Assembly (NCBI RefSeq): GCF_003427025.1
Contig: NZ_QVAI01000002.1
Location: 186,001-250,000 of the forward strand
Length of the DNA: 64,000 nucleotides
Reading direction: 5' to 3'
From: Jiangella endophytica
GTDB lineage: Bacteria; Actinomycetota; Actinomycetes; Jiangellales; Jiangellaceae
Shown piece after piece: positions 1 through 64,000 of this stretch (positions are counted from its first letter, which is position 1; each line of letters opens with the position of its first letter). Below the pieces are notes generated by a model. That model searched no databases. It was not told the origin of the DNA and saw only the letters and a program-made list of their open reading frames with translations. The position numbers and the translations under genes were made by a program.

Positions 1-493
1 CGACGTCCTGCAGGTACCGCTCCGCCGCCTCGACGTCGGCCGTGCGGGCGTGCACGATGAGCTCCTTGTCGGACCACCGCGCGTCGATGGCGACGACCAG
101 CGGCGCGGCGCTCAGGGTGCCCGGCTCGAACGCCGCGACGAGCGACGTCGGCACGGTCTCGACGGTGTCGTCGAGCTGCAGGCGGTCCCAGCGCGGGCTC
201 TCGTCGCTCTCCAGCCCGGCGAGGTCGGACGGCTGGTGCGCGTGCATGTCCTCGGCCAGCACGCGGGCGACCAGCGGCGCCGTGAACGGCCCGAGCCGCT
301 CCCGCACCGCGACGACCCCGACGGTGTCGCCGGCCAGCTGCCGCCGGGCGAACTCGTCGTGGTCCTCGGCCGCGCGAAGGGGCAGCGTGGTGTCGAGCAT
401 GTGCGCCAGCCACGACAGTGTGTCGCGGATGCCGGCCGGCATCCGCCGCGTCACGTCATGCGCGTGCGCAGGCTCCTCCTCGGCGTCCGTCAC
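1..493 (-). CDS. Unknown protein, N-terminal 164 codons (runs off left edge)
   Basis: A leftward reading frame stays open from 493 to the window edge, so only the N-terminus is visible. The GTG at 493 is chosen because a GGGGGAGG ribosome-binding site (499-506) lies about five bases upstream. The predicted product has no signal peptide; it starts acidic (DAEEEP), then has a helical stretch ending in LAHMLDTTLP, an Arg/Asp-rich region and a beta-rich tail (LVVAIDARWSDKE). I do not recognise the family. It could be the N-terminal domain of a larger AAA-type or other multidomain protein, but nothing catalytic is visible. Confidence 0.6.
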   Translation of the reverse strand, partial: MTDAEEEPAHAHDVTRRMPAGIRDTLSWLAHMLDTTLPLRAAEDHDEFARRQLAGDTVGVVAVRERLGPFTAPLVARVLAEDMHAHQPSDLAGLESDESPRWDRLQLDDTVETVPTSLVAAFEPGTLSAAPLVVAIDARWSDKELIVHARTADVEAAERYLQDV

Positions 494-620
494 CGTCACC
501 TCCCCCGGCGTCGAAGCGCGACACCTCCTGATGCGCGCTCCACCGTGAAGGCGCTGGTCGTTGCGTGACCGTTTCCCATGCCTCGACGATACGGGCGGCC
601 ACCGGCCGATCTCCATCGGT

Positions 621-1037
621 TTATCCGGCCGCCCGGGGCCCCGCCGCCCGTGCCACCGCAACCAGCTCGGGCGGGCGGAGATCGACGGTGTGGAGGAGGT
701 CGAGCGGGACGCGCTCGGGGGTGTGGCCGTCGGTGAGTTCGGGGCCGCAGCGCAGGGCCGGGTCCACGGTCAGCAGCCGGGCGAGGAAGACATGTTGACG
801 GGTGGGGTGAGCGGGGGTCGGCGGGACGACGTGGACCTGGCCGAGGAGGGCGGCGGTCGCGCCGAGCTCCTCCATGAGCTCCCGGTGCAGGGCGGCCTCG
901 ATCGACGCGTCACAGGGCTCGACCCGGCCGCCGGGCGTCGTCCAGTAGGGCGGGCGGCCCGGCTTCGTGCGCTTGATCAGCACCAGCCGCCCGGCGTCGT
1001 CGACGAGGAGGGCTCGGGCCGAACGGGTCACCGTCAC
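621..1037 (-). CDS. NUDIX hydrolase
   Basis: A 138-residue NUDIX-fold protein that would hydrolyse a nucleoside diphosphate linked to another group X. The NUDIX box starts at GGRVEP (about residue 36) and ends with RELMEELGA. It has one extra residue between the first Gly and the REL core compared with the usual spacing, so metal binding may be slightly altered. The substrate cannot be read from sequence. It starts at GTG 1037 behind a GGGGG stretch and is divergent, 40 bases apart, from an OGG-fold glycosylase-like gene. That invites, but does not prove, a role in oxidised-nucleotide clean-up. Confidence 0.85.
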   Translation of the reverse strand: MTVTRSARALLVDDAGRLVLIKRTKPGRPPYWTTPGGRVEPCDASIEAALHRELMEELGATAALLGQVHVVPPTPAHPTRQHVFLARLLTVDPALRCGPELTDGHTPERVPLDLLHTVDLRPPELVAVARAAGPRAAG

Positions 1038-1077
1038 GGCCCCCGATCATGTCAGTCCCGCCCCGTACCTTGACCCC

Positions 1078-1830
1078 ATGAGCACGTCGCCGCCACCGGT
1101 GCTGCGCGATCTGCTGGACCGCTACGCCGACGTGCGCGAACAGCCCGCACCCCTCCGGCCGAGCACCTGGCAGAACGCGCTCATCCGCGTGCCCGACGGG
1201 CTCGAGGCCACCACGCTGCTGAGCAGCCGCCGCTTCACCAGCGCCGTGCCGGGGTCGAAGACGCACGACCGCATGGTCAGCCGCGACGGCGTCCGGCGGG
1301 CGTGTGCCGCCATGAACGTCGACGACACCAACGAGGTGGTGCAGACGTTCGTGCTGGCCATGGCATGGTCGTCCGGCCTGACCGGCGGTCGCTACCAGGC
1401 CAACACCGCGACGGCGATCCTCGACCCGGCCCGCGCATTCCGCGTCCTCAGCGACGCCGCCAAGGCGCTGCGGCACGCCGCCTCCATGCACGACGGCGCG
1501 CTCGAGGACGTGCACCGGTGGTGGTCGTTGCCGGGCATCGGGCAGTCCTACGCCAGCAAGTGGTGGGCCTTCGCCGGCCACGCCCGCGGGCGCGACTGGC
1601 AGCCGCTCGTCCTCGACACCCGGGTCTACGCCACGCTCAACGACACCCTGCGCATCGGCGGCACGGCGCGGCTGGCCGGCTCGCGGCGCCGGGCCGACCG
1701 CTACCGCGCCTACGTCGAGACCATCCACCGCTGGGCCGTCGACCTGCAGGTGTCCGGCCTCGACGTCGACGCCGGACGCATCGAGTTCGTGCTGTCCCAC
1801 CACAACGGAGGCGCACCACCGGCCGCATAA
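1078..1830 (+). CDS. OGG-fold DNA glycosylase-like protein, copy 1
   Basis: A 250-residue protein, first of a tandem paralogous pair. About residues 155-200 read as a helix-hairpin-helix/glycosylase core: LPGIGQSYASKWW followed by QPLVLDTRVYATLN. This resembles the GxGxxxAxK...PLILDxRV pattern of the '8-oxoguanine glycosylase OGG fold' family. The Asp of VLD would correspond to the conserved catalytic Asp of HhH-GPD enzymes; the Lys used by bifunctional OGG1 is not at its usual place, so a monofunctional or non-enzymatic role is possible. Start ATG 1078 was preferred over an upstream in-frame start because it clears the divergent NUDIX gene. Family assignment is by remembered motif only. Confidence 0.6.
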   Translation: MSTSPPPVLRDLLDRYADVREQPAPLRPSTWQNALIRVPDGLEATTLLSSRRFTSAVPGSKTHDRMVSRDGVRRACAAMNVDDTNEVVQTFVLAMAWSSGLTGGRYQANTATAILDPARAFRVLSDAAKALRHAASMHDGALEDVHRWWSLPGIGQSYASKWWAFAGHARGRDWQPLVLDTRVYATLNDTLRIGGTARLAGSRRRADRYRAYVETIHRWAVDLQVSGLDVDAGRIEFVLSHHNGGAPPAA

Positions 1831-1904
1831 AACCACTGACCAACAGTCCCTCCATGGGCGTAATGTCCCGATCAGAGACATCAGCGGCCCACGGGGGTGG
1901 CCAC

Positions 1905-2672
1905 ATGGTGCGCACCATCAGCGGCACGAGCCTGCCGGCCGCACTGCCGGCGCTCATCGACAAGTACCGCGACGCCCAGCCGAGGCCGGTGCGGTTCCGC
2001 CCGCCGAACTGGACGGCGGTGCTCTACCACGTGCACCCGCAGCTCGACGTCACGGCACTGCTGCGCAGCCGGGCCTACACGACGCCGCTGGACGGCTCGA
2101 AGGCGAGGGACCGGACGGTCACGTTCGCCGCCGTCCGGGCGGCCTGCCACGCGATGGACATCGGCAACGAACGCGAGGTGCTGCAGGCGTTCGTCCTCAC
2201 GATGGCCTGGGCGTCGGCGGGCGCGGCCAACCCGACGTTGCGGGCGACCGCGCGGGCGCTCGGCGACCCGGACCGCGCACACCGGATCCTCAGCGACTCG
2301 GTGCGCCGGCTCCGTTCGGCCGAGACCCTGCACGACGGCGTGCTGGAGGCCAACCACCGGGCCTGGTCACTGCGCGGCGTCGGCCAGTCGCTGGCCAGCC
2401 GCTGGTGGACCGGCGCCGGCGACGTCACCGGGCGCGCCTGGCAGCCACTGGTGCTCGACGACCGGATCTACGCGACCCTCAACCGGACCCTCCTGATCGG
2501 CGGCACGGCCCGGCTCGCCAGCTCGCGCAGCCGCGCGGACCGCTACCGTGCCTACGTCGACGCAGTGCATCGGTGGGCGCTGGAGCTGCGGCACGAGGGG
2601 CGCGACGCCGACGCGGAGCGCATCGCGTTCGTGCTCGAGCGGCACGACGGCGGGGCGACCCCGTCGGCCTGA
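1905..2672 (+). CDS. OGG-fold DNA glycosylase-like protein, copy 2
   Basis: A 255-residue paralogue of the preceding gene, aligning end to end. Shared blocks include RPxxWxAxL near the N-terminus, the DGS/GSK-DR motif, EVxQxFVLxMAWxS, the hairpin GVGQSLASRWW, QPLVLDDRIYATLN, and RADRYRAYVxxxHRWAxEL near the end. Copy 1 has ASKWW and copy 2 ASRWW, a Lys-to-Arg change in the hairpin helix. Start ATG 1905 follows a GGGGGTGG ribosome-binding site; in-frame ATGs at 1854 and 1863 are alternatives. The 74-base gap to copy 1 allows co-transcription. Function is inferred from the fold only. Confidence 0.6.
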   Translation: MVRTISGTSLPAALPALIDKYRDAQPRPVRFRPPNWTAVLYHVHPQLDVTALLRSRAYTTPLDGSKARDRTVTFAAVRAACHAMDIGNEREVLQAFVLTMAWASAGAANPTLRATARALGDPDRAHRILSDSVRRLRSAETLHDGVLEANHRAWSLRGVGQSLASRWWTGAGDVTGRAWQPLVLDDRIYATLNRTLLIGGTARLASSRSRADRYRAYVDAVHRWALELRHEGRDADAERIAFVLERHDGGATPSA

Positions 2673-2829
2673 CGAGGTCACTGGAAGGCATCTTTCCGAT
2701 CGTTCGCCTGACCCACGCGGGGATCTGCGCAATCATGGTCAAATACCGCAACGGCGCGGGACGTTCCGCGGGGTAGGTCGCAGCTGTCGACGTCGCACCC
2801 GGCACACCCAGGTGATGGAAGGGACAGAC

Positions 2830-4647
2830 GTGACGACACACCCTGCTCTCGACGACGAGCAGCAGCAGCTCGACCGCTCGTACGCCCTTCTGGGCGACGA
2901 CGCGCCGGACCTGCCGCCGCTCTTCGGCCGGGTCGACGACGCCGGCGGCTCGCGCTACGTGGGTCGCGTCGACGTCCGCGACGTTACCGGCGACACCATC
3001 GTCGCCGCCTGGCACTCGCCCGAGGCCGGCGCGTTCTATCGGTCCTGCGCCGCCGATCCGGCCGGCGTCACGCTCAAGCGGATCGTCACGGTCAGCGACC
3101 GCCAGGTCATCGCCGTGCACGACGAGATCGCTGACGGCGCCGCCGGCGACGTCAGCACCAGCCGCGACCACCGCCCCGTCGTGGGCAAGGTCGTCGTCGC
3201 GGCGCTCGAGCAGTTCCGCACCGGCGCGCTCGCCGAGACCACCGCCACGCTGCGGCCCGAGCAGTACGACATCGTCCGCCGGCCGGCGCGGAGCGTCCTC
3301 GTCATCCAGGGCGGCCCCGGCACCGGCAAGACCATCACCGCGCTGCACCGCGCCGCCTGGCTGGTCGCCAACGACACCGCCGTGCGCTCCGCCGGCCTGC
3401 TGGTCGTCGTCCCCACGCCCACGCTGCGCAGCTACGTCGCCGACGTGCTGCCCCGACTCGGCGTCGACGCCGTCGTCACCGACATCGCGGCGCTCTACGA
3501 CGGCCCGGCGGCCCGGCGTGGCCACGACACCCGGCCGGAGGCGGCGCGGGTCAAGGGCTCGGCCGTCATGGCGATGGTGCTGCGCCGGCTGGTCGAGGCG
3601 TCCGGCGAGCCGGCCACACCCGAAGAGCTGCTCAGCGGCCTGTACGCCGACCCCGCCCTGCTGGAGCGGCTGGCCGACGACCTGCTCAAGGCCGGCCAGC
3701 GCGACGTGCTGTATCGCGAGCCGGCCGCGTCACTCGACGCCGAGCCGTGGACCGCCGACGACCTCGTGCTGCTCGACGAACTGTCGCACCTGATCGGCCG
3801 CGCGGCGCCGCGTTACGGGCACGCCGTCGTCGACGAGGCGCAGAACCTCTCGCCGATGCAGGCCCGCGCCATCGCCCGGCGCTGCCGCGACGTCACGCTG
3901 ACCGGCGACCTCGAGTGCTCGACCGGCCGCGGCAAGCACGACGACTGGAGCGAGCTGACCGGCTACTTCGGGTCCGAGTCCCACGAGGCCACGCTGACCC
4001 TCGGCTACCGCGTCCCCCGTCCCGTCGTGGAGCTGTCGCGGCGGCAGCTGCCCGACGGCGGCGCGCTCGATCTCGCGCGGTCGCTGCGCGACGGGCTCGG
4101 CCATCCGCTGGTCCGCCGGGTCGACCCGGGCGACGAGGCGGCGGTCGCGCTGTCCGCCGGCGAGGCCGCGGCGGGGACGGGGTTCAAGGTCGGCGTGGTG
4201 GTCGCGCCGGCGCGTTACGACGAGACACTTCGGTACTGCCAGTCGGCCGGCGTCAAGGTCGGCGACGGTCGCGAAGGCGACCTCGCCCAGCCGGTCACCC
4301 TGATCCCCGCCGACCTCGCCAACGGCCTCGAGTTCGACGCGATCGCGCTGGTCGAGCCGGCCGAGATCGGCGACGGCACCGAGCTGGGCCGGCGGCTGCT
4401 CTACGTCGCGATGACGCGCTGTACGCAGTCGCTGGCGATCTTCCACTCGACGTCGCTGCCCGCCGGCATGGAGCACCTGGAGCGCCCGGCTGCGCCGTCC
4501 CGCGAGCCTGAGGTCGAGCACCGTCCGCGCGCGGCCCGCTCGGAGGACCTCTTCGAGCTGTTCGAACTGCTGCGCGACGACGACCGCATGCTGGTCGAGG
4601 TCCTCATTCGGCGCCTCGTCCGCGACTCCCTCGAACGCGGCGACTGA
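2830..4647 (+). CDS. HelD/HelR-like superfamily 1 helicase, short form
   Basis: A 605-residue UvrD/Rep-type ATPase of the HelD class, whose members bind RNA polymerase and recycle it. Visible motifs are Walker A GGPGTGKT (about 160), motif II VVDEAQNLSPMQ (about 335), LTGDLECST, LGYRVPRPVV, ANGLEFDAIAL and LYVAMTRCTQSL (about 520-535). The HelD-specific FGR...YVGR...AWHSPEAGAFYR block begins only about 30 residues from the N-terminus. The usual long N-terminal coiled coil that enters the RNAP secondary channel therefore looks absent or very short. GTG 2830 has a GGAAGGG site upstream; ATG 2815 is an alternative. A C-terminal acidic/Arg tail of about 60 residues follows the helicase. Confidence 0.85.
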   Translation: MTTHPALDDEQQQLDRSYALLGDDAPDLPPLFGRVDDAGGSRYVGRVDVRDVTGDTIVAAWHSPEAGAFYRSCAADPAGVTLKRIVTVSDRQVIAVHDEIADGAAGDVSTSRDHRPVVGKVVVAALEQFRTGALAETTATLRPEQYDIVRRPARSVLVIQGGPGTGKTITALHRAAWLVANDTAVRSAGLLVVVPTPTLRSYVADVLPRLGVDAVVTDIAALYDGPAARRGHDTRPEAARVKGSAVMAMVLRRLVEASGEPATPEELLSGLYADPALLERLADDLLKAGQRDVLYREPAASLDAEPWTADDLVLLDELSHLIGRAAPRYGHAVVDEAQNLSPMQARAIARRCRDVTLTGDLECSTGRGKHDDWSELTGYFGSESHEATLTLGYRVPRPVVELSRRQLPDGGALDLARSLRDGLGHPLVRRVDPGDEAAVALSAGEAAAGTGFKVGVVVAPARYDETLRYCQSAGVKVGDGREGDLAQPVTLIPADLANGLEFDAIALVEPAEIGDGTELGRRLLYVAMTRCTQSLAIFHSTSLPAGMEHLERPAAPSREPEVEHRPRAARSEDLFELFELLRDDDRMLVEVLIRRLVRDSLERGD

Positions 4648-4670
4648 GTCCGACCCTCGGGCATTTAGTT

Positions 4671-4698
4671 CACCTAGTGAAACCGTCACCACCTAGTG
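4671..4698 (+). promoter_or_regulatory. Direct repeat CACCTAGTG x2, candidate operator
   Basis: CACCTAGTG occurs at 4671-4679 and again at 4690-4698. The start-to-start spacing of 19 bases is close to two helical turns. It lies in the relatively AT-rich gap between the helicase and the WYL regulator pair, about 145 bases before the latter's start. Each copy has CAC/GTG half-sites. I infer a regulator-binding site, perhaps autoregulatory for the WYL pair; no promoter boxes are clear. Confidence 0.3.
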
Positions 4699-4841
4699 CC
4701 TAACGTATTCCAAGCGTTCTAGGGGGTTAGCAGCAATCTACACTCCGATAATTCTCCCCCAATGAGAAACGACCAACTAGTCTGGCCTTTCTCGTGACTC
4801 GGGCATAGCATAATCGTCCGATGTTGCTGTGGAGGGGCGCC

Positions 4842-5756
4842 ATGGCTGGTGGACGGGACCAACTCGGTCCTTTGGAGAGGGTGACGCGGGTGCTGGTCGC
4901 GCTGGTCGCGGCCGAGCCCAAGGGCATCCGCACGCCGCGATTGCTGAAGATCGCGGCCTTCGGCGGGGGAGAAGAACATCATGTCCGGCAGTTGAAACGA
5001 CTGATCGAGGATCTCAACGGCGCCGGGTGGGACATCCGCAACACCGCATCCCCCGGCCAGACAGCCATCTATCGCGCGTTCGCCGGTGACAATCGGCTGC
5101 GACTGAGCCTGACGCCGGAACAGCGGACCGAACTGGCCCGCGCCGCACTGATCGCCGGCTACGCCGAGTTCGCCACGCGGGCCGGTATCGAGGGCACCGG
5201 CGCACCGCCCACCCCGGAGCTGCGCACCGCGCCGCAGTCCGAACGCAACGACGACGCACTGAACAAGGTGCTCTACGCGCTGGAACGGCACTGCCGGCTC
5301 CGTTTCGTCTACAAGCGGCGCCCGCGCGTGGTGCACCCGCATTTCGTCTATCCCGGAACGTCGGGATGGCATCTGGTCGGCCACGAGGACGGCAGCGAGA
5401 AGCACAAGCGGTTCGTCACCGACCGCATGTCAGACGTGCGCGTCGACCTGCCTCGTACGGCCGACCCGCGGTACGAGCCGTACCGCGACGAGCTCGATCC
5501 CCTGACCTGGGCGATCGACGAACCGATGGACGTGACGGTCGAGACCACGCCGGCACACCGCAACCAGGTAGAGACGCTGCTCGGCATGTCGTCGTACCAC
5601 GAGATCGACGACGACGCCGTCCGGCTGACCATCCGGGTGACCCACCGAGCGGCGTTCCGCAACCGTCTCTACGAACTCGGCCCCCGAGTGCGCGTGCTCG
5701 CACCCGAGACCATCCGTCGCGAGCTCCTGCAGGAGCTGGAATCACTTCTGGACTGA
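4842..5756 (+). CDS. PafB-like WYL-domain transcriptional regulator
   Basis: A 304-residue protein with an N-terminal winged-helix region (PLERVTRVLVALVAAEPKG, then a helix with HHVRQLKRLIEDL), a linker, and a C-terminal WYL domain at about residues 150-220. The WYL domain includes RLRFVYKRRP, HPHFVYPGTSGWHLVGH and RFVTDRM; a WCX-like extension follows. In mycobacteria PafB and PafC form a DNA-damage-responsive activator whose WYL domains sense a ligand. Here the two genes are separated by only three bases (4842-5756, then 5760-6758), the PafBC arrangement, but no proteasome accessory gene is adjacent, so this may be a paralogous pair. ATG 4842 has a GGAGGGG site; ATG 4821 is upstream in frame. 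Confidence 0.7.
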   Translation: MAGGRDQLGPLERVTRVLVALVAAEPKGIRTPRLLKIAAFGGGEEHHVRQLKRLIEDLNGAGWDIRNTASPGQTAIYRAFAGDNRLRLSLTPEQRTELARAALIAGYAEFATRAGIEGTGAPPTPELRTAPQSERNDDALNKVLYALERHCRLRFVYKRRPRVVHPHFVYPGTSGWHLVGHEDGSEKHKRFVTDRMSDVRVDLPRTADPRYEPYRDELDPLTWAIDEPMDVTVETTPAHRNQVETLLGMSSYHEIDDDAVRLTIRVTHRAAFRNRLYELGPRVRVLAPETIRRELLQELESLLD

Positions 5757-5759
5757 CCC

Positions 5760-6758
5760 ATGAGCGTTCCTCCGCCCGTGTTCGTCCGCCGCTTCGAGCG
5801 GGTGACACACGCACTTCGCATCCTCACCATGCACCCCGACGGCATCCCGCTGCGCCGGCTCGCGGCCGAGCTGGATGTGGACGAGCCGACGCTGCGCGGC
5901 GAGCTGGTCGCGTTCTACTGCGCCGACAGCGCCGCGTTCGATCCCGGCCCGCTGCGCCAGGTGCGCATCGAGTTCCTGAACGCCGGCGGCGAGACCGACG
6001 ACGTCGACCCGGCGGTCGCCGAGGTGGTGCGCGCTTCGGCCGACCACCCGGCGGCGGAGATCGGCGTGCAGCACACGTCGCCGGCCGAACTCGCGCACAT
6101 CTACCGCGCCGGCCAGGCGCTGCTGTCGCTGGAACCGGAGAACGACGCGCTCGACGGCGCGCTCCGGGCGCTCGGCGACACCCTGCTGCAGGGCATCCGC
6201 CCGGTCGACGACCACTGGAAGGCCGAGCTGGCCGGCCTCCTCGTCCGCGCGATCGAGCAGCGGCGCTGGGTGCGGGTCGAGTACACGCCGGTGTGGCGCG
6301 AGGACGGCCTGGCGCACCGCATCGCGCCGTACCGCCTGTTGCGCACCCGGCGCGGCTGGGAGTGCGACGCCGGCATGTCCACCGACGGGCGGGTGGTCGG
6401 CAGTTTCCTGCTCACCGGCATCCGCGAGGCGACGATGCTGGACGAGACCTTCGAGCGTCCGCCGGAGGTCGACGACCGGCTGGCCGGCACCCGATTCGAG
6501 CAGCAGGTCGAGCTGGTGGTGCCGCAGGACGCGCGCTGGGCGGTCGACCGGTTCACCGAGGGCTCGGAGCTGCTCGACGAGGACGCGGAGTCGGCGAAGT
6601 TGCGGGTCCGGCTGCTGCCGCCGGTGGAACGGCGCCTCGGCATCCTGCTCCTGGCGGCGGGGCCGCTGGCGTTCGTCACCCACCCGCCCGCGCTGGCCGA
6701 CGCCGGGCGCGCGCTCGCCCGCGAGCTCCTGGTCCACCACGGCCGCACCGCCCGCTGA
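5760..6758 (+). CDS. PafC-like WYL-domain transcriptional regulator
   Basis: A 332-residue partner of the preceding gene, starting three bases after its stop. It opens with a DeoR/YafY-like winged helix (VTHALRILTMHPDGIPLRRLAAEL, then DEPTLRGEL). The central WYL-type region contains AIEQRRWVRVEYTP and HRIAPYRLLRTRRGWECDAG, and the C-terminal WCX-like domain contains ELVVPQDARWAVDRF. PafC proteins commonly have a more diverged WYL motif than PafB, as here. Tight coupling suggests the two proteins act together, probably as a heterodimer. Which promoters they control is unknown; the NDp-like repeat copies in this window are natural candidates to test. Confidence 0.65.
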   Translation: MSVPPPVFVRRFERVTHALRILTMHPDGIPLRRLAAELDVDEPTLRGELVAFYCADSAAFDPGPLRQVRIEFLNAGGETDDVDPAVAEVVRASADHPAAEIGVQHTSPAELAHIYRAGQALLSLEPENDALDGALRALGDTLLQGIRPVDDHWKAELAGLLVRAIEQRRWVRVEYTPVWREDGLAHRIAPYRLLRTRRGWECDAGMSTDGRVVGSFLLTGIREATMLDETFERPPEVDDRLAGTRFEQQVELVVPQDARWAVDRFTEGSELLDEDAESAKLRVRLLPPVERRLGILLLAAGPLAFVTHPPALADAGRALARELLVHHGRTAR

Positions 6759-6788
6759 CCGCCCGGCGCCGCATGCCAGGCTTACGGC

Positions 6789-7211
6789 ATGGCTGAGAAC
6801 GCACGACGGACGGTGTCCCTGCGACGAGTCGGCGAGCGCCGCTACGTCGCCACCAACGCCCGCGGCGGCGAGCTGCCGTTCGGGCAGGGCGACGACGGCG
6901 ACTTCACCCCGGTGGAGCTGCTGCTGACCGCGATCGCGGGGTGCTCGGCGGTCGACATCGACCTCATCACGTCGCGCCGTGCCGAGCCGGAGAAGTTCGA
7001 GATGGTCACCACGGCGAACAAGATCCGCGACGATCAGGGCAACCGGCTCGAGGACATCGAGGTGTCGATCCGCATCCGGTTCCCCGGGGGCGAGGCCGGC
7101 GACGCCGCGCGCGAGGTGCTGCCCGACGCCGTCCAGAAGTCGCACGACCGCCTGTGCACCGTGAGCCGGACCGTCGAGATCGGCACGCCGATCGCGATGC
7201 GCGTGGACTGA
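6789..7211 (+). CDS. OsmC family peroxiredoxin-like protein
   Basis: A 140-residue OsmC/Ohr-superfamily protein, expected to reduce organic hydroperoxides using two cysteines. The first Cys is in LTAIAGCSAVDID (about residue 56) and the second in HDRLCTVSRTV (about 122), the standard spacing. The FTPVELLLTAIAGCS stretch is the family signature. It is cytosolic, with no signal peptide. It starts 30 bases after the WYL pair, and the SWIM gene follows in 7 bases, so the four may share a transcript. Confidence 0.88.
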   Translation: MAENARRTVSLRRVGERRYVATNARGGELPFGQGDDGDFTPVELLLTAIAGCSAVDIDLITSRRAEPEKFEMVTTANKIRDDQGNRLEDIEVSIRIRFPGGEAGDAAREVLPDAVQKSHDRLCTVSRTVEIGTPIAMRVD

Positions 7212-7218
7212 CGCGCGC

Positions 7219-8751
7219 ATGCCCTGGCTCGACGGCCTCCACGACCTGGCGGACTCACGGACCGTCGAACGCGGCCGCGCCTACGCCGAGCGCGGCCACG
7301 TGGTCGAGGTGGTCGAGAACGGTGACCGGCTGAGTGCGGTGGTCCGTGGCACCGACGACTACCGGGTCGAGCTCGTCGCCGCCACCGAGAGCTGGTTCTG
7401 CGACTGCCCGGTCGGCGTGACCGGCGCGTTCTGCAAGCACTGCGTGGCCGTCGCCATCGCGGCAGCACGCGGCGGCCCGCGCGACGACCCCGACGACACC
7501 GCGGTCGATCTCGCGAGGTACGACGACGAGCCTGCCGATATCGACGTGACCACCCTGGCCGACGAGGTCGCGCAGGTGTTCAGGCCACGACGACGCTCCT
7601 ACGACTACACCCAGGCCAACGCCTACGCGGACGAGGCGGAAGCGACGGTCGGGCGGCTGGAGAATCGGTCCCGCGAGACGGCCTCCCCGGAGCTGCTGAC
7701 CGTGGTGCAGGCCGCGATCGACCACGCGGTGCGCGCCATCCTGCGCAGCGACGACTCGTCCGGGGCGCAGGGTTCACAGATCGAGCGCTTGCTCGACGCG
7801 CACCGGAGCGCGGCCGCACACGTCGGTCTCGATCGGAAGGCCGCGACGAAGCTGGCCGAATGGCTGTTCCGGTTCATGTTCGACGGCCGGCAGGACTTCT
7901 TCGTCGTCGACATCGACCAGTACGCCGATGCCGTCGGACCCGACGGGATCGACCTGTACCGGCGCCTGCTGGACAACGTCGGCGACGACCAGGCGCCCGG
8001 GTCGGCGGTGCGCCACGCCCGGGGCCGGCTGGCGATCCTGAGCCGGGACCCGGACGAGATCATCGCGCACTTCGACGTCGACCCGCCCCACCTCGTCCAC
8101 GTGACGGATCTCGTCAGCGCCCTGGACGACGCCGGGTACACCGACCTCGCGACGGAGCAAGCCCGGCGAGGAGTCGCCGCCGACCCCGGGTCGCCGTTCG
8201 TCGCGACCCTGGTCGACCGGCTGGTCGAGGACGCGCAGCGGCACGGCGCCCTGGACGAGGCGGCTCGGCTGCGAGGCGACGACTTTCGCCACCGGCCTTC
8301 CACCGCCACCTACGCCGCGTTCGAACGGGTGGCGATCGACGCCGGCACGTGGGCCGCTGAGCGGGACCAGGCCGACCCGATCCTGGCCGCGGCCGACCCA
8401 CGAGGCTGGGTGTCGACACTGCTGCGCCGCGGCGAATCGGGCGCGGCGTGGGCGGCGGCGGAGACGTTGCCGGAGCGGATCGGCCTCGACCTCTGGCGGC
8501 GGCTGTTCCGGGCGCAGGTGCGGATCGACCCGGCATCGACGCTCCCGCACTACCGCCGTCTGGTCGACGAGGCGGTGGTCATCGCGGACCGCCGGAACTA
8601 CCAGACGGCCGCACGGCTGCTCCGGAGCATGCGCGACGCCGCGGCGAAGGCGAACCGATCGGCGGAGTTCGACACCTACCTGGCCAGCCTCCGCGATCGC
8701 TACCGGCGCCGTCGGGCGTTCGACGACGAGCTGCGGCGATGCGGACTGTGA
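7219..8751 (+). CDS. SWIM zinc-finger family protein
   Basis: A 510-residue protein with an N-terminal SWIM zinc finger at about residues 55-75: WFCDCPVGVTGAFCKHC, giving CxC...CxH ligands. The remainder is alpha-helical, with a TPR-like second half (repeated EAARLRGDD and AAWAAAETLPERI helices). SWIM proteins bind nucleic acid or partners, and several bacterial ones sit with helicase genes. The partner here is unknown. It begins 7 bases after osmC and ends 10 bases before the convergent DUF2277 gene. Confidence 0.8.
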   Translation: MPWLDGLHDLADSRTVERGRAYAERGHVVEVVENGDRLSAVVRGTDDYRVELVAATESWFCDCPVGVTGAFCKHCVAVAIAAARGGPRDDPDDTAVDLARYDDEPADIDVTTLADEVAQVFRPRRRSYDYTQANAYADEAEATVGRLENRSRETASPELLTVVQAAIDHAVRAILRSDDSSGAQGSQIERLLDAHRSAAAHVGLDRKAATKLAEWLFRFMFDGRQDFFVVDIDQYADAVGPDGIDLYRRLLDNVGDDQAPGSAVRHARGRLAILSRDPDEIIAHFDVDPPHLVHVTDLVSALDDAGYTDLATEQARRGVAADPGSPFVATLVDRLVEDAQRHGALDEAARLRGDDFRHRPSTATYAAFERVAIDAGTWAAERDQADPILAAADPRGWVSTLLRRGESGAAWAAAETLPERIGLDLWRRLFRAQVRIDPASTLPHYRRLVDEAVVIADRRNYQTAARLLRSMRDAAAKANRSAEFDTYLASLRDRYRRRRAFDDELRRCGL

Positions 8752-8761
8752 CCGGCGGCCG

Positions 8762-9043
8762 TCAGCGCGGTGCGCCGGCCGCGATGCGCGCCTCGTAGCG
8801 TGCCCGCGCCTTGGCCGCCTCGACCTCACGGTCGCGCGGCGGGGCGTTGGTGACCAGCGCGTCGAGGAGGTGGCGCGTGGAATGCGCGATCTCCTCGACG
8901 GCGAGGTCGAACGCCTCGCGGTTGGCCTGCGACGGGCTACGGGTGCCGGCGAGCTTGCGCACGTACTGCAACGCGGCGTCGTAGACCTCGTCGTTGGAGG
9001 CGGGCGGGGCCAGGTTGTTGAGTGGTCTGATGTTGCGGCACAT
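8762..9043 (-). CDS. DUF2277 family protein
   Basis: A 93-residue protein beginning MCRNIRPLNNLAPPAS, the typical N-terminus of DUF2277. It continues with a helical core (EVYDAALQYVRKLAGTRSPSQ and EAFDLAVEEIAHSTRHLLDAL) and a basic Ala/Arg tail. Family function is not established. ATG 9043 is chosen because upstream in-frame sequence is out of family. It is transcribed toward the SWIM gene. Confidence 0.85.
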   Translation of the reverse strand: MCRNIRPLNNLAPPASNDEVYDAALQYVRKLAGTRSPSQANREAFDLAVEEIAHSTRHLLDALVTNAPPRDREVEAAKARARYEARIAAGAPR

Positions 9044-9084
9044 GACTCCGAGCCTAGGCGCAGCCGCCGACAGCACGCACCCCG

Positions 9085-10056
9085 TCAGTCGCCGACCACC
9101 ACGTCGCCGCGGGCGCTGCGCTGGTAGCGGACCACCCGGCCGTCCCTGGTGCGGGCCACCAGCCCGGCCCGCAGCAGCACACCGAGGTGGTGCGAGACGG
9201 TCGCGGCGGCCAGGCCGTGCCGCGCGCTGAGATCGCCGGTGGACCGCGCCTCGCCGAGGTCGCACAGCAACGCGCCGCGGGTGCTGCCGAGCAACGCCGA
9301 CACCGCCCGGCGGCGACGGTGCCCAGCAGCCGGCCCGGTACCCAGGCCGTCGGCCGGGTAGCTGAGCACGGCGTTGCCGGGCGCGCAGACCTGCACGCTC
9401 AACGCCGGCCAGCGCAGCGCGGACGGCGCCAGCACCAGCTCGTCGTCGCGCAGCGCCAGCCGTTCCCGGTAGGGCTTGCGCACCTCCAGTCTGCCGTCGA
9501 CCCAGCTCAGGTCCGGGTGGAGGGAGGCGAGCACGGCGCCGACGCCGAGCTCGGCGAGGCGGTGCGAGCGAACCCGGATGTCGGCGTCGAGCGTGTCGCG
9601 CAGCGCGGCCCAGCCGTCGGCGAGCGTCGCCCGCCAGAACGTGCGCATGCCCTCCGCGACGCGAACGGCGAAGGTGCCGGCGCTCGCGGCGGCGCGCACC
9701 TCGCCCGGCATCGGCCGCTCCGCCGCGCACCAGGCGAGTTGCTGGTCCACGGCGACGGCCGGGGTGGCGGCGACGGCGTCGAGCTGCGCCGCGAGCACGT
9801 GGGCGCGCCGCCCGGCCGGCGGTTGTGGCGTCAGGAGATCGGGGATGTACCCGCGGCCCGCCGGTGGCAGAACCGAGGCGACGAGCGCGGTCCGCGGGTC
9901 GCGCAGGGCCGCCCGGGCCGCCGGGCCCGGATCACCGAACACCGGGTGCCGACGCCCCTGAGCCGCGAGCAACAGCCATCCGACCAGCTCATAGGCCGGC
10001 GACGGCGTCAGCCGTACCTTCGCGAGGCTCGCGCTGTCGACGTCCACCACGATCAC
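9085..10056 (-). CDS. ArsR-type transcriptional regulator with DUF5937-like sensor region
   Basis: A 323-residue regulator. The last 75 residues are an ArsR winged helix: STRGALLCDLGEARSTGDLSA, then GLAAATVSHHLGVLLRAGLV as the recognition helix and a wing with RDGRVVRYQRS. The long N-terminal part matches the actinobacterial DUF5937-ArsR architecture, with no metal-binding Cys/His cluster, so it is unlikely to sense arsenic. Start GTG 10056 is used because no in-frame ATG lies nearby; GTGs at 10050 and 10047 are alternatives. Target genes are unknown; the divergent secreted-protein gene at 10163 is the closest. Confidence 0.75.
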   Translation of the reverse strand: MIVVDVDSASLAKVRLTPSPAYELVGWLLLAAQGRRHPVFGDPGPAARAALRDPRTALVASVLPPAGRGYIPDLLTPQPPAGRRAHVLAAQLDAVAATPAVAVDQQLAWCAAERPMPGEVRAAASAGTFAVRVAEGMRTFWRATLADGWAALRDTLDADIRVRSHRLAELGVGAVLASLHPDLSWVDGRLEVRKPYRERLALRDDELVLAPSALRWPALSVQVCAPGNAVLSYPADGLGTGPAAGHRRRRAVSALLGSTRGALLCDLGEARSTGDLSARHGLAAATVSHHLGVLLRAGLVARTRDGRVVRYQRSARGDVVVGD

Positions 10057-10162
10057 GGATGCACGATAACCCCGGCCGCCCGGATTCGACCCAGGTCGAA
10101 TCTCTTCGCCGTCGTCCGGCCCTGCTCTTGACTCGGGCGCACCGTCCCCTGAGAGGAGCACC

Positions 10163-10666
10163 ATGAAGATCCGCGCCCGGGCCGCACTGCCGGCCGTCGC
10201 CGTCCTCGCCGCCGCCGCGCTCCCCGCGGTCTCGCATGCCGACACCAGCGCCGAGGCGTCACCCGCCGGGCTTGCGCACCGCATGTGCGCCAAGGCGTTC
10301 GACCGTGCCGTCGACGCCTACGTGCAGACCACCCACGATCGCGACGTCGACGGCTTCGCCGCGGTCCTGCACGAGGACGTCACCGCCGTCTTCGCCGACG
10401 GCGGCGTCCTCTACGGCAAGGACCAGACGATGGGCTTCATCGAACGGTTCTTCGCCGTACCCGGCTGGACCCAGACGTTCGCCGAGCTGACCCGGGAGGT
10501 TCGCGGCTGCGGCACCGGCTTCGTCCTCTTCGACTCCGTCTACACGCCGGCCGCGGACGCCCCCGGTGAACCGCTGGTCATCGGGGTGACGTTCGTGTTC
10601 GAGCGGGGACGCTGGCTGGCGCTGCACAACCAGGACAGCACCGGGCCGGCCGGCGGGACGCCCTGA
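10163..10666 (+). CDS. Secreted NTF2-like (SnoaL/DUF4440-type) protein
   Basis: A 167-residue protein with a Sec signal peptide (MKIRARAALPAVAVLAAAALPAV, cleavage likely after SHA near residue 27). A mature cone-shaped NTF2 fold follows: VDAYVQTTHDRDVDGFAAVLHEDV, a gap, then VTFVFERGRWLALHNQD. Such domains bind small ligands or act as enzymes of many kinds; no specific catalytic residues can be assigned. ATG 10163 has a GAGAGGAG site directly upstream. It is divergent from the ArsR-type gene. Confidence 0.75.
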   Translation: MKIRARAALPAVAVLAAAALPAVSHADTSAEASPAGLAHRMCAKAFDRAVDAYVQTTHDRDVDGFAAVLHEDVTAVFADGGVLYGKDQTMGFIERFFAVPGWTQTFAELTREVRGCGTGFVLFDSVYTPAADAPGEPLVIGVTFVFERGRWLALHNQDSTGPAGGTP

Positions 10667-10699
10667 GCGACGGGGAACGGCGGCGGCCGGTGCATGTCG

Positions 10700-11887
10700 T
10701 CAGCCGCCCGCGAGCTCGCGCTCCAGCGGCGTCCGGAAGCTCGGGATGATCGACGCGCCGCCGAGCCGCGGCTCCAGCGAGGCGGCGGCCTGCTCGACGG
10801 CGGCGGCCGCCTCGGCGCCGGCGTCCTCGAGCAGCCGCCACCGGATGGCGCCGCCCTGCATGCCCCAGCCGCCGACCACCCGCCCGCCCCACCACACCGT
10901 GGGCCCGATGTTGCCGTTGCGGTCGAACAGTGCCTCGCGGTGCGGGCCGAGGAACCAGTCGCGTCGCTGCCAGCCCATCGGCGTGGGATCGAGGGCGGGG
11001 AGCAGCGTGGCCACCGGCGCGGGGTCGGCCTCGGGCTCGACGTCGTCGGCGAGGACGATGCCGGGTTCGCCGTCGAGCTCGACGTCCGCGGTGTCGAGCC
11101 CGGCGAGGACCTTGCGCGTGACGCCGAGGGTCCACCCCGTCCACCACTGCACGTCGGCGACCGTGGCCGGGCCGAACACCCGCAGCCAGCGCCGGGCCAG
11201 CTCGGCACGCGCGTCGGCCTCGGGCACGTCGGGCAGGCCGTCGGGCCACAACCCGCGCACCGACGCCCACCGGTGCTGCCGCGACAGCCATGTCCCCGCG
11301 GGCCGGCCCCGCACGACGCGGCCGTCGGCGCCCATGAGCGTGAGCACGCGGCTGGTGATGTTCTGCTTGACGTCCCACCTCTTGTCCGTGGTCGGCAGGA
11401 CGGCCGTGCGCAGCCGCGGTTCGGCCTTGGCCAGCTCGGTGGCCAGCGCCTCACCGCGTTCGTCGAGCGCCTTCTCGGTGCCGGTCACGACGTCGGCCAG
11501 CCAGGCGGCGACGTCGCCCTCGACGGGCGGGTCGGTGGGCAGTGTGCTGAGCTGCTGGACCAGCTGGCGGCGCAGGCGCTCGGCGATGGCCAGCCCGGCG
11601 GCGCTGTGCACGACCGGCACGAACTCCGTGGGCGTGACGAACATGGTGCGCCGCATGGCGATGAGCTTGACCAGCGTGTGGTCGTCGTAGAGCGCCGCCG
11701 ACACGTCGCCGAGCGTCGCCTCAGGTGCTCTGACCAGCGCCGACACGTATACCGTGGCGGGGTCGGTGGCGTGCAGGACGACCATGCCGCCGGCCGCGGC
11801 GGCGACCGACCCCGCCGGCGTCTCCCGGGCGAGGTGGTGCCGGCGCAGCAGCCGGGCGCGGCGCTGTTCGGCGCTGATGGTGAGCAC
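10700..11887 (-). CDS. Winged-helix DNA-binding protein of the AlkZ/YcaQ-like family
   Basis: A 395-residue member of the HTH_42/AlkZ-like superfamily, which includes the DNA glycosylases AlkZ (azinomycin adducts) and YcaQ. Visible hallmarks are the early Arg-rich helix (RRARLLRRHHLAR), MRRTMFVTPTEFVPVVH, WLRVFGPATVADVQWWTG (about residue 215) and the C-terminal beta-rich DPTPMGWQRRDWFLG...FDRNGNIGPTVWW. The catalytic QxD/QxQ motif of active enzymes is not obvious near the N-terminus, so activity is uncertain. GTG 11887 gives the expected family N-terminus; longer in-frame starts exist upstream. It faces the secreted-protein gene. Confidence 0.75.
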   Translation of the reverse strand: MLTISAEQRRARLLRRHHLARETPAGSVAAAAGGMVVLHATDPATVYVSALVRAPEATLGDVSAALYDDHTLVKLIAMRRTMFVTPTEFVPVVHSAAGLAIAERLRRQLVQQLSTLPTDPPVEGDVAAWLADVVTGTEKALDERGEALATELAKAEPRLRTAVLPTTDKRWDVKQNITSRVLTLMGADGRVVRGRPAGTWLSRQHRWASVRGLWPDGLPDVPEADARAELARRWLRVFGPATVADVQWWTGWTLGVTRKVLAGLDTADVELDGEPGIVLADDVEPEADPAPVATLLPALDPTPMGWQRRDWFLGPHREALFDRNGNIGPTVWWGGRVVGGWGMQGGAIRWRLLEDAGAEAAAAVEQAAASLEPRLGGASIIPSFRTPLERELAGG

Positions 11888-12041
11888 GTTCCGATCCTGG
11901 CACGGCGCTCCGACAACGTCGGAATGTCCAGGATTCACTGGACCACGGAAAGGGAACGATCTCCACGTATCGATTGACAGCACCTCTAAGGTATGTCTTT
12001 GGAACAATTCTTCTCGGTCCGTGGACTTCTCGGGGGGATCC

Positions 12042-12215
12042 GTGAGTCAACCCAAGGCAACGGAAGAACGGCGTTACCGCCTGGAAGTGGCGGTCGTCAT
12101 CCTCATCGGCCTCGCCATCGCCGTCGGTGCCGTCATCGCGATCCTCAGCCTGGGCGGGTCGTCCGGCGACGACCTGCAGCAGGAGTTCGGCGGCCTCTCC
12201 GCGGGCGTCGAGTAG
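12042..12215 (+). CDS. Small single-pass membrane protein (57 aa)
   Basis: A 57-codon ORF: a short charged N-terminus (KATEERRYRLE), one strongly hydrophobic segment of about 22 residues (VAVVILIGLAIAVGAVIAI) and a polar tail. GTG 12042 is preceded by GGGGGG; an in-frame GTG at 12021 would add seven residues. The positive-inside rule predicts a cytoplasmic N-terminus. It stands alone, ending four bases before the convergent MDMPI gene. Function unknown. Confidence 0.5.
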   Translation: MSQPKATEERRYRLEVAVVILIGLAIAVGAVIAILSLGGSSGDDLQQEFGGLSAGVE

Positions 12216-12218
12216 GCG

Positions 12219-12992
12219 TCAGCTCCAGCGCACCCGCACCTGGGCGCGCCAGTCGCGCAGGATGCTCGGGCGGCCGGTGGCGGTGAGCTCGTCGCCGCGA
12301 TTCCACAGGCCGAGGTAGAGCTGCGCCGCGGTGCCGGACAGCTCGGCGTCCGGCGCCGGCTCCGGCGCGGCGCCCGCCGTCGTCGTCAGCGACTCCGGCT
12401 CGACCCGCAGCAGCCAGGCGTCGCCGGTGTCGGTGGCCCGGACGGCGATGGTGTACGGCTCGTCGGTGCGCAGCTTGCCGCGGCCGCGGGTGATGAAGCC
12501 GGCGAGCAGCTCGTCGACGCCGTCGGCGGCCAGCTCCGGCGCGACGGCCACTTCGGCCGCCGCCGGCACCCGGCCGAGGTCGGCGGCCAGTGCGTCGGCG
12601 CCGTGGATGGTGGTCTCGTGGGCCTGCCGCCGGGCCCAGAACCGTCGCGGCGGCGGTGCGTCCTTCAGGAACACCATGGCATCGACGTCGTCGGGCGCGG
12701 CCGCGATGGTCGCGAGCAGTGCGTCGAGACCGTCGGCGAACCAGGCCAGCAGGTCGGGCGCCGTCCGCGCCGCCTCCACCGAGTCACCGGTGTCGTGGTT
12801 CTTCTCGCCGCGCAACTGGGCCGCCGCCCAGCGGTGCACCATGCCCTGGTGCGTGACCAGCGCCCGCACGTCCCAGTTCGGGCAGGTCGGCACGGGCGCC
12901 TCGAACCCGGCCCGCACCGCGGCGTCGCGCAGTGCCGCGCCGCTGCGGGCCAGCAGCCTCACGTGGTCGTGGAGCTCGAGCCGGGTCGCCAC
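12219..12992 (-). CDS. Maleylpyruvate-isomerase-family (DinB-like) mycothiol-dependent protein
   Basis: A 257-residue protein with an N-terminal DinB-like four-helix domain (CPNWDVRALVTHQGMVHRWA, with the metal-ligand His; later RRQAHETTIHGAD with two more His). A C-terminal MDMPI_C domain carries the substrate-side beta sheet and ends WNRGDELTATG. The family uses mycothiol, the actinobacterial thiol, for isomerisation or conjugation, but the substrate here is unknown. Three metal-binding His positions look intact. It is transcribed away from the galactonate cluster. Confidence 0.88.
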   Translation of the reverse strand: MATRLELHDHVRLLARSGAALRDAAVRAGFEAPVPTCPNWDVRALVTHQGMVHRWAAAQLRGEKNHDTGDSVEAARTAPDLLAWFADGLDALLATIAAAPDDVDAMVFLKDAPPPRRFWARRQAHETTIHGADALAADLGRVPAAAEVAVAPELAADGVDELLAGFITRGRGKLRTDEPYTIAVRATDTGDAWLLRVEPESLTTTAGAAPEPAPDAELSGTAAQLYLGLWNRGDELTATGRPSILRDWRAQVRVRWS

Positions 12993-13023
12993 GAACGCAT
13001 CGTAGACGCCGCCACCGACGCCC

Positions 13024-14169
13024 TCACCACTCCGCGAACGAGCCGTCCCGGTGCCGCCAGACCGGGGCGCGCCAGCGGTGCCCCACCTCGTCGGCGCGGC
13101 GGACGGCGTCCTCGTCGATCACGATGCCCAGCCCGGGCGCCGACGGCCGCTCGACGTGGCCGTCGACGAACCGGAAGACGGCGGGGTCGACGAGGTAGTC
13201 GAGCAGATCGTTGCCGACGTTGTAGTGGATGCCGAGGCTCTGCTCCTGGATGAGGAAGTTCGGGGTCGCGAACGCCACCTGCAGGCTCGCCGCCAGCGCG
13301 ATCGGGCCGAGCGGGCAGTGCGGCGCCAGGCTCGCGCCGGTCACCTCGGCCTGCGCGGCGATGCGGCGGACCTCGGAGATGCCGCCCGCGTGCGAGATGT
13401 CCGGCTGCACGACGCTGACGCCGGCGGCCAGCGGCTCGACGAACTCGTGCCGGCCGAACAGCCGCTCGCCGGTCGCGATCGGCACCGAGCTCGACGCGAC
13501 CACCGAGGCCAGCTGGGCGCCGAGCTCCGGTAGCACGGGCTCCTCGACGAACAGCGGGTGCAGCGGCGCCATCAGCGGCAGCAGCCGGCGCGCATTGGCC
13601 GGCGAGACCCGGCCGTGGAAGTCGACGGCGACGTCGCGGTCCGGGCCGAGCACCTCGCGGGCCGCGGCCAGCCGCCGCAGCACGTCGTCGGTCTCGGCGA
13701 CGGTGGCGATCGGCCCCAGCGCAGCGGACCCGTTCATCTTGACCGCGGTGAAGCCCTCGGCCACCTTGGCCGCGATGGCGTCGGCGACCTCGGCCGGCTC
13801 GTCGCCGCCGACCCAGGTGTAGATGCGGACGCGGTCGCGCACGGGGCCCCCGAGCAGCGCGTGCACCGGCGCGCCGTACACCTGGCCGGCGATGTCCCAC
13901 AGGGCCTGGTCCAGCCCGGCGACGGCGCTGGAGAGCACCGCCCCGCCGCGGTAGAAGCCGCCTTTGGAGAGCACCTGCCAGTGGTCCTCGATCCGCAGCG
14001 GATCCTGGCCGACGAGGTAGTCGGCCAGCTCGTGGACGGCGGTGCGGACGGTGTCGGCGCGCCCCTCGACGACCGGCTCGCCCCAGCCGACGATCCCCTC
14101 GTCGGTGACGACGCGGCAGAACAGCCAGCGCGGCGGGACCTGGAACGTCTCGATCGCGGTGATCTTCAC
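13024..14169 (-). CDS. dgoD: D-galactonate dehydratase family (enolase superfamily)
   Basis: A 381-residue mandelate-racemase/enolase-superfamily dehydratase. Landmarks are FYRGGAVLSSAVAGLDQALWD in the capping region, the metal ligands in DFHGR (about 203), FVEEP and ATGERLF, then QPDISHAGGI and APHCPLGPIALA carrying the catalytic His. The order and motifs fit DgoD, which converts D-galactonate to 2-keto-3-deoxygalactonate. A related aldonate such as L-arabinonate or fuconate remains possible given the neighbouring arabinofuranosidase. Its ATG overlaps the stop of the upstream GntR gene by four bases. Confidence 0.85.
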   Translation of the reverse strand: MKITAIETFQVPPRWLFCRVVTDEGIVGWGEPVVEGRADTVRTAVHELADYLVGQDPLRIEDHWQVLSKGGFYRGGAVLSSAVAGLDQALWDIAGQVYGAPVHALLGGPVRDRVRIYTWVGGDEPAEVADAIAAKVAEGFTAVKMNGSAALGPIATVAETDDVLRRLAAAREVLGPDRDVAVDFHGRVSPANARRLLPLMAPLHPLFVEEPVLPELGAQLASVVASSSVPIATGERLFGRHEFVEPLAAGVSVVQPDISHAGGISEVRRIAAQAEVTGASLAPHCPLGPIALAASLQVAFATPNFLIQEQSLGIHYNVGNDLLDYLVDPAVFRFVDGHVERPSAPGLGIVIDEDAVRRADEVGHRWRAPVWRHRDGSFAEW

Positions 14170-14870
14170 TCGGACTCCTTCCCGGACGCGATCGCCCGGA
14201 CGTCGCGGTCGGCCTGGATCAGCAGGTCACGGACGGCGCGCTCGGCGGCGTCGGCGTCGCCGCGGGTGACGGCATCGAGCACGACGCGGTGCGCGGGGAC
14301 GCTGTCGGCCCGCCGTCCGCCGCCGTGCACCAGCAGGTCACGGGCGCGCAGGCCGGTCGCGATGACCTCCTCCAACTGCCGCAGCAGCGCGTTGTGCGCG
14401 GCGGCCAGCAACGCCCGGTGGAACGCGAGGTCGGCCTCGACGACGGCGTCGACCGAGGCGTCCGGATCGGCCATGCGATCGAGGGCCTCGCTCAGCGCGG
14501 CGAGGTCGGCGTCGGTGCGGCGGGCCGCCGCCAGTCGCGCACCGGCCGGCTCGACGATGTCGCGGACCTCGGCGAGGTCACCCAGGAACACGTCGTCGGC
14601 GCGGTTCTGCGCCTGCCACCGCAGCACGTCGGCGTCGAGCAGCGCCCACTCCTCGCGCGGGCGGACGATGGTGCCGCGCTTCGGCCGGGCGTCGACCATG
14701 CCCTTGGCGGCCAGCACGCGCAGCGCCTCGCGGACGACCGTGCGGCTGACGCCCAGCTCTTCCTCGAGCTTCACCGGATCGAGGGCCGCGCCCGGCGCGA
14801 CGTCGCCGCGGACGATCACCTCGCCGAGATGCGCGACCACGGCGCCGTGGATGCCCCTGAACATACTCAT
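14166..14870 (-). CDS. FadR/GntR-family regulator with FCD domain
   Basis: A 234-residue regulator. The N-terminal winged helix (LDPVKLEEELGVSRTVVREALRVLAAKGMV, wing RPKRGTIVRP) is followed from about residue 85 by an all-helical FCD ligand domain, with acidic and His residues for metal-assisted sugar-acid binding (DLAFHRALLAAAHN). FCD regulators next to galactonate dehydratase usually respond to the aldonate or its keto-deoxy product. It is translationally coupled to the dehydratase. A CTTGTATGACTA site near 15946 is a plausible target. Confidence 0.88.
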   Translation of the reverse strand: MSMFRGIHGAVVAHLGEVIVRGDVAPGAALDPVKLEEELGVSRTVVREALRVLAAKGMVDARPKRGTIVRPREEWALLDADVLRWQAQNRADDVFLGDLAEVRDIVEPAGARLAAARRTDADLAALSEALDRMADPDASVDAVVEADLAFHRALLAAAHNALLRQLEEVIATGLRARDLLVHGGGRRADSVPAHRVVLDAVTRGDADAAERAVRDLLIQADRDVRAIASGKESE

Positions 14871-14972
14871 GCCGACGCTCCTCGATCCGCGGCCGGTCGG
14901 ATAGCTGCAGGTCCGGCGGGCGGAGCTGCTGCGGCCCCGGCCGACCGGGTGGCGTGGGCGCGAGCGCCGGTG

Positions 14973-15018
14973 CTGTCGGTGCCCGCCCGTAGGGTGGGCC
15001 TCCCACCCGGCCGGGAGG
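14973..15018 (+). repeat. NDp-like hairpin repeat, copy 1
   Basis: TGTCGGTG at 14974-14981, eight bases, then TAGGGT at 14990-14995. This fits the published mycobacterial RecA-NDp/PafBC promoter pattern tTGTCRGTG-N8-TAnnnT. The following GGGTGGG and CCCACCC pair perfectly across three bases, and the outer CCCGCCC pairs with GGGAGGG with one mismatch. On the + strand no gene starts downstream within the next kilobase, so it is not an obvious gene promoter. Confidence 0.75.
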
Positions 15019-15125
15019 GGACCCGACCTCGGCCCGCGAGCGCGAGGCGCGGACCGGCGAGCGCGACCGGAGAACCCGCGAGCGCGAGGCGCGGACCGGC
15101 GAGCGCGGCGTCCGCAAGACCAGCG
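15015..15125 (+). repeat. Degenerate tandem repeat next to NDp-like copy 1
   Basis: The unit GCGAGCGCGAGGCGCGGACC, followed by GGCGAGCGCG, occurs twice with a short divergent spacer between the copies. Read leftward it encodes the repeated LAGPRLALAG. It lies immediately after the NDp-like hairpin, as a different degenerate repeat does after copy 3, which suggests the two features travel or decay together. Confidence 0.6.
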
Positions 15126-15135
15126 CCGAGGGGGC

Positions 15136-15945
15136 TCATGCGGAGTCCGCCGTCACGCTCCAGCCGCCGTCGACGACCAGGCTGGCGCCGGTGACGTAGG
15201 AGGCGTCGGCGGAGCCGAAGAACGCCACCGCGGCGGCCACCTCGTCGGGCCGGCCGAACCGGGCCAGCGTGGTGGCGCGGATGCTCCGCTCGCGGTCCGC
15301 CTCGCTGACGTCGTCCCAGGCCGGCGACATGATCGGCCCCGGGACGACGGTGTTGACGCGCACGTCCGGGCCGTAGTCGGCGGCCAGCTGCCGGCCGAGC
15401 GAGAGCAGCGCGCCCTTCGTCGCCGCATAGGCCGGCCGGCCGGGCAGCCCGCGCATCGCGTGTACCGACGACGTGATGACGATCGACCCGCGGCTGCGGG
15501 TCAGCTGGCCGACCAGCGCACGCACGGCGAGGAACGTCGCGGTGAGGTTGACGTCGAGCTGCCGGTGCCAGTCGGCCACGGCGAGCCGGTCGGCCGGCTC
15601 GATCACGGCGATGGCGGCGTTCGAGTGCAGCAGGTCCAGCCGGCCGGGCCCGTCCTCCAGGCGCCGGGCGACCCGCGCCCAGCCGTCCTCGTCGGCGACG
15701 TCCAGCGACATCCCCTCCGCGCCGCCGCCGAAGTCCGCGGCGGTCACGGACGCCTCGACCGCGCCGCCCAGGGCGGCTTCGTCGACGTCGGCCAGCAGGA
15801 CGTGGGCACCCTCGGCGGCCAGCCGCTGCGCGGTCGCGGCGCCGATGCCGGAGCCGGCGCCGGTGACCAGCGCGACCCGGCCGCGGTAGCGGGGCGCGAG
15901 GACGCTGTCGGTCTCGCTCACGAGCGGCAACCTAGCATTCATCAT
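15136..15945 (-). CDS. SDR-family NAD(P)-dependent oxidoreductase
   Basis: A 269-residue classical short-chain dehydrogenase. It shows the nucleotide-binding TGAGSGIG (about 27-34), SNAAI (usual NNAG), the catalytic Ser in ITSSVH, YAATK as the catalytic Tyr-x-x-x-Lys, and C-terminal ASYVTGASLVVDGGWS. As first gene of the operon with a FadR-type regulator and galactonate dehydratase, it may oxidise an aldose (for example galactose or arabinose) to its lactone or aldonate. That substrate is inferred from neighbours only. ATG 15945 or 15942 are both possible starts. Confidence 0.85.
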   Translation of the reverse strand: MMNARLPLVSETDSVLAPRYRGRVALVTGAGSGIGAATAQRLAAEGAHVLLADVDEAALGGAVEASVTAADFGGGAEGMSLDVADEDGWARVARRLEDGPGRLDLLHSNAAIAVIEPADRLAVADWHRQLDVNLTATFLAVRALVGQLTRSRGSIVITSSVHAMRGLPGRPAYAATKGALLSLGRQLAADYGPDVRVNTVVPGPIMSPAWDDVSEADRERSIRATTLARFGRPDEVAAAVAFFGSADASYVTGASLVVDGGWSVTADSA

Positions 15946-15957
15946 CTTGTATGACTA
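15946..15957 (-). promoter_or_regulatory. Candidate FadR/GntR operator CTTGTATGACTA
   Basis: CTTGTATGACTA lies immediately upstream of the SDR start, in the 71-base region shared with the divergent lacI gene. It resembles TTGTATGACAA-type sites described for FCD-domain GntR regulators of sugar acids, with an imperfect right half. The likely binder is the GntR protein encoded two genes downstream. This is inference from similarity alone. Confidence 0.3.
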
Positions 15958-15992
15958 TTCGAATCGCGTCGGCGATGCGGTTGACGAACCGG

Positions 15993-16008
15993 ATGTGATG
16001 GTTCACAT
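15993..16008 (+). promoter_or_regulatory. LacI-type operator, copy 1
   Basis: A perfect inverted repeat, ATGTGA-TGGT-TCACAT, ending eight bases before the lacI start codon. Actinobacterial LacI operators commonly have ATGTGA/TCACAT half-sites. A second near-copy lies before the ABC binding-protein gene, so this is probably the autoregulatory site of the LacI protein. Confidence 0.65.
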
Positions 16009-16016
16009 TTGCTCCC

Positions 16017-17057
16017 ATGACCGAGCGACCCGCAGACGGCAAGGCGAACCGCCCGCCGGACATCCACGCGGTCGCCCGGCATGCCGGCGTCTCGCACCAG
16101 ACGGTGTCGCGGGTGCTCAACGACCATCCGCGCGTCCGTCCGTCGACCCGCGAGCGGGTCCGCGAGGCAATGCGCGTGCTCGGCTACATCCCCAACGTCG
16201 CCGCCCGCACGCTGATCACCCGCCGGTCCCGGACGCTCGGCCTGGTGGTGCTGAACGAGGAGCTGTACGGCCCCGCGTCGGCGCTGCGCCACATCGAGCA
16301 GGACTCCCGGTCGGCCGGCTACGGGCTGCGCATCCTCAACCTCCCGCCGATGGCCCGCAGCACCCTGCGTGAGGCCGTCGAGTCGCTGCGGCAGCAGTTG
16401 GTCGACGCCGTGATCGTGGTCGACCCGCACCCCGAGGACCAGCCGCTCCTCGGGCCGCTGCCGTCCGACCTGCCGCTGGTGACGGTGGGCGGGCTGCGCT
16501 CGGCGGGCGTGCCGAGCGTGTCGTACGACTCCGGGCCGGGCGTGCGCCAGGCGGTCGAGTACCTGCTCGGCCTGGGCCACCGGACGGTGCACCACATCGC
16601 CGGACCGGCCGGCTGGGCCGAGGCCGACATCCGCCGGACCGTCTGGCAGCGCACACTGGAGCAGGCCGGACGCGAGGTTCCGCCGCCCGTCGAGGGCGAC
16701 TGGACGGCACGGTCGGGGCACGCCGCGGGGCTGGCACTGGCCGGCCGCGACGACGTCACCGCCGTGTTCAGCGCCAACGACCAGATGGCGCTGGGTCTGT
16801 TCCACGCGCTGGCCGAGCGCGGCGTCCGCGCACCCGAGGACGTCAGCGTCGTCGGCTTCGACGACGTACCGGACGCCGCGTACTACCGGCCGTCGCTCAC
16901 CACGCTGCGGCAGGACTTCGCCGAGCTGGGCCGCCACACGGTCCAGCTGGCCCTCCGCCAGATCGAGACCGGGACCCGCGAGGGGGTCGAGAGCGTGACC
17001 CTCGCGCCGCCGAGCCTGATCCTGCGGGCCAGCACCGCACCGCCCCTGTCGACCTGA
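16017..17057 (+). CDS. LacI-family transcriptional regulator
   Basis: A 346-residue regulator. The N-terminal LacI helix-turn-helix and hinge read DIHAVARHAGVSHQTVSRVLN, then RVRPSTRERV and YIPNVAARTL. A periplasmic-binding-like sensor domain follows (VIVVDPHP, FSANDQMALGLFHAL, DVSVVGFDDVP). The short DNA half-site contact helix VSHQTVSRVL suits an operator with a GTGA-TCAC core, matching the two sites found. It probably represses the downstream importer and GH127 gene until the sugar is bound. The gene is monocistronic or leads the importer operon across an 82-base gap. Confidence 0.9.
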   Translation: MTERPADGKANRPPDIHAVARHAGVSHQTVSRVLNDHPRVRPSTRERVREAMRVLGYIPNVAARTLITRRSRTLGLVVLNEELYGPASALRHIEQDSRSAGYGLRILNLPPMARSTLREAVESLRQQLVDAVIVVDPHPEDQPLLGPLPSDLPLVTVGGLRSAGVPSVSYDSGPGVRQAVEYLLGLGHRTVHHIAGPAGWAEADIRRTVWQRTLEQAGREVPPPVEGDWTARSGHAAGLALAGRDDVTAVFSANDQMALGLFHALAERGVRAPEDVSVVGFDDVPDAAYYRPSLTTLRQDFAELGRHTVQLALRQIETGTREGVESVTLAPPSLILRASTAPPLST

Positions 17058-17110
17058 CCCACACCCACCCGAACCGGCACGTCCAGGCACCCAGCACATG
17101 CATCGTGAAA

Positions 17111-17126
17111 ATGTTAAGGATCACAT
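17111..17126 (+). promoter_or_regulatory. LacI-type operator, copy 2
   Basis: ATGTTA-AGGA-TCACAT is one base off the perfect ATGTGA/TCACAT inverted repeat at 15993. It lies 13 bases before the start of the substrate-binding lipoprotein gene, overlapping the likely 5' leader. The pair of sites links the LacI gene to importer control. Confidence 0.6.
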
Positions 17127-17139
17127 CCAGGAGGACACC

Positions 17140-18459
17140 ATGGCGCGCGTTCAACGACGAGCCCGCCCGGCCCGCCTCGCGGCCGCCGTCGCCGCGACGG
17201 CACTGCTGCTGGCGGCCTGCGGCTCCGACGACGAACCGACCAGCACCGGCGGGCAGACCGACGACACCGCTGACGCGGGTGGCGACACCGGCGCGACGCT
17301 GACGATGTGGGCCCGTTCGGTGACGGCGCCGCAGACCGAGGCGCTGGTCGAGGCGTACAACGCCACGCACGAGAACCAGATCGAGCTGACCGTCGTCCCG
17401 TTCGACAGCTACCTGCAGAAGGTGGCGGCGGCGGCCGGCGGCCGCGAGCTGCCGGACCTGCTGGCCGCCAACGTCGTCGAGGCGCCCAACTACGCGCAGC
17501 TCGGACTCTGGCAGGACATCGGCGACCGCATCGACTCGCTCGACCACGCCGACGCGCTGGCGCCTTCGCACATCGACGCGGGCACGGTCGATGACAAGCG
17601 CTACGCGGTCCCGCACGTGGTCGACACCTCGGCGCTCTACGTCAACACGAAGATCCTGGAGGCGGCCGGCGTCGACCCGGCCGACCCGGCGCCGACGCTG
17701 CGGGCACTCGCGGACAACATCGCGACGATCCAGGCGGCGAATCCGGACGTCCAGGGCCTCTACGTCGCCGGCAGCTGCGGCGGCTGCCTGGTCTTCACCA
17801 TCTGGCCGTCCATCTGGGCCTCCGGTGGCGAGGTGCTCGGCGAGGACGGCACCGAGTCGCTGCTGGACCAGCCCGAGGCGCTGGAGGTGTTCGAGGCGTA
17901 CAACCAGCTGTTCGCCGACGGCGCGATCCCCGAGGCCGCGCGGAACGAGGCCGGCCCGACCCAGAACGAGCCGTTCGCGAACGGCCAGGCGGCGTTCTCG
18001 CTGCTCGGCTCGAAGGCGCTCGCGACCATCCCGGAGTCGGACGCGCTCAGCATCGGCGTCGTGCCGATCCCGGGCGTCGACGGCGGCCGCTCGTCGTTCG
18101 TGGGCGGCGACGTCCTCGGCATCTCCTCGTCGTCGGAGCAGGCGGACGCCGCCTGGGACTTCGTCGAGTGGACGCTCAGCGACGAGGCGCAGCTCGAGGT
18201 CATGGCGAAGAACAAGAACCTCACCGTCCGCACCGACCTCGCGTCGAACCAGTACTCCGAGCAGGACCCCCGGCTGGTGCTGCTGAACGAACTGGTCGGC
18301 GAGGGCCGCACACCGTACGCGGGCAACTTCTTCCAGACCTTCAACGACCCGAACGGGCCGGGGCTGCCGCTGATGCGGGCCGGGCTGTTCGGCGACGATC
18401 CCGCGGCGGAGGTGCCCGAGCTCAACGGCGCCGTGAACGACTCGCTGCAGCGGAACTGA
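17140..18459 (+). CDS. ABC sugar transporter substrate-binding lipoprotein
   Basis: A 439-residue extracellular solute-binding protein (family 1). The signal peptide ends in a lipobox, LLLAACG, so Cys near residue 27 is lipidated. The mature part has a Ser/Thr/Asp linker and then the binding fold, opening TLTMWARSVTAPQTEALVEAYN, with KNKNLTVRTDLASN and PYAGNFFQTFN near the end. ATG 17140 follows CAGGAGGA; an upstream in-frame ATG at 17098 would destroy the signal peptide. It delivers an oligosaccharide to the two permeases downstream; an arabinan- or galactan-derived sugar is suggested by the GH127 enzyme. Confidence 0.9.
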   Translation: MARVQRRARPARLAAAVAATALLLAACGSDDEPTSTGGQTDDTADAGGDTGATLTMWARSVTAPQTEALVEAYNATHENQIELTVVPFDSYLQKVAAAAGGRELPDLLAANVVEAPNYAQLGLWQDIGDRIDSLDHADALAPSHIDAGTVDDKRYAVPHVVDTSALYVNTKILEAAGVDPADPAPTLRALADNIATIQAANPDVQGLYVAGSCGGCLVFTIWPSIWASGGEVLGEDGTESLLDQPEALEVFEAYNQLFADGAIPEAARNEAGPTQNEPFANGQAAFSLLGSKALATIPESDALSIGVVPIPGVDGGRSSFVGGDVLGISSSSEQADAAWDFVEWTLSDEAQLEVMAKNKNLTVRTDLASNQYSEQDPRLVLLNELVGEGRTPYAGNFFQTFNDPNGPGLPLMRAGLFGDDPAAEVPELNGAVNDSLQRN

Positions 18460-18469
18460 TCGGAGCGAC

Positions 18470-19375
18470 GTGAGCGCGATCGCCCTCACCCGGCGGCGCG
18501 GACGGCGGCACAGCATCCGCCGTCCGCGCACCGGATTCCTGCTCGTCCTGCCGGCGGCGCTGGTCGCGGTGGGCCTGTTCGTCGTGCCGCTGGTCCTGGC
18601 GGCGCGGATGTCGGTGTCGGACTGGCCGCTGCTGGGCGAGCCGTCCTTCACCGGCCTGGAGAACTACCGCGCGATCGCCGGCAACGATCTGGTCGGCCAG
18701 GCGCTCGGGTTCACCGCGAAGTACGCGGCGGTGATCCTGGTCGTGCTGCTCGCGGTCGCGCTGGGGCTGGCGATGCTGGTCCGGCGGCCGCGGCGCGGCG
18801 TCGGACTGCTGCGGACGGCGTTCTTCCTGCCGGCCGCCGTGGGCCTGACGTCGGCGGCGCTGCTGTTCTACGAGCTGTACTTCGCCGGGCTGTCGCCGGT
18901 GGACGACGCGCTCACCGGGCTCGGGCTCATCGACAGGCCGATCGACTGGCTGGGTCAGCCCGGGACGGCGTTCCTGTCGGTCGTCATCATGATGACCTGG
19001 CGGTTCGCCGGGTTCTACATGCTGATCCTGCTGGCCGGGCTGCAGTCCATCCCCGACGACGTCTACGAGGCGGCCCGGCTGGACGGCGCCAACCGGTGGC
19101 AGACGCTGCGGCACGTGACGCTGCCGCTGCTGCGCCCGTCGCTGGCGCTCTGCACGATCCTCATCATCACCGGCGCGCTGCTGGCCTTCGAGCAGTTCTA
19201 CGTGCTGACGAACGGCGGGCCGGACAACTCGACCGTCACGCTGGTGATCGTCATCGTGCGCGAGGCGTTCTCGTTCCTCGACCTGGGCTCGGCCGCGGCG
19301 ATCTCGATGGTCGTGCTCGGCGGGCTGATCGTGCTCAACGTCGTCCAGCTGCTCGCGCTGCGCCGGGAGAGGTGA
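18470..19375 (+). CDS. ABC sugar transporter permease 1 (MalF type)
   Basis: A 301-residue inner-membrane protein with six predicted helices, starting FLLVLPAALVAVGLFVVPLVL. The EAA loop that contacts the ATPase is EAARLDGANRWQTLRHVTLPLL (positions about 202-223). GTG 18470 is nine bases after the binding-protein stop. It forms the channel with the next permease. No ATPase gene is in the cluster, so a shared MsiK-type ATPase encoded elsewhere is expected. Confidence 0.9.
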   Translation: MSAIALTRRRGRRHSIRRPRTGFLLVLPAALVAVGLFVVPLVLAARMSVSDWPLLGEPSFTGLENYRAIAGNDLVGQALGFTAKYAAVILVVLLAVALGLAMLVRRPRRGVGLLRTAFFLPAAVGLTSAALLFYELYFAGLSPVDDALTGLGLIDRPIDWLGQPGTAFLSVVIMMTWRFAGFYMLILLAGLQSIPDDVYEAARLDGANRWQTLRHVTLPLLRPSLALCTILIITGALLAFEQFYVLTNGGPDNSTVTLVIVIVREAFSFLDLGSAAAISMVVLGGLIVLNVVQLLALRRER

Positions 19376-19380
19376 CCGTC

Positions 19381-20232
19381 ATGACCGCCCTGCTCACGAG
19401 GCCGACGGCCGCCCCCGGCGCAGCGCGCCGGGCGAGACACCGCCGCGCCGGCGTCGTCTCCGGCGTCCTGGCCGCTCTGCTCGCGCTGCTGTTCGCGTTC
19501 CCGCTGGTGCGGGCCGCGATCCTGTCGGTGACCGACGGCGGCGGCCTCACCACGGACAACTACGGCAAGCTGGCCGACTTCGGCGCCGGCCTGCCGACGT
19601 ACCTGTGGAACAGCGCCGTCGTCACGGTCATCACGGTGGCCGGGTCGCTGGCGCTGGCCATTCCGGCCGGCTACGGGTTCGCGCGGTACACGTTCCGCGG
19701 CAAGAACCTGATCTTCGTGCTCATCCTGGCGATCCTGATGATCCCGCACCCGACGATCCTGATCCCGCTGTATGTGCTGCTCGGCGACCTCGGCCTGCAG
19801 AACACGCTGATCGGCGTCGCGCTGGTGATGATCATGTTCCAGCTGCCGTTCTCGGTGTTCATGATGCGCATCGCGTTCTCCGCGGTGCCCGAGGAGCTGG
19901 AGGAGGCGGCCATGCTGGACGGCTGCTCCGAGACCCGCGCGATGCTGCGGGTGTCGCTCGCGGCGGTCGTGCCGAGCGTCGTGACCGTCGGGCTGTTCGC
20001 GTTCTTCGCCGCCTGGAACGAGTTCCTGACCCCGCTCATCCTGCTCAACGACGGCTCCCGGTTCACGCTGCCGATCGCCCTGGTCAGCCTGCGTTCCGGC
20101 GACTTCGGCGCGGTCGACCTCGGCGCGCTGCAGGCCGGCGTCATCGTGTCTGCGCTGCCCTGCGTCGTGCTGTTCCTGCTGCTGCAGCGGCACTACGTGC
20201 GCGGCCTGCTCGCGGGGGCGCTGCGTGGCTGA
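19381..20232 (+). CDS. ABC sugar transporter permease 2 (MalG type)
   Basis: A 283-residue permease. It has six membrane helices (first GVLAALLALLFAFPLV) and an EAA loop at EEAAMLDGCSETRAMLRVSL, where Cys replaces the usual Ala/Gly after DG. ATG 19381 is three codons after an in-frame GTG; both lie just past the permease 1 stop. Together with permease 1 it forms the transmembrane pore of a CUT1-type sugar importer. Confidence 0.9.
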   Translation: MTALLTRPTAAPGAARRARHRRAGVVSGVLAALLALLFAFPLVRAAILSVTDGGGLTTDNYGKLADFGAGLPTYLWNSAVVTVITVAGSLALAIPAGYGFARYTFRGKNLIFVLILAILMIPHPTILIPLYVLLGDLGLQNTLIGVALVMIMFQLPFSVFMMRIAFSAVPEELEEAAMLDGCSETRAMLRVSLAAVVPSVVTVGLFAFFAAWNEFLTPLILLNDGSRFTLPIALVSLRSGDFGAVDLGALQAGVIVSALPCVVLFLLLQRHYVRGLLAGALRG

Positions 20233-20269
20233 GCCGACCGCCGTCCCCTCTGACACCCCAGGAGGCTCC

Positions 20270-22207
20270 ATGCCCGACGCGTCCCATCCGCAGCGCGGCC
20301 TGCCCGTCGCACCGTCACGCGGGCGGCTGACCCCGGTCCCGGCCGGCGACGTCGTCCTCGAGGACGGGTTCTGGCAGGCCCGGCAGGACCTCAACGCGAG
20401 CACCGTCCTCCCGCACGCGCTGGACTGGATCGACCGGCTGGGCTGGACCGACGCGTTCCGGCGGGCGGCGGCGGGCGAGGACGCGCGGCCCCGTCAGGGC
20501 AAGCTGTTCACCGACGCCGACGTGTACAAGACGGCCGAGGCGCTGGCCTGGGAGGCGAGCCGGACGCCGTCCGGTCCCGCGGGCGAGCGGCTGGCCGACC
20601 TCGGGGCGCTGATCCGCTCGGCTCAGGAGCCCGACGGCTACCTCAACACCTGGTTCGGGCACCGGCACGCCGCGGAGAAGTACACGAACCTCAGCCACGG
20701 CTTCGAGCTGTACTGCTACGGGCACCTGATCCAGGCCGGCGTGGCGCGCCTGCGCGGTGGCGCCGAGGACGACCTGACGGCGGCCGCGCTGGCCGCCGCC
20801 GACCACGCCGTCGCGACCTTCGGGGGCGACGGCGACACCCGGATCGACGGCCACCCGGAGATCGAGGCGGCGCTGGTCGAGCTGGCCCGCGTCACCGGAC
20901 AGGAGCGCTACCTCGACCTGGCCGGACGGTTCCTGGCCCGGCGTGGCCACGACACCCTGGAGCACCACGCGATCGGCCCCGAGTACTACCTCGACGACAG
21001 CCCGTTGCGCGATGTCGACGTCCTGCGCGGGCACGCCGTCCGGGCGCTCTACCTGACCGCTGGCGCACTCGACCACGCCGTCGAAACCGGCGACGACGCT
21101 TTGGTCGAGCACCTGGTCGCGCAGTGGGACCGCACCGTCGCGACCCGCACCTACCTGCACGGCGGCATGGGCTCGCGGCACCTCGGCGAGTCGTTCGGCC
21201 ACGACTACGAGCTGCCGACGGAGCGGGCCTACGCCGAGACCTGCGGCGCGATCGCCGGTGTCATGGCCGCTTGGCGGTTCACGCTGGCCACCGGCGAACC
21301 GCGGTTCGCCGACTACGCCGAGCGGGCCCTGTTCAACATGGTCGCCACGGCCCTGCATCCCAGCGGGCGGCGCTTCCTCTACGTCAACCCGCTGCATGTG
21401 CGGCACCCGCTGCCGGAACCGGGCGACGACGAGGCGCCGTTCCGCAAGGACACGCCGCGGGCGCCATGGTTCTGGGTGTCCTGCTGCCCGACGAACCTGG
21501 CCCGGCTGTTCGCGTCGTTCGCCGGCTACGTGGCGACCACGGACGCCGGCGGCCTGCAGCTGCACCAGCTGACCGCGGCCCGCATCGCGACCGACGTGGC
21601 CGGCCAGCGGGTCGTGGTGCGCGTCCACACGTCCTATCCGTGGGACGGCAGCGTCGAGATCGAGATCGTGGAGGCGGACGGCCGCGACTGGGAGCTGGCG
21701 GTCCGGGTGCCCGGCTGGGCCCGGTCGGCCCGCATCGAGGTGGCCGGCGACGTGCGCGTCGTGGTGCCGGGGACGGCCCGGGCGCGGCGCAACTGGCGCC
21801 CCGGCGACCGGCTGACGCTACGGCTGGACACCACGCCGCGGCTGAGCGTCCCGGACCCGCGCATCGACGCGGTGCGCGGCACGGTCGCCGTCGAGCGTGG
21901 GCCGCTCGTCTACTGCGCCGAGGTCCCCGGCGGCGCCGCCGAGGCGCGGCACACCCTGCCGGAGTCGCGACCCAAGCTGACCGAGGTGCCGGCCGGCGTC
22001 GACGGCCTGGACCCGGATGCCGTCGGCGTCGCCACCACCGTCCGGACCACCACCGAGGCCGCGATGCCCGCCTGGCCGTACGGCGCGGCGGCGCCCGAGG
22101 CCGAGACGACCGAGCACGAGCTGACGCTGGTGCCGCTCTACCTGTGGGGCCTGCGCGGCCCGTCGACGATGCGGGTGTTCCTGCCCGTGGAAGGGACGCA
22201 GAGATGA
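20270..22207 (+). CDS. GH127 beta-L-arabinofuranosidase
   Basis: A 645-residue glycoside hydrolase with an (alpha/alpha)6 barrel and C-terminal beta domains. The family zinc/nucleophile set is intact. Glu of GESFGHDYELP is followed 16 residues later by the Glu and then Cys of AYAETC. The Cys-Cys pair of SCCPTNLAR supplies another zinc ligand and the thiolate nucleophile, matching HypBA1 E322, E338, C340 and C417/C418. It releases L-arabinofuranose from beta-linked glycans such as plant extensin sugars. It has no signal peptide, so it acts on imported oligosaccharide. ATG 20270 follows AGGAGG; a GTG at 20225 overlaps the permease. Confidence 0.92.
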   Translation: MPDASHPQRGLPVAPSRGRLTPVPAGDVVLEDGFWQARQDLNASTVLPHALDWIDRLGWTDAFRRAAAGEDARPRQGKLFTDADVYKTAEALAWEASRTPSGPAGERLADLGALIRSAQEPDGYLNTWFGHRHAAEKYTNLSHGFELYCYGHLIQAGVARLRGGAEDDLTAAALAAADHAVATFGGDGDTRIDGHPEIEAALVELARVTGQERYLDLAGRFLARRGHDTLEHHAIGPEYYLDDSPLRDVDVLRGHAVRALYLTAGALDHAVETGDDALVEHLVAQWDRTVATRTYLHGGMGSRHLGESFGHDYELPTERAYAETCGAIAGVMAAWRFTLATGEPRFADYAERALFNMVATALHPSGRRFLYVNPLHVRHPLPEPGDDEAPFRKDTPRAPWFWVSCCPTNLARLFASFAGYVATTDAGGLQLHQLTAARIATDVAGQRVVVRVHTSYPWDGSVEIEIVEADGRDWELAVRVPGWARSARIEVAGDVRVVVPGTARARRNWRPGDRLTLRLDTTPRLSVPDPRIDAVRGTVAVERGPLVYCAEVPGGAAEARHTLPESRPKLTEVPAGVDGLDPDAVGVATTVRTTTEAAMPAWPYGAAAPEAETTEHELTLVPLYLWGLRGPSTMRVFLPVEGTQR

Positions 22208-22620
22208 GTGAGGCGAGCGTGCGGCTGGTCCGCCGCGGCGAGCTGTCCGGCGCCACCGCCCAGACGGCGGGCGGGCTGGTCCGCCTGTCCGCCGTCTCGA
22301 CGTCGATGACCGGATCGGCGGGCATCTGGATGGGCATCGCCGAACTGCCGGCCGGGCACGCCACCGAGGTGCACCACCACGGCGAGTCCGAGACCGCCGT
22401 GCTGGTGCTCGACGGCGTGACGCGCTGGTGGTACGGGTCCGGCCTGACCGAGCACGTGGTGGCCGAGGCGGGCGACTTCGTCTACGTCCCGGCCGGCGCA
22501 CTGCACGTCGAGGAGAACCCGTCCACCACCGAGCCGGCCCGCATCGTCGTCGCACGGACCAGCGGCGAGGCGATCGTCGTCAACCTGCCCGACCACCCCG
22601 CCAACCCCCGCTTCCGCTGA
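22204..22620 (+). CDS. Cupin-domain protein
   Basis: A 138-residue single-domain cupin. Motif 1 is HATEVHHHGESETAVLVLDG, with three consecutive His and a Glu for the metal; motif 2 is FVYVPAGALHVEENP, giving the last His. Its ATG overlaps the GH127 stop by four bases, so it belongs to the arabinoside operon. A sugar isomerase, epimerase or lactonase role is possible, but small cupins are too varied to assign. Confidence 0.85.
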   Translation: MSEASVRLVRRGELSGATAQTAGGLVRLSAVSTSMTGSAGIWMGIAELPAGHATEVHHHGESETAVLVLDGVTRWWYGSGLTEHVVAEAGDFVYVPAGALHVEENPSTTEPARIVVARTSGEAIVVNLPDHPANPRFR

Positions 22621-22633
22621 CGCCCGCCTGGAA

Positions 22634-22717
22634 ATGATCACGTTGAGTAGGGGTCTGCTCGCTTCGCCAGGCATCCATTCCTGGTGAAGCGGGAGCACCC
22701 CCACTCAACGTGATCAT
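22634..22717. repeat. Long imperfect inverted repeat 1 (38-bp arms)
   Basis: Arms 22634-22671 and 22680-22717 pair at about 32 of 38 positions around an 8-base loop. The outer 15 bases (ATGATCACGTTGAGT) pair perfectly. It lies just past the cupin stop, and its right arm includes the stop codon of the leftward GH127 remnant. It could act as a bidirectional terminator or be a mobile palindromic element. Confidence 0.8.
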
Positions 22718-22860
22718 CTAGCCGGGAGCCAGACGCGCATCGTCGACGAGCCGCGGTTGCCCCACGAGTGGTACGGGGTCAGCCGCAGCGTCACGGCGCC
22801 TTCCACGCCGGGTGCCGCAGGGCTGGCGATCCCCGTCCCCCGCTGACCTCCTCCCCACCC
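22714..22860 (-). pseudogene. C-terminal remnant of a second GH127-like enzyme
   Basis: Read leftward, this stretch ends in LRLTPYHSWGNRGSSTMRVWLPAR and a TGA at 22714-22716. The intact GH127 next door ends LTLVPLYLWGLRGPSTMRVFLP, and other family members commonly end Y-x-WANRGPG-MRVW. No upstream GH127 sequence remains on this strand; the rightward stretch beyond about 22850 is the second hairpin. I read it as the tail of a deleted paralogue. Confidence 0.55.
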
Positions 22861-22863
22861 CGA

Positions 22864-22944
22864 CCCAAGTTGATCTTGGAGTAGTTCGGCGCTCCATCGG
22901 ACATTTCACCCGGCATTGCCGAACAACTCCAAGATCAACTTGGG
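22864..22944. repeat. Long near-perfect inverted repeat 2 (27-bp arms)
   Basis: Arms 22864-22890 and 22918-22944 pair at 26 of 27 positions (outer bases CCCAAGTTGATCTTGGAGT) around a 27-base loop. The right arm overlaps the last ten bases of the leftward WYL regulator, including its TGA. It probably serves as that gene's terminator. Its layout parallels inverted repeat 1, which also swallows a stop codon. Confidence 0.85.
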
Positions 22945-24038
22945 CTCGACGCCGTGACGGCGGCGGCCGCGCGCGCTCCCAAGGCCGCGACCGCCACCCG
23001 CAGCGCGGGCGGTTCCTGGACGGTGAACGGGCAGCCGAGCGCCACCAGACGGGACGCCAGCCAGTCCATCGAGTCGTCCCGCCGGGCGTCCAGCCGGCAG
23101 TGCCCGTCGTCCACCGCGACGACCTGCCCCGGCGCGTCGCCGAGCCGGCCTGCCACCGCCCTCGCCGGCGCCTCGAACGTCACCACGACGCGCAACCGCG
23201 GCGTGCCCCAGTCGGTGCGCCGCCCGGCGACATAGGCCGCGGCGTCGTCGGCCGGCAGCGTCCGCTCCTCGCGCACCCGCACGCCGGTCGGCTGGACCCG
23301 CGCGATGCGGTCCACCCGGAACGTCCGCCAGCCGTCGCCCTCGCTGCCGAGATGACCGTGGTTGTCGGCGCCCGCCCGTAGGGTGGGATGACCCTCCCAA
23401 CCGGGCGGGGTCTGCGCAGGGGCCCGGTCGACGTCACGGGCGGACGAGGACGTGCCGGCCGCCCGGTCGACGTCCCAGGCGACGAGGTACCAGCGGCGTC
23501 CGGCGGGCACCAGCGCCAGCGGCTCGACCAGCCGGCCCGACTCCGTCGCGTCACCGGACGTGTAGCTGAACCGCACCCGCTCCCGGGTCGCGGCGGCCGC
23601 TGCCAGCGCCGTCAGCACCTCCGGGTCGACCACCGGCCCGTCGGCGCCGAGCGGCAGCGTCGCCGCGCCGAGCGTCCGCACCCGGTGCCGCAGCCGCGGC
23701 GGCAGCACCTGCTCCAGCTTGCCCAGCGCCCGCACCGACGCCTCCTCGATGCCCGCGACAGCAGCCCCGGCGGACGCCCGCAGCCCCACCGCGATCGCCA
23801 CCGCCTCCTCGTCGTCGAGCAGCAACGGCGGCAGCGCGGCGCCCGCGACCAGCCGGTAGCCGCCCGCCGCGCCCAGCGTCGCATCGACCGGATAGCCCAG
23901 GTCGCGGAGCCGGTCGACGTCGCGGCGGACGGTGCGCGGGCTGACGCCCAGCCGCTGGGCCAGCTCGCTGCCGGGCCACTCGCGCGGCGTCTGCAGCAGG
24001 GACAGCAGCGCGAGCAGCCGAGCCGGGGTGTCGGTCAT
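22935..24038 (-). CDS. YafY-type WYL transcriptional regulator with in-frame repeat insertion
   Basis: A 367-residue regulator: an N-terminal HTH_11 winged helix (RLLALLSLLQTPREWPG, GVSPRTVRRDVDRLRDLGYPV), the GGYRL-LPPLLLDDEEAVAIAVGLR linker, a WYL domain (RVRFSYTS, PLALVPAGRRWYLVAWDVDR) and a WCX tail. Its paralogue at 44570 runs directly from WYLVAWDVER to the WRTFRVDR motif. Here about 45 extra residues lie between them. That insert contains a duplicated DVDRA and the reverse reading (HPTLRAGAD) of an NDp-like repeat. ATG 24038 is used; 24050 is possible. It is divergent from the epoxide hydrolase gene, its likely target. Confidence 0.88.
   Translation of the reverse strand: MTDTPARLLALLSLLQTPREWPGSELAQRLGVSPRTVRRDVDRLRDLGYPVDATLGAAGGYRLVAGAALPPLLLDDEEAVAIAVGLRASAGAAVAGIEEASVRALGKLEQVLPPRLRHRVRTLGAATLPLGADGPVVDPEVLTALAAAAATRERVRFSYTSGDATESGRLVEPLALVPAGRRWYLVAWDVDRAAGTSSSARDVDRAPAQTPPGWEGHPTLRAGADNHGHLGSEGDGWRTFRVDRIARVQPTGVRVREERTLPADDAAAYVAGRRTDWGTPRLRVVVTFEAPARAVAGRLGDAPGQVVAVDDGHCRLDARRDDSMDWLASRLVALGCPFTVQEPPALRVAVAALGARAAAAVTASSPS
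23362..23410 (+). repeat. NDp-like hairpin repeat, copy 2, inside a coding sequence
   Basis: TGTCGGCG (23363-23370), eight bases CCCGCCCG, then TAGGGT (23379-23384). It differs from the consensus at one position (C for T in GTG). CCCGCCC and GGGCGGG flank GGGTGGG and CCCTCCC, giving the same double hairpin as the other copies. It is on the strand opposite the WYL gene it interrupts and keeps that reading frame open. Confidence 0.75.
23422..23474. repeat. 14-bp direct repeat flanking part of the WYL insert
   Basis: GCCCGGTCGACGTC occurs at 23422-23435 and 23461-23474. The duplication accounts for the repeated DVDRA in the WYL protein. One copy corresponds to the ancestral WDVDR motif and the other marks the insert side, so the duplication is probably linked to the insertion event. 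Confidence 0.6.
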
Positions 24039-24101
24039 GGATCCCAGCATGCGCCATAACTAGGACAAGAACAGACCTAGATGGCCCCTAGCGTCCGGCG
24101 C

Positions 24102-25241
24102 ATGACACCTTTCACCATCGCCGTCCCTCAGTCCGACCTCGACGACCTGCGCGAACGTCTGGCCCGCACCCGGTGGACACCGCAGCTGCCCGGCGACGGG
24201 TGGGACCGCGGCGTGCCGACCGCCTGGCTGCGTGACCTCGCCGAGTACTGGCGCACCGGCTACGACTGGCGCGCCCGCGAGGCTCGGCTGAACGCGTTCC
24301 CGCAGTTCGTCGAGGAGATCGACGGACTGGATCTCCACTATCTGCACGTGCGCTCGCCGGAGCCGGACGCGCTGCCGCTGGTCCTGACGCACGGCTGGCC
24401 GAACTCGTTCGTCGAGTTCGCGCGCACGATCCCGCTGCTCACCGACCCGCGAGCGTATGGCGCCGAGCCGGCGCAGGCGTTCCACGTCGTCGTGCCGTCC
24501 GTGCCCGGCTTCGGCTTCTCGGCGGCTCCGCGCACGACGGGGTTCGGCATCGGCGCCGTCGCGGCGACGTACGGGCAACTGATGGACCGCCTCGGCTACG
24601 ACCGCTACGGGACCCAGGGCGGCGACCTGGGCGCGTACGTCGCGCCGGAGCTGGCCCGGCAGCACCCGGACCGCGTCGTCGGCGTGCACATCGACGGCGG
24701 CTTCGGCTTCCCGACCGAGGACGACGTGCCCGGCATGACCGAAGCCGAGCGGGCCGAGTGGGACCTCATGCAGCAGTGGATGGCGGGCGGCGTCGACCAC
24801 CACGCGCTGCTGCGCGCCGCACCGCAGACCTTCGGTCACGGCTGGCACGACTCGCCGGTGGCGCTGCTGGCCTGGCACGCGCACAAGTTCCAGGAGTTCT
24901 CCATGTCCGACCAGCCGCTGCTGGACGTCATCGACCGCGACCTGTTCCTCGACAACGTCAGCATCTACTGGTTCACGAAGACGGCGGGGACGTCGTCATG
25001 GCCGATGTACGAAGGGCTGGGCAACGCCGACGGTGCGCGCTTCGCGTGGCCGAAGGGCCAGAAGGCGGTGCCGTCAGGCGTCTACGGCGGCGGCTCGGCG
25101 CTGATGCAGCGGCTGGCCGAGCGGGACAACACCATCGTGCACTGGCCCGAGGGTAATCCGGGCCGGCACCACTTCGTCGCCATGGAAGAGCCCGCCGGGC
25201 ACGTCGAGGACATCCGGGCGTTCTTCGACAAGGTCCGGTGA
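24102..25241 (+). CDS. Epoxide hydrolase (EHN-domain alpha/beta hydrolase)
   Basis: A 379-residue protein with the N-terminal EHN domain (DLDDLRERLARTRWTPQLPG, then WLRDLAEYWRTGYDWRAREARLNAFPQF). The hydrolase core has the oxyanion motif HGWPNSFVEF, the nucleophile Asp in QGGDLGAYV, and the late catalytic His near GRHHFVAMEEP. These enzymes open epoxides to diols and are cytosolic. ATG 24102 fits the family start; an in-frame ATG at 24081 is less likely. It is divergent by about 60 bases from a WYL regulator, a pairing seen often for such detoxification genes. Confidence 0.88.
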   Translation: MTPFTIAVPQSDLDDLRERLARTRWTPQLPGDGWDRGVPTAWLRDLAEYWRTGYDWRAREARLNAFPQFVEEIDGLDLHYLHVRSPEPDALPLVLTHGWPNSFVEFARTIPLLTDPRAYGAEPAQAFHVVVPSVPGFGFSAAPRTTGFGIGAVAATYGQLMDRLGYDRYGTQGGDLGAYVAPELARQHPDRVVGVHIDGGFGFPTEDDVPGMTEAERAEWDLMQQWMAGGVDHHALLRAAPQTFGHGWHDSPVALLAWHAHKFQEFSMSDQPLLDVIDRDLFLDNVSIYWFTKTAGTSSWPMYEGLGNADGARFAWPKGQKAVPSGVYGGGSALMQRLAERDNTIVHWPEGNPGRHHFVAMEEPAGHVEDIRAFFDKVR

Positions 25242-25296
25242 CCCCCCGGCGGGTCGATCGGGCGAGATTCACAGTGTCTCTGACTACCCTCGGAGC

Positions 25297-26226
25297 ATGC
25301 GCCCCTACTCGCCCCGGCCCGGAGGGGTCGTCCTCGGCCTGCTGATGTTCCTGGCAGGCGCTCTGGGCACCTGGGCGAGCTGGCGATGGTTCGTCGACAC
25401 CGCTGTCGGGCAGCGCATCGACCAGGTCGCCTTCCGCGGCTCCGGCATCGGCCGGTCCACGTTGTGGTCCGGCGCGGAGCAGGTGCTCGACGTCGTGTCG
25501 GTCCCGTTCGTCGTGGTCGTGCTCGGCGCGGTCGCGCTCATCGCCCTGATGCGGCAGCGGTGGCTGCTTGCGCTGCAGGTCATCGTGCTGGTCGGCGGCG
25601 CCAACCTCACCACCCAGGTGCTCAAGCACGTCGTACTGGACCGCCCGCGTCTCGCCGCCGACACCGGCCCGCTGGACAACTCGCTGCCCAGCGGGCACAC
25701 GACGGTCGCGGCGAGCGTCGCGGCCGCGCTGGTCCTGGTGGTGCCGCGACGCGCCCGGCCGGCGGTCGCGATCGTCGGCGCCGGGTACACCGCCCTCACC
25801 GGTGTCTCGACCATGGTGGGCGGCTGGCACCGGCCGTCCGACGTCGTCGCCGCCGTCACCGTCGTGCTCGCCTGGGCCGGGCTGGCGACGGTGCTCACCG
25901 CGCTGAGCAGCCCGGAGCGCATGCCGTCGCCGCCGGTCGGCAACGCCCCGACGGCCGTCGTCACCGGTCTCTTCGTCGTGGCGGCCGGGGTCGCCGGCGC
26001 CATGTCCGCGTCGGCGCTCCTGCGCACCCGCGACGTGCTGAACACCGCCGGTGAGGTCACCGAACGGTCCGATCTGGCGACGGCGTACGTGGGTGCCGCG
26101 CTCGGCGTGGTGGCCGCGACGGCGCTCGCCTTCGCCGCCATACTGGTCGCGCACCAGGTCGCCAGCCGCCCCGCGCAGGCCGGTCGGTCGTCGTCCGCCA
26201 GGTCCGTTTCCGCGGGCGTCTCCTAG
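25297..26226 (+). CDS. PAP2-family membrane phosphatase
   Basis: A 309-residue integral membrane protein with about seven helices. The three phosphatase motifs are visible: KHVVLDRPR (about 110), LPSGHTT (about 130) and GGWHRPSDV (about 180), holding the catalytic His pair. Substrates are lipid phosphates or undecaprenyl diphosphate, at the outer membrane face. Two extra C-terminal helices follow the core, then a Ser/Arg-rich tail. It stands alone between the epoxide hydrolase and a small hypothetical gene. Confidence 0.88.
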   Translation: MRPYSPRPGGVVLGLLMFLAGALGTWASWRWFVDTAVGQRIDQVAFRGSGIGRSTLWSGAEQVLDVVSVPFVVVVLGAVALIALMRQRWLLALQVIVLVGGANLTTQVLKHVVLDRPRLAADTGPLDNSLPSGHTTVAASVAAALVLVVPRRARPAVAIVGAGYTALTGVSTMVGGWHRPSDVVAAVTVVLAWAGLATVLTALSSPERMPSPPVGNAPTAVVTGLFVVAAGVAGAMSASALLRTRDVLNTAGEVTERSDLATAYVGAALGVVAATALAFAAILVAHQVASRPAQAGRSSSARSVSAGVS

Positions 26227-26365
26227 GCCTTCACTACTGTCACGGCAGCGTGCCGGACGAGCGGGAACAGGTGTTCAACGCTGCCCGCCGAACTGATGGT
26301 CAAGAGTTGACATAGTCTTCCAAAGAGGGCTACACAACGGCGCGCCTGAGCGGCACACTGGCGTA

Positions 26366-26590
26366 ATGACCTCTCGTACACCGGCCGCGAGGCCTGTTTT
26401 TCCTTCTAGCCCGTTCCGCCCCGCTGCCCCTCCCCCCCTCCAGAAGTTCTCCGTCGATGACCTGCTCACTCACGACCGTCACGGTCTTGGCCGCGTTGTC
26501 AGCGTGCCCGGCGACCACGAGGTACACGTCGATTTCGGCACCGCGGTACGCCGCATCGCCCTGCCGAACCCGAAGGTCACCCGGCTCTGA
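26366..26590 (+). CDS. Small hypothetical protein with SH3-like tail
   Basis: A 74-residue protein. The first 25 residues are Pro/Ala-rich and probably disordered. From about residue 27 it has a beta-barrel-like segment, FSVDDLLTHDRHGLGRVVSV, then HVDFGTAVRRIALP. This resembles small actinobacterial proteins with a CarD/KOW-like 'D-R-x-G-L-G-R-V' element that may bind RNA polymerase or nucleic acid. That reading is inference. It is monocistronic, with no clear ribosome-binding site. Confidence 0.5.
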   Translation: MTSRTPAARPVFPSSPFRPAAPPPLQKFSVDDLLTHDRHGLGRVVSVPGDHEVHVDFGTAVRRIALPNPKVTRL

Positions 26591-26702
26591 GCCGTCGCCT
26601 TTCTGAAATAGCCGCAAAACATCACCGAAACGTCCCGGCATCCGGCCGCCCGGCATCGGGTTGTGTCAATATCCGCCATGCCGGCCGGCCGGGGCGGGAC
26701 GC

Positions 26703-27569
26703 TCATCTCCACATGCGCCGCACACCGGTCAGCCGATCCGGGTTCCGGAACCCCAGCACCTGCACGACCTGGCCGTCCCTCGTCTCGATGAGACCGGCCA
26801 CGTCCAGCCGCCCGTCCAGCCAGCCGACGACGCCGGGCTCGCCGTTCAGCTCCGCGTACTCGAACCGGTAACCGGCCATCTCGCCGCGCGCCACCAGGCC
26901 GCGGAGGAACCGGGCCACCTTGTCCGCGCCCACGATCGGGCGGCGGGCGGCGCGCACCTTCCCGTCGGTGTCGTTGATCATGACGACGTCGGGAGCGAGA
27001 ACCTCCATCAGCTCGGCCAGGTCGCCCTCCGCGGTGGCGCGAAGGAAGCGCTCGGTGACCGCCCGGCGCTGCTCCGGGTCGGTGTCGAAGCGCGGGCGCC
27101 GCGCCTGCACGTGTTCGCGGGCCCGGTGCGCGACCTGGCGTACCGACGCCTCGCTCCGGTCCAGCGCCGTCGCGATCTCCGCGTGCGCGAACCCGAACAC
27201 CTCACGCAGCACGAACACCGCCCGCTCGATCGGCGTCAGCGTCTCCAGAACCACGAGCATCGCCATCGAGACGTCCTCGGCCAGTTCGACCCCACCGGCG
27301 GCGTCCGGGCCGGTCACCAGCGGCTCCGGCAGCCACGGCCCGACGTAGGTCTCGCGGCGGGTGCGCAGCGTGCGCAGCCGGTTCAGCGCCACCCGGGTCG
27401 CGATGCGCACGAGGTACGCCTTCGGCTCGACGACGTCGGAACGATCGGCGGCGGACCACCGCAGCCAGGTGTCCTGCACGACGTCCTCGGCGTCGGCGAC
27501 GCTGCCGAGCAGCTCGTAGGCGACGGTGAACAGCAGGCCGCGGTGCCGCTGGAACGGGTCGTCGGTCAT
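26703..27569 (-). CDS. sigJ: SigJ-like ECF sigma factor with C-terminal SnoaL domain
   Basis: A 288-residue ECF41/SigJ-type sigma factor. Region 2 is FTVAYELLGSVADAEDVVQDTWLRW (about 14-38). Region 4 is TPIERAVFVLREVFGFAHAEIA plus SEASVRQVAHRAREH. From about residue 175 a SnoaL-like domain follows, ending GFRNPDRLTGV, which modulates activity in this family. ECF41 genes usually sit beside a carboxymuconolactone-decarboxylase-like gene, and the upstream neighbour is exactly that, overlapping by four bases. No anti-sigma factor gene is present, as is typical. Confidence 0.9.
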   Translation of the reverse strand: MTDDPFQRHRGLLFTVAYELLGSVADAEDVVQDTWLRWSAADRSDVVEPKAYLVRIATRVALNRLRTLRTRRETYVGPWLPEPLVTGPDAAGGVELAEDVSMAMLVVLETLTPIERAVFVLREVFGFAHAEIATALDRSEASVRQVAHRAREHVQARRPRFDTDPEQRRAVTERFLRATAEGDLAELMEVLAPDVVMINDTDGKVRAARRPIVGADKVARFLRGLVARGEMAGYRFEYAELNGEPGVVGWLDGRLDVAGLIETRDGQVVQVLGFRNPDRLTGVRRMWR

Positions 27570-28117
27570 GGCGCCGGCGTCTCGCAGCGGTCCTTGAACC
27601 CCTGCCCGGTCAACCCGAGTGCGGCGTTGTTGCGGTTGCGCAGGTTCTCCAGTCCGACGGTGGCCGTCAGCTCCACCAGCTCGGCCTCGCTCAGGTCGTT
27701 CCGCAGCTCCGCCACCATCTCGTCGGTCACCTCCGGCGGTGTGGCGGTCATAGCCTCGGCATAGGCCATCACCCGGCGTTCCAGCGCAGTGTAAAGGTCG
27801 CTGTCGCGCCACCCGGTCACCGCGCGCAGCTTGGCCGGGTCGACGCCGGCGTGGTGGTTCTCCCAGTAGCCGAAGTCCATGCACCAGGCGCAGCCCGTAC
27901 GGGCCGACGTCGCCAGCAGCGCCAGCGCCTTGAGGTCGCGGTCGAGCGTCCGCCACCGCCCCGCGCCGGCCTCCAGCAGACCTATCGTGCGGAGCACTCT
28001 CCGGTTGTGCGCAGCGGCGGCGACCGGATCGAGGACGACGCCGTAGCGGCGACGCAGGACGAGGCGGACCAGCCGGTAGCCGAGGGTGGGCTTCGGGTCG
28101 AGGGAGATGCGTGCCAT
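27566..28117 (-). CDS. AhpD/carboxymuconolactone decarboxylase-like protein, SigJ partner
   Basis: A 183-residue all-helical protein with the redox CxxC in RTGCAWCMDFGYWENH (about residue 90), the signature of AhpD-like alkylhydroperoxidases. It is co-transcribed with, and overlaps by four bases, the ECF41-type sigma factor, the standard pairing. It may be the principal target of that sigma factor. ATG 28117 is used; a GTG two codons earlier is possible. Confidence 0.85.
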   Translation of the reverse strand: MARISLDPKPTLGYRLVRLVLRRRYGVVLDPVAAAAHNRRVLRTIGLLEAGAGRWRTLDRDLKALALLATSARTGCAWCMDFGYWENHHAGVDPAKLRAVTGWRDSDLYTALERRVMAYAEAMTATPPEVTDEMVAELRNDLSEAELVELTATVGLENLRNRNNAALGLTGQGFKDRCETPAP

Positions 28118-28178
28118 GCCCACTCAGACACGCACCGGCGCGCCGTTGTGACACGCCTCTGTGGCAGAGTCGCGCGTG

Positions 28179-28685
28179 ATGTCCTTCACCTACCCCGAGG
28201 TCGGCGCCACCCGCGACGGCGGGCCGCTGCCGTCCGGCTACCACCACGCCCGGGTCCGCGAACGCATCGGCCACGGCCGGGCCGCCTTCACCGCCGTCGT
28301 CGAGGGCGTCGTGACGTTCGAGCTGCACCGCAGCATCGGCCTGCGCGTCGCCACGTCGCAACCGCGCGCCGCTGAGGGCGTCCGGGTCACCAGCACGCTG
28401 GCCGGGCTGCTGCGGGTCCCCTGCGAAGTGGTCTGGGTGCTCGACGAGGACCGCCGCGGCGGGTACGCCTACGGCACGCTGCCCGGCCACCCCGCGCACG
28501 GCGAGGAGTCCTTCGTCGTCGACCTCGACGACCACGACGACGTCTGGTTCACGGTGACGGCGTTCAGCCGGGCGGCCGCCTGGTACGCCCGCCTGGGCGG
28601 CCCACTCACCCGTACCGCCCAGGCCGTCGCCACCCGCCGCTACGTCACCGCGGCACGCCGTATCGCCGAACGCGCAGCGCGCTGA
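28179..28685 (+). CDS. DUF1990 family protein
   Basis: A 168-residue beta-rich protein. It opens SFTYPEVGATRDG...PSGYHHARVRERIGHG, typical of DUF1990, continues with YAYGTLPGHPAHGEESF, and ends with a basic helix (RRYVTAARRIAERAAR). The fold resembles lipid- or hydrophobic-ligand-binding barrels, but no activity is known. It is divergent from the AhpD-SigJ pair with 61 bases between them. ATG 28179 matches the family N-terminus. Confidence 0.85.
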   Translation: MSFTYPEVGATRDGGPLPSGYHHARVRERIGHGRAAFTAVVEGVVTFELHRSIGLRVATSQPRAAEGVRVTSTLAGLLRVPCEVVWVLDEDRRGGYAYGTLPGHPAHGEESFVVDLDDHDDVWFTVTAFSRAAAWYARLGGPLTRTAQAVATRRYVTAARRIAERAAR

Positions 28686-28749
28686 TCGGCCCGCGGCTCT
28701 CCGTCGCCGTCCGCGCTGGTCCGGACCCGTCCGCACAGCGAGATGATCA

Positions 28750-28995
28750 GCGGGTGAACGTGACCTGGACCTCGACGATCTGTCCGGTATGGTGTAGGAA
28801 TCGAAGTGGGATCGTGCCGGTCATCGGAACGGTCTCGCCCTTCCGGCGGTCGACCACCGGACCGAAGGGTCCAGCGATGACACCGGGCTGACGCCCGGGG
28901 TCCCAGAGCAGTTCACATCACGGGTCCATTCGACGAGTGCCGTGGAGTCCGAACACCGGCGGGGGTCAAGCAAGAGCCGCCGAGCCATCGGATCC
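28750..28995 (-). pseudogene. Possible decayed leftward ORF
   Basis: The 396-base gap between DUF1990 and acVLRF1 holds no intact gene. On the minus strand one frame reads LLWDPGRQPGVIAGPFGP, then VVDRRKGETVP, and ends LRFLHHTGQIVEVQVTFTR before a stop at about 28750. A second frame upstream reads DSTALVEWTRDV and appears to join it by a frameshift near 28915. Both look protein-like rather than random. I do not recognise the family. The remainder of the gap (28996-29081) shows nothing. Confidence 0.3.
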
Positions 28996-29081
28996 ATGGC
29001 AGCGTTCGGGTACCGGTTGCGGCCCCGGCTCGCTGCGGAGGCCGGGGTCGCAACCTCCGGCCGGCAAGGCATCCTCGTGCC

Positions 29082-29735
29082 ATGCCCGATCGCGTGCTCA
29101 CCGTCTCGCCGGAACGGCTCGAGGCCTGGCTGGCGGGCTTCGCTCGCCGGCACGGCGCCACCACTCACCGCGCCGAGCCCGACGCCGTCGTCGTCGAGGC
29201 GGCCGACGGGGCGGTCGCGCGCTGCGCGGTCCCGTTCCCGCCACTGGAACCCGACGGCGCCGCACCCTACAGCGGCCTGCTCACTCACGCCGTCCGCAAC
29301 CGCAGGGTCGGTGTGCTGCTGGTCCGCCGCGGCGGCTACGCGACCGGCGTCTTCGACGGCGCCGCGCTGATGACGTCGAAGGTGGGCTCGCGGCACGTGC
29401 AGGGCCGGACGGCCGCCGGCGGTCAGTCGCAGCAACGATTCGCCCGGCGCCGCGAGAAGCAGGCCCGCGAAGCGTTCGAGGCCGCGGCCGATGTCGCGGC
29501 GCGCGTCCTCCTGCCGCACGTGGCCGAGCTGGACGCCGTCGTCACCGGGGGCGACCGCGCGGCCGTCGACCACGTGCTCGCCGACCGGCGGTTGACGGCA
29601 CTGGCGCGGCTGCGCGACCGCTCCGCCGGACTTCCGCACCTGGCCGTGCCGGACCCGAAGCGGGCGGTCCTCGAGGCGACGCCGGCCACATTCCGGGCGA
29701 TCCGCATCACCCTCTCCGAGCCGGACAGCGCGTGA
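29082..29735 (+). CDS. acVLRF1-type peptidyl-tRNA hydrolase / release factor
   Basis: A 217-residue Vms1-like release-factor-1 homologue. The catalytic loop GRTAAGGQSQQRFARRREKQ (about residues 107-126) carries the GGQ motif followed by the Gln/Arg-rich helix of this family. The preceding MTSKVGSRHVQG is also characteristic. Known homologues cleave peptidyl-tRNA on stalled large ribosomal subunits during quality control. It is cytosolic. It lies between a decayed stretch and sodA, with no obvious operon partner. Confidence 0.88.
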   Translation: MPDRVLTVSPERLEAWLAGFARRHGATTHRAEPDAVVVEAADGAVARCAVPFPPLEPDGAAPYSGLLTHAVRNRRVGVLLVRRGGYATGVFDGAALMTSKVGSRHVQGRTAAGGQSQQRFARRREKQAREAFEAAADVAARVLLPHVAELDAVVTGGDRAAVDHVLADRRLTALARLRDRSAGLPHLAVPDPKRAVLEATPATFRAIRITLSEPDSA

Positions 29736-29850
29736 TCAGAACGACACCGCCGAGTCCGGGCCGTCGCTGGTCGCGCCCGATGGGCAGGCGTAGGTTAGCA
29801 ACTGACAGGTCCCGGGCCTGACGATGTCGTCGAGAGGAAGCTCAGAAGCT

Positions 29851-30474
29851 ATGGCCGACTATTCTCTGCCGGATCTCCCCTACGACTACGGTGCGCTCGA
29901 GCCGCACATCGCCGGTCAGATCATGGAACTCCACCACTCCAAGCATCACCAGGCGTATGTCGCCGGCACGAACACCGCCCTCGAGCAGCTGGAGGAGGCG
30001 CGCGCCACGAACAAGCTCGGCACCGTCAACCAGCTGCAGAAGAACCTGGCCTTCAACCTCGCCGGCCACGTCAACCACACCGTCTTCTGGAACAACCTGT
30101 CGCCCGAGGGTGGCGACAAGCCCGACGGCGACCTGGGCGCCGCGGTCAACGAGTTCTTCGGCTCCTTCGACGGCTTCCGCGCGCACTACACGGCGGCCGC
30201 GCTGGGCATCCAGGGCTCCGGCTGGTCCATCCTGGCGTGGGAGAGCATCGGCCAGCGACTGGTCATCGAGCAGCTCTACGACCACCAGGGCAACCTCGCG
30301 GCGGGCACCGTCCCGCTGCTCATGCTCGACATGTGGGAGCACGCGTTCTACCTGCAGTACAAGAACGTGAAGCCCGACTACGTGGCGGCGTTCTGGAACA
30401 TCGTCAACTGGCCGGACGTCGCCGCACGCTTCGAGGCAGCCCGGACGAAGACCTCGGGGCTGATCACGCCCTGA
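29851..30474 (+). CDS. sodA: Superoxide dismutase (Fe/Mn)
   Basis: A 207-residue Fe/Mn-type superoxide dismutase. Metal ligands are the His in [13 protein letters not shown] (about 27), the His in [12 protein letters not shown] (about 75), and Asp plus His in [15 protein letters not shown] (about 160-164). The set is complete. ATG 29851 follows a GAGGAAG site; the longer in-frame ATG at 29824 is less likely. It is expected to be cytosolic, and is followed by a strong hairpin. Mn versus Fe preference is not decidable here. Confidence 0.95.
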
Positions 30475-30484
30475 TCCGCTCCTG

Positions 30485-30511
30485 AGGGCGCCGGCAGCCG
30501 GCCGGCGCCCT
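30485..30511 (+). terminator. Perfect 11-bp hairpin after sodA
   Basis: AGGGCGCCGGC (30485-30495) and GCCGGCGCCCT (30501-30511) pair perfectly around the loop AGCCG, eleven bases past the sodA stop. There is no U tract, as is common in actinobacteria. The next small ORF begins 20 bases later. Confidence 0.75.
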
Positions 30512-30530
30512 CCACTGCCCGGAGGCCAGC

Positions 30531-30644
30531 GTGTTCAAACCGCCGCCGCAGCCGAGCCGACGCGGCACCACGGTCCGCATCGCGCTCGCCGCGCTGTGCG
30601 TCGGCTATGCGTCGGTGCTCGCGGGCCTGTTGCTCGGCCGCTGA
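30531..30644 (+). CDS. Very small membrane protein (37 aa)
   Basis: GTG 30531 with a GGAGG site opens a 37-codon ORF: a basic N-terminus (KPPPQPSRRGTTVR), then one hydrophobic segment (IALAALCVGYASVLAGLLLG) to the end. This pattern suggests a single-pass membrane peptide with its N-terminus in the cytoplasm. It sits just past the sodA terminator. Function unknown. Confidence 0.4.
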   Translation: MFKPPPQPSRRGTTVRIALAALCVGYASVLAGLLLGR

Positions 30645-30747
30645 GCGCGGCCGCGTGTGGGCGGCCTCACACCCGGTGCCCGTCACGCTTTCCGGGTCCT
30701 CCGCAGTCGTCTCGGTGACACGATCATCGGCACCGAGAGGAACCTCC

Positions 30748-31194
30748 ATGACGCAACGCCTGAACGTCCCCGCCACGACACCTGCGGGCTACCGGGCGGT
30801 CTACGGGCTGACGGAGTACGTCAAGGCCAACGTCGACCACACGCTCATGCGGCTGATCGAGCTGCGCGCCTCGATCATCAACGGCTGCTCGTTCTGCGTC
30901 GACATGCACAGCCGCGACGCCCTGGCCGACGGTGAGGACTCCCGCCGGCTGTTCGCCGTCGGCGCGTGGGAGGACGCGCCGTTCTTCGACGAGCGGGAGC
31001 GGGCGGCGCTGGCGCTCACCGACGCCGTCACCCGGCTGGCCGACGGCGGCGGCGTGTCCGACGACGTGTGGGACGCGGCCGCGAAGCACTTCACCGAGAA
31101 GGAGCTGGCCGACGTGTTGCTGACGATCGCGACGATCAACGTGTGGAACCGGCTCAACGTCCCGACCAGAACGCCGGCGCCGGCGACGGTGTGA
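30748..31194 (+). CDS. AhpD-like / carboxymuconolactone decarboxylase family protein
   Basis: A 148-residue protein with the CxxC-His centre in ASIINGCSFCVDMHSRDAL (about residues 47-55), the hallmark of alkylhydroperoxidase AhpD-like enzymes. YKANVDHTLMRLIELRAS-type helices precede it, and ELADVLLTIATINVWNRLNV closes it. It is a second, separate member from the SigJ partner. ATG 30748 follows GAGAGGAA. It probably scavenges peroxide, consistent with sodA nearby, though substrate is not shown. Confidence 0.85.
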   Translation: MTQRLNVPATTPAGYRAVYGLTEYVKANVDHTLMRLIELRASIINGCSFCVDMHSRDALADGEDSRRLFAVGAWEDAPFFDERERAALALTDAVTRLADGGGVSDDVWDAAAKHFTEKELADVLLTIATINVWNRLNVPTRTPAPATV

Positions 31195-31347
31195 TCGACG
31201 GCGGCTGAGCTCCGGCGGCATCGGCCGATGCCGCTGGGGCGCCGGGCCGGCTCGCCAACCGCCCCATCGAGCGACCCCCAAAGCGACCTGCCGACCCCCC
31301 AGCGACCGGGCCGAAACCCGGCACGCCCGGGCTGTACCGTCGGCACC

Positions 31348-32226
31348 ATGATCGCATCGCTCACTCGGCGGGCGCTCTACGCGCTCGCCACCAGCACCGA
31401 GGTCGAGTCCGTGGTCCGCGCGATCCCACCGGCCCAGGACCTCGCCCAGAACGCCGCCCGCCGCTATGTCGCCGGCACGACGCTGGACGAGGCGCTCGAG
31501 ACCGTCCGCCGGCTGATCGGCGACGGACTGGCGGTCAGCCTCGACCTGTTCGGCGAGGGCGCGGCCGACGAGGAGGCGCTGGCGGCGACGGTGCGCGGCT
31601 ACCGCGAGGCGGCCGCCGCGCTGGCGGACGTCGACGGCGACGTGTACCTCGAGATCGTGCCGTCGCACCTCGGCCTGGACCTGGGGCTCGACGTCTGCCG
31701 CGGGCACGTGGAACAGCTCCTGGAGGTGCTCCCGGCGAACTCGCGGCTGGAGATCAGCGCCGAGGAGAGTCACCGGACGCCGCACATCATGGACCTCACC
31801 GTCGCGCTGGCCGAGGCGGGCGCGCCGGTGCTGGCGACCGTCCAGGCGAACCTGCGGCGCAGCCCCGGCGACGTCGACCGGCTGCTCGCGGCCGAGGTAC
31901 CGGTCCGGCTGGTCAAGGGCGCGTACCTGGAGTCCGCCGAGGTCGCCCACGCATGGGGCGAGCCGGCCACCGTCGCCTACGTCAAGCTGGCCCACCAGGT
32001 GCACGCCGGCGGCGCGGCGCCGGTGCTGGCGACGCACGACCGCGTGCTGCGCGAGGCACTACTGGAGGCGCTGCCCGGCGCGGGGGTCGAGATGCTGCTG
32101 GGCGTCCGCGAGGACGACGCCCGCGAGCTGGTCGCCCGCGGCGTCCCGGTGCGCATCTACGCGCCGTACGGCGACAGCTGGTTCCGCTATTGGATGCGCC
32201 GGGTGGCCGAATCCCAGGGGGCGTGA
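31348..32226 (+). CDS. Proline dehydrogenase
   Basis: A 292-residue FAD-dependent (beta/alpha)8 enzyme that oxidises L-proline to pyrroline-5-carboxylate. Motifs include LDLFGEG, RLVKGAYLESAE (about 195, substrate lysine), TVAYVKLAHQVH, and the C-terminal VRIYAPYGDSWFRYWMRRVAE with the Arg pair that binds the proline carboxylate. It is the short monofunctional actinobacterial type. No pyrroline-5-carboxylate dehydrogenase is adjacent. ATG 31348 is chosen over a longer in-frame GC-rich leader beginning at 31228. Confidence 0.9.
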   Translation: MIASLTRRALYALATSTEVESVVRAIPPAQDLAQNAARRYVAGTTLDEALETVRRLIGDGLAVSLDLFGEGAADEEALAATVRGYREAAAALADVDGDVYLEIVPSHLGLDLGLDVCRGHVEQLLEVLPANSRLEISAEESHRTPHIMDLTVALAEAGAPVLATVQANLRRSPGDVDRLLAAEVPVRLVKGAYLESAEVAHAWGEPATVAYVKLAHQVHAGGAAPVLATHDRVLREALLEALPGAGVEMLLGVREDDARELVARGVPVRIYAPYGDSWFRYWMRRVAESQGA

Positions 32227-32260
32227 CCCGCGGCCACCCGGCTGCCCGGGGGTAGGTGCC

Positions 32261-32581
32261 TCACGCCGGCTGCAGGGTGCGGGTCTCGTACAGCTGGTCC
32301 GCCACGCGCTCACCGTCGCGCACGAACGCGACGAGGTAGGAGCGCAGTTCGCGGACGAACTCGGCGACGGCGTCCGGTCCGAAGCCGGCGATCCCGGCCA
32401 GCGCGACGACGTCGGCGGTCTCGGCGTCGATGACGGCCTCGGTCATCCGGTCCGGGTCCTGACCGCAGGCGATCGCCAGGCTTCGGATGGTCTCGCCGCG
32501 CTCGAGCGCGGCTTCCAGGGCCGTCGGGGTGACGCCGAGGATCTGTGCCGCCGTCGGGATCGCATACATGGCCGTCTCCAT
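32261..32581 (-). CDS. Hypothetical protein (106 aa)
   Basis: A small helical protein: YAIPTAAQILGVTPTALEAAL looks like a helix-turn-helix-like or SAM-like start, then a helix with ETADVVALAGIAGFGPDAVAEFV and a basic tail. It lacks a signal peptide or membrane segment. ATG 32581 or 32569 may start it. It is divergent from the phosphoketolase gene. I do not recognise the family. Confidence 0.45.
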   Translation of the reverse strand: METAMYAIPTAAQILGVTPTALEAALERGETIRSLAIACGQDPDRMTEAVIDAETADVVALAGIAGFGPDAVAEFVRELRSYLVAFVRDGERVADQLYETRTLQPA

Positions 32582-32626
32582 CGTGTCGGGTTCGAGTCGG
32601 TTCGTGATAGCGATCCTTCCGGTCGT

Positions 32627-32657
32627 TCCTGAGAACATCCGGAGACGGTCCTGAGAA
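32627..32657 (+). promoter_or_regulatory. Direct repeat TCCTGAGAA x2 upstream of phosphoketolase
   Basis: TCCTGAGAA appears at 32627-32635 and 32649-32657, start-to-start spacing 22 bases, about two helical turns. It is in the 148-base gap between the divergent hypothetical gene and the phosphoketolase, so it could bind a regulator of either. Inference only. Confidence 0.25.
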
Positions 32658-32729
32658 ACGGGTATGAGTCCGTGCTCCTCGGGTACATGCTGGTCCTTGA
32701 CGAGCAGACCCACCGAAGGAGCGGCGACG

Positions 32730-35201
32730 ATGCTCGACGAGGCCAGCACCCGGACCATCGACGACGCCCTGCTCACGCGCATCGACGCGTGGTGGCGGGC
32801 GGCCAACTATCTCTCCGTCGGGCAGATCTACCTGCTGGACAACCCGCTGCTGCGCGAGCCGCTGCGGGCCGAGCACGTCAAGCCACGGCTGCTCGGCCAC
32901 TGGGGCACCTCGCCCGGCCAGAACTTCCTGTACGCGCACCTCAACCGTGCGATCGTCCAGCGCGACCTCGACATGATCTACCTGTCCGGGCCGGGCCACG
33001 GCGGCCCGTCGCTGGTGTCGGCGGCCTGGCTCGACGGCACCTACAGCGAGGTCTACTCCAACGTCGGCGACGACGAAGCCGGCCTGCGCGAGCTGTTCCG
33101 GCAGTTCTCCTTCCCCGGCGGCATCCCCAGCCACGTCGCGCCGGAGACACCCGGCTCGATCCACGAGGGCGGCGAGCTGGGCTACGTGCTGTCACACGCC
33201 TACGGTGCCGCGTTCGACAACCCCGGCCTCACGGTGGCGGCCTGCATCGGCGACGGTGAGGCCGAGACCGCCGCGCTGGCCACGGCCTGGCACAGCAACA
33301 AGTTCCTCAACCCGGCCACCGACGGCGCCGTGCTGCCGATCCTGCACCTCAACGGCTACAAGATCGCCAATCCGACGGTGCTGGCCCGCATCCCGCGGCG
33401 CGAGCTGGAACACCTGATGGTCGGTTACGGCTACACGCCCTACTGGTTCGAGGCCGGCCTCGACGACGAGGACCACCTGTCGATCCACCGCCGGTTCGCC
33501 GAGCTGCTCGACCACGTACTCGACCAGATCGCGACGAACCAGCGCGAGGCGCGCGCCGGCACCCACGACCACCGCCCGGACTGGCCGGTGATCATCTTCA
33601 AGACACCGAAGGGCTGGACCGGGCCGCGCGAAGTCGACGGCCACCTCGTCGAGAACACCTACCGGGCGCACCAGGTGCCGATGAGCGCGGTCCGCGGCAA
33701 CGAGGAGTACACGCGGCTGCTGGAGCAGTGGATGCGCTCCTACCGGCCCGAGGAGCTGTTCGACGACGACGGCCGGCTCCGCGCCGACCTGCGTGACCTG
33801 TCGCCGTCGGGTCCCCGGCGCATGAGCGCGAACCCACACGCCAACGGCGGTGTGCTCACCCGAGACCTGCGGCTGCCCGATTTCCGCGGCCACGCCGTCG
33901 ACGTGCCGGTGCCGGGTGGCTCGATCGCCGAGCCGACCCGGGTGCTGGGCGAGTGGCTGGCCGGCGTCGTCCGCGAGAACCCGACGAACTTCCTCATCAT
34001 GGGGCCGGACGAGACGGCCTCGAACCGGCTCTCGGCCGCGGTCGACGTCGCCGGCAAGCGCTGGCTCGGCGAGACGCTGCCCACCGACGACTCGCTGTCG
34101 CCCGACGGCCGGGTGCTGGAGATGCTGTCCGAGCACCAGTGCCAGGGCTGGTTGGAGGGCTACCTGCTGACCGGCCGGCACGGGCTGTTCAACTGCTACG
34201 AGGCGTTCATCCACATCATCGACGCGATGTTCAACCAGCACGCGAAGTGGTTGAAGGTGACCCGCGAGATCCCGTGGCGGGCGCCCATCCCGTCGCTGAA
34301 CTACCTGCTGTCGTCGCACGTGTGGCGCCAGGACCACAACGGCTTCTCGCACCAGGACCCCGGCTTCATCGACCACGTCGTGAACAAGAAGGCCGACGTC
34401 ATCCGGGTCTACCTGCCGCCGGACGCGAACACGCTGCTGTCCACGTACGACCACTGCCTGCGCAGCCGCGACTACGTCAACGTCGTCGTCGCCGGCAAGC
34501 AGCCGGGGCCGCAGTGGCTGACCATGGACGAGGCCGTCGCACACTGCACGCGCGGCATCGGCATCTGGGAGTGGGCCAGCACCGACGGCGGCGAGGGCGA
34601 GCCCGACGTCGTCCTCGCCTGCGCCGGCGACATCCCCACCGTCGAGACGCTGGCCGCGGTCGACCTCATCCGCCAGCACCTGCCGCAGCTGCGGGTCCGG
34701 GTCATCAACGTCGTCGACCTCATGCGGCTGCAGGACGAGGCCGAGCACCCGCACGGGCTGAGCGACCGCGAGTTCGACGCGCTGTTCACCACCGACAAGC
34801 CGGTCGTGTTCGCCTACCACGGCTACCCGTGGCTGATCCACCGGCTGACCTACCGGCGCACCAACCACGACAACCTCCACGTCCGCGGTTACAAGGAGGA
34901 GGGCACCACCACCACGCCGTTCGACATGGTGATGCTCAACGACCTCGACCGCTACCACCTGGTCATGGACGTCATCGACCGCGTGCCCGGGCTGGCGTCC
35001 GAGCAGGCAGTGCTGCGGCAGCGCATGACCGACGCCCGGCTGCGAGCCCGGCAGTACACCCGCGAGTACGGCACCGACCTCCCGGAGGTGGCCGGATGGG
35101 CGTGGCCCGACGCGCGGGCCCGCGGGTTGCCGGGCGCCGCGGGCGACGACACCGCGGCCGACTTCGAGGCGACACCGGGACCGGCGCGAGCGGAGGGCTG
35201 A
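32730..35201 (+). CDS. xfp: Phosphoketolase
   Basis: An 823-residue thiamine-diphosphate enzyme that splits xylulose-5-phosphate (and often fructose-6-phosphate) with phosphate to acetyl phosphate. It has the N-terminal [21 protein letters not shown] and [24 protein letters not shown], and the cofactor motif [14 protein letters not shown]. In the second half are [26 protein letters not shown] and [14 protein letters not shown], and near the end [25 protein letters not shown] 32730 follows GAAGGA. It has the expected length, with no fusion. Acetate kinase is not nearby. Confidence 0.95.
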
Positions 35202-35240
35202 CGGGTTCCGGCTGTCGGCGGTCCGGGGCACATGCCGGGC

Positions 35241-35438
35241 ATGACGATGACCGTCCGGGAGCTGAACAGGGCCACGCTGGCCCGGCAACTGCTGCCGGAG
35301 CGCGCGGCCACCGGCGTCGCCGACGAGGCCGCAGGGCTGTCCACGCCGCTCTCCGACCGCGACCCCACGGTGTACCGCCGCTACGACCGCTGGTGGGCCG
35401 GACTCCCCGCCGAGGAGGTCCGGGTGCTCCCCCGCTGA
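35241..35438 (+). pseudogene. Short ORF resembling the N-terminus of an AlkZ-like protein
   Basis: A 65-codon ORF. Its opening, MTVRELNRATLARQLLPERA, is very like the start of AlkZ/HTH_42-type proteins, which continue into a QxQ glycosylase motif. Here that is absent; the sequence instead runs into SDRDPTVYRRYDRWWAGLP and stops. It may be a truncated gene or an unrelated small protein that shares the opening helix. Two full-length AlkZ-like genes are elsewhere in the window. Confidence 0.35.
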
Positions 35439-35531
35439 CGGTGTGACCGGGGCGACTCGCGGAACCGCCATCCCGGTCGCCGAGTTCCTCGTACTACAAG
35501 CAGGTACACCCACTGCATGGAGGTCGACCAG

Positions 35532-36218
35532 ATGTCTCTGTTCACCCGCCGCCGCGTGGTCATCGGTGTCGGCTCGCTGGCCGCCCTCGTGCTGATCGTG
35601 ATCGGCGGGACGTATCTGTACGTCAACGTCATCAGCGGCGACGCGCCCGCACCGCTCTCGTTGGAGTCGTCGCCGCCGCCCGCCACCGGTGGCAACACCG
35701 ACCTCACCGGCGACTGGGCGGTGGCCGGCGGGTCCGAGGCCGGCTACCGGGTCGACGAGGTGCTCAACGGCCAGGACAACACGGTCGTCGGCCGCACCAG
35801 CGACGTGACCGGTCAGGTCACGGTGGCGAACGACGAGGTGACCGCCGGCGAGATCACCGTCGACATGACCACCGTCACCACCGACAGCGGCAGCCGCGAC
35901 GGCCAGTTCCGCGGCCCGATCATGCAGACCGACGAGTTCCCGACGTCGACGTTCACGCTGACCTCACCGGTGCCGTTGACCGGCCTCGACGCCGGCGGCC
36001 CGATCAGCGTCACGGCGACCGGCGACCTCAAGGTGCGCGACGTCACCCACTCGATCGAGATCCAGCTGGAGGTGCAGCGCTCCGGCAACGGCGTCCAGGT
36101 GGCCGGCTCCGGCGCGATCCAGTTCTCCGACTTCGACGTCGACCCGCCGAACCTCGGCTTCGTCAAGGTCGAGGACCACGGGACGGTCGAGTTCCTGCTG
36201 ACGCTCGACCGCGGCTGA
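35532..36218 (+). CDS. Membrane-anchored YceI-like protein
   Basis: A 228-residue protein with an N-terminal membrane segment (VVIGVGSLAALVLIVIGGTYLY) and a short Pro/Ser linker. A YceI-like beta barrel follows from about residue 60: TGDWAVAGGSEAGYRVDE, ITVDMTTVTTDSGSRDGQF, QTDEFPTSTFTLTSPV, and LKVRDVTHSIEI. YceI proteins bind isoprenoids or similar lipids; this one would face outside. ATG 35532 has GGAGG eight bases upstream; ATG 35517 is the longer option. Confidence 0.85.
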   Translation: MSLFTRRRVVIGVGSLAALVLIVIGGTYLYVNVISGDAPAPLSLESSPPPATGGNTDLTGDWAVAGGSEAGYRVDEVLNGQDNTVVGRTSDVTGQVTVANDEVTAGEITVDMTTVTTDSGSRDGQFRGPIMQTDEFPTSTFTLTSPVPLTGLDAGGPISVTATGDLKVRDVTHSIEIQLEVQRSGNGVQVAGSGAIQFSDFDVDPPNLGFVKVEDHGTVEFLLTLDRG

Positions 36219-36223
36219 CGCGA

Positions 36224-36264
36224 CGGCGCCGGCCACACCGCGCGATGCGGTCCGACCGGCGCCG
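36224..36264. terminator. Bidirectional hairpin between convergent YceI and LppM genes
   Basis: CGGCGCCGG (36224-36232) pairs with CCGGCGCCG (36256-36264), and inside it ACCGC pairs with GCGGT around GCGAT. It lies six bases past the YceI stop and 19 bases from the LppM stop, so it can end both transcripts. No U tract. Confidence 0.65.
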
Positions 36265-36282
36265 GCGTCGAGACGTGCCGGG

Positions 36283-37224
36283 TCAGCGCGGCGCGGCCGG
36301 CGGCTCCGGCTGGTCACCCTCGGCCGAGGGCTCCGGCTGGACCGGGAGCGGCGTCGTGGGTTGCACGGGCGCCTCCGCACCGCTCGGCGGCGCGAACGGG
36401 CCGGCCGGCGGCGAGGCGGCAGCCTCCGGAGCAGCCTCGGCGTCGGGCCCGGGACCGGGCGGCGGCGGGACCGCGCCGACGGTCGCCTCCTCCGCGGGCG
36501 GCGCCTGGTCGCGGTTGCGCGACAGGAAGAACAGCAGCCCCACCAGACCCGCCACCACGACCACGATGAGGATCCAGATCCACACCGGGATGCCGTCGCC
36601 GCCCCCGCCGCCGGAGTCGGCGGACCGGGCGCTGAGCTCGTTGGCCTCGCCCGGCACCGGCGTCCAGCTGACGGTGGTGCCGTCGAGGTCACCGTTGTGC
36701 TCGGTGACCTCGCCGGGGAACGTGATGCTGATGTTGAGGTCGAAGGAGTCCATCAGACCCTCGAGGTCGCCGAGGTCACCGGCCCCGGCGCCGAGCTCGT
36801 CCTGGAGCTGCTCGAGGTCGCCGCCCATCGACTCCGGATCCAGGTCCGACATGTCGAGGCTCCCGGCGACGACGATCTCGTCGCCCTCGTGGGTGATGCT
36901 GAAACCGGACGCACCGGCGTCAGCGAACTCCGACAGCGCGCTGTCCTCGAAGACGAGCCGCTGGCCGACGTAGTCGCCGTCCTCGTACGCCTCGGCCTCG
37001 GCGCCGTCGGGCAGGTCCTGGCCCAGCTCGCCGAAGAGGTCGCTCGGGTCCTCGCCCATCGCGTCGGCCACGGCCGAAGCGTCGCGGCTGATGGCGAGGA
37101 TGATCTCGCCGTTGACCGTGTCGTCCTCGCCCACGTCGAGCTGCATATCCATCTTCACGCACCCGGTCAGCAGCAGCGCCGCTGCCACCACCGTCAGGGC
37201 ACGCACAGGTCGGGTTCGATTCAT
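36283..37224 (-). CDS. LppM-family lipoprotein with C-terminal membrane helix
   Basis: A 313-residue protein. The signal peptide ends in a lipobox LLLTGC, giving a lipidated Cys near residue 22. The LppM-type domain that follows (KMDMQLDVGEDDTVNGEIILAISRDASAV) is acidic and beta-rich. About residue 215 begins a Gly-rich linker and a transmembrane helix (GIPVWIWILIVVVVAGLVGLLFFL), then a Pro/Ala-rich cytoplasmic tail of about 75 residues. Mycobacterial LppM traffics to the envelope and affects phagosome handling; the role here is unknown. Confidence 0.8.
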   Translation of the reverse strand: MNRTRPVRALTVVAAALLLTGCVKMDMQLDVGEDDTVNGEIILAISRDASAVADAMGEDPSDLFGELGQDLPDGAEAEAYEDGDYVGQRLVFEDSALSEFADAGASGFSITHEGDEIVVAGSLDMSDLDPESMGGDLEQLQDELGAGAGDLGDLEGLMDSFDLNISITFPGEVTEHNGDLDGTTVSWTPVPGEANELSARSADSGGGGGDGIPVWIWILIVVVVAGLVGLLFFLSRNRDQAPPAEEATVGAVPPPPGPGPDAEAAPEAAASPPAGPFAPPSGAEAPVQPTTPLPVQPEPSAEGDQPEPPAAPR

Positions 37225-37297
37225 GGCCCGCAGCCTGGCACAACGGTCACCGTTTCGGCACCTCCGAACGGCGCCGGGTTCCGGCTACCGTGAGGGG

Positions 37298-38185
37298 ATG
37301 CGGATCGTGTCGCTCCTCCCGTCGACGACGGAGATCCTGTTCGCGGTCGGCGCTGGCGACGACGTCGTCGGCGTGACCTTCGAGTGCGACCACCCCGCGG
37401 CCGCTCGTACCAAGCGCATCGTCTCGACCAGCACGCTCCCCGAGGGCATCGGCCCGGCGGAGATCGACCGGCTGGTGGCGCAACGCATGGCCGCCGGCGA
37501 CGATCTCTACCACCTCGACGAGGGCGCGCTGGCCGGGCTCGACGCCGACCTCGTCGTCACCCAGGACCTGTGTGCCGTGTGCGCCGTCGACGTCACCGAG
37601 GTGCGCGACGCGCTGGCGCACCTGCGCTGCACGGCCGACGTGCTCACCATCGACCCGCAGGACCTCGGCCAGGTGCTCGAGTCCGTCCGCCGCATCGGCG
37701 CCGCGGTGGGCGCGGCGACGCGGGCGGACGAGCTGGTCCGTTCGCTGACCGGCCGCCTCGACGTCGTCCGGTCGAAGGTCGCGCACCTGCCGCCGGTGCC
37801 GACCATGGTGCTGGAGTGGACCGACCCGCCGTTCGCGCCCGGTCACTGGGTGCCGGACATGGTCACGTCAGCGGGCGGCACGCCGGTGCTGGGCCGGGCC
37901 GGCGAGCGCTCCTACCGCATCACCCCGGAGGCGCTGGCGGCCTGCGGGGCCGACGTCGTCGTCTGCGCGCCGTGCGGCTATGGCCTGGACGAGTCCGCGC
38001 GGCTGGCCGCCGAGCTGGTCAGCCGCGGTGGCCTGCCGGACGCACCGGTGTGGGCGGTCGACGCCAACGCCTCGTTCGCGCGGCCCGGGCCACGGCTCGT
38101 CGACGGCGTCGAGGCGCTGGCCGCGATCCTGCACCCCGGCGCCGCGGGCGAGCCGCACCCGGCGTTGGCGCGCCGGATCGTCTGA
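37298..38185 (+). CDS. Cytosolic cobalamin-binding-protein-like (TroA/BtuF fold)
   Basis: A 295-residue protein of the helical-backbone periplasmic-binding fold. It starts directly with MRIVSLLPSTTEILFAVGAGDDVVGVTFECDHP and lacks a signal peptide, unlike BtuF transport proteins. The family is usually annotated as a cobalamin-binding protein. Two CxxC-like Cys clusters, QDLCAVCAVD and VVCAPCGYG, are striking and might bind metal. No permease or ATPase is adjacent, so a transport role is unlikely. Confidence 0.8.
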   Translation: MRIVSLLPSTTEILFAVGAGDDVVGVTFECDHPAAARTKRIVSTSTLPEGIGPAEIDRLVAQRMAAGDDLYHLDEGALAGLDADLVVTQDLCAVCAVDVTEVRDALAHLRCTADVLTIDPQDLGQVLESVRRIGAAVGAATRADELVRSLTGRLDVVRSKVAHLPPVPTMVLEWTDPPFAPGHWVPDMVTSAGGTPVLGRAGERSYRITPEALAACGADVVVCAPCGYGLDESARLAAELVSRGGLPDAPVWAVDANASFARPGPRLVDGVEALAAILHPGAAGEPHPALARRIV

Positions 38186-38191
38186 CCGGGC

Positions 38192-38644
38192 TCAGGCGGC
38201 GGCGCGCAGGATGTCCAGCGCGCGATCGGCGTGCTTCTCCATGGCCAGCTCGCTGCGGACCACGCCGATGACTCTGGCGTCGGTGCCGATGACGAACGTG
38301 TGCCGCTTGACCGGTATGGCGCCCAGCCGTCGCTTGACGCCGAACTGCTCGGCCACCGTGCGCTCGGGGTCGCTGAGCAGCGGGTACCCGAGGTCGTTGC
38401 CGGCGGCGAAGGCCTGCTGTCGCTCGACGGCGTCGGCGCTGATGCCGACCGGCTGGGCGCCGGCGGCGGCGAACTCGACGGCGAGGTCGCGGAAATGGCA
38501 GGCCTCGGCCGTGCAGCCGCGGCTCATCGCGGCGGGGTAGAAGAAGAGCACCACCGGGCCGGTGGCCAGCAACTCGCTGAGGCGACGCGGGGTGCCGGAC
38601 TGGTCGGGCAGGGCGAAGTCGTCGACGGTGTCACCGACATCCAT
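38192..38644 (-). CDS. Peroxiredoxin (BCP/AhpC-TSA type)
   Basis: A 150-residue thiol peroxidase. The peroxidatic centre is SRGCTAEACHFRDL (about residues 43-48). It shows CxxxxC spacing, but the classical TPGCTxE is SRGCTAE, so Pro is replaced. FFYPAAM precedes it, and GVVRSELAMEKHADRAL closes the domain. It should reduce peroxides using thioredoxin-like donors. It is convergent with the cobalamin-binding-like gene, seven bases apart. Confidence 0.9.
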   Translation of the reverse strand: MDVGDTVDDFALPDQSGTPRRLSELLATGPVVLFFYPAAMSRGCTAEACHFRDLAVEFAAAGAQPVGISADAVERQQAFAAGNDLGYPLLSDPERTVAEQFGVKRRLGAIPVKRHTFVIGTDARVIGVVRSELAMEKHADRALDILRAAA

Positions 38645-38669
38645 GCCTCCATCCTGCCACCGCGGACGA

Positions 38670-39221
38670 TCAAGCGGTGACGGCGGCCGCGATCAGCAGG
38701 ACGGCCGACGCCGCCAGCACCGCGATGCTCGCGACGGCGGGCGTCGCCGCCACCCCGCCTGACGGCGCGGTGCGGCGCGCCTCCCAGCGCTGCCGCACCG
38801 CCAGCAGGGCCGGTGCGGGCCGCCGTCCGGCCAGGGCGACGGCGTCGCGCTCCAGGACGCCGCCGGGGGTGACGTGCCGGTCGTAGAGGGCGGACATCGA
38901 CGCCGGCCCCGGCGCCGCCACCGCCCGGCAGCTGAGGTCGCCGGCGCGCAGCCGCAGCGACCAGCCGAAGCTGGCCTCGTCGAGCGCGGACCAGCCGATG
39001 CGCACGTCGCGCAGCGGGTTGCGGACGGTGACGGCGGCATCGTCGATGACCACCGCCGGGCGCCAGCACATCACCCACAACAGCCCGCTCACCGCGGCGG
39101 CGAACGGCAGCCCGGCGCCGCCCGGCGGCCAGGCCGCCACCAGCCAGCCGAGCACGAGTGCCCAGCCCACGACGGCCACGGCGCGACCGAGCGCGTGCCG
39201 CACGACCACAGAATCCGTCAC
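38670..39221 (-). CDS. Membrane protein with bacterial PH-like domain
   Basis: A 183-residue protein with two N-terminal membrane helices (AVAVVGWALVLGWLVAAW and LPFAAAVSGLLWVM), then a PH-like segment (AVVIDDAAVTVRNPLRDVRIGWSAL, FGWSLRLRAGDLSC) and one C-terminal helix (AVASIAVLAASAVLLIAAA). This fits the bPH_6/DUF3093-like envelope proteins of actinobacteria. GTG 39221 is chosen; an ATG at 39239 is possible. It is transcribed toward the peroxiredoxin. Confidence 0.7.
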   Translation of the reverse strand: MTDSVVVRHALGRAVAVVGWALVLGWLVAAWPPGGAGLPFAAAVSGLLWVMCWRPAVVIDDAAVTVRNPLRDVRIGWSALDEASFGWSLRLRAGDLSCRAVAAPGPASMSALYDRHVTPGGVLERDAVALAGRRPAPALLAVRQRWEARRTAPSGGVAATPAVASIAVLAASAVLLIAAAVTA

Positions 39222-39305
39222 GGGTCGATCGTGGCACATCAGGCGACGCAACCGTTCTGACCGACCGATGCGTCATCCTCTATATGCGTCGGCGATTCGA
39301 GGCGG

Positions 39306-40259
39306 GTGATGCGGATGCGGCTACGGGCCAGTGCGGCGCTCGTCCTGGTGCTGCTCACGTGTTGCCGTGCCGAGGCCGGGACCACCGACGTACCGTCCGG
39401 CGCGAAGGTCGGGGCGGCGCCGCCGGCCACCCGCGTCTGCGACCTCGTCAGCCCCGACGGGGTGCGCTCCATCTACGCCGGTGTGCGGATCGAGTTGAGC
39501 GACTATGCGGGCCCCGTCGGTGACCCGTCGTTCGACAGCTGCGAGATCACCGTCGACCACGGCACGACCACCAGCCCGCAGACCCCGTTCCAACTCCAGG
39601 TGTCCATCGACACGGTGACACCGTCCGAGCACCGGGCGATCCTGGACAAGTTCGTCGCCGACGGCCTGGGCCCGCGGGTCGAGGTGCCCGGGCTGGGCGA
39701 CGCGGCGCACGTCGTCGGGGCCGGCTTCATGCAGGTCTACGCCGACGGCCGGCTGCTGCGCGTCCTGGGTGGCGGCGACCAGAACGCCATCGAGCTGGCC
39801 GAACTGGTGCTGCCGCGGCTGCCGGAACTCGCTCCGGCGACGGAGCTGGGCGCCCTGCCGGCCTGCGACGCGCTGACCGCTCAGGCCGAGGCGTTGCTGG
39901 GCACGCACGCAGAGGAGCGCGACGATCGGCGCACCGTCGACGAGCTGCGGTGCGCATGGATCGCCGGCGCCGAGTCGGTGTCCGCGCGCATCAGCGGCTA
40001 CGGCGACGAGGTCGGGCGCATGTGGGCGACGACCGAGCTGCCTGGCGCCGAGACGATCCACGTCGGCGGACTGCGCGACAACGGCGTCTACATGCCCAGC
40101 GGCGGCATCTACCTCTGGATGGGCGAGCAGCAGGTCAACCTGTATCTCCGGCATCGGCCGCACCAACCGGCCGACCGCGAGGCGCTGACGGCGCTGGCCG
40201 AAGCGTTCGCTCCCACGCTGCTCGCCGTCGCGCCCCGGATCGGTCCGCCCGTGGGCTGA
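39306..40259 (+). CDS. Exported protein of unknown function (DUF3558-like)
   Basis: A 317-residue protein with an N-terminal signal (RMRLRASAALVLVLLTCC). A Cys pair sits where a lipobox would be, but LLTCC is not a canonical lipobox. The mature part has two similar halves, each with a Cys (VCDLVSPDGVR, SCEITVDHG; PACDALTAQAEALLG, RCAWIAG). The duplicated C-D-L/A pattern resembles DUF3558-like lipoproteins. It ends four bases before the convergent aldo/keto reductase. Confidence 0.6.
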   Translation: MMRMRLRASAALVLVLLTCCRAEAGTTDVPSGAKVGAAPPATRVCDLVSPDGVRSIYAGVRIELSDYAGPVGDPSFDSCEITVDHGTTTSPQTPFQLQVSIDTVTPSEHRAILDKFVADGLGPRVEVPGLGDAAHVVGAGFMQVYADGRLLRVLGGGDQNAIELAELVLPRLPELAPATELGALPACDALTAQAEALLGTHAEERDDRRTVDELRCAWIAGAESVSARISGYGDEVGRMWATTELPGAETIHVGGLRDNGVYMPSGGIYLWMGEQQVNLYLRHRPHQPADREALTALAEAFAPTLLAVAPRIGPPVG

Positions 40260-40263
40260 GACG

Positions 40264-41250
40264 TCACCAGTGGCCGTGCACCAGCGGCCGGACGCGCTCG
40301 TCGTAGATCCGCCCGATAGCCGCCGCGGTCGACGCGTCGAGGGGGGCCAGCCGTGCCGCGCCCGCGTTCGCGACGGCCTGCTCCGGGCTGCGCGCGCCGG
40401 GGATGACGACGGTTACGGCCGGCTGGTCGAGGATCCAGCGCAGCGCGAACTGCGCGGTACTGACGTCGGGCGGGGTCAGCGCCGCGATCTCGCGGGCCGC
40501 CTCGACCCCGACCTCGAACGGGACGCCGGAGAACGTCTCGCCGACGTCGAACGCCTCGCCGGCCCGGTTGAACGTGCGGTGGTCGTTCGGGCCGAACGTC
40601 GTCGACGCGTCGTAGCGGCCGGACAGCAGCCCGCTGGCCAGCGGGACGCGGGCGATGATGCCGACTCCGGCCGCGGCGGCCGCCGGGAGCACGTCGTCCA
40701 GCGGCTTCTGCCGGAAGCAGTTGAGGATGATCTGGATGGTGGCCACGCCGGGACGGCGCAGTGCGGCCAGTGCCTCGTCGCAGGTCTCGACGCTCACTCC
40801 GTAGGCGGCGACCCGCTTCTCCTCGACCAGGGTGTCCAGCGCGTCGAAGACGGCGTCGCGGGAGTACACCTCGGCCGGCGGGCAGTGCAGCTGCACGAGG
40901 TCGAGCGTGTCGACGCCCAGGTGCTCGCGGCTGCGATCGGTCCAGCCCCGGAACGCGTCGAGCGTGTACGCCGACGCCACGTGCGGGTTCGCCCGTCGGC
41001 CGAGCTTGGTGGCGACGGTGAGCCCGGCGTCCGGGCGGCGGCGCAGCAACTCGCCGACGAACCGCTCGCTGCGGCCGTCGCCGTACACGTCGGCGGTGTC
41101 GACGAACGTCACCCCGGCGTCGACCGCCGCCTCGAGCGCCGCCAGCGCGGCGTCGTCGTCGACGGTGCCCCAGTCGGCGCCGATCTGCCACGCCCCGAAC
41201 CCCACGATGCCGACCGCGCGGCCCGTCGGCCCCAGCTCTCTCGTCTCCAC
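40264..41250 (-). CDS. Aldo/keto reductase
   Basis: A 328-residue (beta/alpha)8 NADPH-dependent reductase. It shows ELGPTGRAVGIVGFGAWQIG at the start, VDTADVYGDGRSERFVG (catalytic Asp and Tyr, about 50-55), VATKLGRR (Lys), LDLVQLHCPP (His), and VVIPGARSPEQAVANAGA, the cofactor-binding motif. The catalytic tetrad is complete. The substrate is not readable; the family handles sugar and steroid carbonyls. GTG 41250 is used. Confidence 0.9.
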   Translation of the reverse strand: METRELGPTGRAVGIVGFGAWQIGADWGTVDDDAALAALEAAVDAGVTFVDTADVYGDGRSERFVGELLRRRPDAGLTVATKLGRRANPHVASAYTLDAFRGWTDRSREHLGVDTLDLVQLHCPPAEVYSRDAVFDALDTLVEEKRVAAYGVSVETCDEALAALRRPGVATIQIILNCFRQKPLDDVLPAAAAAGVGIIARVPLASGLLSGRYDASTTFGPNDHRTFNRAGEAFDVGETFSGVPFEVGVEAAREIAALTPPDVSTAQFALRWILDQPAVTVVIPGARSPEQAVANAGAARLAPLDASTAAAIGRIYDERVRPLVHGHW

Positions 41251-41293
41251 GGGGGCGAGCCTACGGGGACGCGTGGGGGGCGGGTGTCCTGGC

Positions 41294-41785
41294 TCAGCGC
41301 GGCAGGTGAGCCTCGATGGCCCGCACCAGCTCGTCGGACTCCGGCTCGACCCCCGGGCGGAACCGGCCGAGCACGGCGCCGTCAGTGGAGACCAGGAACT
41401 TCTCGAAGTTCCACTGGACGTCGCCGGCCTCACCACCGGTGTCGGCGACCTGGGTCAGCTCGGCGTACAGCGGCTGCTGATCGGGCCCGTTGACGTCGGC
41501 CTTCTCGTACAGCGGGAACGTCACGCCGTAGGTGGTGGAGCAGAACTCCTGGATCTCCTCGGCGGTGCCCGGCTCCTGGCCACCGAACTGGTTGCACGGG
41601 AAGCCGAGCACGCTGAAGCCGCGGCCGGCATAGCGCTCCTGCAACCGCTCGAGGCCCTCGTACTGGGGTGTCAGGCCGCACTTCGACGCGACGTTGACCA
41701 GCAGGAGGAGGTCTCCCCGATGGTCGGCAAGCGAGGCGTCCGCCCCGTCGATGGTGTGCAACGGAATGTCGTACAGGCTGCTCAA
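41294..41785 (-). CDS. Glutathione-peroxidase-family thiol peroxidase
   Basis: A 163-residue GPx-family enzyme; in organisms lacking glutathione these use thioredoxin. The peroxidatic Cys is in NVASKCGLTPQY (about 33), with the Gln of GFPCNQFGGQEPG (about 70) and the Trp-Asn of VQWNFEKFLV (about 127-128). The start is uncertain: TTG 41785 has an AGGAG site seven bases upstream and gives the family N-terminus SLYDIPLHTIDG, whereas ATG 41800 lacks one. I prefer 41785. Confidence 0.88.
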   Translation of the reverse strand: MSSLYDIPLHTIDGADASLADHRGDLLLLVNVASKCGLTPQYEGLERLQERYAGRGFSVLGFPCNQFGGQEPGTAEEIQEFCSTTYGVTFPLYEKADVNGPDQQPLYAELTQVADTGGEAGDVQWNFEKFLVSTDGAVLGRFRPGVEPESDELVRAIEAHLPR

Positions 41786-41806
41786 CGCGGGACTCCTCAT
41801 GCCTGG

Positions 41807-41836
41807 GTGGTGGTCTTCCCCTCGGAAGACAACCAC
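41807..41836. promoter_or_regulatory. Inverted repeat in the GPx/VOC divergent promoter region
   Basis: GTGGTGGTCTTCC (41807-41819) pairs with GGAAGACAACCAC (41824-41836) with one mismatch and a 4-base loop. It lies upstream of the leftward gpx gene and about 100 bases before the VOC gene, so it may be an operator or leader hairpin. Confidence 0.4.
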
Positions 41837-41935
41837 ACCGCCGGTGCGGTTCTTCCGGCCGGGAGGCATTGCCGACGCGGCGGGTGAGGAGAAGAATCCG
41901 AAGTACCAGCCCCAGTCGTTTCGAGGGGGAAGATC

Positions 41936-42319
41936 ATGCTGACCAACGCCACCATGAGCACCGTGCTCCCGGTCTCCGACGTCGACCGCGCGGCCGCGTT
42001 CTACCGCGACCGGCTCGGCCTGCAGGATCTCGGCGACGTCCCCGGAGGCAACCACGCACTGCGCACCACCGCGGGCGCCACCATCGAGCTGATGGAGGCC
42101 GAACCCGGCGCACAGAGCCACCACACCGCCGCGACGTTCGGTGTCTCCGACCTCCCTCAGGAGGTCGCCGAGCTGGAGTCGCGCGGGGTCGCGTTCGAGG
42201 ACTACGACCTGCCCGAGCTCAAGACGGTCGGCCACATCGCCACGCACGGCGACGACCGCGCCGCGTGGTTCACCGACACCGAGGGGAACATCCTCTGCCT
42301 GCACGAGGCGCCCCGCTGA
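41936..42319 (+). CDS. VOC-family (glyoxalase/dioxygenase) protein
   Basis: A 127-residue vicinal-oxygen-chelate protein with one paired beta-alpha-beta-beta-beta unit. It opens MSTVLPVSDVDRAAAFYRDRLGL and ends DRAAWFTDTEGNILCLHEA. Candidate metal ligands are the His of GGNHALR, the Glu of ATIELMEA and the Glu of DTEGN. These proteins may detoxify or bind small molecules such as antibiotics. ATG 41936 follows GAGGGGGA. It is divergent from the peroxidase. Confidence 0.85.
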   Translation: MLTNATMSTVLPVSDVDRAAAFYRDRLGLQDLGDVPGGNHALRTTAGATIELMEAEPGAQSHHTAATFGVSDLPQEVAELESRGVAFEDYDLPELKTVGHIATHGDDRAAWFTDTEGNILCLHEAPR

Positions 42320-42338
42320 CACCACATACGCTCGCCGG

Positions 42339-42827
42339 ATGGAGATCAGGGACGCGCGGGCCGACGACTGGCCGGCCATCTGGCCGATCCTGCGGCACAT
42401 CGTCGCGGCGGGCGAGACGTACACGCTGCCACGCGACCTCGACGCCGAGCTGGGACGGCGCATCTGGCTGCTGGAGCCGCCGGACCGCACGGTCGTCGCC
42501 GTCGACGAGGACGGGACGGTGCTCGGCTCGGCGAAGATGAACCGGAACCACCTGGGGCCGGCGTCGCACATCGCCAGCGCGAGCTTCATCGTGGCGCCGG
42601 AGCATTCCGGACAGGGCGTCGGGCGGGCGCTCGGCGAGCACGTCATCGACTGGGCCCGCACCGCCGGGTACCGGGCGATGCAGTTCAACGCGGTGGTCGA
42701 GACCAACACCCGGGCGGTCGCTCTGTGGCGATCGCTCGGGTTCGAGGTCATCGGGACGCTACCGGAGGGGTTCTCGCACCCGATGCACGGCTACGTCGGG
42801 CTGCACATCATGCACCGGCGGTTGTGA
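42339..42827 (+). CDS. GNAT acetyltransferase
   Basis: A 162-residue N-acetyltransferase that uses acetyl-CoA on an unknown amine. It starts MEIRDARADDWPAIWPILRHIV. The CoA-binding motif A is SASFIVAPEHSGQGVGRALGEHVIDWA (about 87-113), and motif B is NAVVETNTRAVALWRSLGFEVIG. It ends YVGLHIMHRRL. It is translated just after the VOC gene (19-base gap) and overlaps the convergent RlaP-like gene tail by 20 bases. Confidence 0.9.
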   Translation: MEIRDARADDWPAIWPILRHIVAAGETYTLPRDLDAELGRRIWLLEPPDRTVVAVDEDGTVLGSAKMNRNHLGPASHIASASFIVAPEHSGQGVGRALGEHVIDWARTAGYRAMQFNAVVETNTRAVALWRSLGFEVIGTLPEGFSHPMHGYVGLHIMHRRL

Positions 42828-43734
42828 CCGGCTCGAGATCGCGGCGGCGCAGGTCGCTGAGCCAGGCGTCGACCCGTCCGGTGTCGGGCCCGGGCGACAG
42901 GTACGACGCCGCGGCCGCCTCGTCGAGCTGCTGCTGCAGCTCCACGCGGTAGGCATCGACCCGCTCCCACGGCAGCGCACCGGCCCGGACGGCCGCCAGC
43001 CTCTCGACGTGCTCATCGGACGGGACGCCGACGTCGCCGCCGCGCAGCAGCGCCTGCCCGTCGATGAGCAGGCGGAGCAGGTCGGCGGCAGCGGTCGCCT
43101 GTTCCTTGTCCAGGCCGTCGTCGCCGGCCAGCCGGGTGAATCCGGCCAGCACGTGGTCGGCGTAGGCGGCGGAGATGGTCTGCGACAGGAACGCCGGCCG
43201 CAGGTCCAGCAGCTCGCTGCCGACCTCGCTGACCCAGACCCGGCGCGGCGACCACAGCAGCTCCAGGCAGATCGGGTCGGCGTCGAGGGCCAGCCGGCAG
43301 AACTGCTCGACCTCCCACGACAGCCAGGACGGTCCCGGCCCGGCGACCTGCTCAGGCGGCTTGCGCAGCGACCAGAACGCCGCCGTGGGCGCCTGATAGA
43401 CGGCGCGCACCGTCAGCTCGGCGCCGGGGTCGGCGGGCGGATGGCCGACGGCGGCGGCGAGCAGCGTGCGCGCGACGACCAGGTCGTCCGGCGCACCGGA
43501 GCGGACCGGTTCCGGCAGCTCGGACGGCGGGTCGGCGAGCGGGGTCAGCTGGTCGGGCGTGGCCTCGACCAGCCGGCCGTCGGCCAGCGCGACGGTGTAC
43601 GCGCCGTCGGCCTCGCGGAGGACGCGGCCGGCGAGACCGCGGCCGTTCCCCGGGCCGGCGGCGTCGGCCGCGGTGCCGTGCACGACGACCTGCATGCCGA
43701 CGGGGACTCGCGCAGGGGCGCTCAGGCGAGACAT
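42808..43734 (-). CDS. RlaP-type nucleotidyltransferase-family protein, catalytic motif degenerate
   Basis: A 308-residue protein. Its middle matches the RlaP family (predicted RNA-repair nucleotidyltransferases, DNA polymerase beta superfamily): VYQAPTAAFWSLRKPPEQV, SWEVEQFCRLALDADPICLELLW, and SELLDLRPAFLSQTISAAYADHVLAGF. The usual active-site GS-x-AYGL...SDVD block should lie just before the first of these, near residue 105. There the sequence reads VGHPPADPGAELTVRAV, with no Gly-Ser and no Asp pair. Catalysis is therefore doubtful. An N-terminal extension of about 70 residues is extra. ATG 43734 is used. Confidence 0.65.
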   Translation of the reverse strand: MSRLSAPARVPVGMQVVVHGTAADAAGPGNGRGLAGRVLREADGAYTVALADGRLVEATPDQLTPLADPPSELPEPVRSGAPDDLVVARTLLAAAVGHPPADPGAELTVRAVYQAPTAAFWSLRKPPEQVAGPGPSWLSWEVEQFCRLALDADPICLELLWSPRRVWVSEVGSELLDLRPAFLSQTISAAYADHVLAGFTRLAGDDGLDKEQATAAADLLRLLIDGQALLRGGDVGVPSDEHVERLAAVRAGALPWERVDAYRVELQQQLDEAAAASYLSPGPDTGRVDAWLSDLRRRDLEPVTTAGA

Positions 43735-43848
43735 GACGACCATTCTCGCTCGCCGCAGGCGCGCCCGTCCGACGATCCATCGGGTTTCAACCGTTTGGAC
43801 CGGATCATTTGCATCGGCAGGTACCTGCGCCGCCGGTAGGTTGAGGTC

Positions 43849-44523
43849 ATGAGCGAGCAGCAGTGGACCGCCGTCGACCGCTATCTCGGCGAGCACCTCG
43901 TCGGCGCCGACCCGGCGCTCGACGACGCGCTGCGGGCCAGCGACGCGGCCGGCCTGCCCGCCATCAACGTCGCACCCAACCAGGGCAAGTTCCTGCACCT
44001 GCTGACACTGATCGCCGGCGCCCGGCGGGTCCTCGAGATCGGCACGCTGGGCGGCTACAGCACCATCTGGCTGGCCCGGGCGCTGCCCGACGACGGCCGG
44101 CTGATCACGCTCGAGGCCGACCCCGCCCACGCCGAGGTGGCCACGGCGAACCTCGGCCGTGCCGGTCTCCTCGACCGCGTCGACGTCCGGGTCGGCAAGG
44201 CGCTGGACACCCTCCCACGATTGCAGGCCGAGGGCGCCGGTCCGTTCGATCTCGTCTTCATCGACGCGGACAAACCGTCCAACCTCGACTACGTCAGCTG
44301 GGCGCTGCGGCTGGGCCGCCGCGGCACCGTCATCGTCGTCGACAATGTCGTGCGCGCCGGCCGGGTCATCGACGCAACCACCGGCGACGCGTCGATCGAC
44401 GGCACCCGGCGGCTGTTCGAGTACGTCGCCACCGAGCCGCGGCTCACCGCGACCGCCGTCCAGACCGTGGGCACCAAGGGCTACGACGGCTTCCTGCTGG
44501 CGCTGGTGACTACCGACCTCTGA
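43849..44523 (+). CDS. Class I SAM-dependent O-methyltransferase
   Basis: A 224-residue catechol/caffeoyl-CoA-type methyltransferase. The SAM motif is RRVLEIGTLGGYSTIWLARALP (about 63-84), with the acidic ribose-binding strand LITLEADPAHAE. The metal site is FDLVFIDADKPSNLDYVSWAL (Asp-Asp pair), with VVVDNVVRAGRV carrying the third ligand. It probably methylates a catechol-like hydroxyl and needs Mg. ATG 43849 is 29 bases past a TAGGTT hexamer that could be a -10 box. Confidence 0.9.
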   Translation: MSEQQWTAVDRYLGEHLVGADPALDDALRASDAAGLPAINVAPNQGKFLHLLTLIAGARRVLEIGTLGGYSTIWLARALPDDGRLITLEADPAHAEVATANLGRAGLLDRVDVRVGKALDTLPRLQAEGAGPFDLVFIDADKPSNLDYVSWALRLGRRGTVIVVDNVVRAGRVIDATTGDASIDGTRRLFEYVATEPRLTATAVQTVGTKGYDGFLLALVTTDL

Positions 44524-44569
44524 GAACGGGCCGTCAGGCCAGGACGCCGGCCGACGAGTCGTTCGAGCA

Positions 44570-45523
44570 TCACGCGACCGCGCGGCCGAACCGCTGCGAG
44601 ATCTCGCGCAGGTAGCCGCGCAGCTCGGCCGGCTCGACGACGTCGAAGTCGGCGGCGATCGCGCCGAGCATGAAGGCCGGCCAGTCCAGCGTGTCGACGT
44701 TCATCGTGAGCCGGCAGGACGCGGCACCGGTCGGCTCGACCGTCCCCCAGGTCGACACCTGGGACGCGACCTCGCCGGCCGGCGCCCGGACGTCGACGAC
44801 GACGCGGTAGCGGGTCGGCACGGCGGCCAGCCGCTCGTGGACGAACGTGGCGGCGTCGGCGGCCGGCAGTTCGCGCGGCCGGAACCGGGCGCCGGTCGCG
44901 ACCGGCTCGGTCAGGCGGTCGACGCGGAACGTGCGCCAGTCGTGCCGTTCGACGTCCCAGGCGACGAGGTACCAGCGGCGCCCGCGCGACACCAGCCGGT
45001 ACGGCTCCACCAGCCGGCCGGTCGCGGCGCCGTCACGCGACGTGTACCGGAACCGCAGCCGCTCGTCGTCGCGGCAGGCCTGCGCGATGACGGTGAGCGC
45101 GTCGGAGTCGACCCGCGGGCCGTCGCCGGGGACGGACGGGACGGTGTAGGTGTGCAGTGCGTCGACGCGGCGACGCAGCCGCGGCGGCAGCACCTGGACC
45201 ACCTTGGTCAGTGCCCGCACCGACGTCTCCTCGATGCCGCCGACGCCACCGCCCGCGGCCGTGCGCAGGCTGACCGCGATGGCCACCGCCTCCTCGTCGT
45301 CCAGCAGCAGCGGCGGCAGCGCGGCACCGGCCTGCAACTGGTAGCCGCCGGCGACCCCCCGGGCGGCGTCGACGGGGTAGCCCAGCTCGCGCAGCCGGTC
45401 GACGTCGCGGCGCAGCGTGCGCGGGCTGACGCCGAGCCGACCGGCCAGTTCCTCCCCCGGCCAGTACCGATGCGTCTGCAGCAGCGACAGCAGCCGCAGC
45501 ATCCGAGCACTCGTGTTCGCCAT
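44570..45523 (-). CDS. YafY-type WYL transcriptional regulator
   Basis: A 317-residue regulator paralogous to the one at 22935. It has the winged helix RMLRLLSLLQTHRYWPG and GVSPRTLRRDVDRLRELGYPV, then GGYQLQAGAALPPLLLDDEEAVAIAVSLR. The WYL domain has RLRFRYTSRD, EPYRLVSRGRRWYLVAWDVE and RTFRVDRLTEP, and a WCX domain follows. It lacks the 45-residue insert of its paralogue and so serves as the uninterrupted reference. It is divergent from the ABC exporter pair (63 bases), which it probably controls. Confidence 0.92.
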   Translation of the reverse strand: MANTSARMLRLLSLLQTHRYWPGEELAGRLGVSPRTLRRDVDRLRELGYPVDAARGVAGGYQLQAGAALPPLLLDDEEAVAIAVSLRTAAGGGVGGIEETSVRALTKVVQVLPPRLRRRVDALHTYTVPSVPGDGPRVDSDALTVIAQACRDDERLRFRYTSRDGAATGRLVEPYRLVSRGRRWYLVAWDVERHDWRTFRVDRLTEPVATGARFRPRELPAADAATFVHERLAAVPTRYRVVVDVRAPAGEVASQVSTWGTVEPTGAASCRLTMNVDTLDWPAFMLGAIAADFDVVEPAELRGYLREISQRFGRAVA

Positions 45524-45585
45524 GTCCCCACCGTCCTCGCTATTGAGGTCAGAAAGTGGCCGGAATGGATTCTAGCGTGGTTCCC

Positions 45586-46578
45586 ATGAACGCCACCATG
45601 ATCCAGACCAGCGACCTGACCAGGCACTTCACGGTCAAGAAGGACGTCGTCGAGGCCGTGCGCGGGCTCGACCTGCACGTCGCGGAGGGCGAGCTGGTCG
45701 CCCTCCTGGGACCGAACGGCGCCGGGAAGTCGACGACGCTGCGCATGCTGACGACGCTGATCCCGCCGACCTCCGGCACCGCGACGGTCGCCGGCTACGA
45801 CGTGGTCGACCGGCAGCGCGACGTGCGCCGGGTCATCGGGTACATCGGCCAGGGCAACGGCGCGGCGCACAGCCAGCGCGGCCGCGACGAGCTGGTCAGC
45901 CAGGGCCGGGCGTACGGCATGAGCGTGCGCGACGCGAAGGCGCGTGCGGACGAGCTGGTCGCGTCGCTGGACCTCGCCGCCGTCGCCGAGCGGCCGGTGT
46001 CGTCGCTGTCGGGCGGGCAGCGACGGCGGCTGGACATCGCGATGGGCCTCATCCACGCGCCCCGGCTGCTCTTCCTCGACGAGCCGTCGACCGGGCTGGA
46101 CCCGCAGAACCGGGCCAACCTGCAGGAGCACATCCTGAAGCTGCGCGCCGAGCACGGCACGACGATCGTGCTGACGACGCACTATCTCGACGAGGCCGAC
46201 GCGATGGCCGAGCGGGTCATCGTCATCGACCACGGCACCGTCATCGCCGACGACACCCCGGCGCGGCTGAAGGCCGAGCACTCGGGCGACCTGATCACGC
46301 TCGGCTTCGGCTCCGCCGCGGACGCGGGACGGGCGGTGACGCGGCTCGGCGCGCTCGCGGATGCGGCCGTGAGCGCCGACGGCGCGGTGGTCGAGGTGCG
46401 GGTGGCGGGCGGACCGCGGCTCGTCCCGGGGGTCCTCCGCGACCTCGACGCCGCCGGCATCGCCGTCGAGTCCACCGCCGTCAACCGGCCCACCCTGGAC
46501 GACGTCTTCCTCAACCTCACCGGGCGCAGCCTGCGCGAGGGCGTCGTCACCACGTCGACCGAGGAGGTCGCGGCATGA
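45586..46578 (+). CDS. ABC exporter ATPase (DrrA-like)
   Basis: A 330-residue ATPase. It shows Walker A GPNGAGKST (about 45), the Q-loop in GYIGQGN, signature LSGGQRRRLDIAMG, Walker B LLFLDEPSTGLDP and the H-loop LTTHYLDEA. A C-terminal extension (DAA-x-IAVESTAVNRPTLDDVFLNLTGR) is typical of DrrA-type drug exporters. ATG 45586 or 45598 may start it. Its stop overlaps the permease ATG by four bases. Export substrate unknown; drugs or antibiotics are usual. Confidence 0.92.
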   Translation: MNATMIQTSDLTRHFTVKKDVVEAVRGLDLHVAEGELVALLGPNGAGKSTTLRMLTTLIPPTSGTATVAGYDVVDRQRDVRRVIGYIGQGNGAAHSQRGRDELVSQGRAYGMSVRDAKARADELVASLDLAAVAERPVSSLSGGQRRRLDIAMGLIHAPRLLFLDEPSTGLDPQNRANLQEHILKLRAEHGTTIVLTTHYLDEADAMAERVIVIDHGTVIADDTPARLKAEHSGDLITLGFGSAADAGRAVTRLGALADAAVSADGAVVEVRVAGGPRLVPGVLRDLDAAGIAVESTAVNRPTLDDVFLNLTGRSLREGVVTTSTEEVAA

Positions 46579-47327
46579 GCGGCACGACCATGATCACCGA
46601 CACCGTCACCGTCTTCAGCCGCGAGCTGCGGCCGGTCCTGCGCGACCCGTTCTCCGTCGTGTTCAGCATGATCCAGCCGCTGGTGTTCCTCGGGCTGTTC
46701 GCGCCGCTGCTCCCCGAGGTCGAGGGCGGCTCCGCGCTGCAGTGGTTCGTGCCCGGCATCGTGGTGATGTCGTGCCTGTTCAGCACATCGTTCACCGGAT
46801 CGAACCTGCTGTTCGAGATCCAGACCGGCGCGCACGAGCGGATGCTGGTGACACCGCTGCGACGGCCGGCGCTGATCGTCGGCCGGGCGCTGAAGGAGAT
46901 CGTCCCGATGATCGTGCAGACGGCGATCATCGTGCTGGTGTGCGTGCCGTTCGGCTTCGACCTGCACGTGCTGGGTGTCCTGGCCGGCGTGGCCATTCTG
47001 GCCGTCATGGCCGTGGGGCTGGGCGCGCTGTCGTACACGCTGGCGCTGGCGTCGAAGAACACCGAGTGGATGTTCTGGACCGTGCAGCAGACCGTGCTGT
47101 TCCCGCTGTTGCTGCTGGCCGGCATCCTGCTCCCGGTCGACGACGGGCCCGGCTGGCTGCGGGCGCTGTCCAGCGCGAACCCGCTGGCCTACGTCGTCGA
47201 CGCGGAACGGGCCCTGTTCAACGGCGAGTTCCCGGCGTCGACCGTGCTGAGCGCCGTCGTCGCCTCGGTCGCCGTCGCCGCCCTCGGTCTGGCGGTCGGG
47301 ACGCGGGCGATGCGGCGCTCGTCCTGA
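46575..47327 (+). CDS. ABC-2 type exporter permease (DrrB-like)
   Basis: A 250-residue protein with six predicted helices (FSMIQPLVFLGLFAPLL, FVPGIVVMSCLFSTSFTG, and others). A DrrB-like signature follows, ERMLVTPLRRPALIVGRALKEI, then LLLLAGILLPVDDGPGWLRALSSANPLAYVVDAERALF. It pairs with the overlapping ATPase gene to form the full exporter as a dimer of each. A divergent WYL regulator likely sets expression. Confidence 0.9.
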   Translation: MSGTTMITDTVTVFSRELRPVLRDPFSVVFSMIQPLVFLGLFAPLLPEVEGGSALQWFVPGIVVMSCLFSTSFTGSNLLFEIQTGAHERMLVTPLRRPALIVGRALKEIVPMIVQTAIIVLVCVPFGFDLHVLGVLAGVAILAVMAVGLGALSYTLALASKNTEWMFWTVQQTVLFPLLLLAGILLPVDDGPGWLRALSSANPLAYVVDAERALFNGEFPASTVLSAVVASVAVAALGLAVGTRAMRRSS

Positions 47328-47380
47328 GCAAGGCTGCGCGGCCGGCCGCAGGGTCTGACGTCAGTCCCTAAGGTGGTCGC

Positions 47381-47809
47381 ATGGGCGTCATCGGGGTCGG
47401 CTACGAAGGGCACACCATCGAGTCCTTCGTGGCCGGCCTCGCCGCGTCCGGGGTCGGGCTGGTCGCCGACGTGCGGTTCACACCGATGTCGCGCAAGCCC
47501 GGCTTCTCCAAGCGCGGCCTGGCCGCGGCGCTGGCCGGCGCCGGCATCGACTACGTGCACCTGCCCGCACTGGGCAACCCGAGGGACAACCGGGTGCCGT
47601 TCGCCGCGGGCGACCCGGCGGCGCGGCAGCGCTACGCGGACCGGCTGGCCGAACCGGAGGGCCGCGAGGCGCTGGACCTGCTGGCCGGTGAGTCCGAGAC
47701 CCGGCTGGTGGCGCTGCTGTGCCTGGAGGAGGACCAGTCCCGCTGCCACCGCCAGGTCGTGCTCGACCGGCTCGGTGGAACGGCCCCAGGTCGCCCGGAC
47801 GACCGGTAG
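47381..47809 (+). CDS. DUF488 family protein
   Basis: A 142-residue protein. The opening GVGYEGHTIESFVAGLAASGV and the strand VADVRFTPMSRKPGFSKRGLAAAL, then YVHLPALGNPRD, are standard for DUF488. The late CLEEDQSRCHRQVVLDRL has the conserved C-x-H. Family function is unproven, although Arg/Lys and Cys/His conservation suggests an enzyme. The ATG follows a TAAGGT hexamer by eight bases, so a leaderless-like short 5' region is possible. Confidence 0.85.
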   Translation: MGVIGVGYEGHTIESFVAGLAASGVGLVADVRFTPMSRKPGFSKRGLAAALAGAGIDYVHLPALGNPRDNRVPFAAGDPAARQRYADRLAEPEGREALDLLAGESETRLVALLCLEEDQSRCHRQVVLDRLGGTAPGRPDDR

Positions 47810-48158
47810 GCGGGGCTCGTCGACAACCTGGTCGACAAGGCTGGTCGACAGGCGGCCGGCTCCGCTGCGTCGGCGGGCGCCCGATGCGACGGCGCCCGCA
47901 CGTGTGTCGGCGTCGGCCCGACCCGGCAGCACGCCGACACGGCAGGGCGGCGACGCAGCAGCGTTCGCCGACGTTGTCGGTGCCCGCCCATAGGGTGGGC
48001 CCCCTCCCAGCCGGGCGGGTTGCGTCTTCGGTCACGCGCCGCGCACGAGCCGGGCCGCCGCGCCCCACCCGCGAGCCAGGCCGCCGCGCGCCACCCACCG
48101 GCCGAGCCGCTGCACGGCCACCCATCGGCCGGGCCGCCGCGCCCGCCGTCCGCCCTCG
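47810..48158. repeat. Gene-free repeat block between DUF488 and the FAD oxidoreductase
   Basis: I find no gene here. From 47819 GTCGACA occurs three times at 12-13 base spacing (47819, 47831, 47844). The third NDp-like hairpin lies at 47974-48020. After about 48045 a degenerate unit of about 28 bases (GAGCCGGGCCGCCGCGC with CCACCC) repeats three to four times up to the FAD-oxidoreductase stop codon. The unit drifts too much for a recent expansion. Confidence 0.6.
47974..48020 (+). repeat. NDp-like hairpin repeat, copy 3
   Basis: TGTCGGTG (47975-47982), eight bases CCCGCCCA, then TAGGGT (47991-47996), preceded by T to give the full tTGTCGGTG. CCCGCCC and GGGCGGG flank it. Reading leftward gives PTLWAGTD, close to the PTLRAG-T/A-D of the other two copies. 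No rightward gene follows within 1.5 kb. Confidence 0.75.
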
Positions 48159-49490
48159 TCAGCTCGCGGCGAGGTGCGGAGCGGGGAAGACGCCGTGCGG
48201 GTCGCGGTCGCGCTTGACCGCGGCCAGGCGGGCCAGCGTCTCCGGCGGGAACGCCTCGTGGGCCAGCGCGGCGGCAGCCGGTCCGCCGAGGAAGTTGAGG
48301 AACCGCAGGCCAGTGCTCCAGGGCCGCAGCCGGTCCAGCACGGCCTCCGTCGCCACCGGATCCAGGCCGAGGGCGGCCAGGCTGAACTCCGCCGTGCCGT
48401 GGTCGAGCGCGCGCGGATGCTCAGGCCGGCGGGGCAGCGCCCCACCCAGGCGCCGCACGTCCACCATGATCACGCCACCGGGCGCATCCGGACCGGCCAC
48501 CTCGACGAGTGCGTCCACGGCGGCGTCGTCGAACGAGGCCAGCAGGAGCGAGCGCTCGTCGTAGGGGATCGGCTCGGTCGGGTCGTTGTACACGGCGCCG
48601 ATCGCGGCCGGCGACAGCGGCGCGACGGTGTCGGCCAGCGGGCCGAGGCCGCGCAGCGGCCGGACCAGCGCGGCGCCGTCGTCCGCGTCGCCGGCGTACG
48701 CGATGCGGACGTGCGCCGTGAGCGGGCCGCCCGGTAGCCGCACGAACGCGAGCGCGGTGTTCATCGCCTCGGGCAGCTCCGCCGACCACGCACGCCACGC
48801 GTGCGCCACCGTCGCCACCATCGCCGCCGACTCGGCCGCGAAGATCAGACCGCCTCCGTACAGCCGAGGCAGCGGCACCAGCTCGACCTCGGCCGTCGTC
48901 ACGATGCCGAAGCCGCCCTTGCCGCCTCGCAACGCCCAGAACAGGTCGGCGTTCTCGTCCGGGCCGGCGGCGACCAGCTCGCCGTCGGCCGTGACCACCT
49001 CCAGCCGGCGGACCCGGTCGGCGCCCCAGCCGAACGTCCGGCCGAGCACCGGCAGGCCACCGCCGAGCAGGTACGAGACCGCGCCGACCAGCGGCGAGGA
49101 TCCGCTGAGTGGCGCCAGACCGGCGGCCGCGGCCGGCTCGATGACCTGCCGCCACCGCACGCCGGCCTCGACCCGGGCGAGCCGGGCGCCCGCGTCGAGC
49201 CGCACGCCGTCCAGCCGCCGTGTGCCGACCAGCACCCCGCCGTCCAGGGGAACGCCGGCGCCGTGGCCGGTCGCCTGTGCCGTGACCCGCAGACCGTGGT
49301 CCGCGGCGAACCGCACCGCTGCCGCCACGTCCGCCGCCGAGACCGCACCCACGATCAATGCGGGCCGCTGATCGACGGCGAGGTTGAAACCGGACCGCTC
49401 GCGGTCGTAGTCGTCGTCGCCCGGCCGCAGCACGGGCCCGTCGATGCGGCGGGCGAGGCCGGCGACCGCCGGCCGTGGTGTCGTGTCCAT
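48159..49490 (-). CDS. FAD-linked oxidoreductase (berberine-bridge-enzyme-like)
   Basis: A 443-residue oxidase of the PCMH/BBE family. The FAD domain has DQRPALIVGAVSAADVAAAVRFA, QATGHGAGVPLDGG (His for likely flavin linkage, about 76), and GSSPLVGAVSYLLGGGLPVLGR. The substrate domain ends in the BBE-like tail KRDRDPHGVFPAPH. Such enzymes oxidise alcohols or sugars, sometimes in natural-product pathways. ATG 49490 is used. It is divergent from a LysR gene, its likely activator. Confidence 0.88.
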   Translation of the reverse strand: MDTTPRPAVAGLARRIDGPVLRPGDDDYDRERSGFNLAVDQRPALIVGAVSAADVAAAVRFAADHGLRVTAQATGHGAGVPLDGGVLVGTRRLDGVRLDAGARLARVEAGVRWRQVIEPAAAAGLAPLSGSSPLVGAVSYLLGGGLPVLGRTFGWGADRVRRLEVVTADGELVAAGPDENADLFWALRGGKGGFGIVTTAEVELVPLPRLYGGGLIFAAESAAMVATVAHAWRAWSAELPEAMNTALAFVRLPGGPLTAHVRIAYAGDADDGAALVRPLRGLGPLADTVAPLSPAAIGAVYNDPTEPIPYDERSLLLASFDDAAVDALVEVAGPDAPGGVIMVDVRRLGGALPRRPEHPRALDHGTAEFSLAALGLDPVATEAVLDRLRPWSTGLRFLNFLGGPAAAALAHEAFPPETLARLAAVKRDRDPHGVFPAPHLAAS

Positions 49491-49548
49491 GATCTCGATC
49501 CCACCCGAGCCGCGCCCCCCGGACCAGGCCGAGGACGCACGTACAGTT

Positions 49549-49563
49549 ATCACTGACCGTGAT
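49549..49563. promoter_or_regulatory. Candidate LysR box ATCAC-N5-GTGAT
   Basis: ATCAC-TGACC-GTGAT is a perfect inverted repeat that contains a T-N11-A LysR box. It lies between the divergent FAD oxidoreductase and the lysR gene. Placing the lysR start at 49589 leaves this site intact upstream, which supports that start over 49559. Confidence 0.5.
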
Positions 49564-49588
49564 GAATGCGAATGTCCCGGGGAGGCCC

Positions 49589-50461
49589 GTGGAGCTGCGT
49601 CAACTCGCCTACTTCGTCGCCATCGCCGACGAGGGTGGGTTCGCCCGCGCCGCGGAGGTGCTGCACGTCGGTCAGCCCGCCGTGAGCCAGCAGCTGCGCC
49701 GGCTGGAACGCGAGCTCGGCGTGGTGCTGTTCGACCGCACCACGCGCCGGGTGCGGCTCACCGCCGAGGGCGACCGGCTGCTGCCCGAGGCGCGGGCCGT
49801 GCTGGCCGCCGCCGACCGCACCCGCCGGCTGGCGGCCGATCTCGCCGGCGCCGGCTCGCTGCGGCTCGGGACCAGCCCCGCGCCCGGGCGCCGGCTGCCC
49901 ACGTTGCTCGCCGCGCTCGCCGCTCGGGAGCCGCGGCTGCGGGTCCGGCTGAGCACGGTGAAGCTGGCCGACCGGCTGGCGTCCGTGCGGTCCGGCGTAC
50001 TGGACGCCGCTCTGGTCCGCGACGTCGACGACGCACCCGGGCTGGAGCTGCTCGCGCTCTGGGACGACCCCGTCCTGGCGGCGCTGCCGAGCGGGCATCC
50101 GCTCACCACCGGTGACACGGTGCGGCTGCGTGATCTGGGCGGCCTGCCGGTCCGGCTGGCCGATCCGCGCGCCAATCCGCCGTTCCATGGCCTGATGACC
50201 GCCGCGTTCCGAGCCGCCGGCGTCGATCCGCCCGCCGGCCCGCCGTTCACGTCGTTGCGCGAGACGCTCGCCGATCTCGCCCATGCCGCGCCGTCGTGGA
50301 CGCCGTTCTACGAGGTCGGTCCCCCGCCGCCGATGCCCGGCGTCGCCTACCTCCGCGTTGAGGCACTGGTCTCGACGACGTACCTCGCCGTGCGCGCCGA
50401 GCCGCCGCCGGCCGCGATCCGGCAGTTGCTGGCCGCCGCGCGCGACCTCGAACCGCTCTAG
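49589..50461 (+). CDS. LysR-family transcriptional regulator
   Basis: A 290-residue activator. The N-terminal HTH is LRQLAYFVAIADEGGFARAAEVLHVGQPAVSQQLRRLERELGVVLF compacted across the first 50 residues, with RLTAEGDRLLPEAR closing it. A type-2 binding fold sensor follows (SLRLGTSPAPGRRLPTLLAAL, then DAALVRDVDDAPGLELLAL). GTG 49589 follows GGGGAGG; in-frame GTG 49559 and ATG 49562 overlap the probable LysR box and are less likely. Control of the divergent FAD oxidoreductase is inferred. Confidence 0.92.
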   Translation: MELRQLAYFVAIADEGGFARAAEVLHVGQPAVSQQLRRLERELGVVLFDRTTRRVRLTAEGDRLLPEARAVLAAADRTRRLAADLAGAGSLRLGTSPAPGRRLPTLLAALAAREPRLRVRLSTVKLADRLASVRSGVLDAALVRDVDDAPGLELLALWDDPVLAALPSGHPLTTGDTVRLRDLGGLPVRLADPRANPPFHGLMTAAFRAAGVDPPAGPPFTSLRETLADLAHAAPSWTPFYEVGPPPPMPGVAYLRVEALVSTTYLAVRAEPPPAAIRQLLAAARDLEPL

Positions 50462-51129
50462 GGTGCCTCCTCCACGGTGCGCTGGAACACCAGGCAGTAG
50501 TCGCCGGTGAGCCACTCGGGCTGCTCGTCCCAGCACAGGAACGTCTCCTGCCGGAAGGTCAGGTGCCGGCCGACGATGCGGCCGACGTCCCAGGCGAGGG
50601 TGGTCGCGACGCCGTCGTCGATCATGTTGCCGACGTTCAGGACCAGGTGCCCCCACGGCCGCAGCAACCCGGCGACCTGGCCGAAGATCTGCTCCAGCTC
50701 GCCGAGGTATTTCTCGTAGTCGCCGTCGAGGGTCTCGTAGGCGTTGAGCGGATTCTCCGGGTGGTTCTCGAGCGTCATGTACGGCGGCGACGTGAAGCAC
50801 AGGTCGACCGGCCGGTCCACCAGCGCCGCGACGTTGCGGGCGTCGCCCGTGATGATCTCGCCGCTGCCGCCGAGCCGGCGGCGGATCATGTCGGCCCGGT
50901 CCGGCAGCAGTTCGACGCCCAGACCGGACCGGCCCATCCGCTCGGCGACGACCAGGGTGGTGCCGAACCCCGCGAACGGGTCGAGCACCAGCTGACCGGG
51001 CAGGGAGTACTCGGCGATGACCGTCTCGGCCAGGTTCTCGGTGAAGTGGACGTTCTCGTCGGCCTCCACGTAGCGCTCGTTGACGAGGTCGTCCATCCAC
51101 TGCTGCAGCCAGGGCCTCATGCGGTCCAT
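50458..51129 (-). CDS. Orphan DNA methyltransferase (amino-group, N4/N6 type)
   Basis: A 223-residue DNA methylase. The catalytic motif IV is CFTSPPYMT (SPPY, N4-cytosine or N6-adenine class, about 110). The SAM motif I is LVLDPFAGFGTTLVVAERMGR (about 48-68), placed before motif IV, followed by GVELLPDRADMIRRRL. It lacks a separate target-recognition region of usual size, so it is small for a stand-alone modification enzyme. No restriction gene is nearby, making it an orphan. ATG 51129 or 51120 may start it. Confidence 0.85.
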   Translation of the reverse strand: MDRMRPWLQQWMDDLVNERYVEADENVHFTENLAETVIAEYSLPGQLVLDPFAGFGTTLVVAERMGRSGLGVELLPDRADMIRRRLGGSGEIITGDARNVAALVDRPVDLCFTSPPYMTLENHPENPLNAYETLDGDYEKYLGELEQIFGQVAGLLRPWGHLVLNVGNMIDDGVATTLAWDVGRIVGRHLTFRQETFLCWDEQPEWLTGDYCLVFQRTVEEAP

Positions 51130-51184
51130 CTTGCTGGACCGGCCGCCGCCGCGCTCCTCGGACCCGGCCCGTACGCTGCTCGCT

Positions 51185-52432
51185 GTGAGCGCGGAGCGGT
51201 CGAACTGGGCGGGCAACGTCACCTACGGCGCGGCACGGATCCACGCGCCGTCGTCGGTCGAGGAGCTGCAGGATCTCGTCGCACGAACCGAGCGGATCCG
51301 GGCCTTGGGCAGCCGGCACTCGTTCAGCGACGTCGCCGACACGACCGGCGAGCTGGTGTCCGTGGCCGGGCTGCCGGCGCGGATCGACGTCGACGCGGCG
51401 GCGCGGACGGTGACGGTCGCGGCCGGGCTGCGCTACGGCGACGTCGCCGAGGAGCTGCACCGGCAGGGCTGGGCGCTGCACAACCTCGGCTCGCTGCCGC
51501 ACATCTCGGTGGCCGGCGCGGTCGCGACGGCCACGCACGGGTCCGGCGACGGCAACGGCAACCTCGCGACGGCGGTGGCGGCGCTGCACCTGGTCCGCGC
51601 CGACGGCGAGCTGGTGACGCTGCGCCGCGGCGAGCCGGACTTCGCCGGCGCGGTCGTGGCGCTCGGTGCGCTCGGCGTCGTGGCGGCGGTGACGCTGGAC
51701 GTCGTGCCCGCGTTCGACGTGCGGCAGGTGGTCTACGACGACCTCGCCCTGGACACCGTCGCCGAGCGGTTCGACGAGATCTTCGCGGCCGCGTACAGCG
51801 TCAGCGTGTTCACCGACTGGGCCGGCACGACCCGCAGCTGGGTCAAGCACCGCACCGGCGACGGCGAATGGACACCGGACCCGGCCTGGATGGGCGCACG
51901 GCTGGCCGACGCCCCCCGCAACCCGGTCCCCGGCATGCCGGCCGTCAACTGCACGGAGCAGCGCGGCGTGCCCGGCCCGTGGTACGACCGGCTGCCGCAC
52001 TTCCGGCTGGAGTTCACCCCGAGCAGCGGCGAGGAGCTGCAGTCGGAGTTCCTGGTGCCGCGCGAGCACGGCGTCGAGGCGTTCGGCGCGATCTCGACGC
52101 TGGCCGATCGCATCGCGCCGGTGCTGCAGGTCTGCGAACTGCGCACGGCCGCCGCCGACGACCTCTGGCTCAGCTCGTCGTACGGCCGCGACGTCGTGGG
52201 CTTCCACTTCACCTGGAAGAAGGACCCCGACGGCGTCCGCCCGGTGCTGGCCGAGATCGAGCGCGCGCTGGCCCCGTACGACGCCCGGCCACACTGGGGC
52301 AAGCTGTTCACCGTCGCGCCCGAGCAGGTGCGCGAGCGCTACCCGCGGCTGGCCGACTTCCGCCGGCTGCGCGGCGAGTACGACCCGGACGGGCGGTTCG
52401 GCAACGTTTTCCTCGACCGTTACGTCGGTTGA
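51185..52432 (+). CDS. Alditol oxidase / sugar-lactone oxidase (FAD, VAO family)
   Basis: A 415-residue flavoprotein. The covalent-FAD histidine is in RALGSRHSFSDVADT (about 42-46). AAGLRYGDVAEELHRQGWALHNLGSLPH and AGAVATATHGSGDGNGNLA complete the FAD domain. A C-terminal ALO domain has ELRTAAADDLWLS and YDPDGRFGNVFLDRYV. It matches actinobacterial xylitol/alditol oxidases that oxidise terminal CH2OH and release H2O2. GTG 51185 gives the family start. It is divergent from the methylase. Confidence 0.9.
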   Translation: MSAERSNWAGNVTYGAARIHAPSSVEELQDLVARTERIRALGSRHSFSDVADTTGELVSVAGLPARIDVDAAARTVTVAAGLRYGDVAEELHRQGWALHNLGSLPHISVAGAVATATHGSGDGNGNLATAVAALHLVRADGELVTLRRGEPDFAGAVVALGALGVVAAVTLDVVPAFDVRQVVYDDLALDTVAERFDEIFAAAYSVSVFTDWAGTTRSWVKHRTGDGEWTPDPAWMGARLADAPRNPVPGMPAVNCTEQRGVPGPWYDRLPHFRLEFTPSSGEELQSEFLVPREHGVEAFGAISTLADRIAPVLQVCELRTAAADDLWLSSSYGRDVVGFHFTWKKDPDGVRPVLAEIERALAPYDARPHWGKLFTVAPEQVRERYPRLADFRRLRGEYDPDGRFGNVFLDRYVG

Positions 52433-52480
52433 CCTCGGCAGTCACGGAACCTGTCGCTGACCACCGCCGTCGAATCGGTC

Positions 52481-54409
52481 ATGAGGCGGTGGTTTGCCGG
52501 CCTTGTCTCTTTGGGCATGCTCGCCGGTTGCTCGTTCGGTGCTGACGACGAAGAAGACGGTGCGATCGCCGTCATGGGGCTGACGTCCTTCGATGCTTGT
52601 GAGGACGTCCTGGATCACCTGAAGGACGAGGCGCGCGACAGGGTCGGGCCGTGGGGGCTGGGCGGCAACGAGATGATCGCCTACGCGGCGGACGGGGCGG
52701 CGCGCGTCGACGGCGCGGAGTCGTTCGCGGCCGAGGACAGCGGCGGGCAGGCGCCGGCCCAGCCACACTCCGCCACCAACGTGCAGGAGGCCGGTGTCGA
52801 CGAGCCCGACATCGCCAAGACCGACGGGCGGCTGCTGGTCACCGCCGCCGGCGGCGACCTGCGCATCATCGACGTCACCGGCGCGGCCCCACGCGAACTC
52901 GGCCGGCTCGCGCTGGTCGAGGGTGCCGAGCAGGAGTACGCCGACGCGACGGTGTTCCTGGCCGGCGACCGCGTCGTCGTGCTGGTCAGGCAGAACACGA
53001 TGATCGCCTACGACGCCGCGGTCAGCTACTACCCCGGCGGCGGGCCGCCGTCCACGACCGCGGTGCTGGTCGTCGACATCTCCGATCCCGCGGCGCCGAT
53101 GGTCGAGTCGCGGCTCGAGGTCGACGGCAACTACCTCGACGCCCGCATGATCGACGAGACCGTGCGACTGGTCGTCACCTCCTATCCCACCCTCGCCTTC
53201 CCGATGACGGAGGAGGACCTGAACCGGCCGGAGGACGAGCTCACCGAGCGCAACCGTGTCGTCGTCGAGGAGTCCACCATCGGCGACTGGCTGCCGTCCT
53301 ACACGTTCACCAGCGGCGACGCCGAGCCCGTGACGGGGCAGCTGGTCGACTGCGAGCGGCTGAGCCGGCCCGACGACTTCGCCGGCTACTCCACGCTCAG
53401 CGTGCTGACGTTCGACCCGGCCGACGGACTGAGCCCGGACGAGACGGTCGGCGTGCTGACCGACGGCGACACCGTCTACGCCAGCCAGGACCGTCTCTAC
53501 GTCGCGACGACCCGATGGGGCGACCCGTTCGGGGCGGACGACCGCGCGATCAGGCCGATGCCCCGGCCCGGCGAGATCACCACCGGCATCCACGCGTTCG
53601 ACATCACCGGCAACGTGCCCGCGCGGTACCTGGCCTCCGGCGAGGTCGAGGGGCGCATCATCGGCCGGTACGCGATGTCCGAGTACGAGGGTGTGCTGCG
53701 GGTGGCCACGACGCTCGACTCCTGGACCGGCACCACCGACACCAGCGAGAGCCGGCTCTACACGCTCGAGGAGAGCGACGACGGGCTGGTCCGGCTGGGA
53801 CAGGTCGGCGGACTGGGCAGGGGCGAGCAGATCTACGCCGTCCGCTACTTCGGCGACACCGGCTACGTCGTCACGTTCCGGCAGGTCGACCCGCTGTACG
53901 TGCTCGACCTCTCCGACCCGGCGAACCCCTCGGTCACCGGCGAGCTGAAGATCACCGGGTACTCGGCCTACCTGCACGACGCCGGCGACGACCGGCTCAT
54001 CGGCGTCGGCCAGGAGGCCTCTGCCGAGGGGCAGACCATCGGCGCGCAGGTCTCGCTGTTCGACGTCGCCGACCCCGCGGCCCCGGCGAAGCTCGACGGC
54101 CACGTCGTCCCGGACGCGTGGTCGCAGACCGAGTGGGACCCGCAGGCGTTCCTGTTCTGGGCCGACACGGGTCAGATCGTCGTGCCGATCGAGACGGCGA
54201 CGGGGTCCAGCGCCCTGGTCGTCCAGCTGGGCGACGACACCGTCACCGAGCAGGGCCAGGTCAGCCGCACCGAGGCGCCGCGCGACGGCTGGACGTGGCT
54301 GCGCCGCACGATCGTCGTCGGCGACACGCTCTACACGGTGTGGCAGGACGGCGTGCAGGCGAACGGGCTGGCCGACCTGGAGCCGCGCGGCTGGCTGGCC
54401 TTCGGCTAG
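52481..54409 (+). CDS. Beta-propeller domain lipoprotein
   Basis: A 642-residue exported protein. The short signal peptide ends in the lipobox LGMLAGCS, giving a lipidated Cys at about residue 17. The remainder matches the secreted Beta_propel family: TNVQEAGVDEPDIAKTDGRLL opens it, and repeats of the VLVVDISDPAAP type recur (also LYVLDLSDPANP and VSLFDVADPAAP). It should sit on the outside of the membrane and bind partners; no enzymatic motif is seen. It ends overlapping the stop of the convergent DUF6624 gene. Confidence 0.88.
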   Translation: MRRWFAGLVSLGMLAGCSFGADDEEDGAIAVMGLTSFDACEDVLDHLKDEARDRVGPWGLGGNEMIAYAADGAARVDGAESFAAEDSGGQAPAQPHSATNVQEAGVDEPDIAKTDGRLLVTAAGGDLRIIDVTGAAPRELGRLALVEGAEQEYADATVFLAGDRVVVLVRQNTMIAYDAAVSYYPGGGPPSTTAVLVVDISDPAAPMVESRLEVDGNYLDARMIDETVRLVVTSYPTLAFPMTEEDLNRPEDELTERNRVVVEESTIGDWLPSYTFTSGDAEPVTGQLVDCERLSRPDDFAGYSTLSVLTFDPADGLSPDETVGVLTDGDTVYASQDRLYVATTRWGDPFGADDRAIRPMPRPGEITTGIHAFDITGNVPARYLASGEVEGRIIGRYAMSEYEGVLRVATTLDSWTGTTDTSESRLYTLEESDDGLVRLGQVGGLGRGEQIYAVRYFGDTGYVVTFRQVDPLYVLDLSDPANPSVTGELKITGYSAYLHDAGDDRLIGVGQEASAEGQTIGAQVSLFDVADPAAPAKLDGHVVPDAWSQTEWDPQAFLFWADTGQIVVPIETATGSSALVVQLGDDTVTEQGQVSRTEAPRDGWTWLRRTIVVGDTLYTVWQDGVQANGLADLEPRGWLAFG

Positions 54410-55017
54410 CCGAACGGGGTCGCGCCGGCGCTCGCCTCCGCCTCGGCGGCGCACGCCTCGTCGAGCGTGGCGAGGTAGTCGTCCAGCGGCTCCAGCCCGG
54501 CCTCCGCCCGCCGCTCGTCGACCGTGTCCGGGTCGGCGAGCGGCGCGGGCTCCGGGACGCCGTCGACGCAGGCGATCTGCGTGCCGTACACCTGCTCGCC
54601 GCCGGTGTTCAGCCCGACGCGGTCCTCGAGGTAGGCCAGCTCACCGGGGTCGGCGAGGCCGGCCTCGGCGGCCGGCCGCATCAGCTCCAGCGCCCGCTGC
54701 TGGAACGCCGGATCGAGGTCGGAGTGTTGGGCGATCACCCAGGCCGCGCTCGCGCCGTCGGTGCCGACCAGGTCCGAGCCGGGCCAACCGTGCTCGTCGA
54801 CGATCTCGGCCAGCCGGTCGGTGCGCTCCTGGTCGTTCCACTCGGCGACGTCGCCGGAGCGCTCGGCCTGGTCCTGCTCCATCATCGCCAGCAGCTCCGT
54901 GCGCAGCTCCTCGTCCCGCTCCCGCTGCGTGGCCGACGGCGTCGGGCCCGCGTCGCCGTCGTCGCCCGCACACGCCGTGACCAGCAGGACCAGCAGCAGC
55001 AGCGCCGTGCGGATCAT
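54406..55017 (-). CDS. DUF6624-like lipoprotein
   Basis: A 203-residue protein with a lipoprotein signal (LLLLVLLVTACAG, Cys near residue 16). The mature domain has EWNDQERTDRLAEIVDEHGWPG, GASAAWVIAQHSDLDPAFQ, LAYLEDRV and VYGTQIACVDG, the pattern of DUF6624. Function is not known. ATG 55017 is used because it gives a compact signal peptide. It is convergent with the propeller lipoprotein, their stops overlapping. Confidence 0.85.
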   Translation of the reverse strand: MIRTALLLLVLLVTACAGDDGDAGPTPSATQRERDEELRTELLAMMEQDQAERSGDVAEWNDQERTDRLAEIVDEHGWPGSDLVGTDGASAAWVIAQHSDLDPAFQQRALELMRPAAEAGLADPGELAYLEDRVGLNTGGEQVYGTQIACVDGVPEPAPLADPDTVDERRAEAGLEPLDDYLATLDEACAAEAEASAGATPFG

Positions 55018-55069
55018 CGAGTCAGTATGGCCGGGCGACGACACCGCGGGAACCCATAAGGTTCGTGGC

Positions 55070-55921
55070 GTGACCGACATGACCGACCTGACGGCGGCGC
55101 AGTGGGCCGCGGTGGTCCCCGAGGCCCGGTTCGAGGAGTCGCGGCACGAGTTGGACGAGCGCGTGCTGGCGGTCGCGCCGGACTACGCCGACACGGTGCA
55201 CCGGGAGCTGAACCTGCTCGCGTCGGCCCTGCGCACGCCTGTGGCCACGCCGGTCGGGACGAGCCGCTGGACGCGGCTGCTCCGGCGCGAGCTGATGGTG
55301 TTCAGCACGTTCGTCGTCAGCATCGGCGCGGTCTTCACGTTCGATCTCGCCCTCAGGGACCTGGAGCTGGTCCTGACCCACAGCCTGGTGGGCGCCCTGA
55401 TGCTGGTGAGCACCGGGTGCTGGGTCCTCTGGGTCTGGCCGGTCCTGCGCGGCCGGCCGGTGCCGGAGCGGAAGGACCTGTTCTACGCGGCCGGGTACCA
55501 GGCGCTGATCACGGTCGCGGTCGCCGTCCGGATGCTCGAGGCCGCGGGGGGCGACGGCATGCAGCTGGGCTGGGTCGTGGTGTGCGTCCTGTGCGCGGCG
55601 GTCAGCGTGCTGGTGCTGTTCCTGCTGCTCCGGGCGAGGACACGGCCGCCGCGTGGGCCGGAGGACCCGGAGACCCGGCGGCTGCGACGGCGGCGTCAGC
55701 TCGAGAGCGCGACCCTGGCAGGCCAGGACCGGCTGCTCGACGCGTTCGAGCACCTGCCGGCCGATGACCAGGCGGCGTTGCAGGCGGAGTACACCGCCGC
55801 CATGGCCGTCCTGCGCGACCGCGGCCTCGACACCACCCCCGCCGGCGAGGAGCCGGTGCCCGGCTCGGCACTGCTGCGGCGGCGTGCCGACGAGCTGACC
55901 AGGCTGGACGGCGTGGGCTAA
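55070..55921 (+). CDS. Membrane protein of unknown function
   Basis: A 283-residue protein. The N-terminal 70 residues are soluble and helical (EESRHELDERVLAVAPDYADTV). Four hydrophobic segments follow (VFSTFVVSIGAVFTFDLAL, LVGALMLVSTGCWVLWVW, GYQALITVAVAVRML and WVVVCVLCAAVSVLVLFLLL). A C-terminal cytoplasmic tail is charged and helical (RRLRRRRQLESATLAGQDRLLDAF). I do not recognise the family. It starts GTG 55070 after a TAAGGT hexamer, and its stop overlaps the dehydratase gene by four bases. Confidence 0.6.
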   Translation: MTDMTDLTAAQWAAVVPEARFEESRHELDERVLAVAPDYADTVHRELNLLASALRTPVATPVGTSRWTRLLRRELMVFSTFVVSIGAVFTFDLALRDLELVLTHSLVGALMLVSTGCWVLWVWPVLRGRPVPERKDLFYAAGYQALITVAVAVRMLEAAGGDGMQLGWVVVCVLCAAVSVLVLFLLLRARTRPPRGPEDPETRRLRRRRQLESATLAGQDRLLDAFEHLPADDQAALQAEYTAAMAVLRDRGLDTTPAGEEPVPGSALLRRRADELTRLDGVG

Positions 55922-56823
55922 CGATCGGTGTTCGCGCCGCAGAGCACGATGCACGGCAGCTCGCCGGGGACCCGCCCGGCCAGCCAGGCGGCGAACGGCA
56001 CAGCGGCGGCCGGTTCGACCAGCAGCCGGAACTCGTCCCACAGCCGGTCCCGCGCGGCCAGCAGCTCGTCGTCGGTGACCAGCACCGACCGCACCGGCGC
56101 CGCCGTCAGGATCATGAACGGCAGCTCGCCCACCCGGGTGGCGCCCAGCGCCGACGACGCGACCGAGTCGACCGCCGCGTCGACCGGCTCACCCGCGGCC
56201 AGCGCCTGGTGCAGGGCGCTGCAGTGCTCCGGCTCGACGGCGACGGTGGTGCGCCCGCCGGCGGCCAGCGCGGTGCCGGCCGCCAACCCGCCCCCGCCCA
56301 CCGCGACCGCCACCGCGTCGACGTCCGGCGCCTCGGCCACCACCTCGGCGGCGACGGTGCCCTGACCGGCGATGACGTCAGGATGGTCGTAGGCGGGCAG
56401 GTACCGCGCACCGGGTGCGGCGGCCGCGTCCGTCGCCGCCGCGGCCGCCTCGGCGTACGTGCCGCCGTGCCGGATCAGCCGTGCGCCGGTCTCCTCGATG
56501 CGCCGCGCCTTCGTGGCCGGCACGGTCTCCGGGACGTACACCGTCGCGGGCAGTCCGAGCAGCCCGGCCGCCGTCGCGACCCCGAGGCCGTGATTGCCGC
56601 CGGACGCCGTCACGACCTGCTCCGGCCGGTCGCCGCCGAGCAGCGCCGTCAACGCACCGCGCAGCTTGAACGATCCGCTGCGCTGCAGGTGCTCGAGCTT
56701 CAGCAGCAGTGGTCGCCCGTCGAGCTCGGCGCGCAGCAGCGGCGTGTGGCGGATGTACGGGGCGATGGTCGCCGCGGCGGCGGCCACGGCGGCCGGACCG
56801 GGCAGGTTCGTCGACGTCGTCAC
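55918..56823 (-). CDS. Threonine/serine dehydratase-like PLP enzyme
   Basis: A 301-residue fold-type II PLP enzyme. It has the Lys in RSGSFKLRGALTALL (about 52), the phosphate-contact motif TASGGNHGLG (about 73), VAVAVGGGGLAAGTALAAGG (about 175), and a Ser/Cys site near IVLCGANTD. This matches threonine/serine dehydratases and diaminopropionate or hydroxyectoine utilisation (EutB-like) members; the short length lacks a regulatory domain. GTG 56823 overlaps the MFS stop upstream, so it is coupled to that operon. Confidence 0.88.
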   Translation of the reverse strand: MTTSTNLPGPAAVAAAAATIAPYIRHTPLLRAELDGRPLLLKLEHLQRSGSFKLRGALTALLGGDRPEQVVTASGGNHGLGVATAAGLLGLPATVYVPETVPATKARRIEETGARLIRHGGTYAEAAAAATDAAAAPGARYLPAYDHPDVIAGQGTVAAEVVAEAPDVDAVAVAVGGGGLAAGTALAAGGRTTVAVEPEHCSALHQALAAGEPVDAAVDSVASSALGATRVGELPFMILTAAPVRSVLVTDDELLAARDRLWDEFRLLVEPAAAVPFAAWLAGRVPGELPCIVLCGANTDR

Positions 56824-58055
56824 CGTCCCACCTTGTGCCCTTCCGGCTCCAGGCGCCACGTCAGGGTCCTGATGTCGCGCACGGCGAACAGCGCGGCCGT
56901 GCATCCCACCAGGCCGGCGACGCAGCCCCACAGCACCGGGGCGGGGCCGATCCGGTCGGCCACCGATCCGCCGAGCAGGTACCCGACCGGCACCAGGGCC
57001 AGCTCGCTGAGCTGCCCGATCGACGTGACCCGCCCGATCAGCCGCTCCGGCACGTGCTGCTGCCGCGCGGTCTCGAAGAACACGATCGACAGGTCGAGCG
57101 CCAGCCCGCTGATCGCCATCGGCACCAGCACCCAGGCCAGGTGCACGTCCAACGCCAGCACGGCGAGCGGCAGCGGCCAGGCGAGCAGCACGGCCACCGT
57201 CGCGAGCATGGGCCGGCGCGGCCGCCACCGCAGCGCGACCAGCGAGCCGGCCAGCATGCCGACCACGAACGCCGACACCGCCCAGCCCCAGAACTGAAGG
57301 CCGGCCGGTCGCTGGGCCGCGATCACCGGTCCGAGCAGCTGGTAGCCGGCCAGCCAGAGCGGGACGCCCACAGCGCCGGACAGCAGGTAGGTCCACATCC
57401 ACGTCCGCCCGGCGACCGCCGCCCCACCCTCTCGGGCGTCCGCCCACCACGTCGCCGGCGCGGCCCGGACCACGCCCAGAGGGAGGGTCGCCAGCACGAC
57501 GGCACTCGCCACGAACGCGGCGCCGGCGCCGATCAGCACCGGTCCGAAGCCGACGGCCGCGGCGAGCACCCCGCCCAGCCCGGGCACGCCGACCCGGGCC
57601 ACGTTCACGACCAGGCGGTGCCACGCGTTGGCGGACTGCCGCGACTCCGGCGGCACCAGCTCGACGACGATGCCCTGCAGCGCCGGCTTCGTGGCCGCGG
57701 CCGCCGCACCGGACACGGCGGCCGCGGCGACGAACGCCACCATCGGCACCCGGTCCGGCGCGATCACCAGCAGCAGACCCATCGTCGTCTGGGCGACGGC
57801 GAGCGCGACGTTCGCGGCGACGACGACCCTCCGCCGAGGCGCACGATCGGCCAGCACCCCGGCGACCGGCAGCCCGAGCGCCTGCGTCAGCACCGACGTC
57901 GTCAGCACCAGCCCGACGGCGAACGCGTCGCCGCCCGCGTCGAGCACGGCGAACGCCAGCACGATCGTCGCCAGTGTGCTGCCGGCCAGTGAGAGTCCGC
58001 GGCCGGCGAGGTAGCGCAGGAACGGGCCGCGCCAGGACTGCGCCGCGGCCGGCAC
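56820..58055 (-). CDS. MFS transporter (12-helix type)
   Basis: A 411-residue major-facilitator protein with 12 predicted helices. The A-loop motif between helices 2 and 3 is VLADRAPRRRVVV. Typical helices include VPMVAFVAAAAVSGAAAAATKPAL and VLIGAGAAFVASAVVLATL. The family resembles enterobactin or tetracycline exporters; cargo is unknown. The GTG at 58055 has an AGGAG immediately adjacent, closer than ideal, so translation may rely on coupling to the HAD gene three bases upstream. Confidence 0.88.
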   Translation of the reverse strand: MPAAAQSWRGPFLRYLAGRGLSLAGSTLATIVLAFAVLDAGGDAFAVGLVLTTSVLTQALGLPVAGVLADRAPRRRVVVAANVALAVAQTTMGLLLVIAPDRVPMVAFVAAAAVSGAAAAATKPALQGIVVELVPPESRQSANAWHRLVVNVARVGVPGLGGVLAAAVGFGPVLIGAGAAFVASAVVLATLPLGVVRAAPATWWADAREGGAAVAGRTWMWTYLLSGAVGVPLWLAGYQLLGPVIAAQRPAGLQFWGWAVSAFVVGMLAGSLVALRWRPRRPMLATVAVLLAWPLPLAVLALDVHLAWVLVPMAISGLALDLSIVFFETARQQHVPERLIGRVTSIGQLSELALVPVGYLLGGSVADRIGPAPVLWGCVAGLVGCTAALFAVRDIRTLTWRLEPEGHKVGR

Positions 58056-58058
58056 CTC

Positions 58059-58748
58059 CTAGGAGAGGTGCGCGGCGAGGTCGTGCAGCGACGAGAGGCG
58101 ATCGCGTTCGCCGGCCGGTCCGGTGCCGCGACGGTCGAGGTGGACGGCACGCAGTCCGGCGGCGCGAGCGGCGACGACGTCGAGCCGGTGGTCGTCGCCG
58201 ACGTAGAGGATGGTGGCCGGGTCGAGGCCGAGCTCGGCGCACAGGCCCGCGTAGGCGCGCGGGTCGGGCTTCGCGCTGCCCAGCGCCTCGGCCGTGAGCA
58301 CCGGGCCGACCCGCCCGGTGAGCCCGATGACGGCGAGCTTGTCGTGCTGCATGTCTTCGGGGCCGTTGGTGAGGATGCCGGTGCGCAGCCCGGCGGCGGC
58401 CACGAGCTCGACGGCCGCCTCGGCGTCGTCGAAGCGCTGCCAGCCCGACCGGTAGGCGGTGAAGTACTCGCCCCAGAGCGCGTCGAGGCCGGACGGCCCC
58501 GGCGCCGGGCGGCCGAGCAGTTCGAACAACCCGCCGATGCGCCGGCGCCGCTGCTCGATCATGCTGACGTGGCCGTCGCGCCAGGCGGCGAAGTGGCGGT
58601 CCTGCAGCTCGAACCAGGCCGTCGTCAGCTCAGGGGTTGCCGGTCCGTGGAAGGTGGCCAGCCAGCTGCCGAAGCCGCGGGCCGCGGATCCGGAGTGGTC
58701 GAAGAGCGTGTCGTCGAGATCGAACACCACCGCCGCGAGCTCAGCCAC
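58059..58748 (-). CDS. HAD-family hydrolase
   Basis: A 229-residue haloacid-dehalogenase-like phosphatase. Motif I is VVFDLDDTLFDHSG (nucleophile Asp, about 10), motif II ILTNGPEDMQHDKL, motif III the Lys of GSAKPDPRAYAGL, and motif IV ILYVGDDHRLDVVAA. All are present. An alpha-helical cap domain lies between motifs I and II. It probably dephosphorylates a small metabolite. GTG 58748 is used. The MFS gene follows three bases after its stop. Confidence 0.9.
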   Translation of the reverse strand: MAELAAVVFDLDDTLFDHSGSAARGFGSWLATFHGPATPELTTAWFELQDRHFAAWRDGHVSMIEQRRRRIGGLFELLGRPAPGPSGLDALWGEYFTAYRSGWQRFDDAEAAVELVAAAGLRTGILTNGPEDMQHDKLAVIGLTGRVGPVLTAEALGSAKPDPRAYAGLCAELGLDPATILYVGDDHRLDVVAARAAGLRAVHLDRRGTGPAGERDRLSSLHDLAAHLS

Positions 58749-58752
58749 GTCC

Positions 58753-59259
58753 TCACCCTACGACGGGCCGGATCCAGAGCCGCTCGCCGTCCTCGTACTG
58801 GTCGGTGGGCCGGAGTCCGGCCCGCTCGGCGACCGCCATGGACGCGCGGTGGTCGGGGTGCACGTGTGCGGTGATGGTCTCGACGCCGCGCTGGTCGAGC
58901 CAGCCGACCAGGGCGGCGGCCGCCGCGGTGGCGTAGCCGTGCCCCTGGAACGCGGTGCCGACCACCCAGGCGATCTCCGCCTGCCGGCCCTCGTCGGTGA
59001 TGGTCGCCTGGACGTAGCCGACGGCGTGGTCGTCGGACCGGCGGCGGACGATCCAGTTGTGCCACTGCTGCCGTCCGTCGAGGGACCGGCCGGCCACCTG
59101 CCGGGTGTAGCGCTCGCGCAGCTGCGGCAGCGTCGGCGCAGCCCCGCCGATGAACGTGTAGAGCGCTGGGTCGCTCAGCACGTCGACCATGTCGGCAGCG
59201 TCGTCGACGGTCAGGGGCACGAGATCGCACGGGCCGGCGACGATGCGTCCCCCGCTCAC
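58753..59259 (-). CDS. GNAT acetyltransferase
   Basis: A 168-residue acetyltransferase of the ribosomal-protein/RimJ-like type. It has VGYVQATITDEGRQAEIAWVVG, TAFQGHGYATAAAAALVGWL (acetyl-CoA loop), and TAHVHPDHRASMAVAERAGL. Target amine unknown. GTG 59259 overlaps the stop of the AlkZ-like gene by four bases. It ends four bases before the HAD start, so the operon is tightly packed. Confidence 0.88.
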   Translation of the reverse strand: MSGGRIVAGPCDLVPLTVDDAADMVDVLSDPALYTFIGGAAPTLPQLRERYTRQVAGRSLDGRQQWHNWIVRRRSDDHAVGYVQATITDEGRQAEIAWVVGTAFQGHGYATAAAAALVGWLDQRGVETITAHVHPDHRASMAVAERAGLRPTDQYEDGERLWIRPVVG

Positions 59260-60356
59260 AGCACGCTCACCGCGACGACCGCGCGCGCTCCCAGGAACGC
59301 GCCGAGGTCGTCGGCCGCGACCTGCAACGCCCGCGACTCGGCGGCGTCGAACGGCCGGTACAGCACGGCGTCGACGGTGACCTCGTGCTTGCGGACGGTG
59401 CGCTTCCACCGGCCGGCCACCTGGGTGTCGACCGTGATGACGCCGTTGGGCAGGGCGAGCTTGTCGGTCGCCGCGGCGACCAGGCCGCTGAGGTCGAGCA
59501 GGTACTTGCTCCCGGTGTAGCCGACGATGTACTCGTCGTACGCCTGCAGCAGCCGCACCGACGGCGACGGAGCCGGCGGCGGAGGGTCGTCAGGCGCGAA
59601 CCAGTAGGTGAGGCCGTCGACCTCGATGCTCTCGAGGGCATCGCCGGCGAGCGCCAGCCCGGTGGCGATGTCGGCGCGAGTGAGACTGGACCACCACGAC
59701 AGATCCTTCACCGTCGCCGGGCCGTGACTGGCGAAGAACCTGCGGACCACCTCGGCCAGCGCCGCCTCGCGATCCAGGCTCGGCGCCTGCGGCGCGCGCT
59801 CGTCGAGCAGGGCATAGGTGTGCTGCTTGCCGTGGAGCGGGCCGCTGCAGATGACCCGCTCGAGTTCGGCGTGGATGAGGATGTAGCCGAGCCGGACCCG
59901 CGCTGCGGTGATGCCGTTGCGGTCCAGCATGGTCGCGACCTCGGCGCGGGTGAGATGGTTCCCGCCCGCGAGGGCGTCGGCGATGAGGTCGGTGGCGCGG
60001 CGCAGGACCCCGGCGTCGAGGTCGGTCGCCCGGTACGCGTAGGCGTTCAGCGCGTGCACGCGCGGCGCGGTCAGCTCCAGCAGCCAGCGGATGTCGGCCG
60101 GCGTGACGAAGTGCCAGGTCGGGCGCAGCACATGGGTGCGCAGGATGAGGCCGTCGTCGAAGGCGCGGTCGAGGTCGGCGTCGGTGACGCCGGTGCCGAG
60201 TCGCTGGGCGACCGCCCACTTGGCCGGGTGGTAGTCCTGCGACTGCAGCGCACCGAACCAGCCGACGACGTCGGCGGCGCCGTTGAACGGGGCCGGCTGC
60301 GCGCTGCCCAGCCCGACGGTGCCGGTGCGGCGGCGCGCGAGCTGGAGGCCGTCCAC
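59256..60356 (-). CDS. AlkZ-like winged-helix DNA glycosylase-family protein
   Basis: A 366-residue protein of the HTH_42/AlkZ family. The N-terminal segment has the signature WFGALQSQDYHPAKWAVAQRL (about 32-52), where the QxQ motif supplies the catalytic Gln pair of AlkZ/YcaQ-type glycosylases. VLRPTWHFVTPADIRWLL, FFASHGPATVKDLSWWSSL and VRLLQAYDEYIVGYTG follow. Unlike the 10700 gene, the QxQ motif is clear, so activity is more plausible. GTG 60356 is three bases past the DUF885 stop. Confidence 0.85.
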   Translation of the reverse strand: MDGLQLARRRTGTVGLGSAQPAPFNGAADVVGWFGALQSQDYHPAKWAVAQRLGTGVTDADLDRAFDDGLILRTHVLRPTWHFVTPADIRWLLELTAPRVHALNAYAYRATDLDAGVLRRATDLIADALAGGNHLTRAEVATMLDRNGITAARVRLGYILIHAELERVICSGPLHGKQHTYALLDERAPQAPSLDREAALAEVVRRFFASHGPATVKDLSWWSSLTRADIATGLALAGDALESIEVDGLTYWFAPDDPPPPAPSPSVRLLQAYDEYIVGYTGSKYLLDLSGLVAAATDKLALPNGVITVDTQVAGRWKRTVRKHEVTVDAVLYRPFDAAESRALQVAADDLGAFLGARAVVAVSVL

Positions 60357-60359
60357 GCC

Positions 60360-62033
60360 TCAGCCCGGCCGCGAAGCCCAGGTGCCGACGACGTCGTCGA
60401 GCACGCTCATCGGCAGCGGGCCGTTGCCCAGCACGACGTCGTGGAAGGCGCGCAGGTCGAAGTGGTCGCCGAGGGTGGCCGCGGCGGCGGCGCGGATGCG
60501 CTGGATCTCGAGCCGCCCGACCATGTACGCCAGCGCCTGGCCGGGTGCGGAGATGTAGCGGTCGACCTCGGTCTCGATCTCGACCCGGCTGGTGGCGGTG
60601 TTGGCGACCATGAAGTCGACCGCCTGCTGCCGGCTCCAGCCCTTGGCGTGCAGCCCGGTGTCGACGACCAGCCGGCAGGCCCGCATGGAGTCTTCGCTGA
60701 GCATGCCCAGCGTGGCGATGTCGTCGGAGTACAGGCCCATCTCGTCGGCCAGCCGCTCGGCGTAGAGGCCCCAGCCCTCGTCGAAGGCGGTGACGGAGGC
60801 GAGCCGGCGCAGCAGCGGGAGGTCGGCGAGCTCTTGGGCGATGGTGAGCTGGAAATGGTGGCCGGGAACGCCCTCGTGGAACGCGACGGCCTCGGCGCTG
60901 TAGCGGTCGCGTTTCTCGGCCTCGTGGGTGTTGGCGAAGTAGGTGCCCGGACGGCTGCCGTCCATGGCCGGCTGCATGTAGTAGGCGCCCGGAGCGCCCG
61001 GCGCCTCGGCCGCGGGCACCGCCTCGACGACGCAGCTCTGCGACGGCAGCCGGCCGAACCACTGCGGTGCGACCTGCTCGGCCCGCCGGATGGCCGAGCG
61101 GGCGGCGCCCAGGAGTTCGTCGGCGTCGCGCCAGCGCATGGCCGGGTCGGTGCGCAGGCGCCGCAGGATCTCGCCCAGCTCGGCGGTGCCGAAGACCCGG
61201 CCGCCGACGGCGGCGTACTCCTCGGTGAGACCGGCCAGCACGTCGAGACCGGTCTGGTGCAGCTGGTCGGGCGTGCGGGTGGTCGTGGTGTGGCCCTTGG
61301 TGAGCTTGGCGTAGTAGTCGTCGCCGCCCGGCAGCCAGCACAGGCCGGCGCGATCGTCGGGCCGGCCGTGCGGCGCGACCTCGGCGGCGACGGCGTCGCG
61401 GTAGCGGCCGATGGCGGGGTGGACGACCTCGGCGAGCAGGCGGTCGCGCTCGGCGCGGAACGCCGCGGCGTCGGCGCCGCTGCCGGGTGCCGGCTCGGGC
61501 CGGCGGAGCGGGTCGTCGTCGGGGCTGGCGAGGTAGCGGGTGAAGTGCTCGGCGGTGGCCTCGGCCAGCCGGCGCACGGGCAGCCGGCCGGCGGCGATGC
61601 CCGCGCGGTGCCGCTCGGCGATGGCGTCGAGCAGCGCCGGCAGCCCGGCCAGCCGGGCGAGGTAGCCGTCGGCGTGGGCGGGCTCGGTGATGCCGGTCAT
61701 CGGCAGGAACGAGAGCGTGGCGGGCGCCGGCGCGAAGAAGGAGTCGGTGACGGTGTACTCGACACCGCGCACGGCCAGGCGGTCGCGCTCGGTCTCGGCC
61801 TGCTGCAGGATGACCGCCCGTGTGATGCGGTCGGTGTCGTCGAGCCCGGCCGGGTCGACGGCTTCGGCGCGCGCCGCGATGCCGGCCAGCCGGGCGTCGG
61901 CCGCCGACTCGCCGGCCTCGGTGTAGTCGGTGAGCTGGTCCTCGCGGTCGCGGAAGCCCAGCAGCGATGCTTCGACCGGGGCCGCGTCGAACAGGGCGTC
62001 GATGAGCTCGTCGGCGAGCTGTGCGATGGTCAT
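60360..62033 (-). CDS. DUF885 family metallopeptidase-like protein
   Basis: A 557-residue protein with the DUF885 zinc site HEGVPGHHFQL (about residue 390) followed by Glu of AFDEGWGLYAERLADEMGLY. The helical architecture and the SRQQAVDFMVANT...EVDRYISAPGQALAYMVG ending match the family. It is likely a cytosolic zinc carboxypeptidase or amidase, substrate unknown; no signal peptide. Its ATG overlaps the stop of the MFS gene upstream by four bases. Confidence 0.9.
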   Translation of the reverse strand: MTIAQLADELIDALFDAAPVEASLLGFRDREDQLTDYTEAGESAADARLAGIAARAEAVDPAGLDDTDRITRAVILQQAETERDRLAVRGVEYTVTDSFFAPAPATLSFLPMTGITEPAHADGYLARLAGLPALLDAIAERHRAGIAAGRLPVRRLAEATAEHFTRYLASPDDDPLRRPEPAPGSGADAAAFRAERDRLLAEVVHPAIGRYRDAVAAEVAPHGRPDDRAGLCWLPGGDDYYAKLTKGHTTTTRTPDQLHQTGLDVLAGLTEEYAAVGGRVFGTAELGEILRRLRTDPAMRWRDADELLGAARSAIRRAEQVAPQWFGRLPSQSCVVEAVPAAEAPGAPGAYYMQPAMDGSRPGTYFANTHEAEKRDRYSAEAVAFHEGVPGHHFQLTIAQELADLPLLRRLASVTAFDEGWGLYAERLADEMGLYSDDIATLGMLSEDSMRACRLVVDTGLHAKGWSRQQAVDFMVANTATSRVEIETEVDRYISAPGQALAYMVGRLEIQRIRAAAAATLGDHFDLRAFHDVVLGNGPLPMSVLDDVVGTWASRPG

Positions 62034-63508
62034 GCGGATCTCCCACGGGGTCGATGCGTGGGCACGACGCTATCCCGGCGGGCCGACAACGTGACAACGG
62101 ATATCGCCAGCGCCGACACGAGCACGGCGCTCACCGTCGCGGCGACGGCGATGCCGTCGGTGAACGCCTCTCGCGCGGCCGCCAGCACGGCCGGGTCCTC
62201 GGCCGACGCGACTGCCGCGCCGAGCGTGTCCGCCCCGGTGTCCGCGCTCCGGAACACCGCCGCCACCACGCTGCCCAGGACGGCGATGCCCAGCGCGCCG
62301 CCGAGCTGCGGCGCCATGGACGAGAGCGCCGCGGCCGCACCGGCCCGCTCCGGCGGCGCCGCCCCGACGACCTGGTCCGTGGCCAGCGCCATCAGCGGGC
62401 CGAGCCCCGCCGACACCGTCACCGAACCGGCCACCACCAGGCCCAGTCCCGAGGTGGCCGTCAGCTGGGTGAGCAGCACGAAGCCCACCATTGACACCGT
62501 CAGCCCGGCACCGATGACCACGCCCGGCCGGATCCGCCGCGTCAGCCGCGGCGCGAGCAGCGAGCCCGCGATCACCCCGAACGCCGACGGCGCCGTCCAC
62601 AGTCCCGCCTCGAGCGGGTCGAGGTCCTGGACCAACTGCAGGTACTGGGCGACGTAGTAGTTCGCGGCCCAGAGCACGAAGATCCCGAGCGTCAGCGTCG
62701 CCACGATCACCGAGAACGCCGGATCGCGGAACAGCCGCACGTCGACGACGGGGTCCGCGAGACTCCGCTGCCGCGCGACGAAGACGACGCCGACGACCAG
62801 TCCGGCGACGACGGCGCCCAGGGCGGCCGCGCCCACCCCGTCGGCCACGATCTCCTTCAGCCCCCACACCAGTGGCAGCACGGCGGCCAGCGACAACCCG
62901 ACGCTGAGGAGGTCGATCGGCGCGGAGCGGGCGGCCCGGTGCTCCGGCAGCAGCACCGGGCCGAGGACGAGGATCAGCACCATCACCGGCGCGCCGAGCA
63001 GGAAGACCGAGCCCCACCAGAACCGCTCCAGCAGCGCGCCGCCGACCAGCGGCCCGACCGCCGTACCACCCGCCACGCTGGCGACCACGATCCCGAGGGC
63101 GACGGCCCGCTGCCGCGCGTCGCGGAACATGGTCGCCGCCAAGGCGAACGCCGACGGCATCAGCGTCGCCCCGGCGACTCCGAGCAGAGCGCGCGCCGCG
63201 ATGAGCAGCTCCGGCGTGGGCGCATAGGCGGCGAGCGCGGAGAGCACGCCGTACGCACCGGCCCCGATCATCAGCAGCCGCCGCCGGCCGATCCGGTCGC
63301 CGAGGGCGCCCAGCGCCAGCGTCGAGCCGGCCAGCAGGAACGCGTAGACGTCGACGATCCAGAGCAGCTGCGTCGCGGACGGCCGCAGATCGGCGTCGAT
63401 GGCCGGCAGCGCGAGATGGGTGACGGTCAGCTCCAGCGACGCCAGCACGGAGACGACGCACAGCACAGCCAGTCCGGCGCGGGCCCGGCGAGGGGTCTCG
63501 GTGGTCAC
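62030..63508 (-). CDS. MFS transporter, DHA2 family (14 helices)
   Basis: A 492-residue drug:proton antiporter. The first helix carries ASLELTVTHLALPAIDADL, the DHA2 start, and LGALGDRIGRRRLLMIGAGA follows as motif A. Motif C, the antiporter signature, is VASVAGGTAVGPLVGGALL. It should export hydrophobic compounds. GTG 63508 is used. It lies between the MarR-like regulator and DUF885, and is likely controlled by that regulator. Confidence 0.92.
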   Translation of the reverse strand: MTTETPRRARAGLAVLCVVSVLASLELTVTHLALPAIDADLRPSATQLLWIVDVYAFLLAGSTLALGALGDRIGRRRLLMIGAGAYGVLSALAAYAPTPELLIAARALLGVAGATLMPSAFALAATMFRDARQRAVALGIVVASVAGGTAVGPLVGGALLERFWWGSVFLLGAPVMVLILVLGPVLLPEHRAARSAPIDLLSVGLSLAAVLPLVWGLKEIVADGVGAAALGAVVAGLVVGVVFVARQRSLADPVVDVRLFRDPAFSVIVATLTLGIFVLWAANYYVAQYLQLVQDLDPLEAGLWTAPSAFGVIAGSLLAPRLTRRIRPGVVIGAGLTVSMVGFVLLTQLTATSGLGLVVAGSVTVSAGLGPLMALATDQVVGAAPPERAGAAAALSSMAPQLGGALGIAVLGSVVAAVFRSADTGADTLGAAVASAEDPAVLAAAREAFTDGIAVAATVSAVLVSALAISVVTLSARRDSVVPTHRPRGRSA

Positions 63509-63560
63509 GCCCCACAGCCAACAACCTCAATCGAAGTTGAGGTCAAGCCCGGCGTCGGAC

Positions 63561-63995
63561 CTAGAACTCGGAGCGCAGCTCCGCGGCCCGGGCGGCCACG
63601 GTGGCGAGCACCCTCCGCGTGGTGGCCAGCTCCGCGGCGTCGATGCCCTGATACACCTGCGTCGTCACCGCGACCACCCCGGCGTGCAGCTCGTCGTGCT
63701 GCGCCCGGCCGGCCGGCGTGAGCCCGACCTGCTCGTAGCTGTCGTAGGCCAGCAGCCCTCGATCCTCCAGGGCGCAGAGCACCGCGACGGCCTCTGTGGG
63801 TGCGATGTCGAGGGCGAGGACGAGACCGTCGCGCAGGGACGGCTGCGACACGCGGTCCGGCGCGGTGCCCAGGGTGCGCAGGGCGACCCATTCGGCGAGC
63901 GTGACGCCCTTGGCGTCGAGGACCACGCCGAGCAGGGAGTGGACGGCCTTGGCTGCGGCGCCGATGTCGACACCGACGAGCGGGGTGATGATCAC
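63561..63995 (-). CDS. MarR-like transcriptional regulator, start may lie outside window
   Basis: At least 144 residues with a MarR-type winged helix: VTLAEWVALRTLG, TEAVAVLCALEDRGLLAYDS (recognition and wing) and VGLTPAGRAQHDELHAGVVAV. The GTG at 63995 is within five bases of the window edge, so an earlier start may exist. It is 52 bases upstream of the MFS exporter in the same direction. Repression of that exporter with release by its substrate is the usual arrangement, but is inferred here. Confidence 0.8.
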   Translation of the reverse strand: MIITPLVGVDIGAAAKAVHSLLGVVLDAKGVTLAEWVALRTLGTAPDRVSQPSLRDGLVLALDIAPTEAVAVLCALEDRGLLAYDSYEQVGLTPAGRAQHDELHAGVVAVTTQVYQGIDAAELATTRRVLATVAARAAELRSEF

Positions 63996-64000
63996 GGGTT

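Follow-up and report, generated by a model that had tools for sequence, protein, structure and literature searches.

The window, by which we mean the whole stretch of 64,000 nucleotides of Jiangella endophytica DNA analyzed here, carries on its + strand three copies of a short hairpin repeat, one of them inside a gene for a WYL-type regulator. The features that bear on the discussion below are the following:

14974..15019, + strand: core of copy 1 (box 14974-14981, stem-1 14982-14988, bulge GTA 14989-14991, stem-2 14992-14998, loop 14999-15001, stem-3 15002-15008, spacer 15009-15012, stem-4 15013-15019)
14974..14995, + strand: copy 1 match to the PafBC/RecA-NDp-type promoter, TGTCGGTG-N8-TAGGGT
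15020..15110, + strand: right flank of copy 1, two direct repeats of 49 nt, 71% alike, with a spacing of 42 nt
22935..24050, - strand: host gene of copy 2, an HTH_11-WYL-WCX regulator in which 42 residues are inserted in frame as compared with the relatives G007 and G009
23363..23409, + strand: core of copy 2 (box TGTCGGCG 23363-23370, stem-1 23371-23377, bulge GTA 23378-23380, stem-2 23381-23387, loop 23388-23391, stem-3 23392-23398, spacer 23399-23402, stem-4 23403-23409)
23363..23384, + strand: copy 2 match to the PafBC-type promoter, with one mismatch (in the box)
47975..48019, + strand: core of copy 3 (box 47975-47982, stem-1 47983-47989, bulge ATA 47990-47992, stem-2 47993-47999, loop 48000-48001, stem-3 48002-48008, spacer 48009-48012, stem-4 48013-48019)
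47975..47996, + strand: copy 3 match to the PafBC-type promoter, TGTCGGTG-N8-TAGGGT

The sequence blocks originally predicted to be shared at 14974, 23363 and 47975 are present on the + strand without a mismatch, and none of 100 shuffles matched them. The damage-promoter consensus TGTCRGTG-N8-TAnnnT, also ascribed to all three sites, is exact in copies 1 and 3, but copy 2 departs from it by one base (TGTCGGCG). The + strand folds as single-stranded DNA better than shuffled sequence at each site (z of -2.3 to -2.7); the - strand gives weaker values at site 1 (-1.9) and site 3 (-0.7), and -3.2 at site 2. None of the three hairpins is followed by a run of T, and an Rfam search of the whole window at the gathering threshold gave no match.

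The repeat unit extends over ~48 bp and can be written as TGTCRGYG followed by CCCGCCC-NTA-GGGTGGG-loop-CCC[T/A]CCC-N4-GGG[C/A]GGG. With up to 3 mismatches allowed, a count over the whole genome of this Jiangella gave 64 copies and none for a reversed-pattern control, so that the family is in excess of chance. At up to 2 mismatches, 10 of 12 Jiangella genomes carry the repeat and none of 28 others does, and a covariance model likewise detected it in 10 of the 12 and in none of 10 other members of the family. Copy number ranges from 0 to 188 per Jiangella genome; the two genomes without the repeat (G003 and G006) lack it even though PafC is present in both. The exact pattern occurs in no viral contig and one 92-nt copy used as a query found no match among phage and plasmid records, on which grounds we rejected a phage or plasmid origin. 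Among the genomes searched, the element is, as judged from its sequence, a Jiangella-specific, REP-like palindrome. Among the titles and abstract openings listed for literature on PafBC and palindromic repeats, RecA-NDp, REP elements in Actinobacteria, Jiangella repeats, mobile promoters and the promoters of Correia elements and MITEs, none names such a repeat.

The promoter motif belongs to the unit. A search for the hairpin only, in which the box, the bulge and the middles of the stems were left free, returned 55 sites in the genome of J. endophytica, 170 matches in G010 and 62 in G009, with none for the reversed control. The box reads TGTCRGYG in 50 of these 55 sites; the box together with the TA and final T of the PafBC/RecA-NDp promoter is kept in 47 (C being allowed at the T of the box), and the strict consensus in 37. 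At the level of single bases (56 rows, as one site was read on both strands), a C outside the strict consensus stands at the T of TGTCRGTG in 12 rows. The bulge base before the -10 differs from G in 17 rows, whereas the T and the A of the -10 differ in 4 each (p=1.5e-4), and at the middle of stem-2, where TAnnnT ends, 55 of 56 rows have T, while the base that faces it is split between T (31 rows) and A (25 rows; p=3e-8). Of all exact motif matches in this genome, 43 of 63 sit within repeats, i.e. more than in the rest of the genome.

Repeats and repair genes share the box, the 8-nt spacing and TAnnnT, as found at the recA, uvrB and uvrC genes of the same genome, but in the repeats the spacer and the -10 are built into hairpin arms, there are up to 188 copies per genome and a gene start does not follow directly on the 3' side. 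We scored as a leaderless-type start any start codon 5-10 nt past the motif that opens at least 100 codons. Such a frame, 6-9 nt on, exists at 13 of 20 non-repeat motif sites, and the ten leaderless-type motif genes scanned include those for RecA, UvrB, UvrC, RadA, an AlkZ-like protein and a DUF222 protein. Random places show one in 212 of 2000 cases and the repeats in 0 of 62 (two of the 64 copies lie too close to a contig or locus end), so the copies are not confined to gene promoters. The original prediction that none of the three sites has a gene start downstream therefore stands for leaderless-type starts. At site 2 an ATG 3 nt beyond the motif does open a 223-codon frame, but this frame runs antisense to the WYL gene and lacks a Pfam match. 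The original description needs amendment in that site 2 itself lies, in frame, within a coding gene.

Two arrangements of the stems were considered, and the comparison favors one nested hairpin over two tandem hairpins. The proportion of paired positions is similar for the two (90.4 against 91.4%). In none of 57 cases, however, is the second of the small hairpins paired at its middle, and among 172 parsed copies (9 of 181 could not be parsed and were dropped), the combination expected from tandem pairing, T with A, occurs 0 times and A with A 30 times (p=1.6e-13). We rejected the tandem arrangement on these grounds, although descent within subfamilies could also account for the missing combination. 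A formal covariation test does not set the hairpin apart from shuffles, 64 of 500 of which reach its score.

The view of these sites as a mobile or decaying repeat that carries a damage-promoter motif is supported by the copy number and by patchy presence at orthologous places. Synteny was followed at five places. Nine relatives align at the place of copy 1, of which 4 carry the repeat there and 5 do not, and the place of copy 3 was tried in 8 relatives, where the two that align across it (G007 and G009) lack the repeat. Copy 2 is read in frame on the - strand, where it gives the peptide TPPGWEGHPTLRAGADN of the WYL protein, and the distance between two motifs of this protein is 41 to 76 residues in 6 carriers (the motif test missed the carrier G008) and 5 in 2 non-carriers, with no stops. 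The WYL gene is one of six host genes with Pfam domains that hold in-frame copies. Windows adjoining the copies are rich in local repeats. Around 181 copies, GTTCG is enriched 11-20 nt to the left (32 against 3.6 expected) and CGAAC 10-19 nt to the right (24 against 4.1), and the opposite motifs are also raised at the same positions (13 and 10). No consistent target-site duplication was seen by eye at the orthologous places compared, and no autonomous partner element was found. We rejected mobilization by a RAYT/IS200 system because none of the 12 Jiangella genomes yielded a Y1_Tnp (IS200-type) transposase in a search whose control was positive in 5 of 14 genomes.

PafBC is activated by single-stranded DNA and works together with RNA polymerase on a promoter motif of its own (excerpts of PMC11804915 and PMC6789036). 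The PafB/PafC-like pair that had been predicted for the window proved to be two HTH_11-WYL-WCX regulators ~20 kb apart. Their hmmscan scores against PafC-HTH (28.7 and 24.0 bits) lie below the cut-off of 32, and neither has an NCBIfam match at E<=1e-10. In a six-frame search the first WYL frame, including neighbors in frame, reached 34 bits, just above the cut-off. Strong PafC-HTH matches exist in 12 of 12 Jiangella, the one in this genome scoring 130 bits on a different contig (C34:75295); based on these scores, we do not regard the WYL proteins of the window as PafBC.

Several groups of dispersed bacterial repeats resemble the Jiangella family in part. REP elements, as portrayed in excerpts of PMC3733652, are likewise short dispersed palindromes with convergent or codirectional placement and some intragenic members. 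Those of the CGTC type also do without a dedicated transposase, and their tag, which may read TGTC, adjoins the base of a stem of 8-9 bp whose first pairs are A-T (same excerpts). The Jiangella repeat differs in its tag, an 8-base PafBC box in which RGYG, the last four bases, separates TGTC from a G/C stem, and in its palindrome, where runs of G/C form a nested hairpin that includes the -10 element. Close copies in Jiangella are head-to-tail, whereas CGTC-type REPs are mostly head-to-head, and GTAG-type REPs are linked to the RAYT (Y1 tyrosine) transposase that was found in none of the 12 Jiangella genomes (for the REPs, excerpts of PMC3733652). Rickettsia palindromic elements also insert both into protein genes and between genes (again in part of PMC3733652), and an in-frame insertion that keeps the gene open is what is seen in the WYL gene; the likeness drawn here is one of insertion behavior, and the Jiangella repeat differs in bearing a promoter motif. 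The Correia/NEMIS MITEs of Neisseria are small mobile repeats that bring along a site for the regulator IHF together with putative promoters, but have terminal inverted repeats (excerpts of PMC2229807), whereas in the Jiangella flanks only weak motifs are enriched.

On balance, we lean towards the view that the family is a REP-like palindrome with a PafBC (RecA-NDp) type promoter half, one that probably spreads selfishly and would likely fire short non-coding RNA upon DNA damage. An ordinary REP- or MITE-like selfish palindrome, born from a PafBC promoter and untranscribed, whose conservation reflects recent copying from a few masters, is possible though rather unlikely. Its patchy presence, its 0 to 188 copies per genome, its convergent and 3'-end placement with in-frame copies, as is known from REPs (excerpts of PMC3733652), and its head-to-tail clusters (20 of 20 close neighbors in G010 share one orientation, among the 100 copies in the matches listed) would all suit such an element. 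Recent copying fits less well with the divergence at matching places, where loops, spacers and flanks differ by 42-45% whereas stem 3 differs at 11 of 105 positions and stem 4 at 1 of 105. Neither stem played a part in choosing the loci, which comprised 24 pairs, 19 with a core and 5 without; 15 of the 19 were counted, after three pairs that repeated a locus and one that could not be parsed had been set aside. Locus L242 had a single copy, and the orthology comparisons covered loci other than L244 and L245. The absence of transcription would also leave unexplained why promoter bases that do not pair are kept more often between genes than within them: in this genome, 39 of the 41 copies between genes have an intact promoter part, as against 4 of the 9 within genes (p=0.001), and in relatives the figures are 22 of 25 and 3 of 7, respectively. 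Intragenic copies could simply be older, and one relative runs counter to the intragenic trend with a translated copy (the ortholog of L064 in L081) whose hairpin has decayed but whose promoter motif is still exact.

The placement of the copies bears on two further explanations. Of 139 copies between genes, 60 lie in convergent, 64 in codirectional and 15 in divergent regions, as compared with 53 convergent and 80 divergent among 237 baseline intergenic regions, and 23 of 181 copies are strictly intragenic. The convergent share and the capacity to fold on both strands would agree with a bidirectional terminator or a stabilizer of mRNA 3' ends that acts as RNA through read-through from neighboring genes, but this reading, which we consider unlikely, accounts neither for a box outside the hairpin nor for the TA of the bulge, nor for the missing T-runs, and 9 of 26 convergent regions lack the repeat even in sequences mostly picked for carrying it. 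That insertion brings neighboring genes under PafBC control is a still weaker prospect. At C1:323718 a repeat does face a gene from ~90 nt upstream, in the same direction in 5 of 9 relatives tested; the shortage in divergent regions and the lack of leaderless-type starts both speak against the idea as a general one. Relative to codirectional neighbors, the repeat direction is biased in this genome (15 to 3, p=0.0075), but we dropped it as evidence because the bias is lost over all copies (38 to 26, p=0.17). Finally, the suggestion that the repeats are relics of promoter ends from mobile DUF222/HNH genes appears highly improbable. One DUF222 gene (L223) has a PafBC-type leaderless promoter, but it is the only one of 8 DUF222 match loci with the motif, and box plus hairpin occur at none; another (L074) has a stretch that resembles the left half of the hairpin with 2 mismatches.

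If the repeat is indeed a REP-like palindrome with a working promoter half, RNA polymerase with PafBC would start transcription at the copies, and the RNA would have its 5' end close to the loop or stem-3, a position that matches the start codon of leaderless genes. As the promoter spacer coincides with stem-1 and the -10 element ends inside stem-2, the DNA hairpin could gate the -10, by blocking or exposing it. A point against the reading as a whole is that DNA consisting of a hairpin alone was unbound in a PafBC study (excerpts of PMC11804915). Since the repeats do not stand directly before gene starts, damage would likely yield many small non-coding transcripts. The copying of the repeat would fall to some host activity other than a Y1 transposase. 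A bolder version, which we consider rather unlikely, envisages a genome-wide parasite of the damage switch: having captured a PafBC promoter, the element would open at dozens to nearly two hundred copies upon damage, produce non-coding RNA at gene ends, soak up the regulator and couple its own copying and local tandem duplication to DNA repair.

To our knowledge, few dispersed palindromes bear the site of a defined stress regulator, the Correia elements with their IHF site being a related case (excerpts of PMC2229807). What sets the Jiangella repeat apart is that this site is integral to the hairpin unit and that bases are kept independently of pairing. Its existence raises the questions of whether a selfish repeat might ride the damage response of its host, whether repeats might titrate a regulator and how a REP-like spread might come about without a Y1 transposase.

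The repeat is laid out as a box (TGTCRGYG), stem-1 (CCCGCCC), a bulge (NTA), stem-2 (GGGTGGG), a loop, stem-3 (CCC[T/A]CCC), a spacer and stem-4 (GGG[C/A]GGG). The three copies of the original prediction lie where it had placed them and have the structure that it described, with no such site in 100 shuffles:

Site 1: window 14974, forward strand, ~48-bp nested-hairpin repeat
Site 2: window 23363, forward strand, the same repeat
Site 3: window 47975, forward strand, the same repeat

The excess expected of a dispersed element was borne out by counts in the whole genome and its relatives. The 7.85-Mb genome holds 64 copies of the core pattern at up to three mismatches, as against none for a reversed-pattern control, and at up to two mismatches the pattern turns up in 10 of the 12 Jiangella genomes searched and in none of 28 others. 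Genomes G003 and G006 have no copy at that threshold, and G010 has 188 at up to three mismatches.

Copies of the core pattern per Jiangella genome, up to two mismatches (own, J. endophytica; G numbers, other Jiangella)
Own, 60
G001, 23
G002, 33
G004, 107
G005, 17
G007, 5
G008, 4
G009, 63
G010, 174
G011, 33

A covariance model trained on 57 of the 64 own copies detected the repeat in the same 10 genomes and in none of 10 other family members; its search scored up to 150 candidates per genome, a ceiling met in G010. Viral contigs gave no exact pattern match, and phage and plasmid records yielded nothing with one repeat copy as query. A second dispersed repeat, of ~140 bp, unrelated to the hairpin repeat (locus L243:763-900, own contig C1 about 307762-307899), has many listed matches of roughly 80-93% identity in the own and related Jiangella genomes, and a long inverted repeat at window 22634-22717 (41-nt arms, 83% complementary, 2-nt gap) lies between convergent genes.

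When the hairpin runs alone were fixed and the box and -10 left free, a search of the own genome returned 56 matches at 55 sites, one being read on both strands. The box is present in 50 of these sites and the full promoter motif in 47 with Y allowed (37 in the strict form). Across the 56 rows the first bulge base is other than G in 17, and the T and A that open the -10 are altered in four each. The final T of TAnnnT, at the centre of stem-2, is kept in 55 of the 56, although the base it would pair with is split between T (31) and A (25). As read from these alignments, the conserved bulge TA and stem-2 middle T are unneeded for hairpin pairing and needed for a promoter. Formal tests of hairpin covariation scored no higher than shuffles.

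We take TGTCRGTG-N8-TAnnnT, in the letters given by the original prediction, to be the PafBC/RecA-NDp promoter consensus. Exact matches in the own genome number 63, with 43 at repeat copies (the set with up to three mismatches) and 20 elsewhere. At 13 of these 20 a start codon opening at least 100 codons follows 6-9 nt past the motif, compared with 212 of 2000 random places and 0 of 62 repeats. Ten of the 13 genes were scanned for identity:

RecA, UvrB, UvrC, RadA, AlkZ-like glycosylase,
DUF222, thymidylate kinase, epoxide hydrolase, methyltransferase, L-PSP family protein

All 12 Jiangella genomes have a strong PafC-HTH match. The available passages of PMC8223512, PMC5087735, PMC6789036, PMC5656591 and PMC11804915 name RecA-NDp or PafBC promoters and do not spell out the motif letters. 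Three of the 20 non-repeat sites look like decayed repeat copies (L231, L237 and L240; own C12:480590, C34:369458 and C56:295973), in which TGTCGGTG and TAnnnT are retained and stem-1 is altered, a retained box being expected in loci retrieved via the promoter motif. A TACCTACC-type tail marks one repeat subfamily. Upstream of a DUF2277 gene (window 8762-9043, reverse strand), TGTCGGCGGCTGCGCCTAGGCT at 9051-9072 (reverse strand), with the start codon 7 nt beyond, resembles a PafBC-type promoter of the leaderless kind, its seventh box base being C.

Genes were assigned with a simple caller of our own. On that basis the promoter part survives intact, in the own genome, in 39 of 41 copies between genes, in 4 of 9 within genes and in 4 of 5 edge copies (intergenic versus intragenic, p=0.001). 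Among 32 copies in relatives that were not selected by the box, and that are partly mutual orthologs and thus not independent, it is intact in 22 of 25 intergenic and 3 of 7 intragenic copies. L081, a relative's version of the intragenic locus L064, runs counter to this trend, with an exact promoter motif and a decayed hairpin. Copies at matching places were compared in 15 pairs, involving 13 own copies; at multi-copy loci the pairing is possibly not one to one. The divergence of loops, spacers and flanks is 42-45% of positions, a figure that omits length-changed pairs (6 loops, 6 spacers, 1 flank). Differences affect 5 of 45 bulge and 10 of 120 box positions, and 0, 0, 11 and 1 of 105 in stems 1 to 4; the relatives' loci were mostly retrieved by box, stem-1 and stem-2, so that stems 3 and 4 alone are free of selection bias.

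On our own gene calls, the 139 copies with both neighbours known lie between convergent (60), codirectional (64) or divergent (15) genes, against a baseline of 53, 104 and 80 among intergenic regions 100 nt or longer within the window and named loci. Convergent and codirectional placement is the REP pattern described in PMC3733652. Orientation relative to codirectional genes (15 to 3 in the own genome, 38 to 26 overall, p=0.17) shows no robust bias. Among 100 copies listed for G010, 20 neighbour pairs are no more than 450 nt apart, all 20 in the same orientation, and include five copies at a 133-bp period. Windows of 100 nt with a repeated 10-mer make up 38% of those beside own copies (n=47) and 5% of core-free intergenic ones (n=124; p=2e-8). 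Around 181 copies GTTCG occurs 32 times 11-20 nt to the left (3.6 expected) and CGAAC 24 times 10-19 nt to the right (4.1 expected), the opposite motifs being less enriched (13 and 10); these motifs may mark where the element ends on either side.

Strictly intragenic own copies number 12. Among the hosts scanned, 10 proteins and the WYL protein, the ten include acyltransferase, two ABC-transporter, TetR and phosphotransferase domains, and five lack a Pfam match. In the APH phosphotransferase-domain gene (own L068:2172-3218) an in-frame copy directly follows the domain match. Filled and empty orthologous places, which the original prediction proposed to compare, both exist at sites 1 and 2 and at C1:323718. 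Nine of 10 relatives align across site 1, four with the repeat and five with the two genes almost abutting. Site 2 is filled, within the WYL gene, in 6 of 8 relatives and empty in G007 and G009; the stretch between two conserved motifs is 47 residues long in the own protein, ranges from 41 to 76 in five further carriers (the motif test did not pick up carrier G008) and is 5 in the two non-carriers, without stops. Of eight relatives tried at site 3, two align across and both lack the repeat; the C1:314362 copy is present in 0 of 10 relatives and the C1:323718 copy in 5 of 9 tested. G008, 90.6% identical to the own genome at one gene, has site 2 and lacks site 1 and C1:323718. Since repeat presence thus does not simply match gene similarity, the repeat must have been gained repeatedly, lost precisely or exchanged between species.

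Titration of PafBC by the repeat copies is possible, though PMC11804915 reports that promoter DNA is not bound by PafBC unless RNA polymerase is there. PafBC is reported to be activated by ssDNA (PMC11804915, PMC6789036). It is an attractive idea that the hairpin might expose single strands beside a putative PafBC site; PMC11804915 reports no binding of PafBC to hairpin-only DNA. No Y1 transposase was found in the 12 Jiangella genomes, and CGTC-type REPs elsewhere apparently lack a dedicated transposase too (PMC3733652). On balance we lean towards regarding the hairpin repeat as a REP-like selfish palindrome that carries a probably working PafBC promoter. Such a promoter would fire after DNA damage and start its RNA near the loop or stem-3, and the hairpin would gate the -10.
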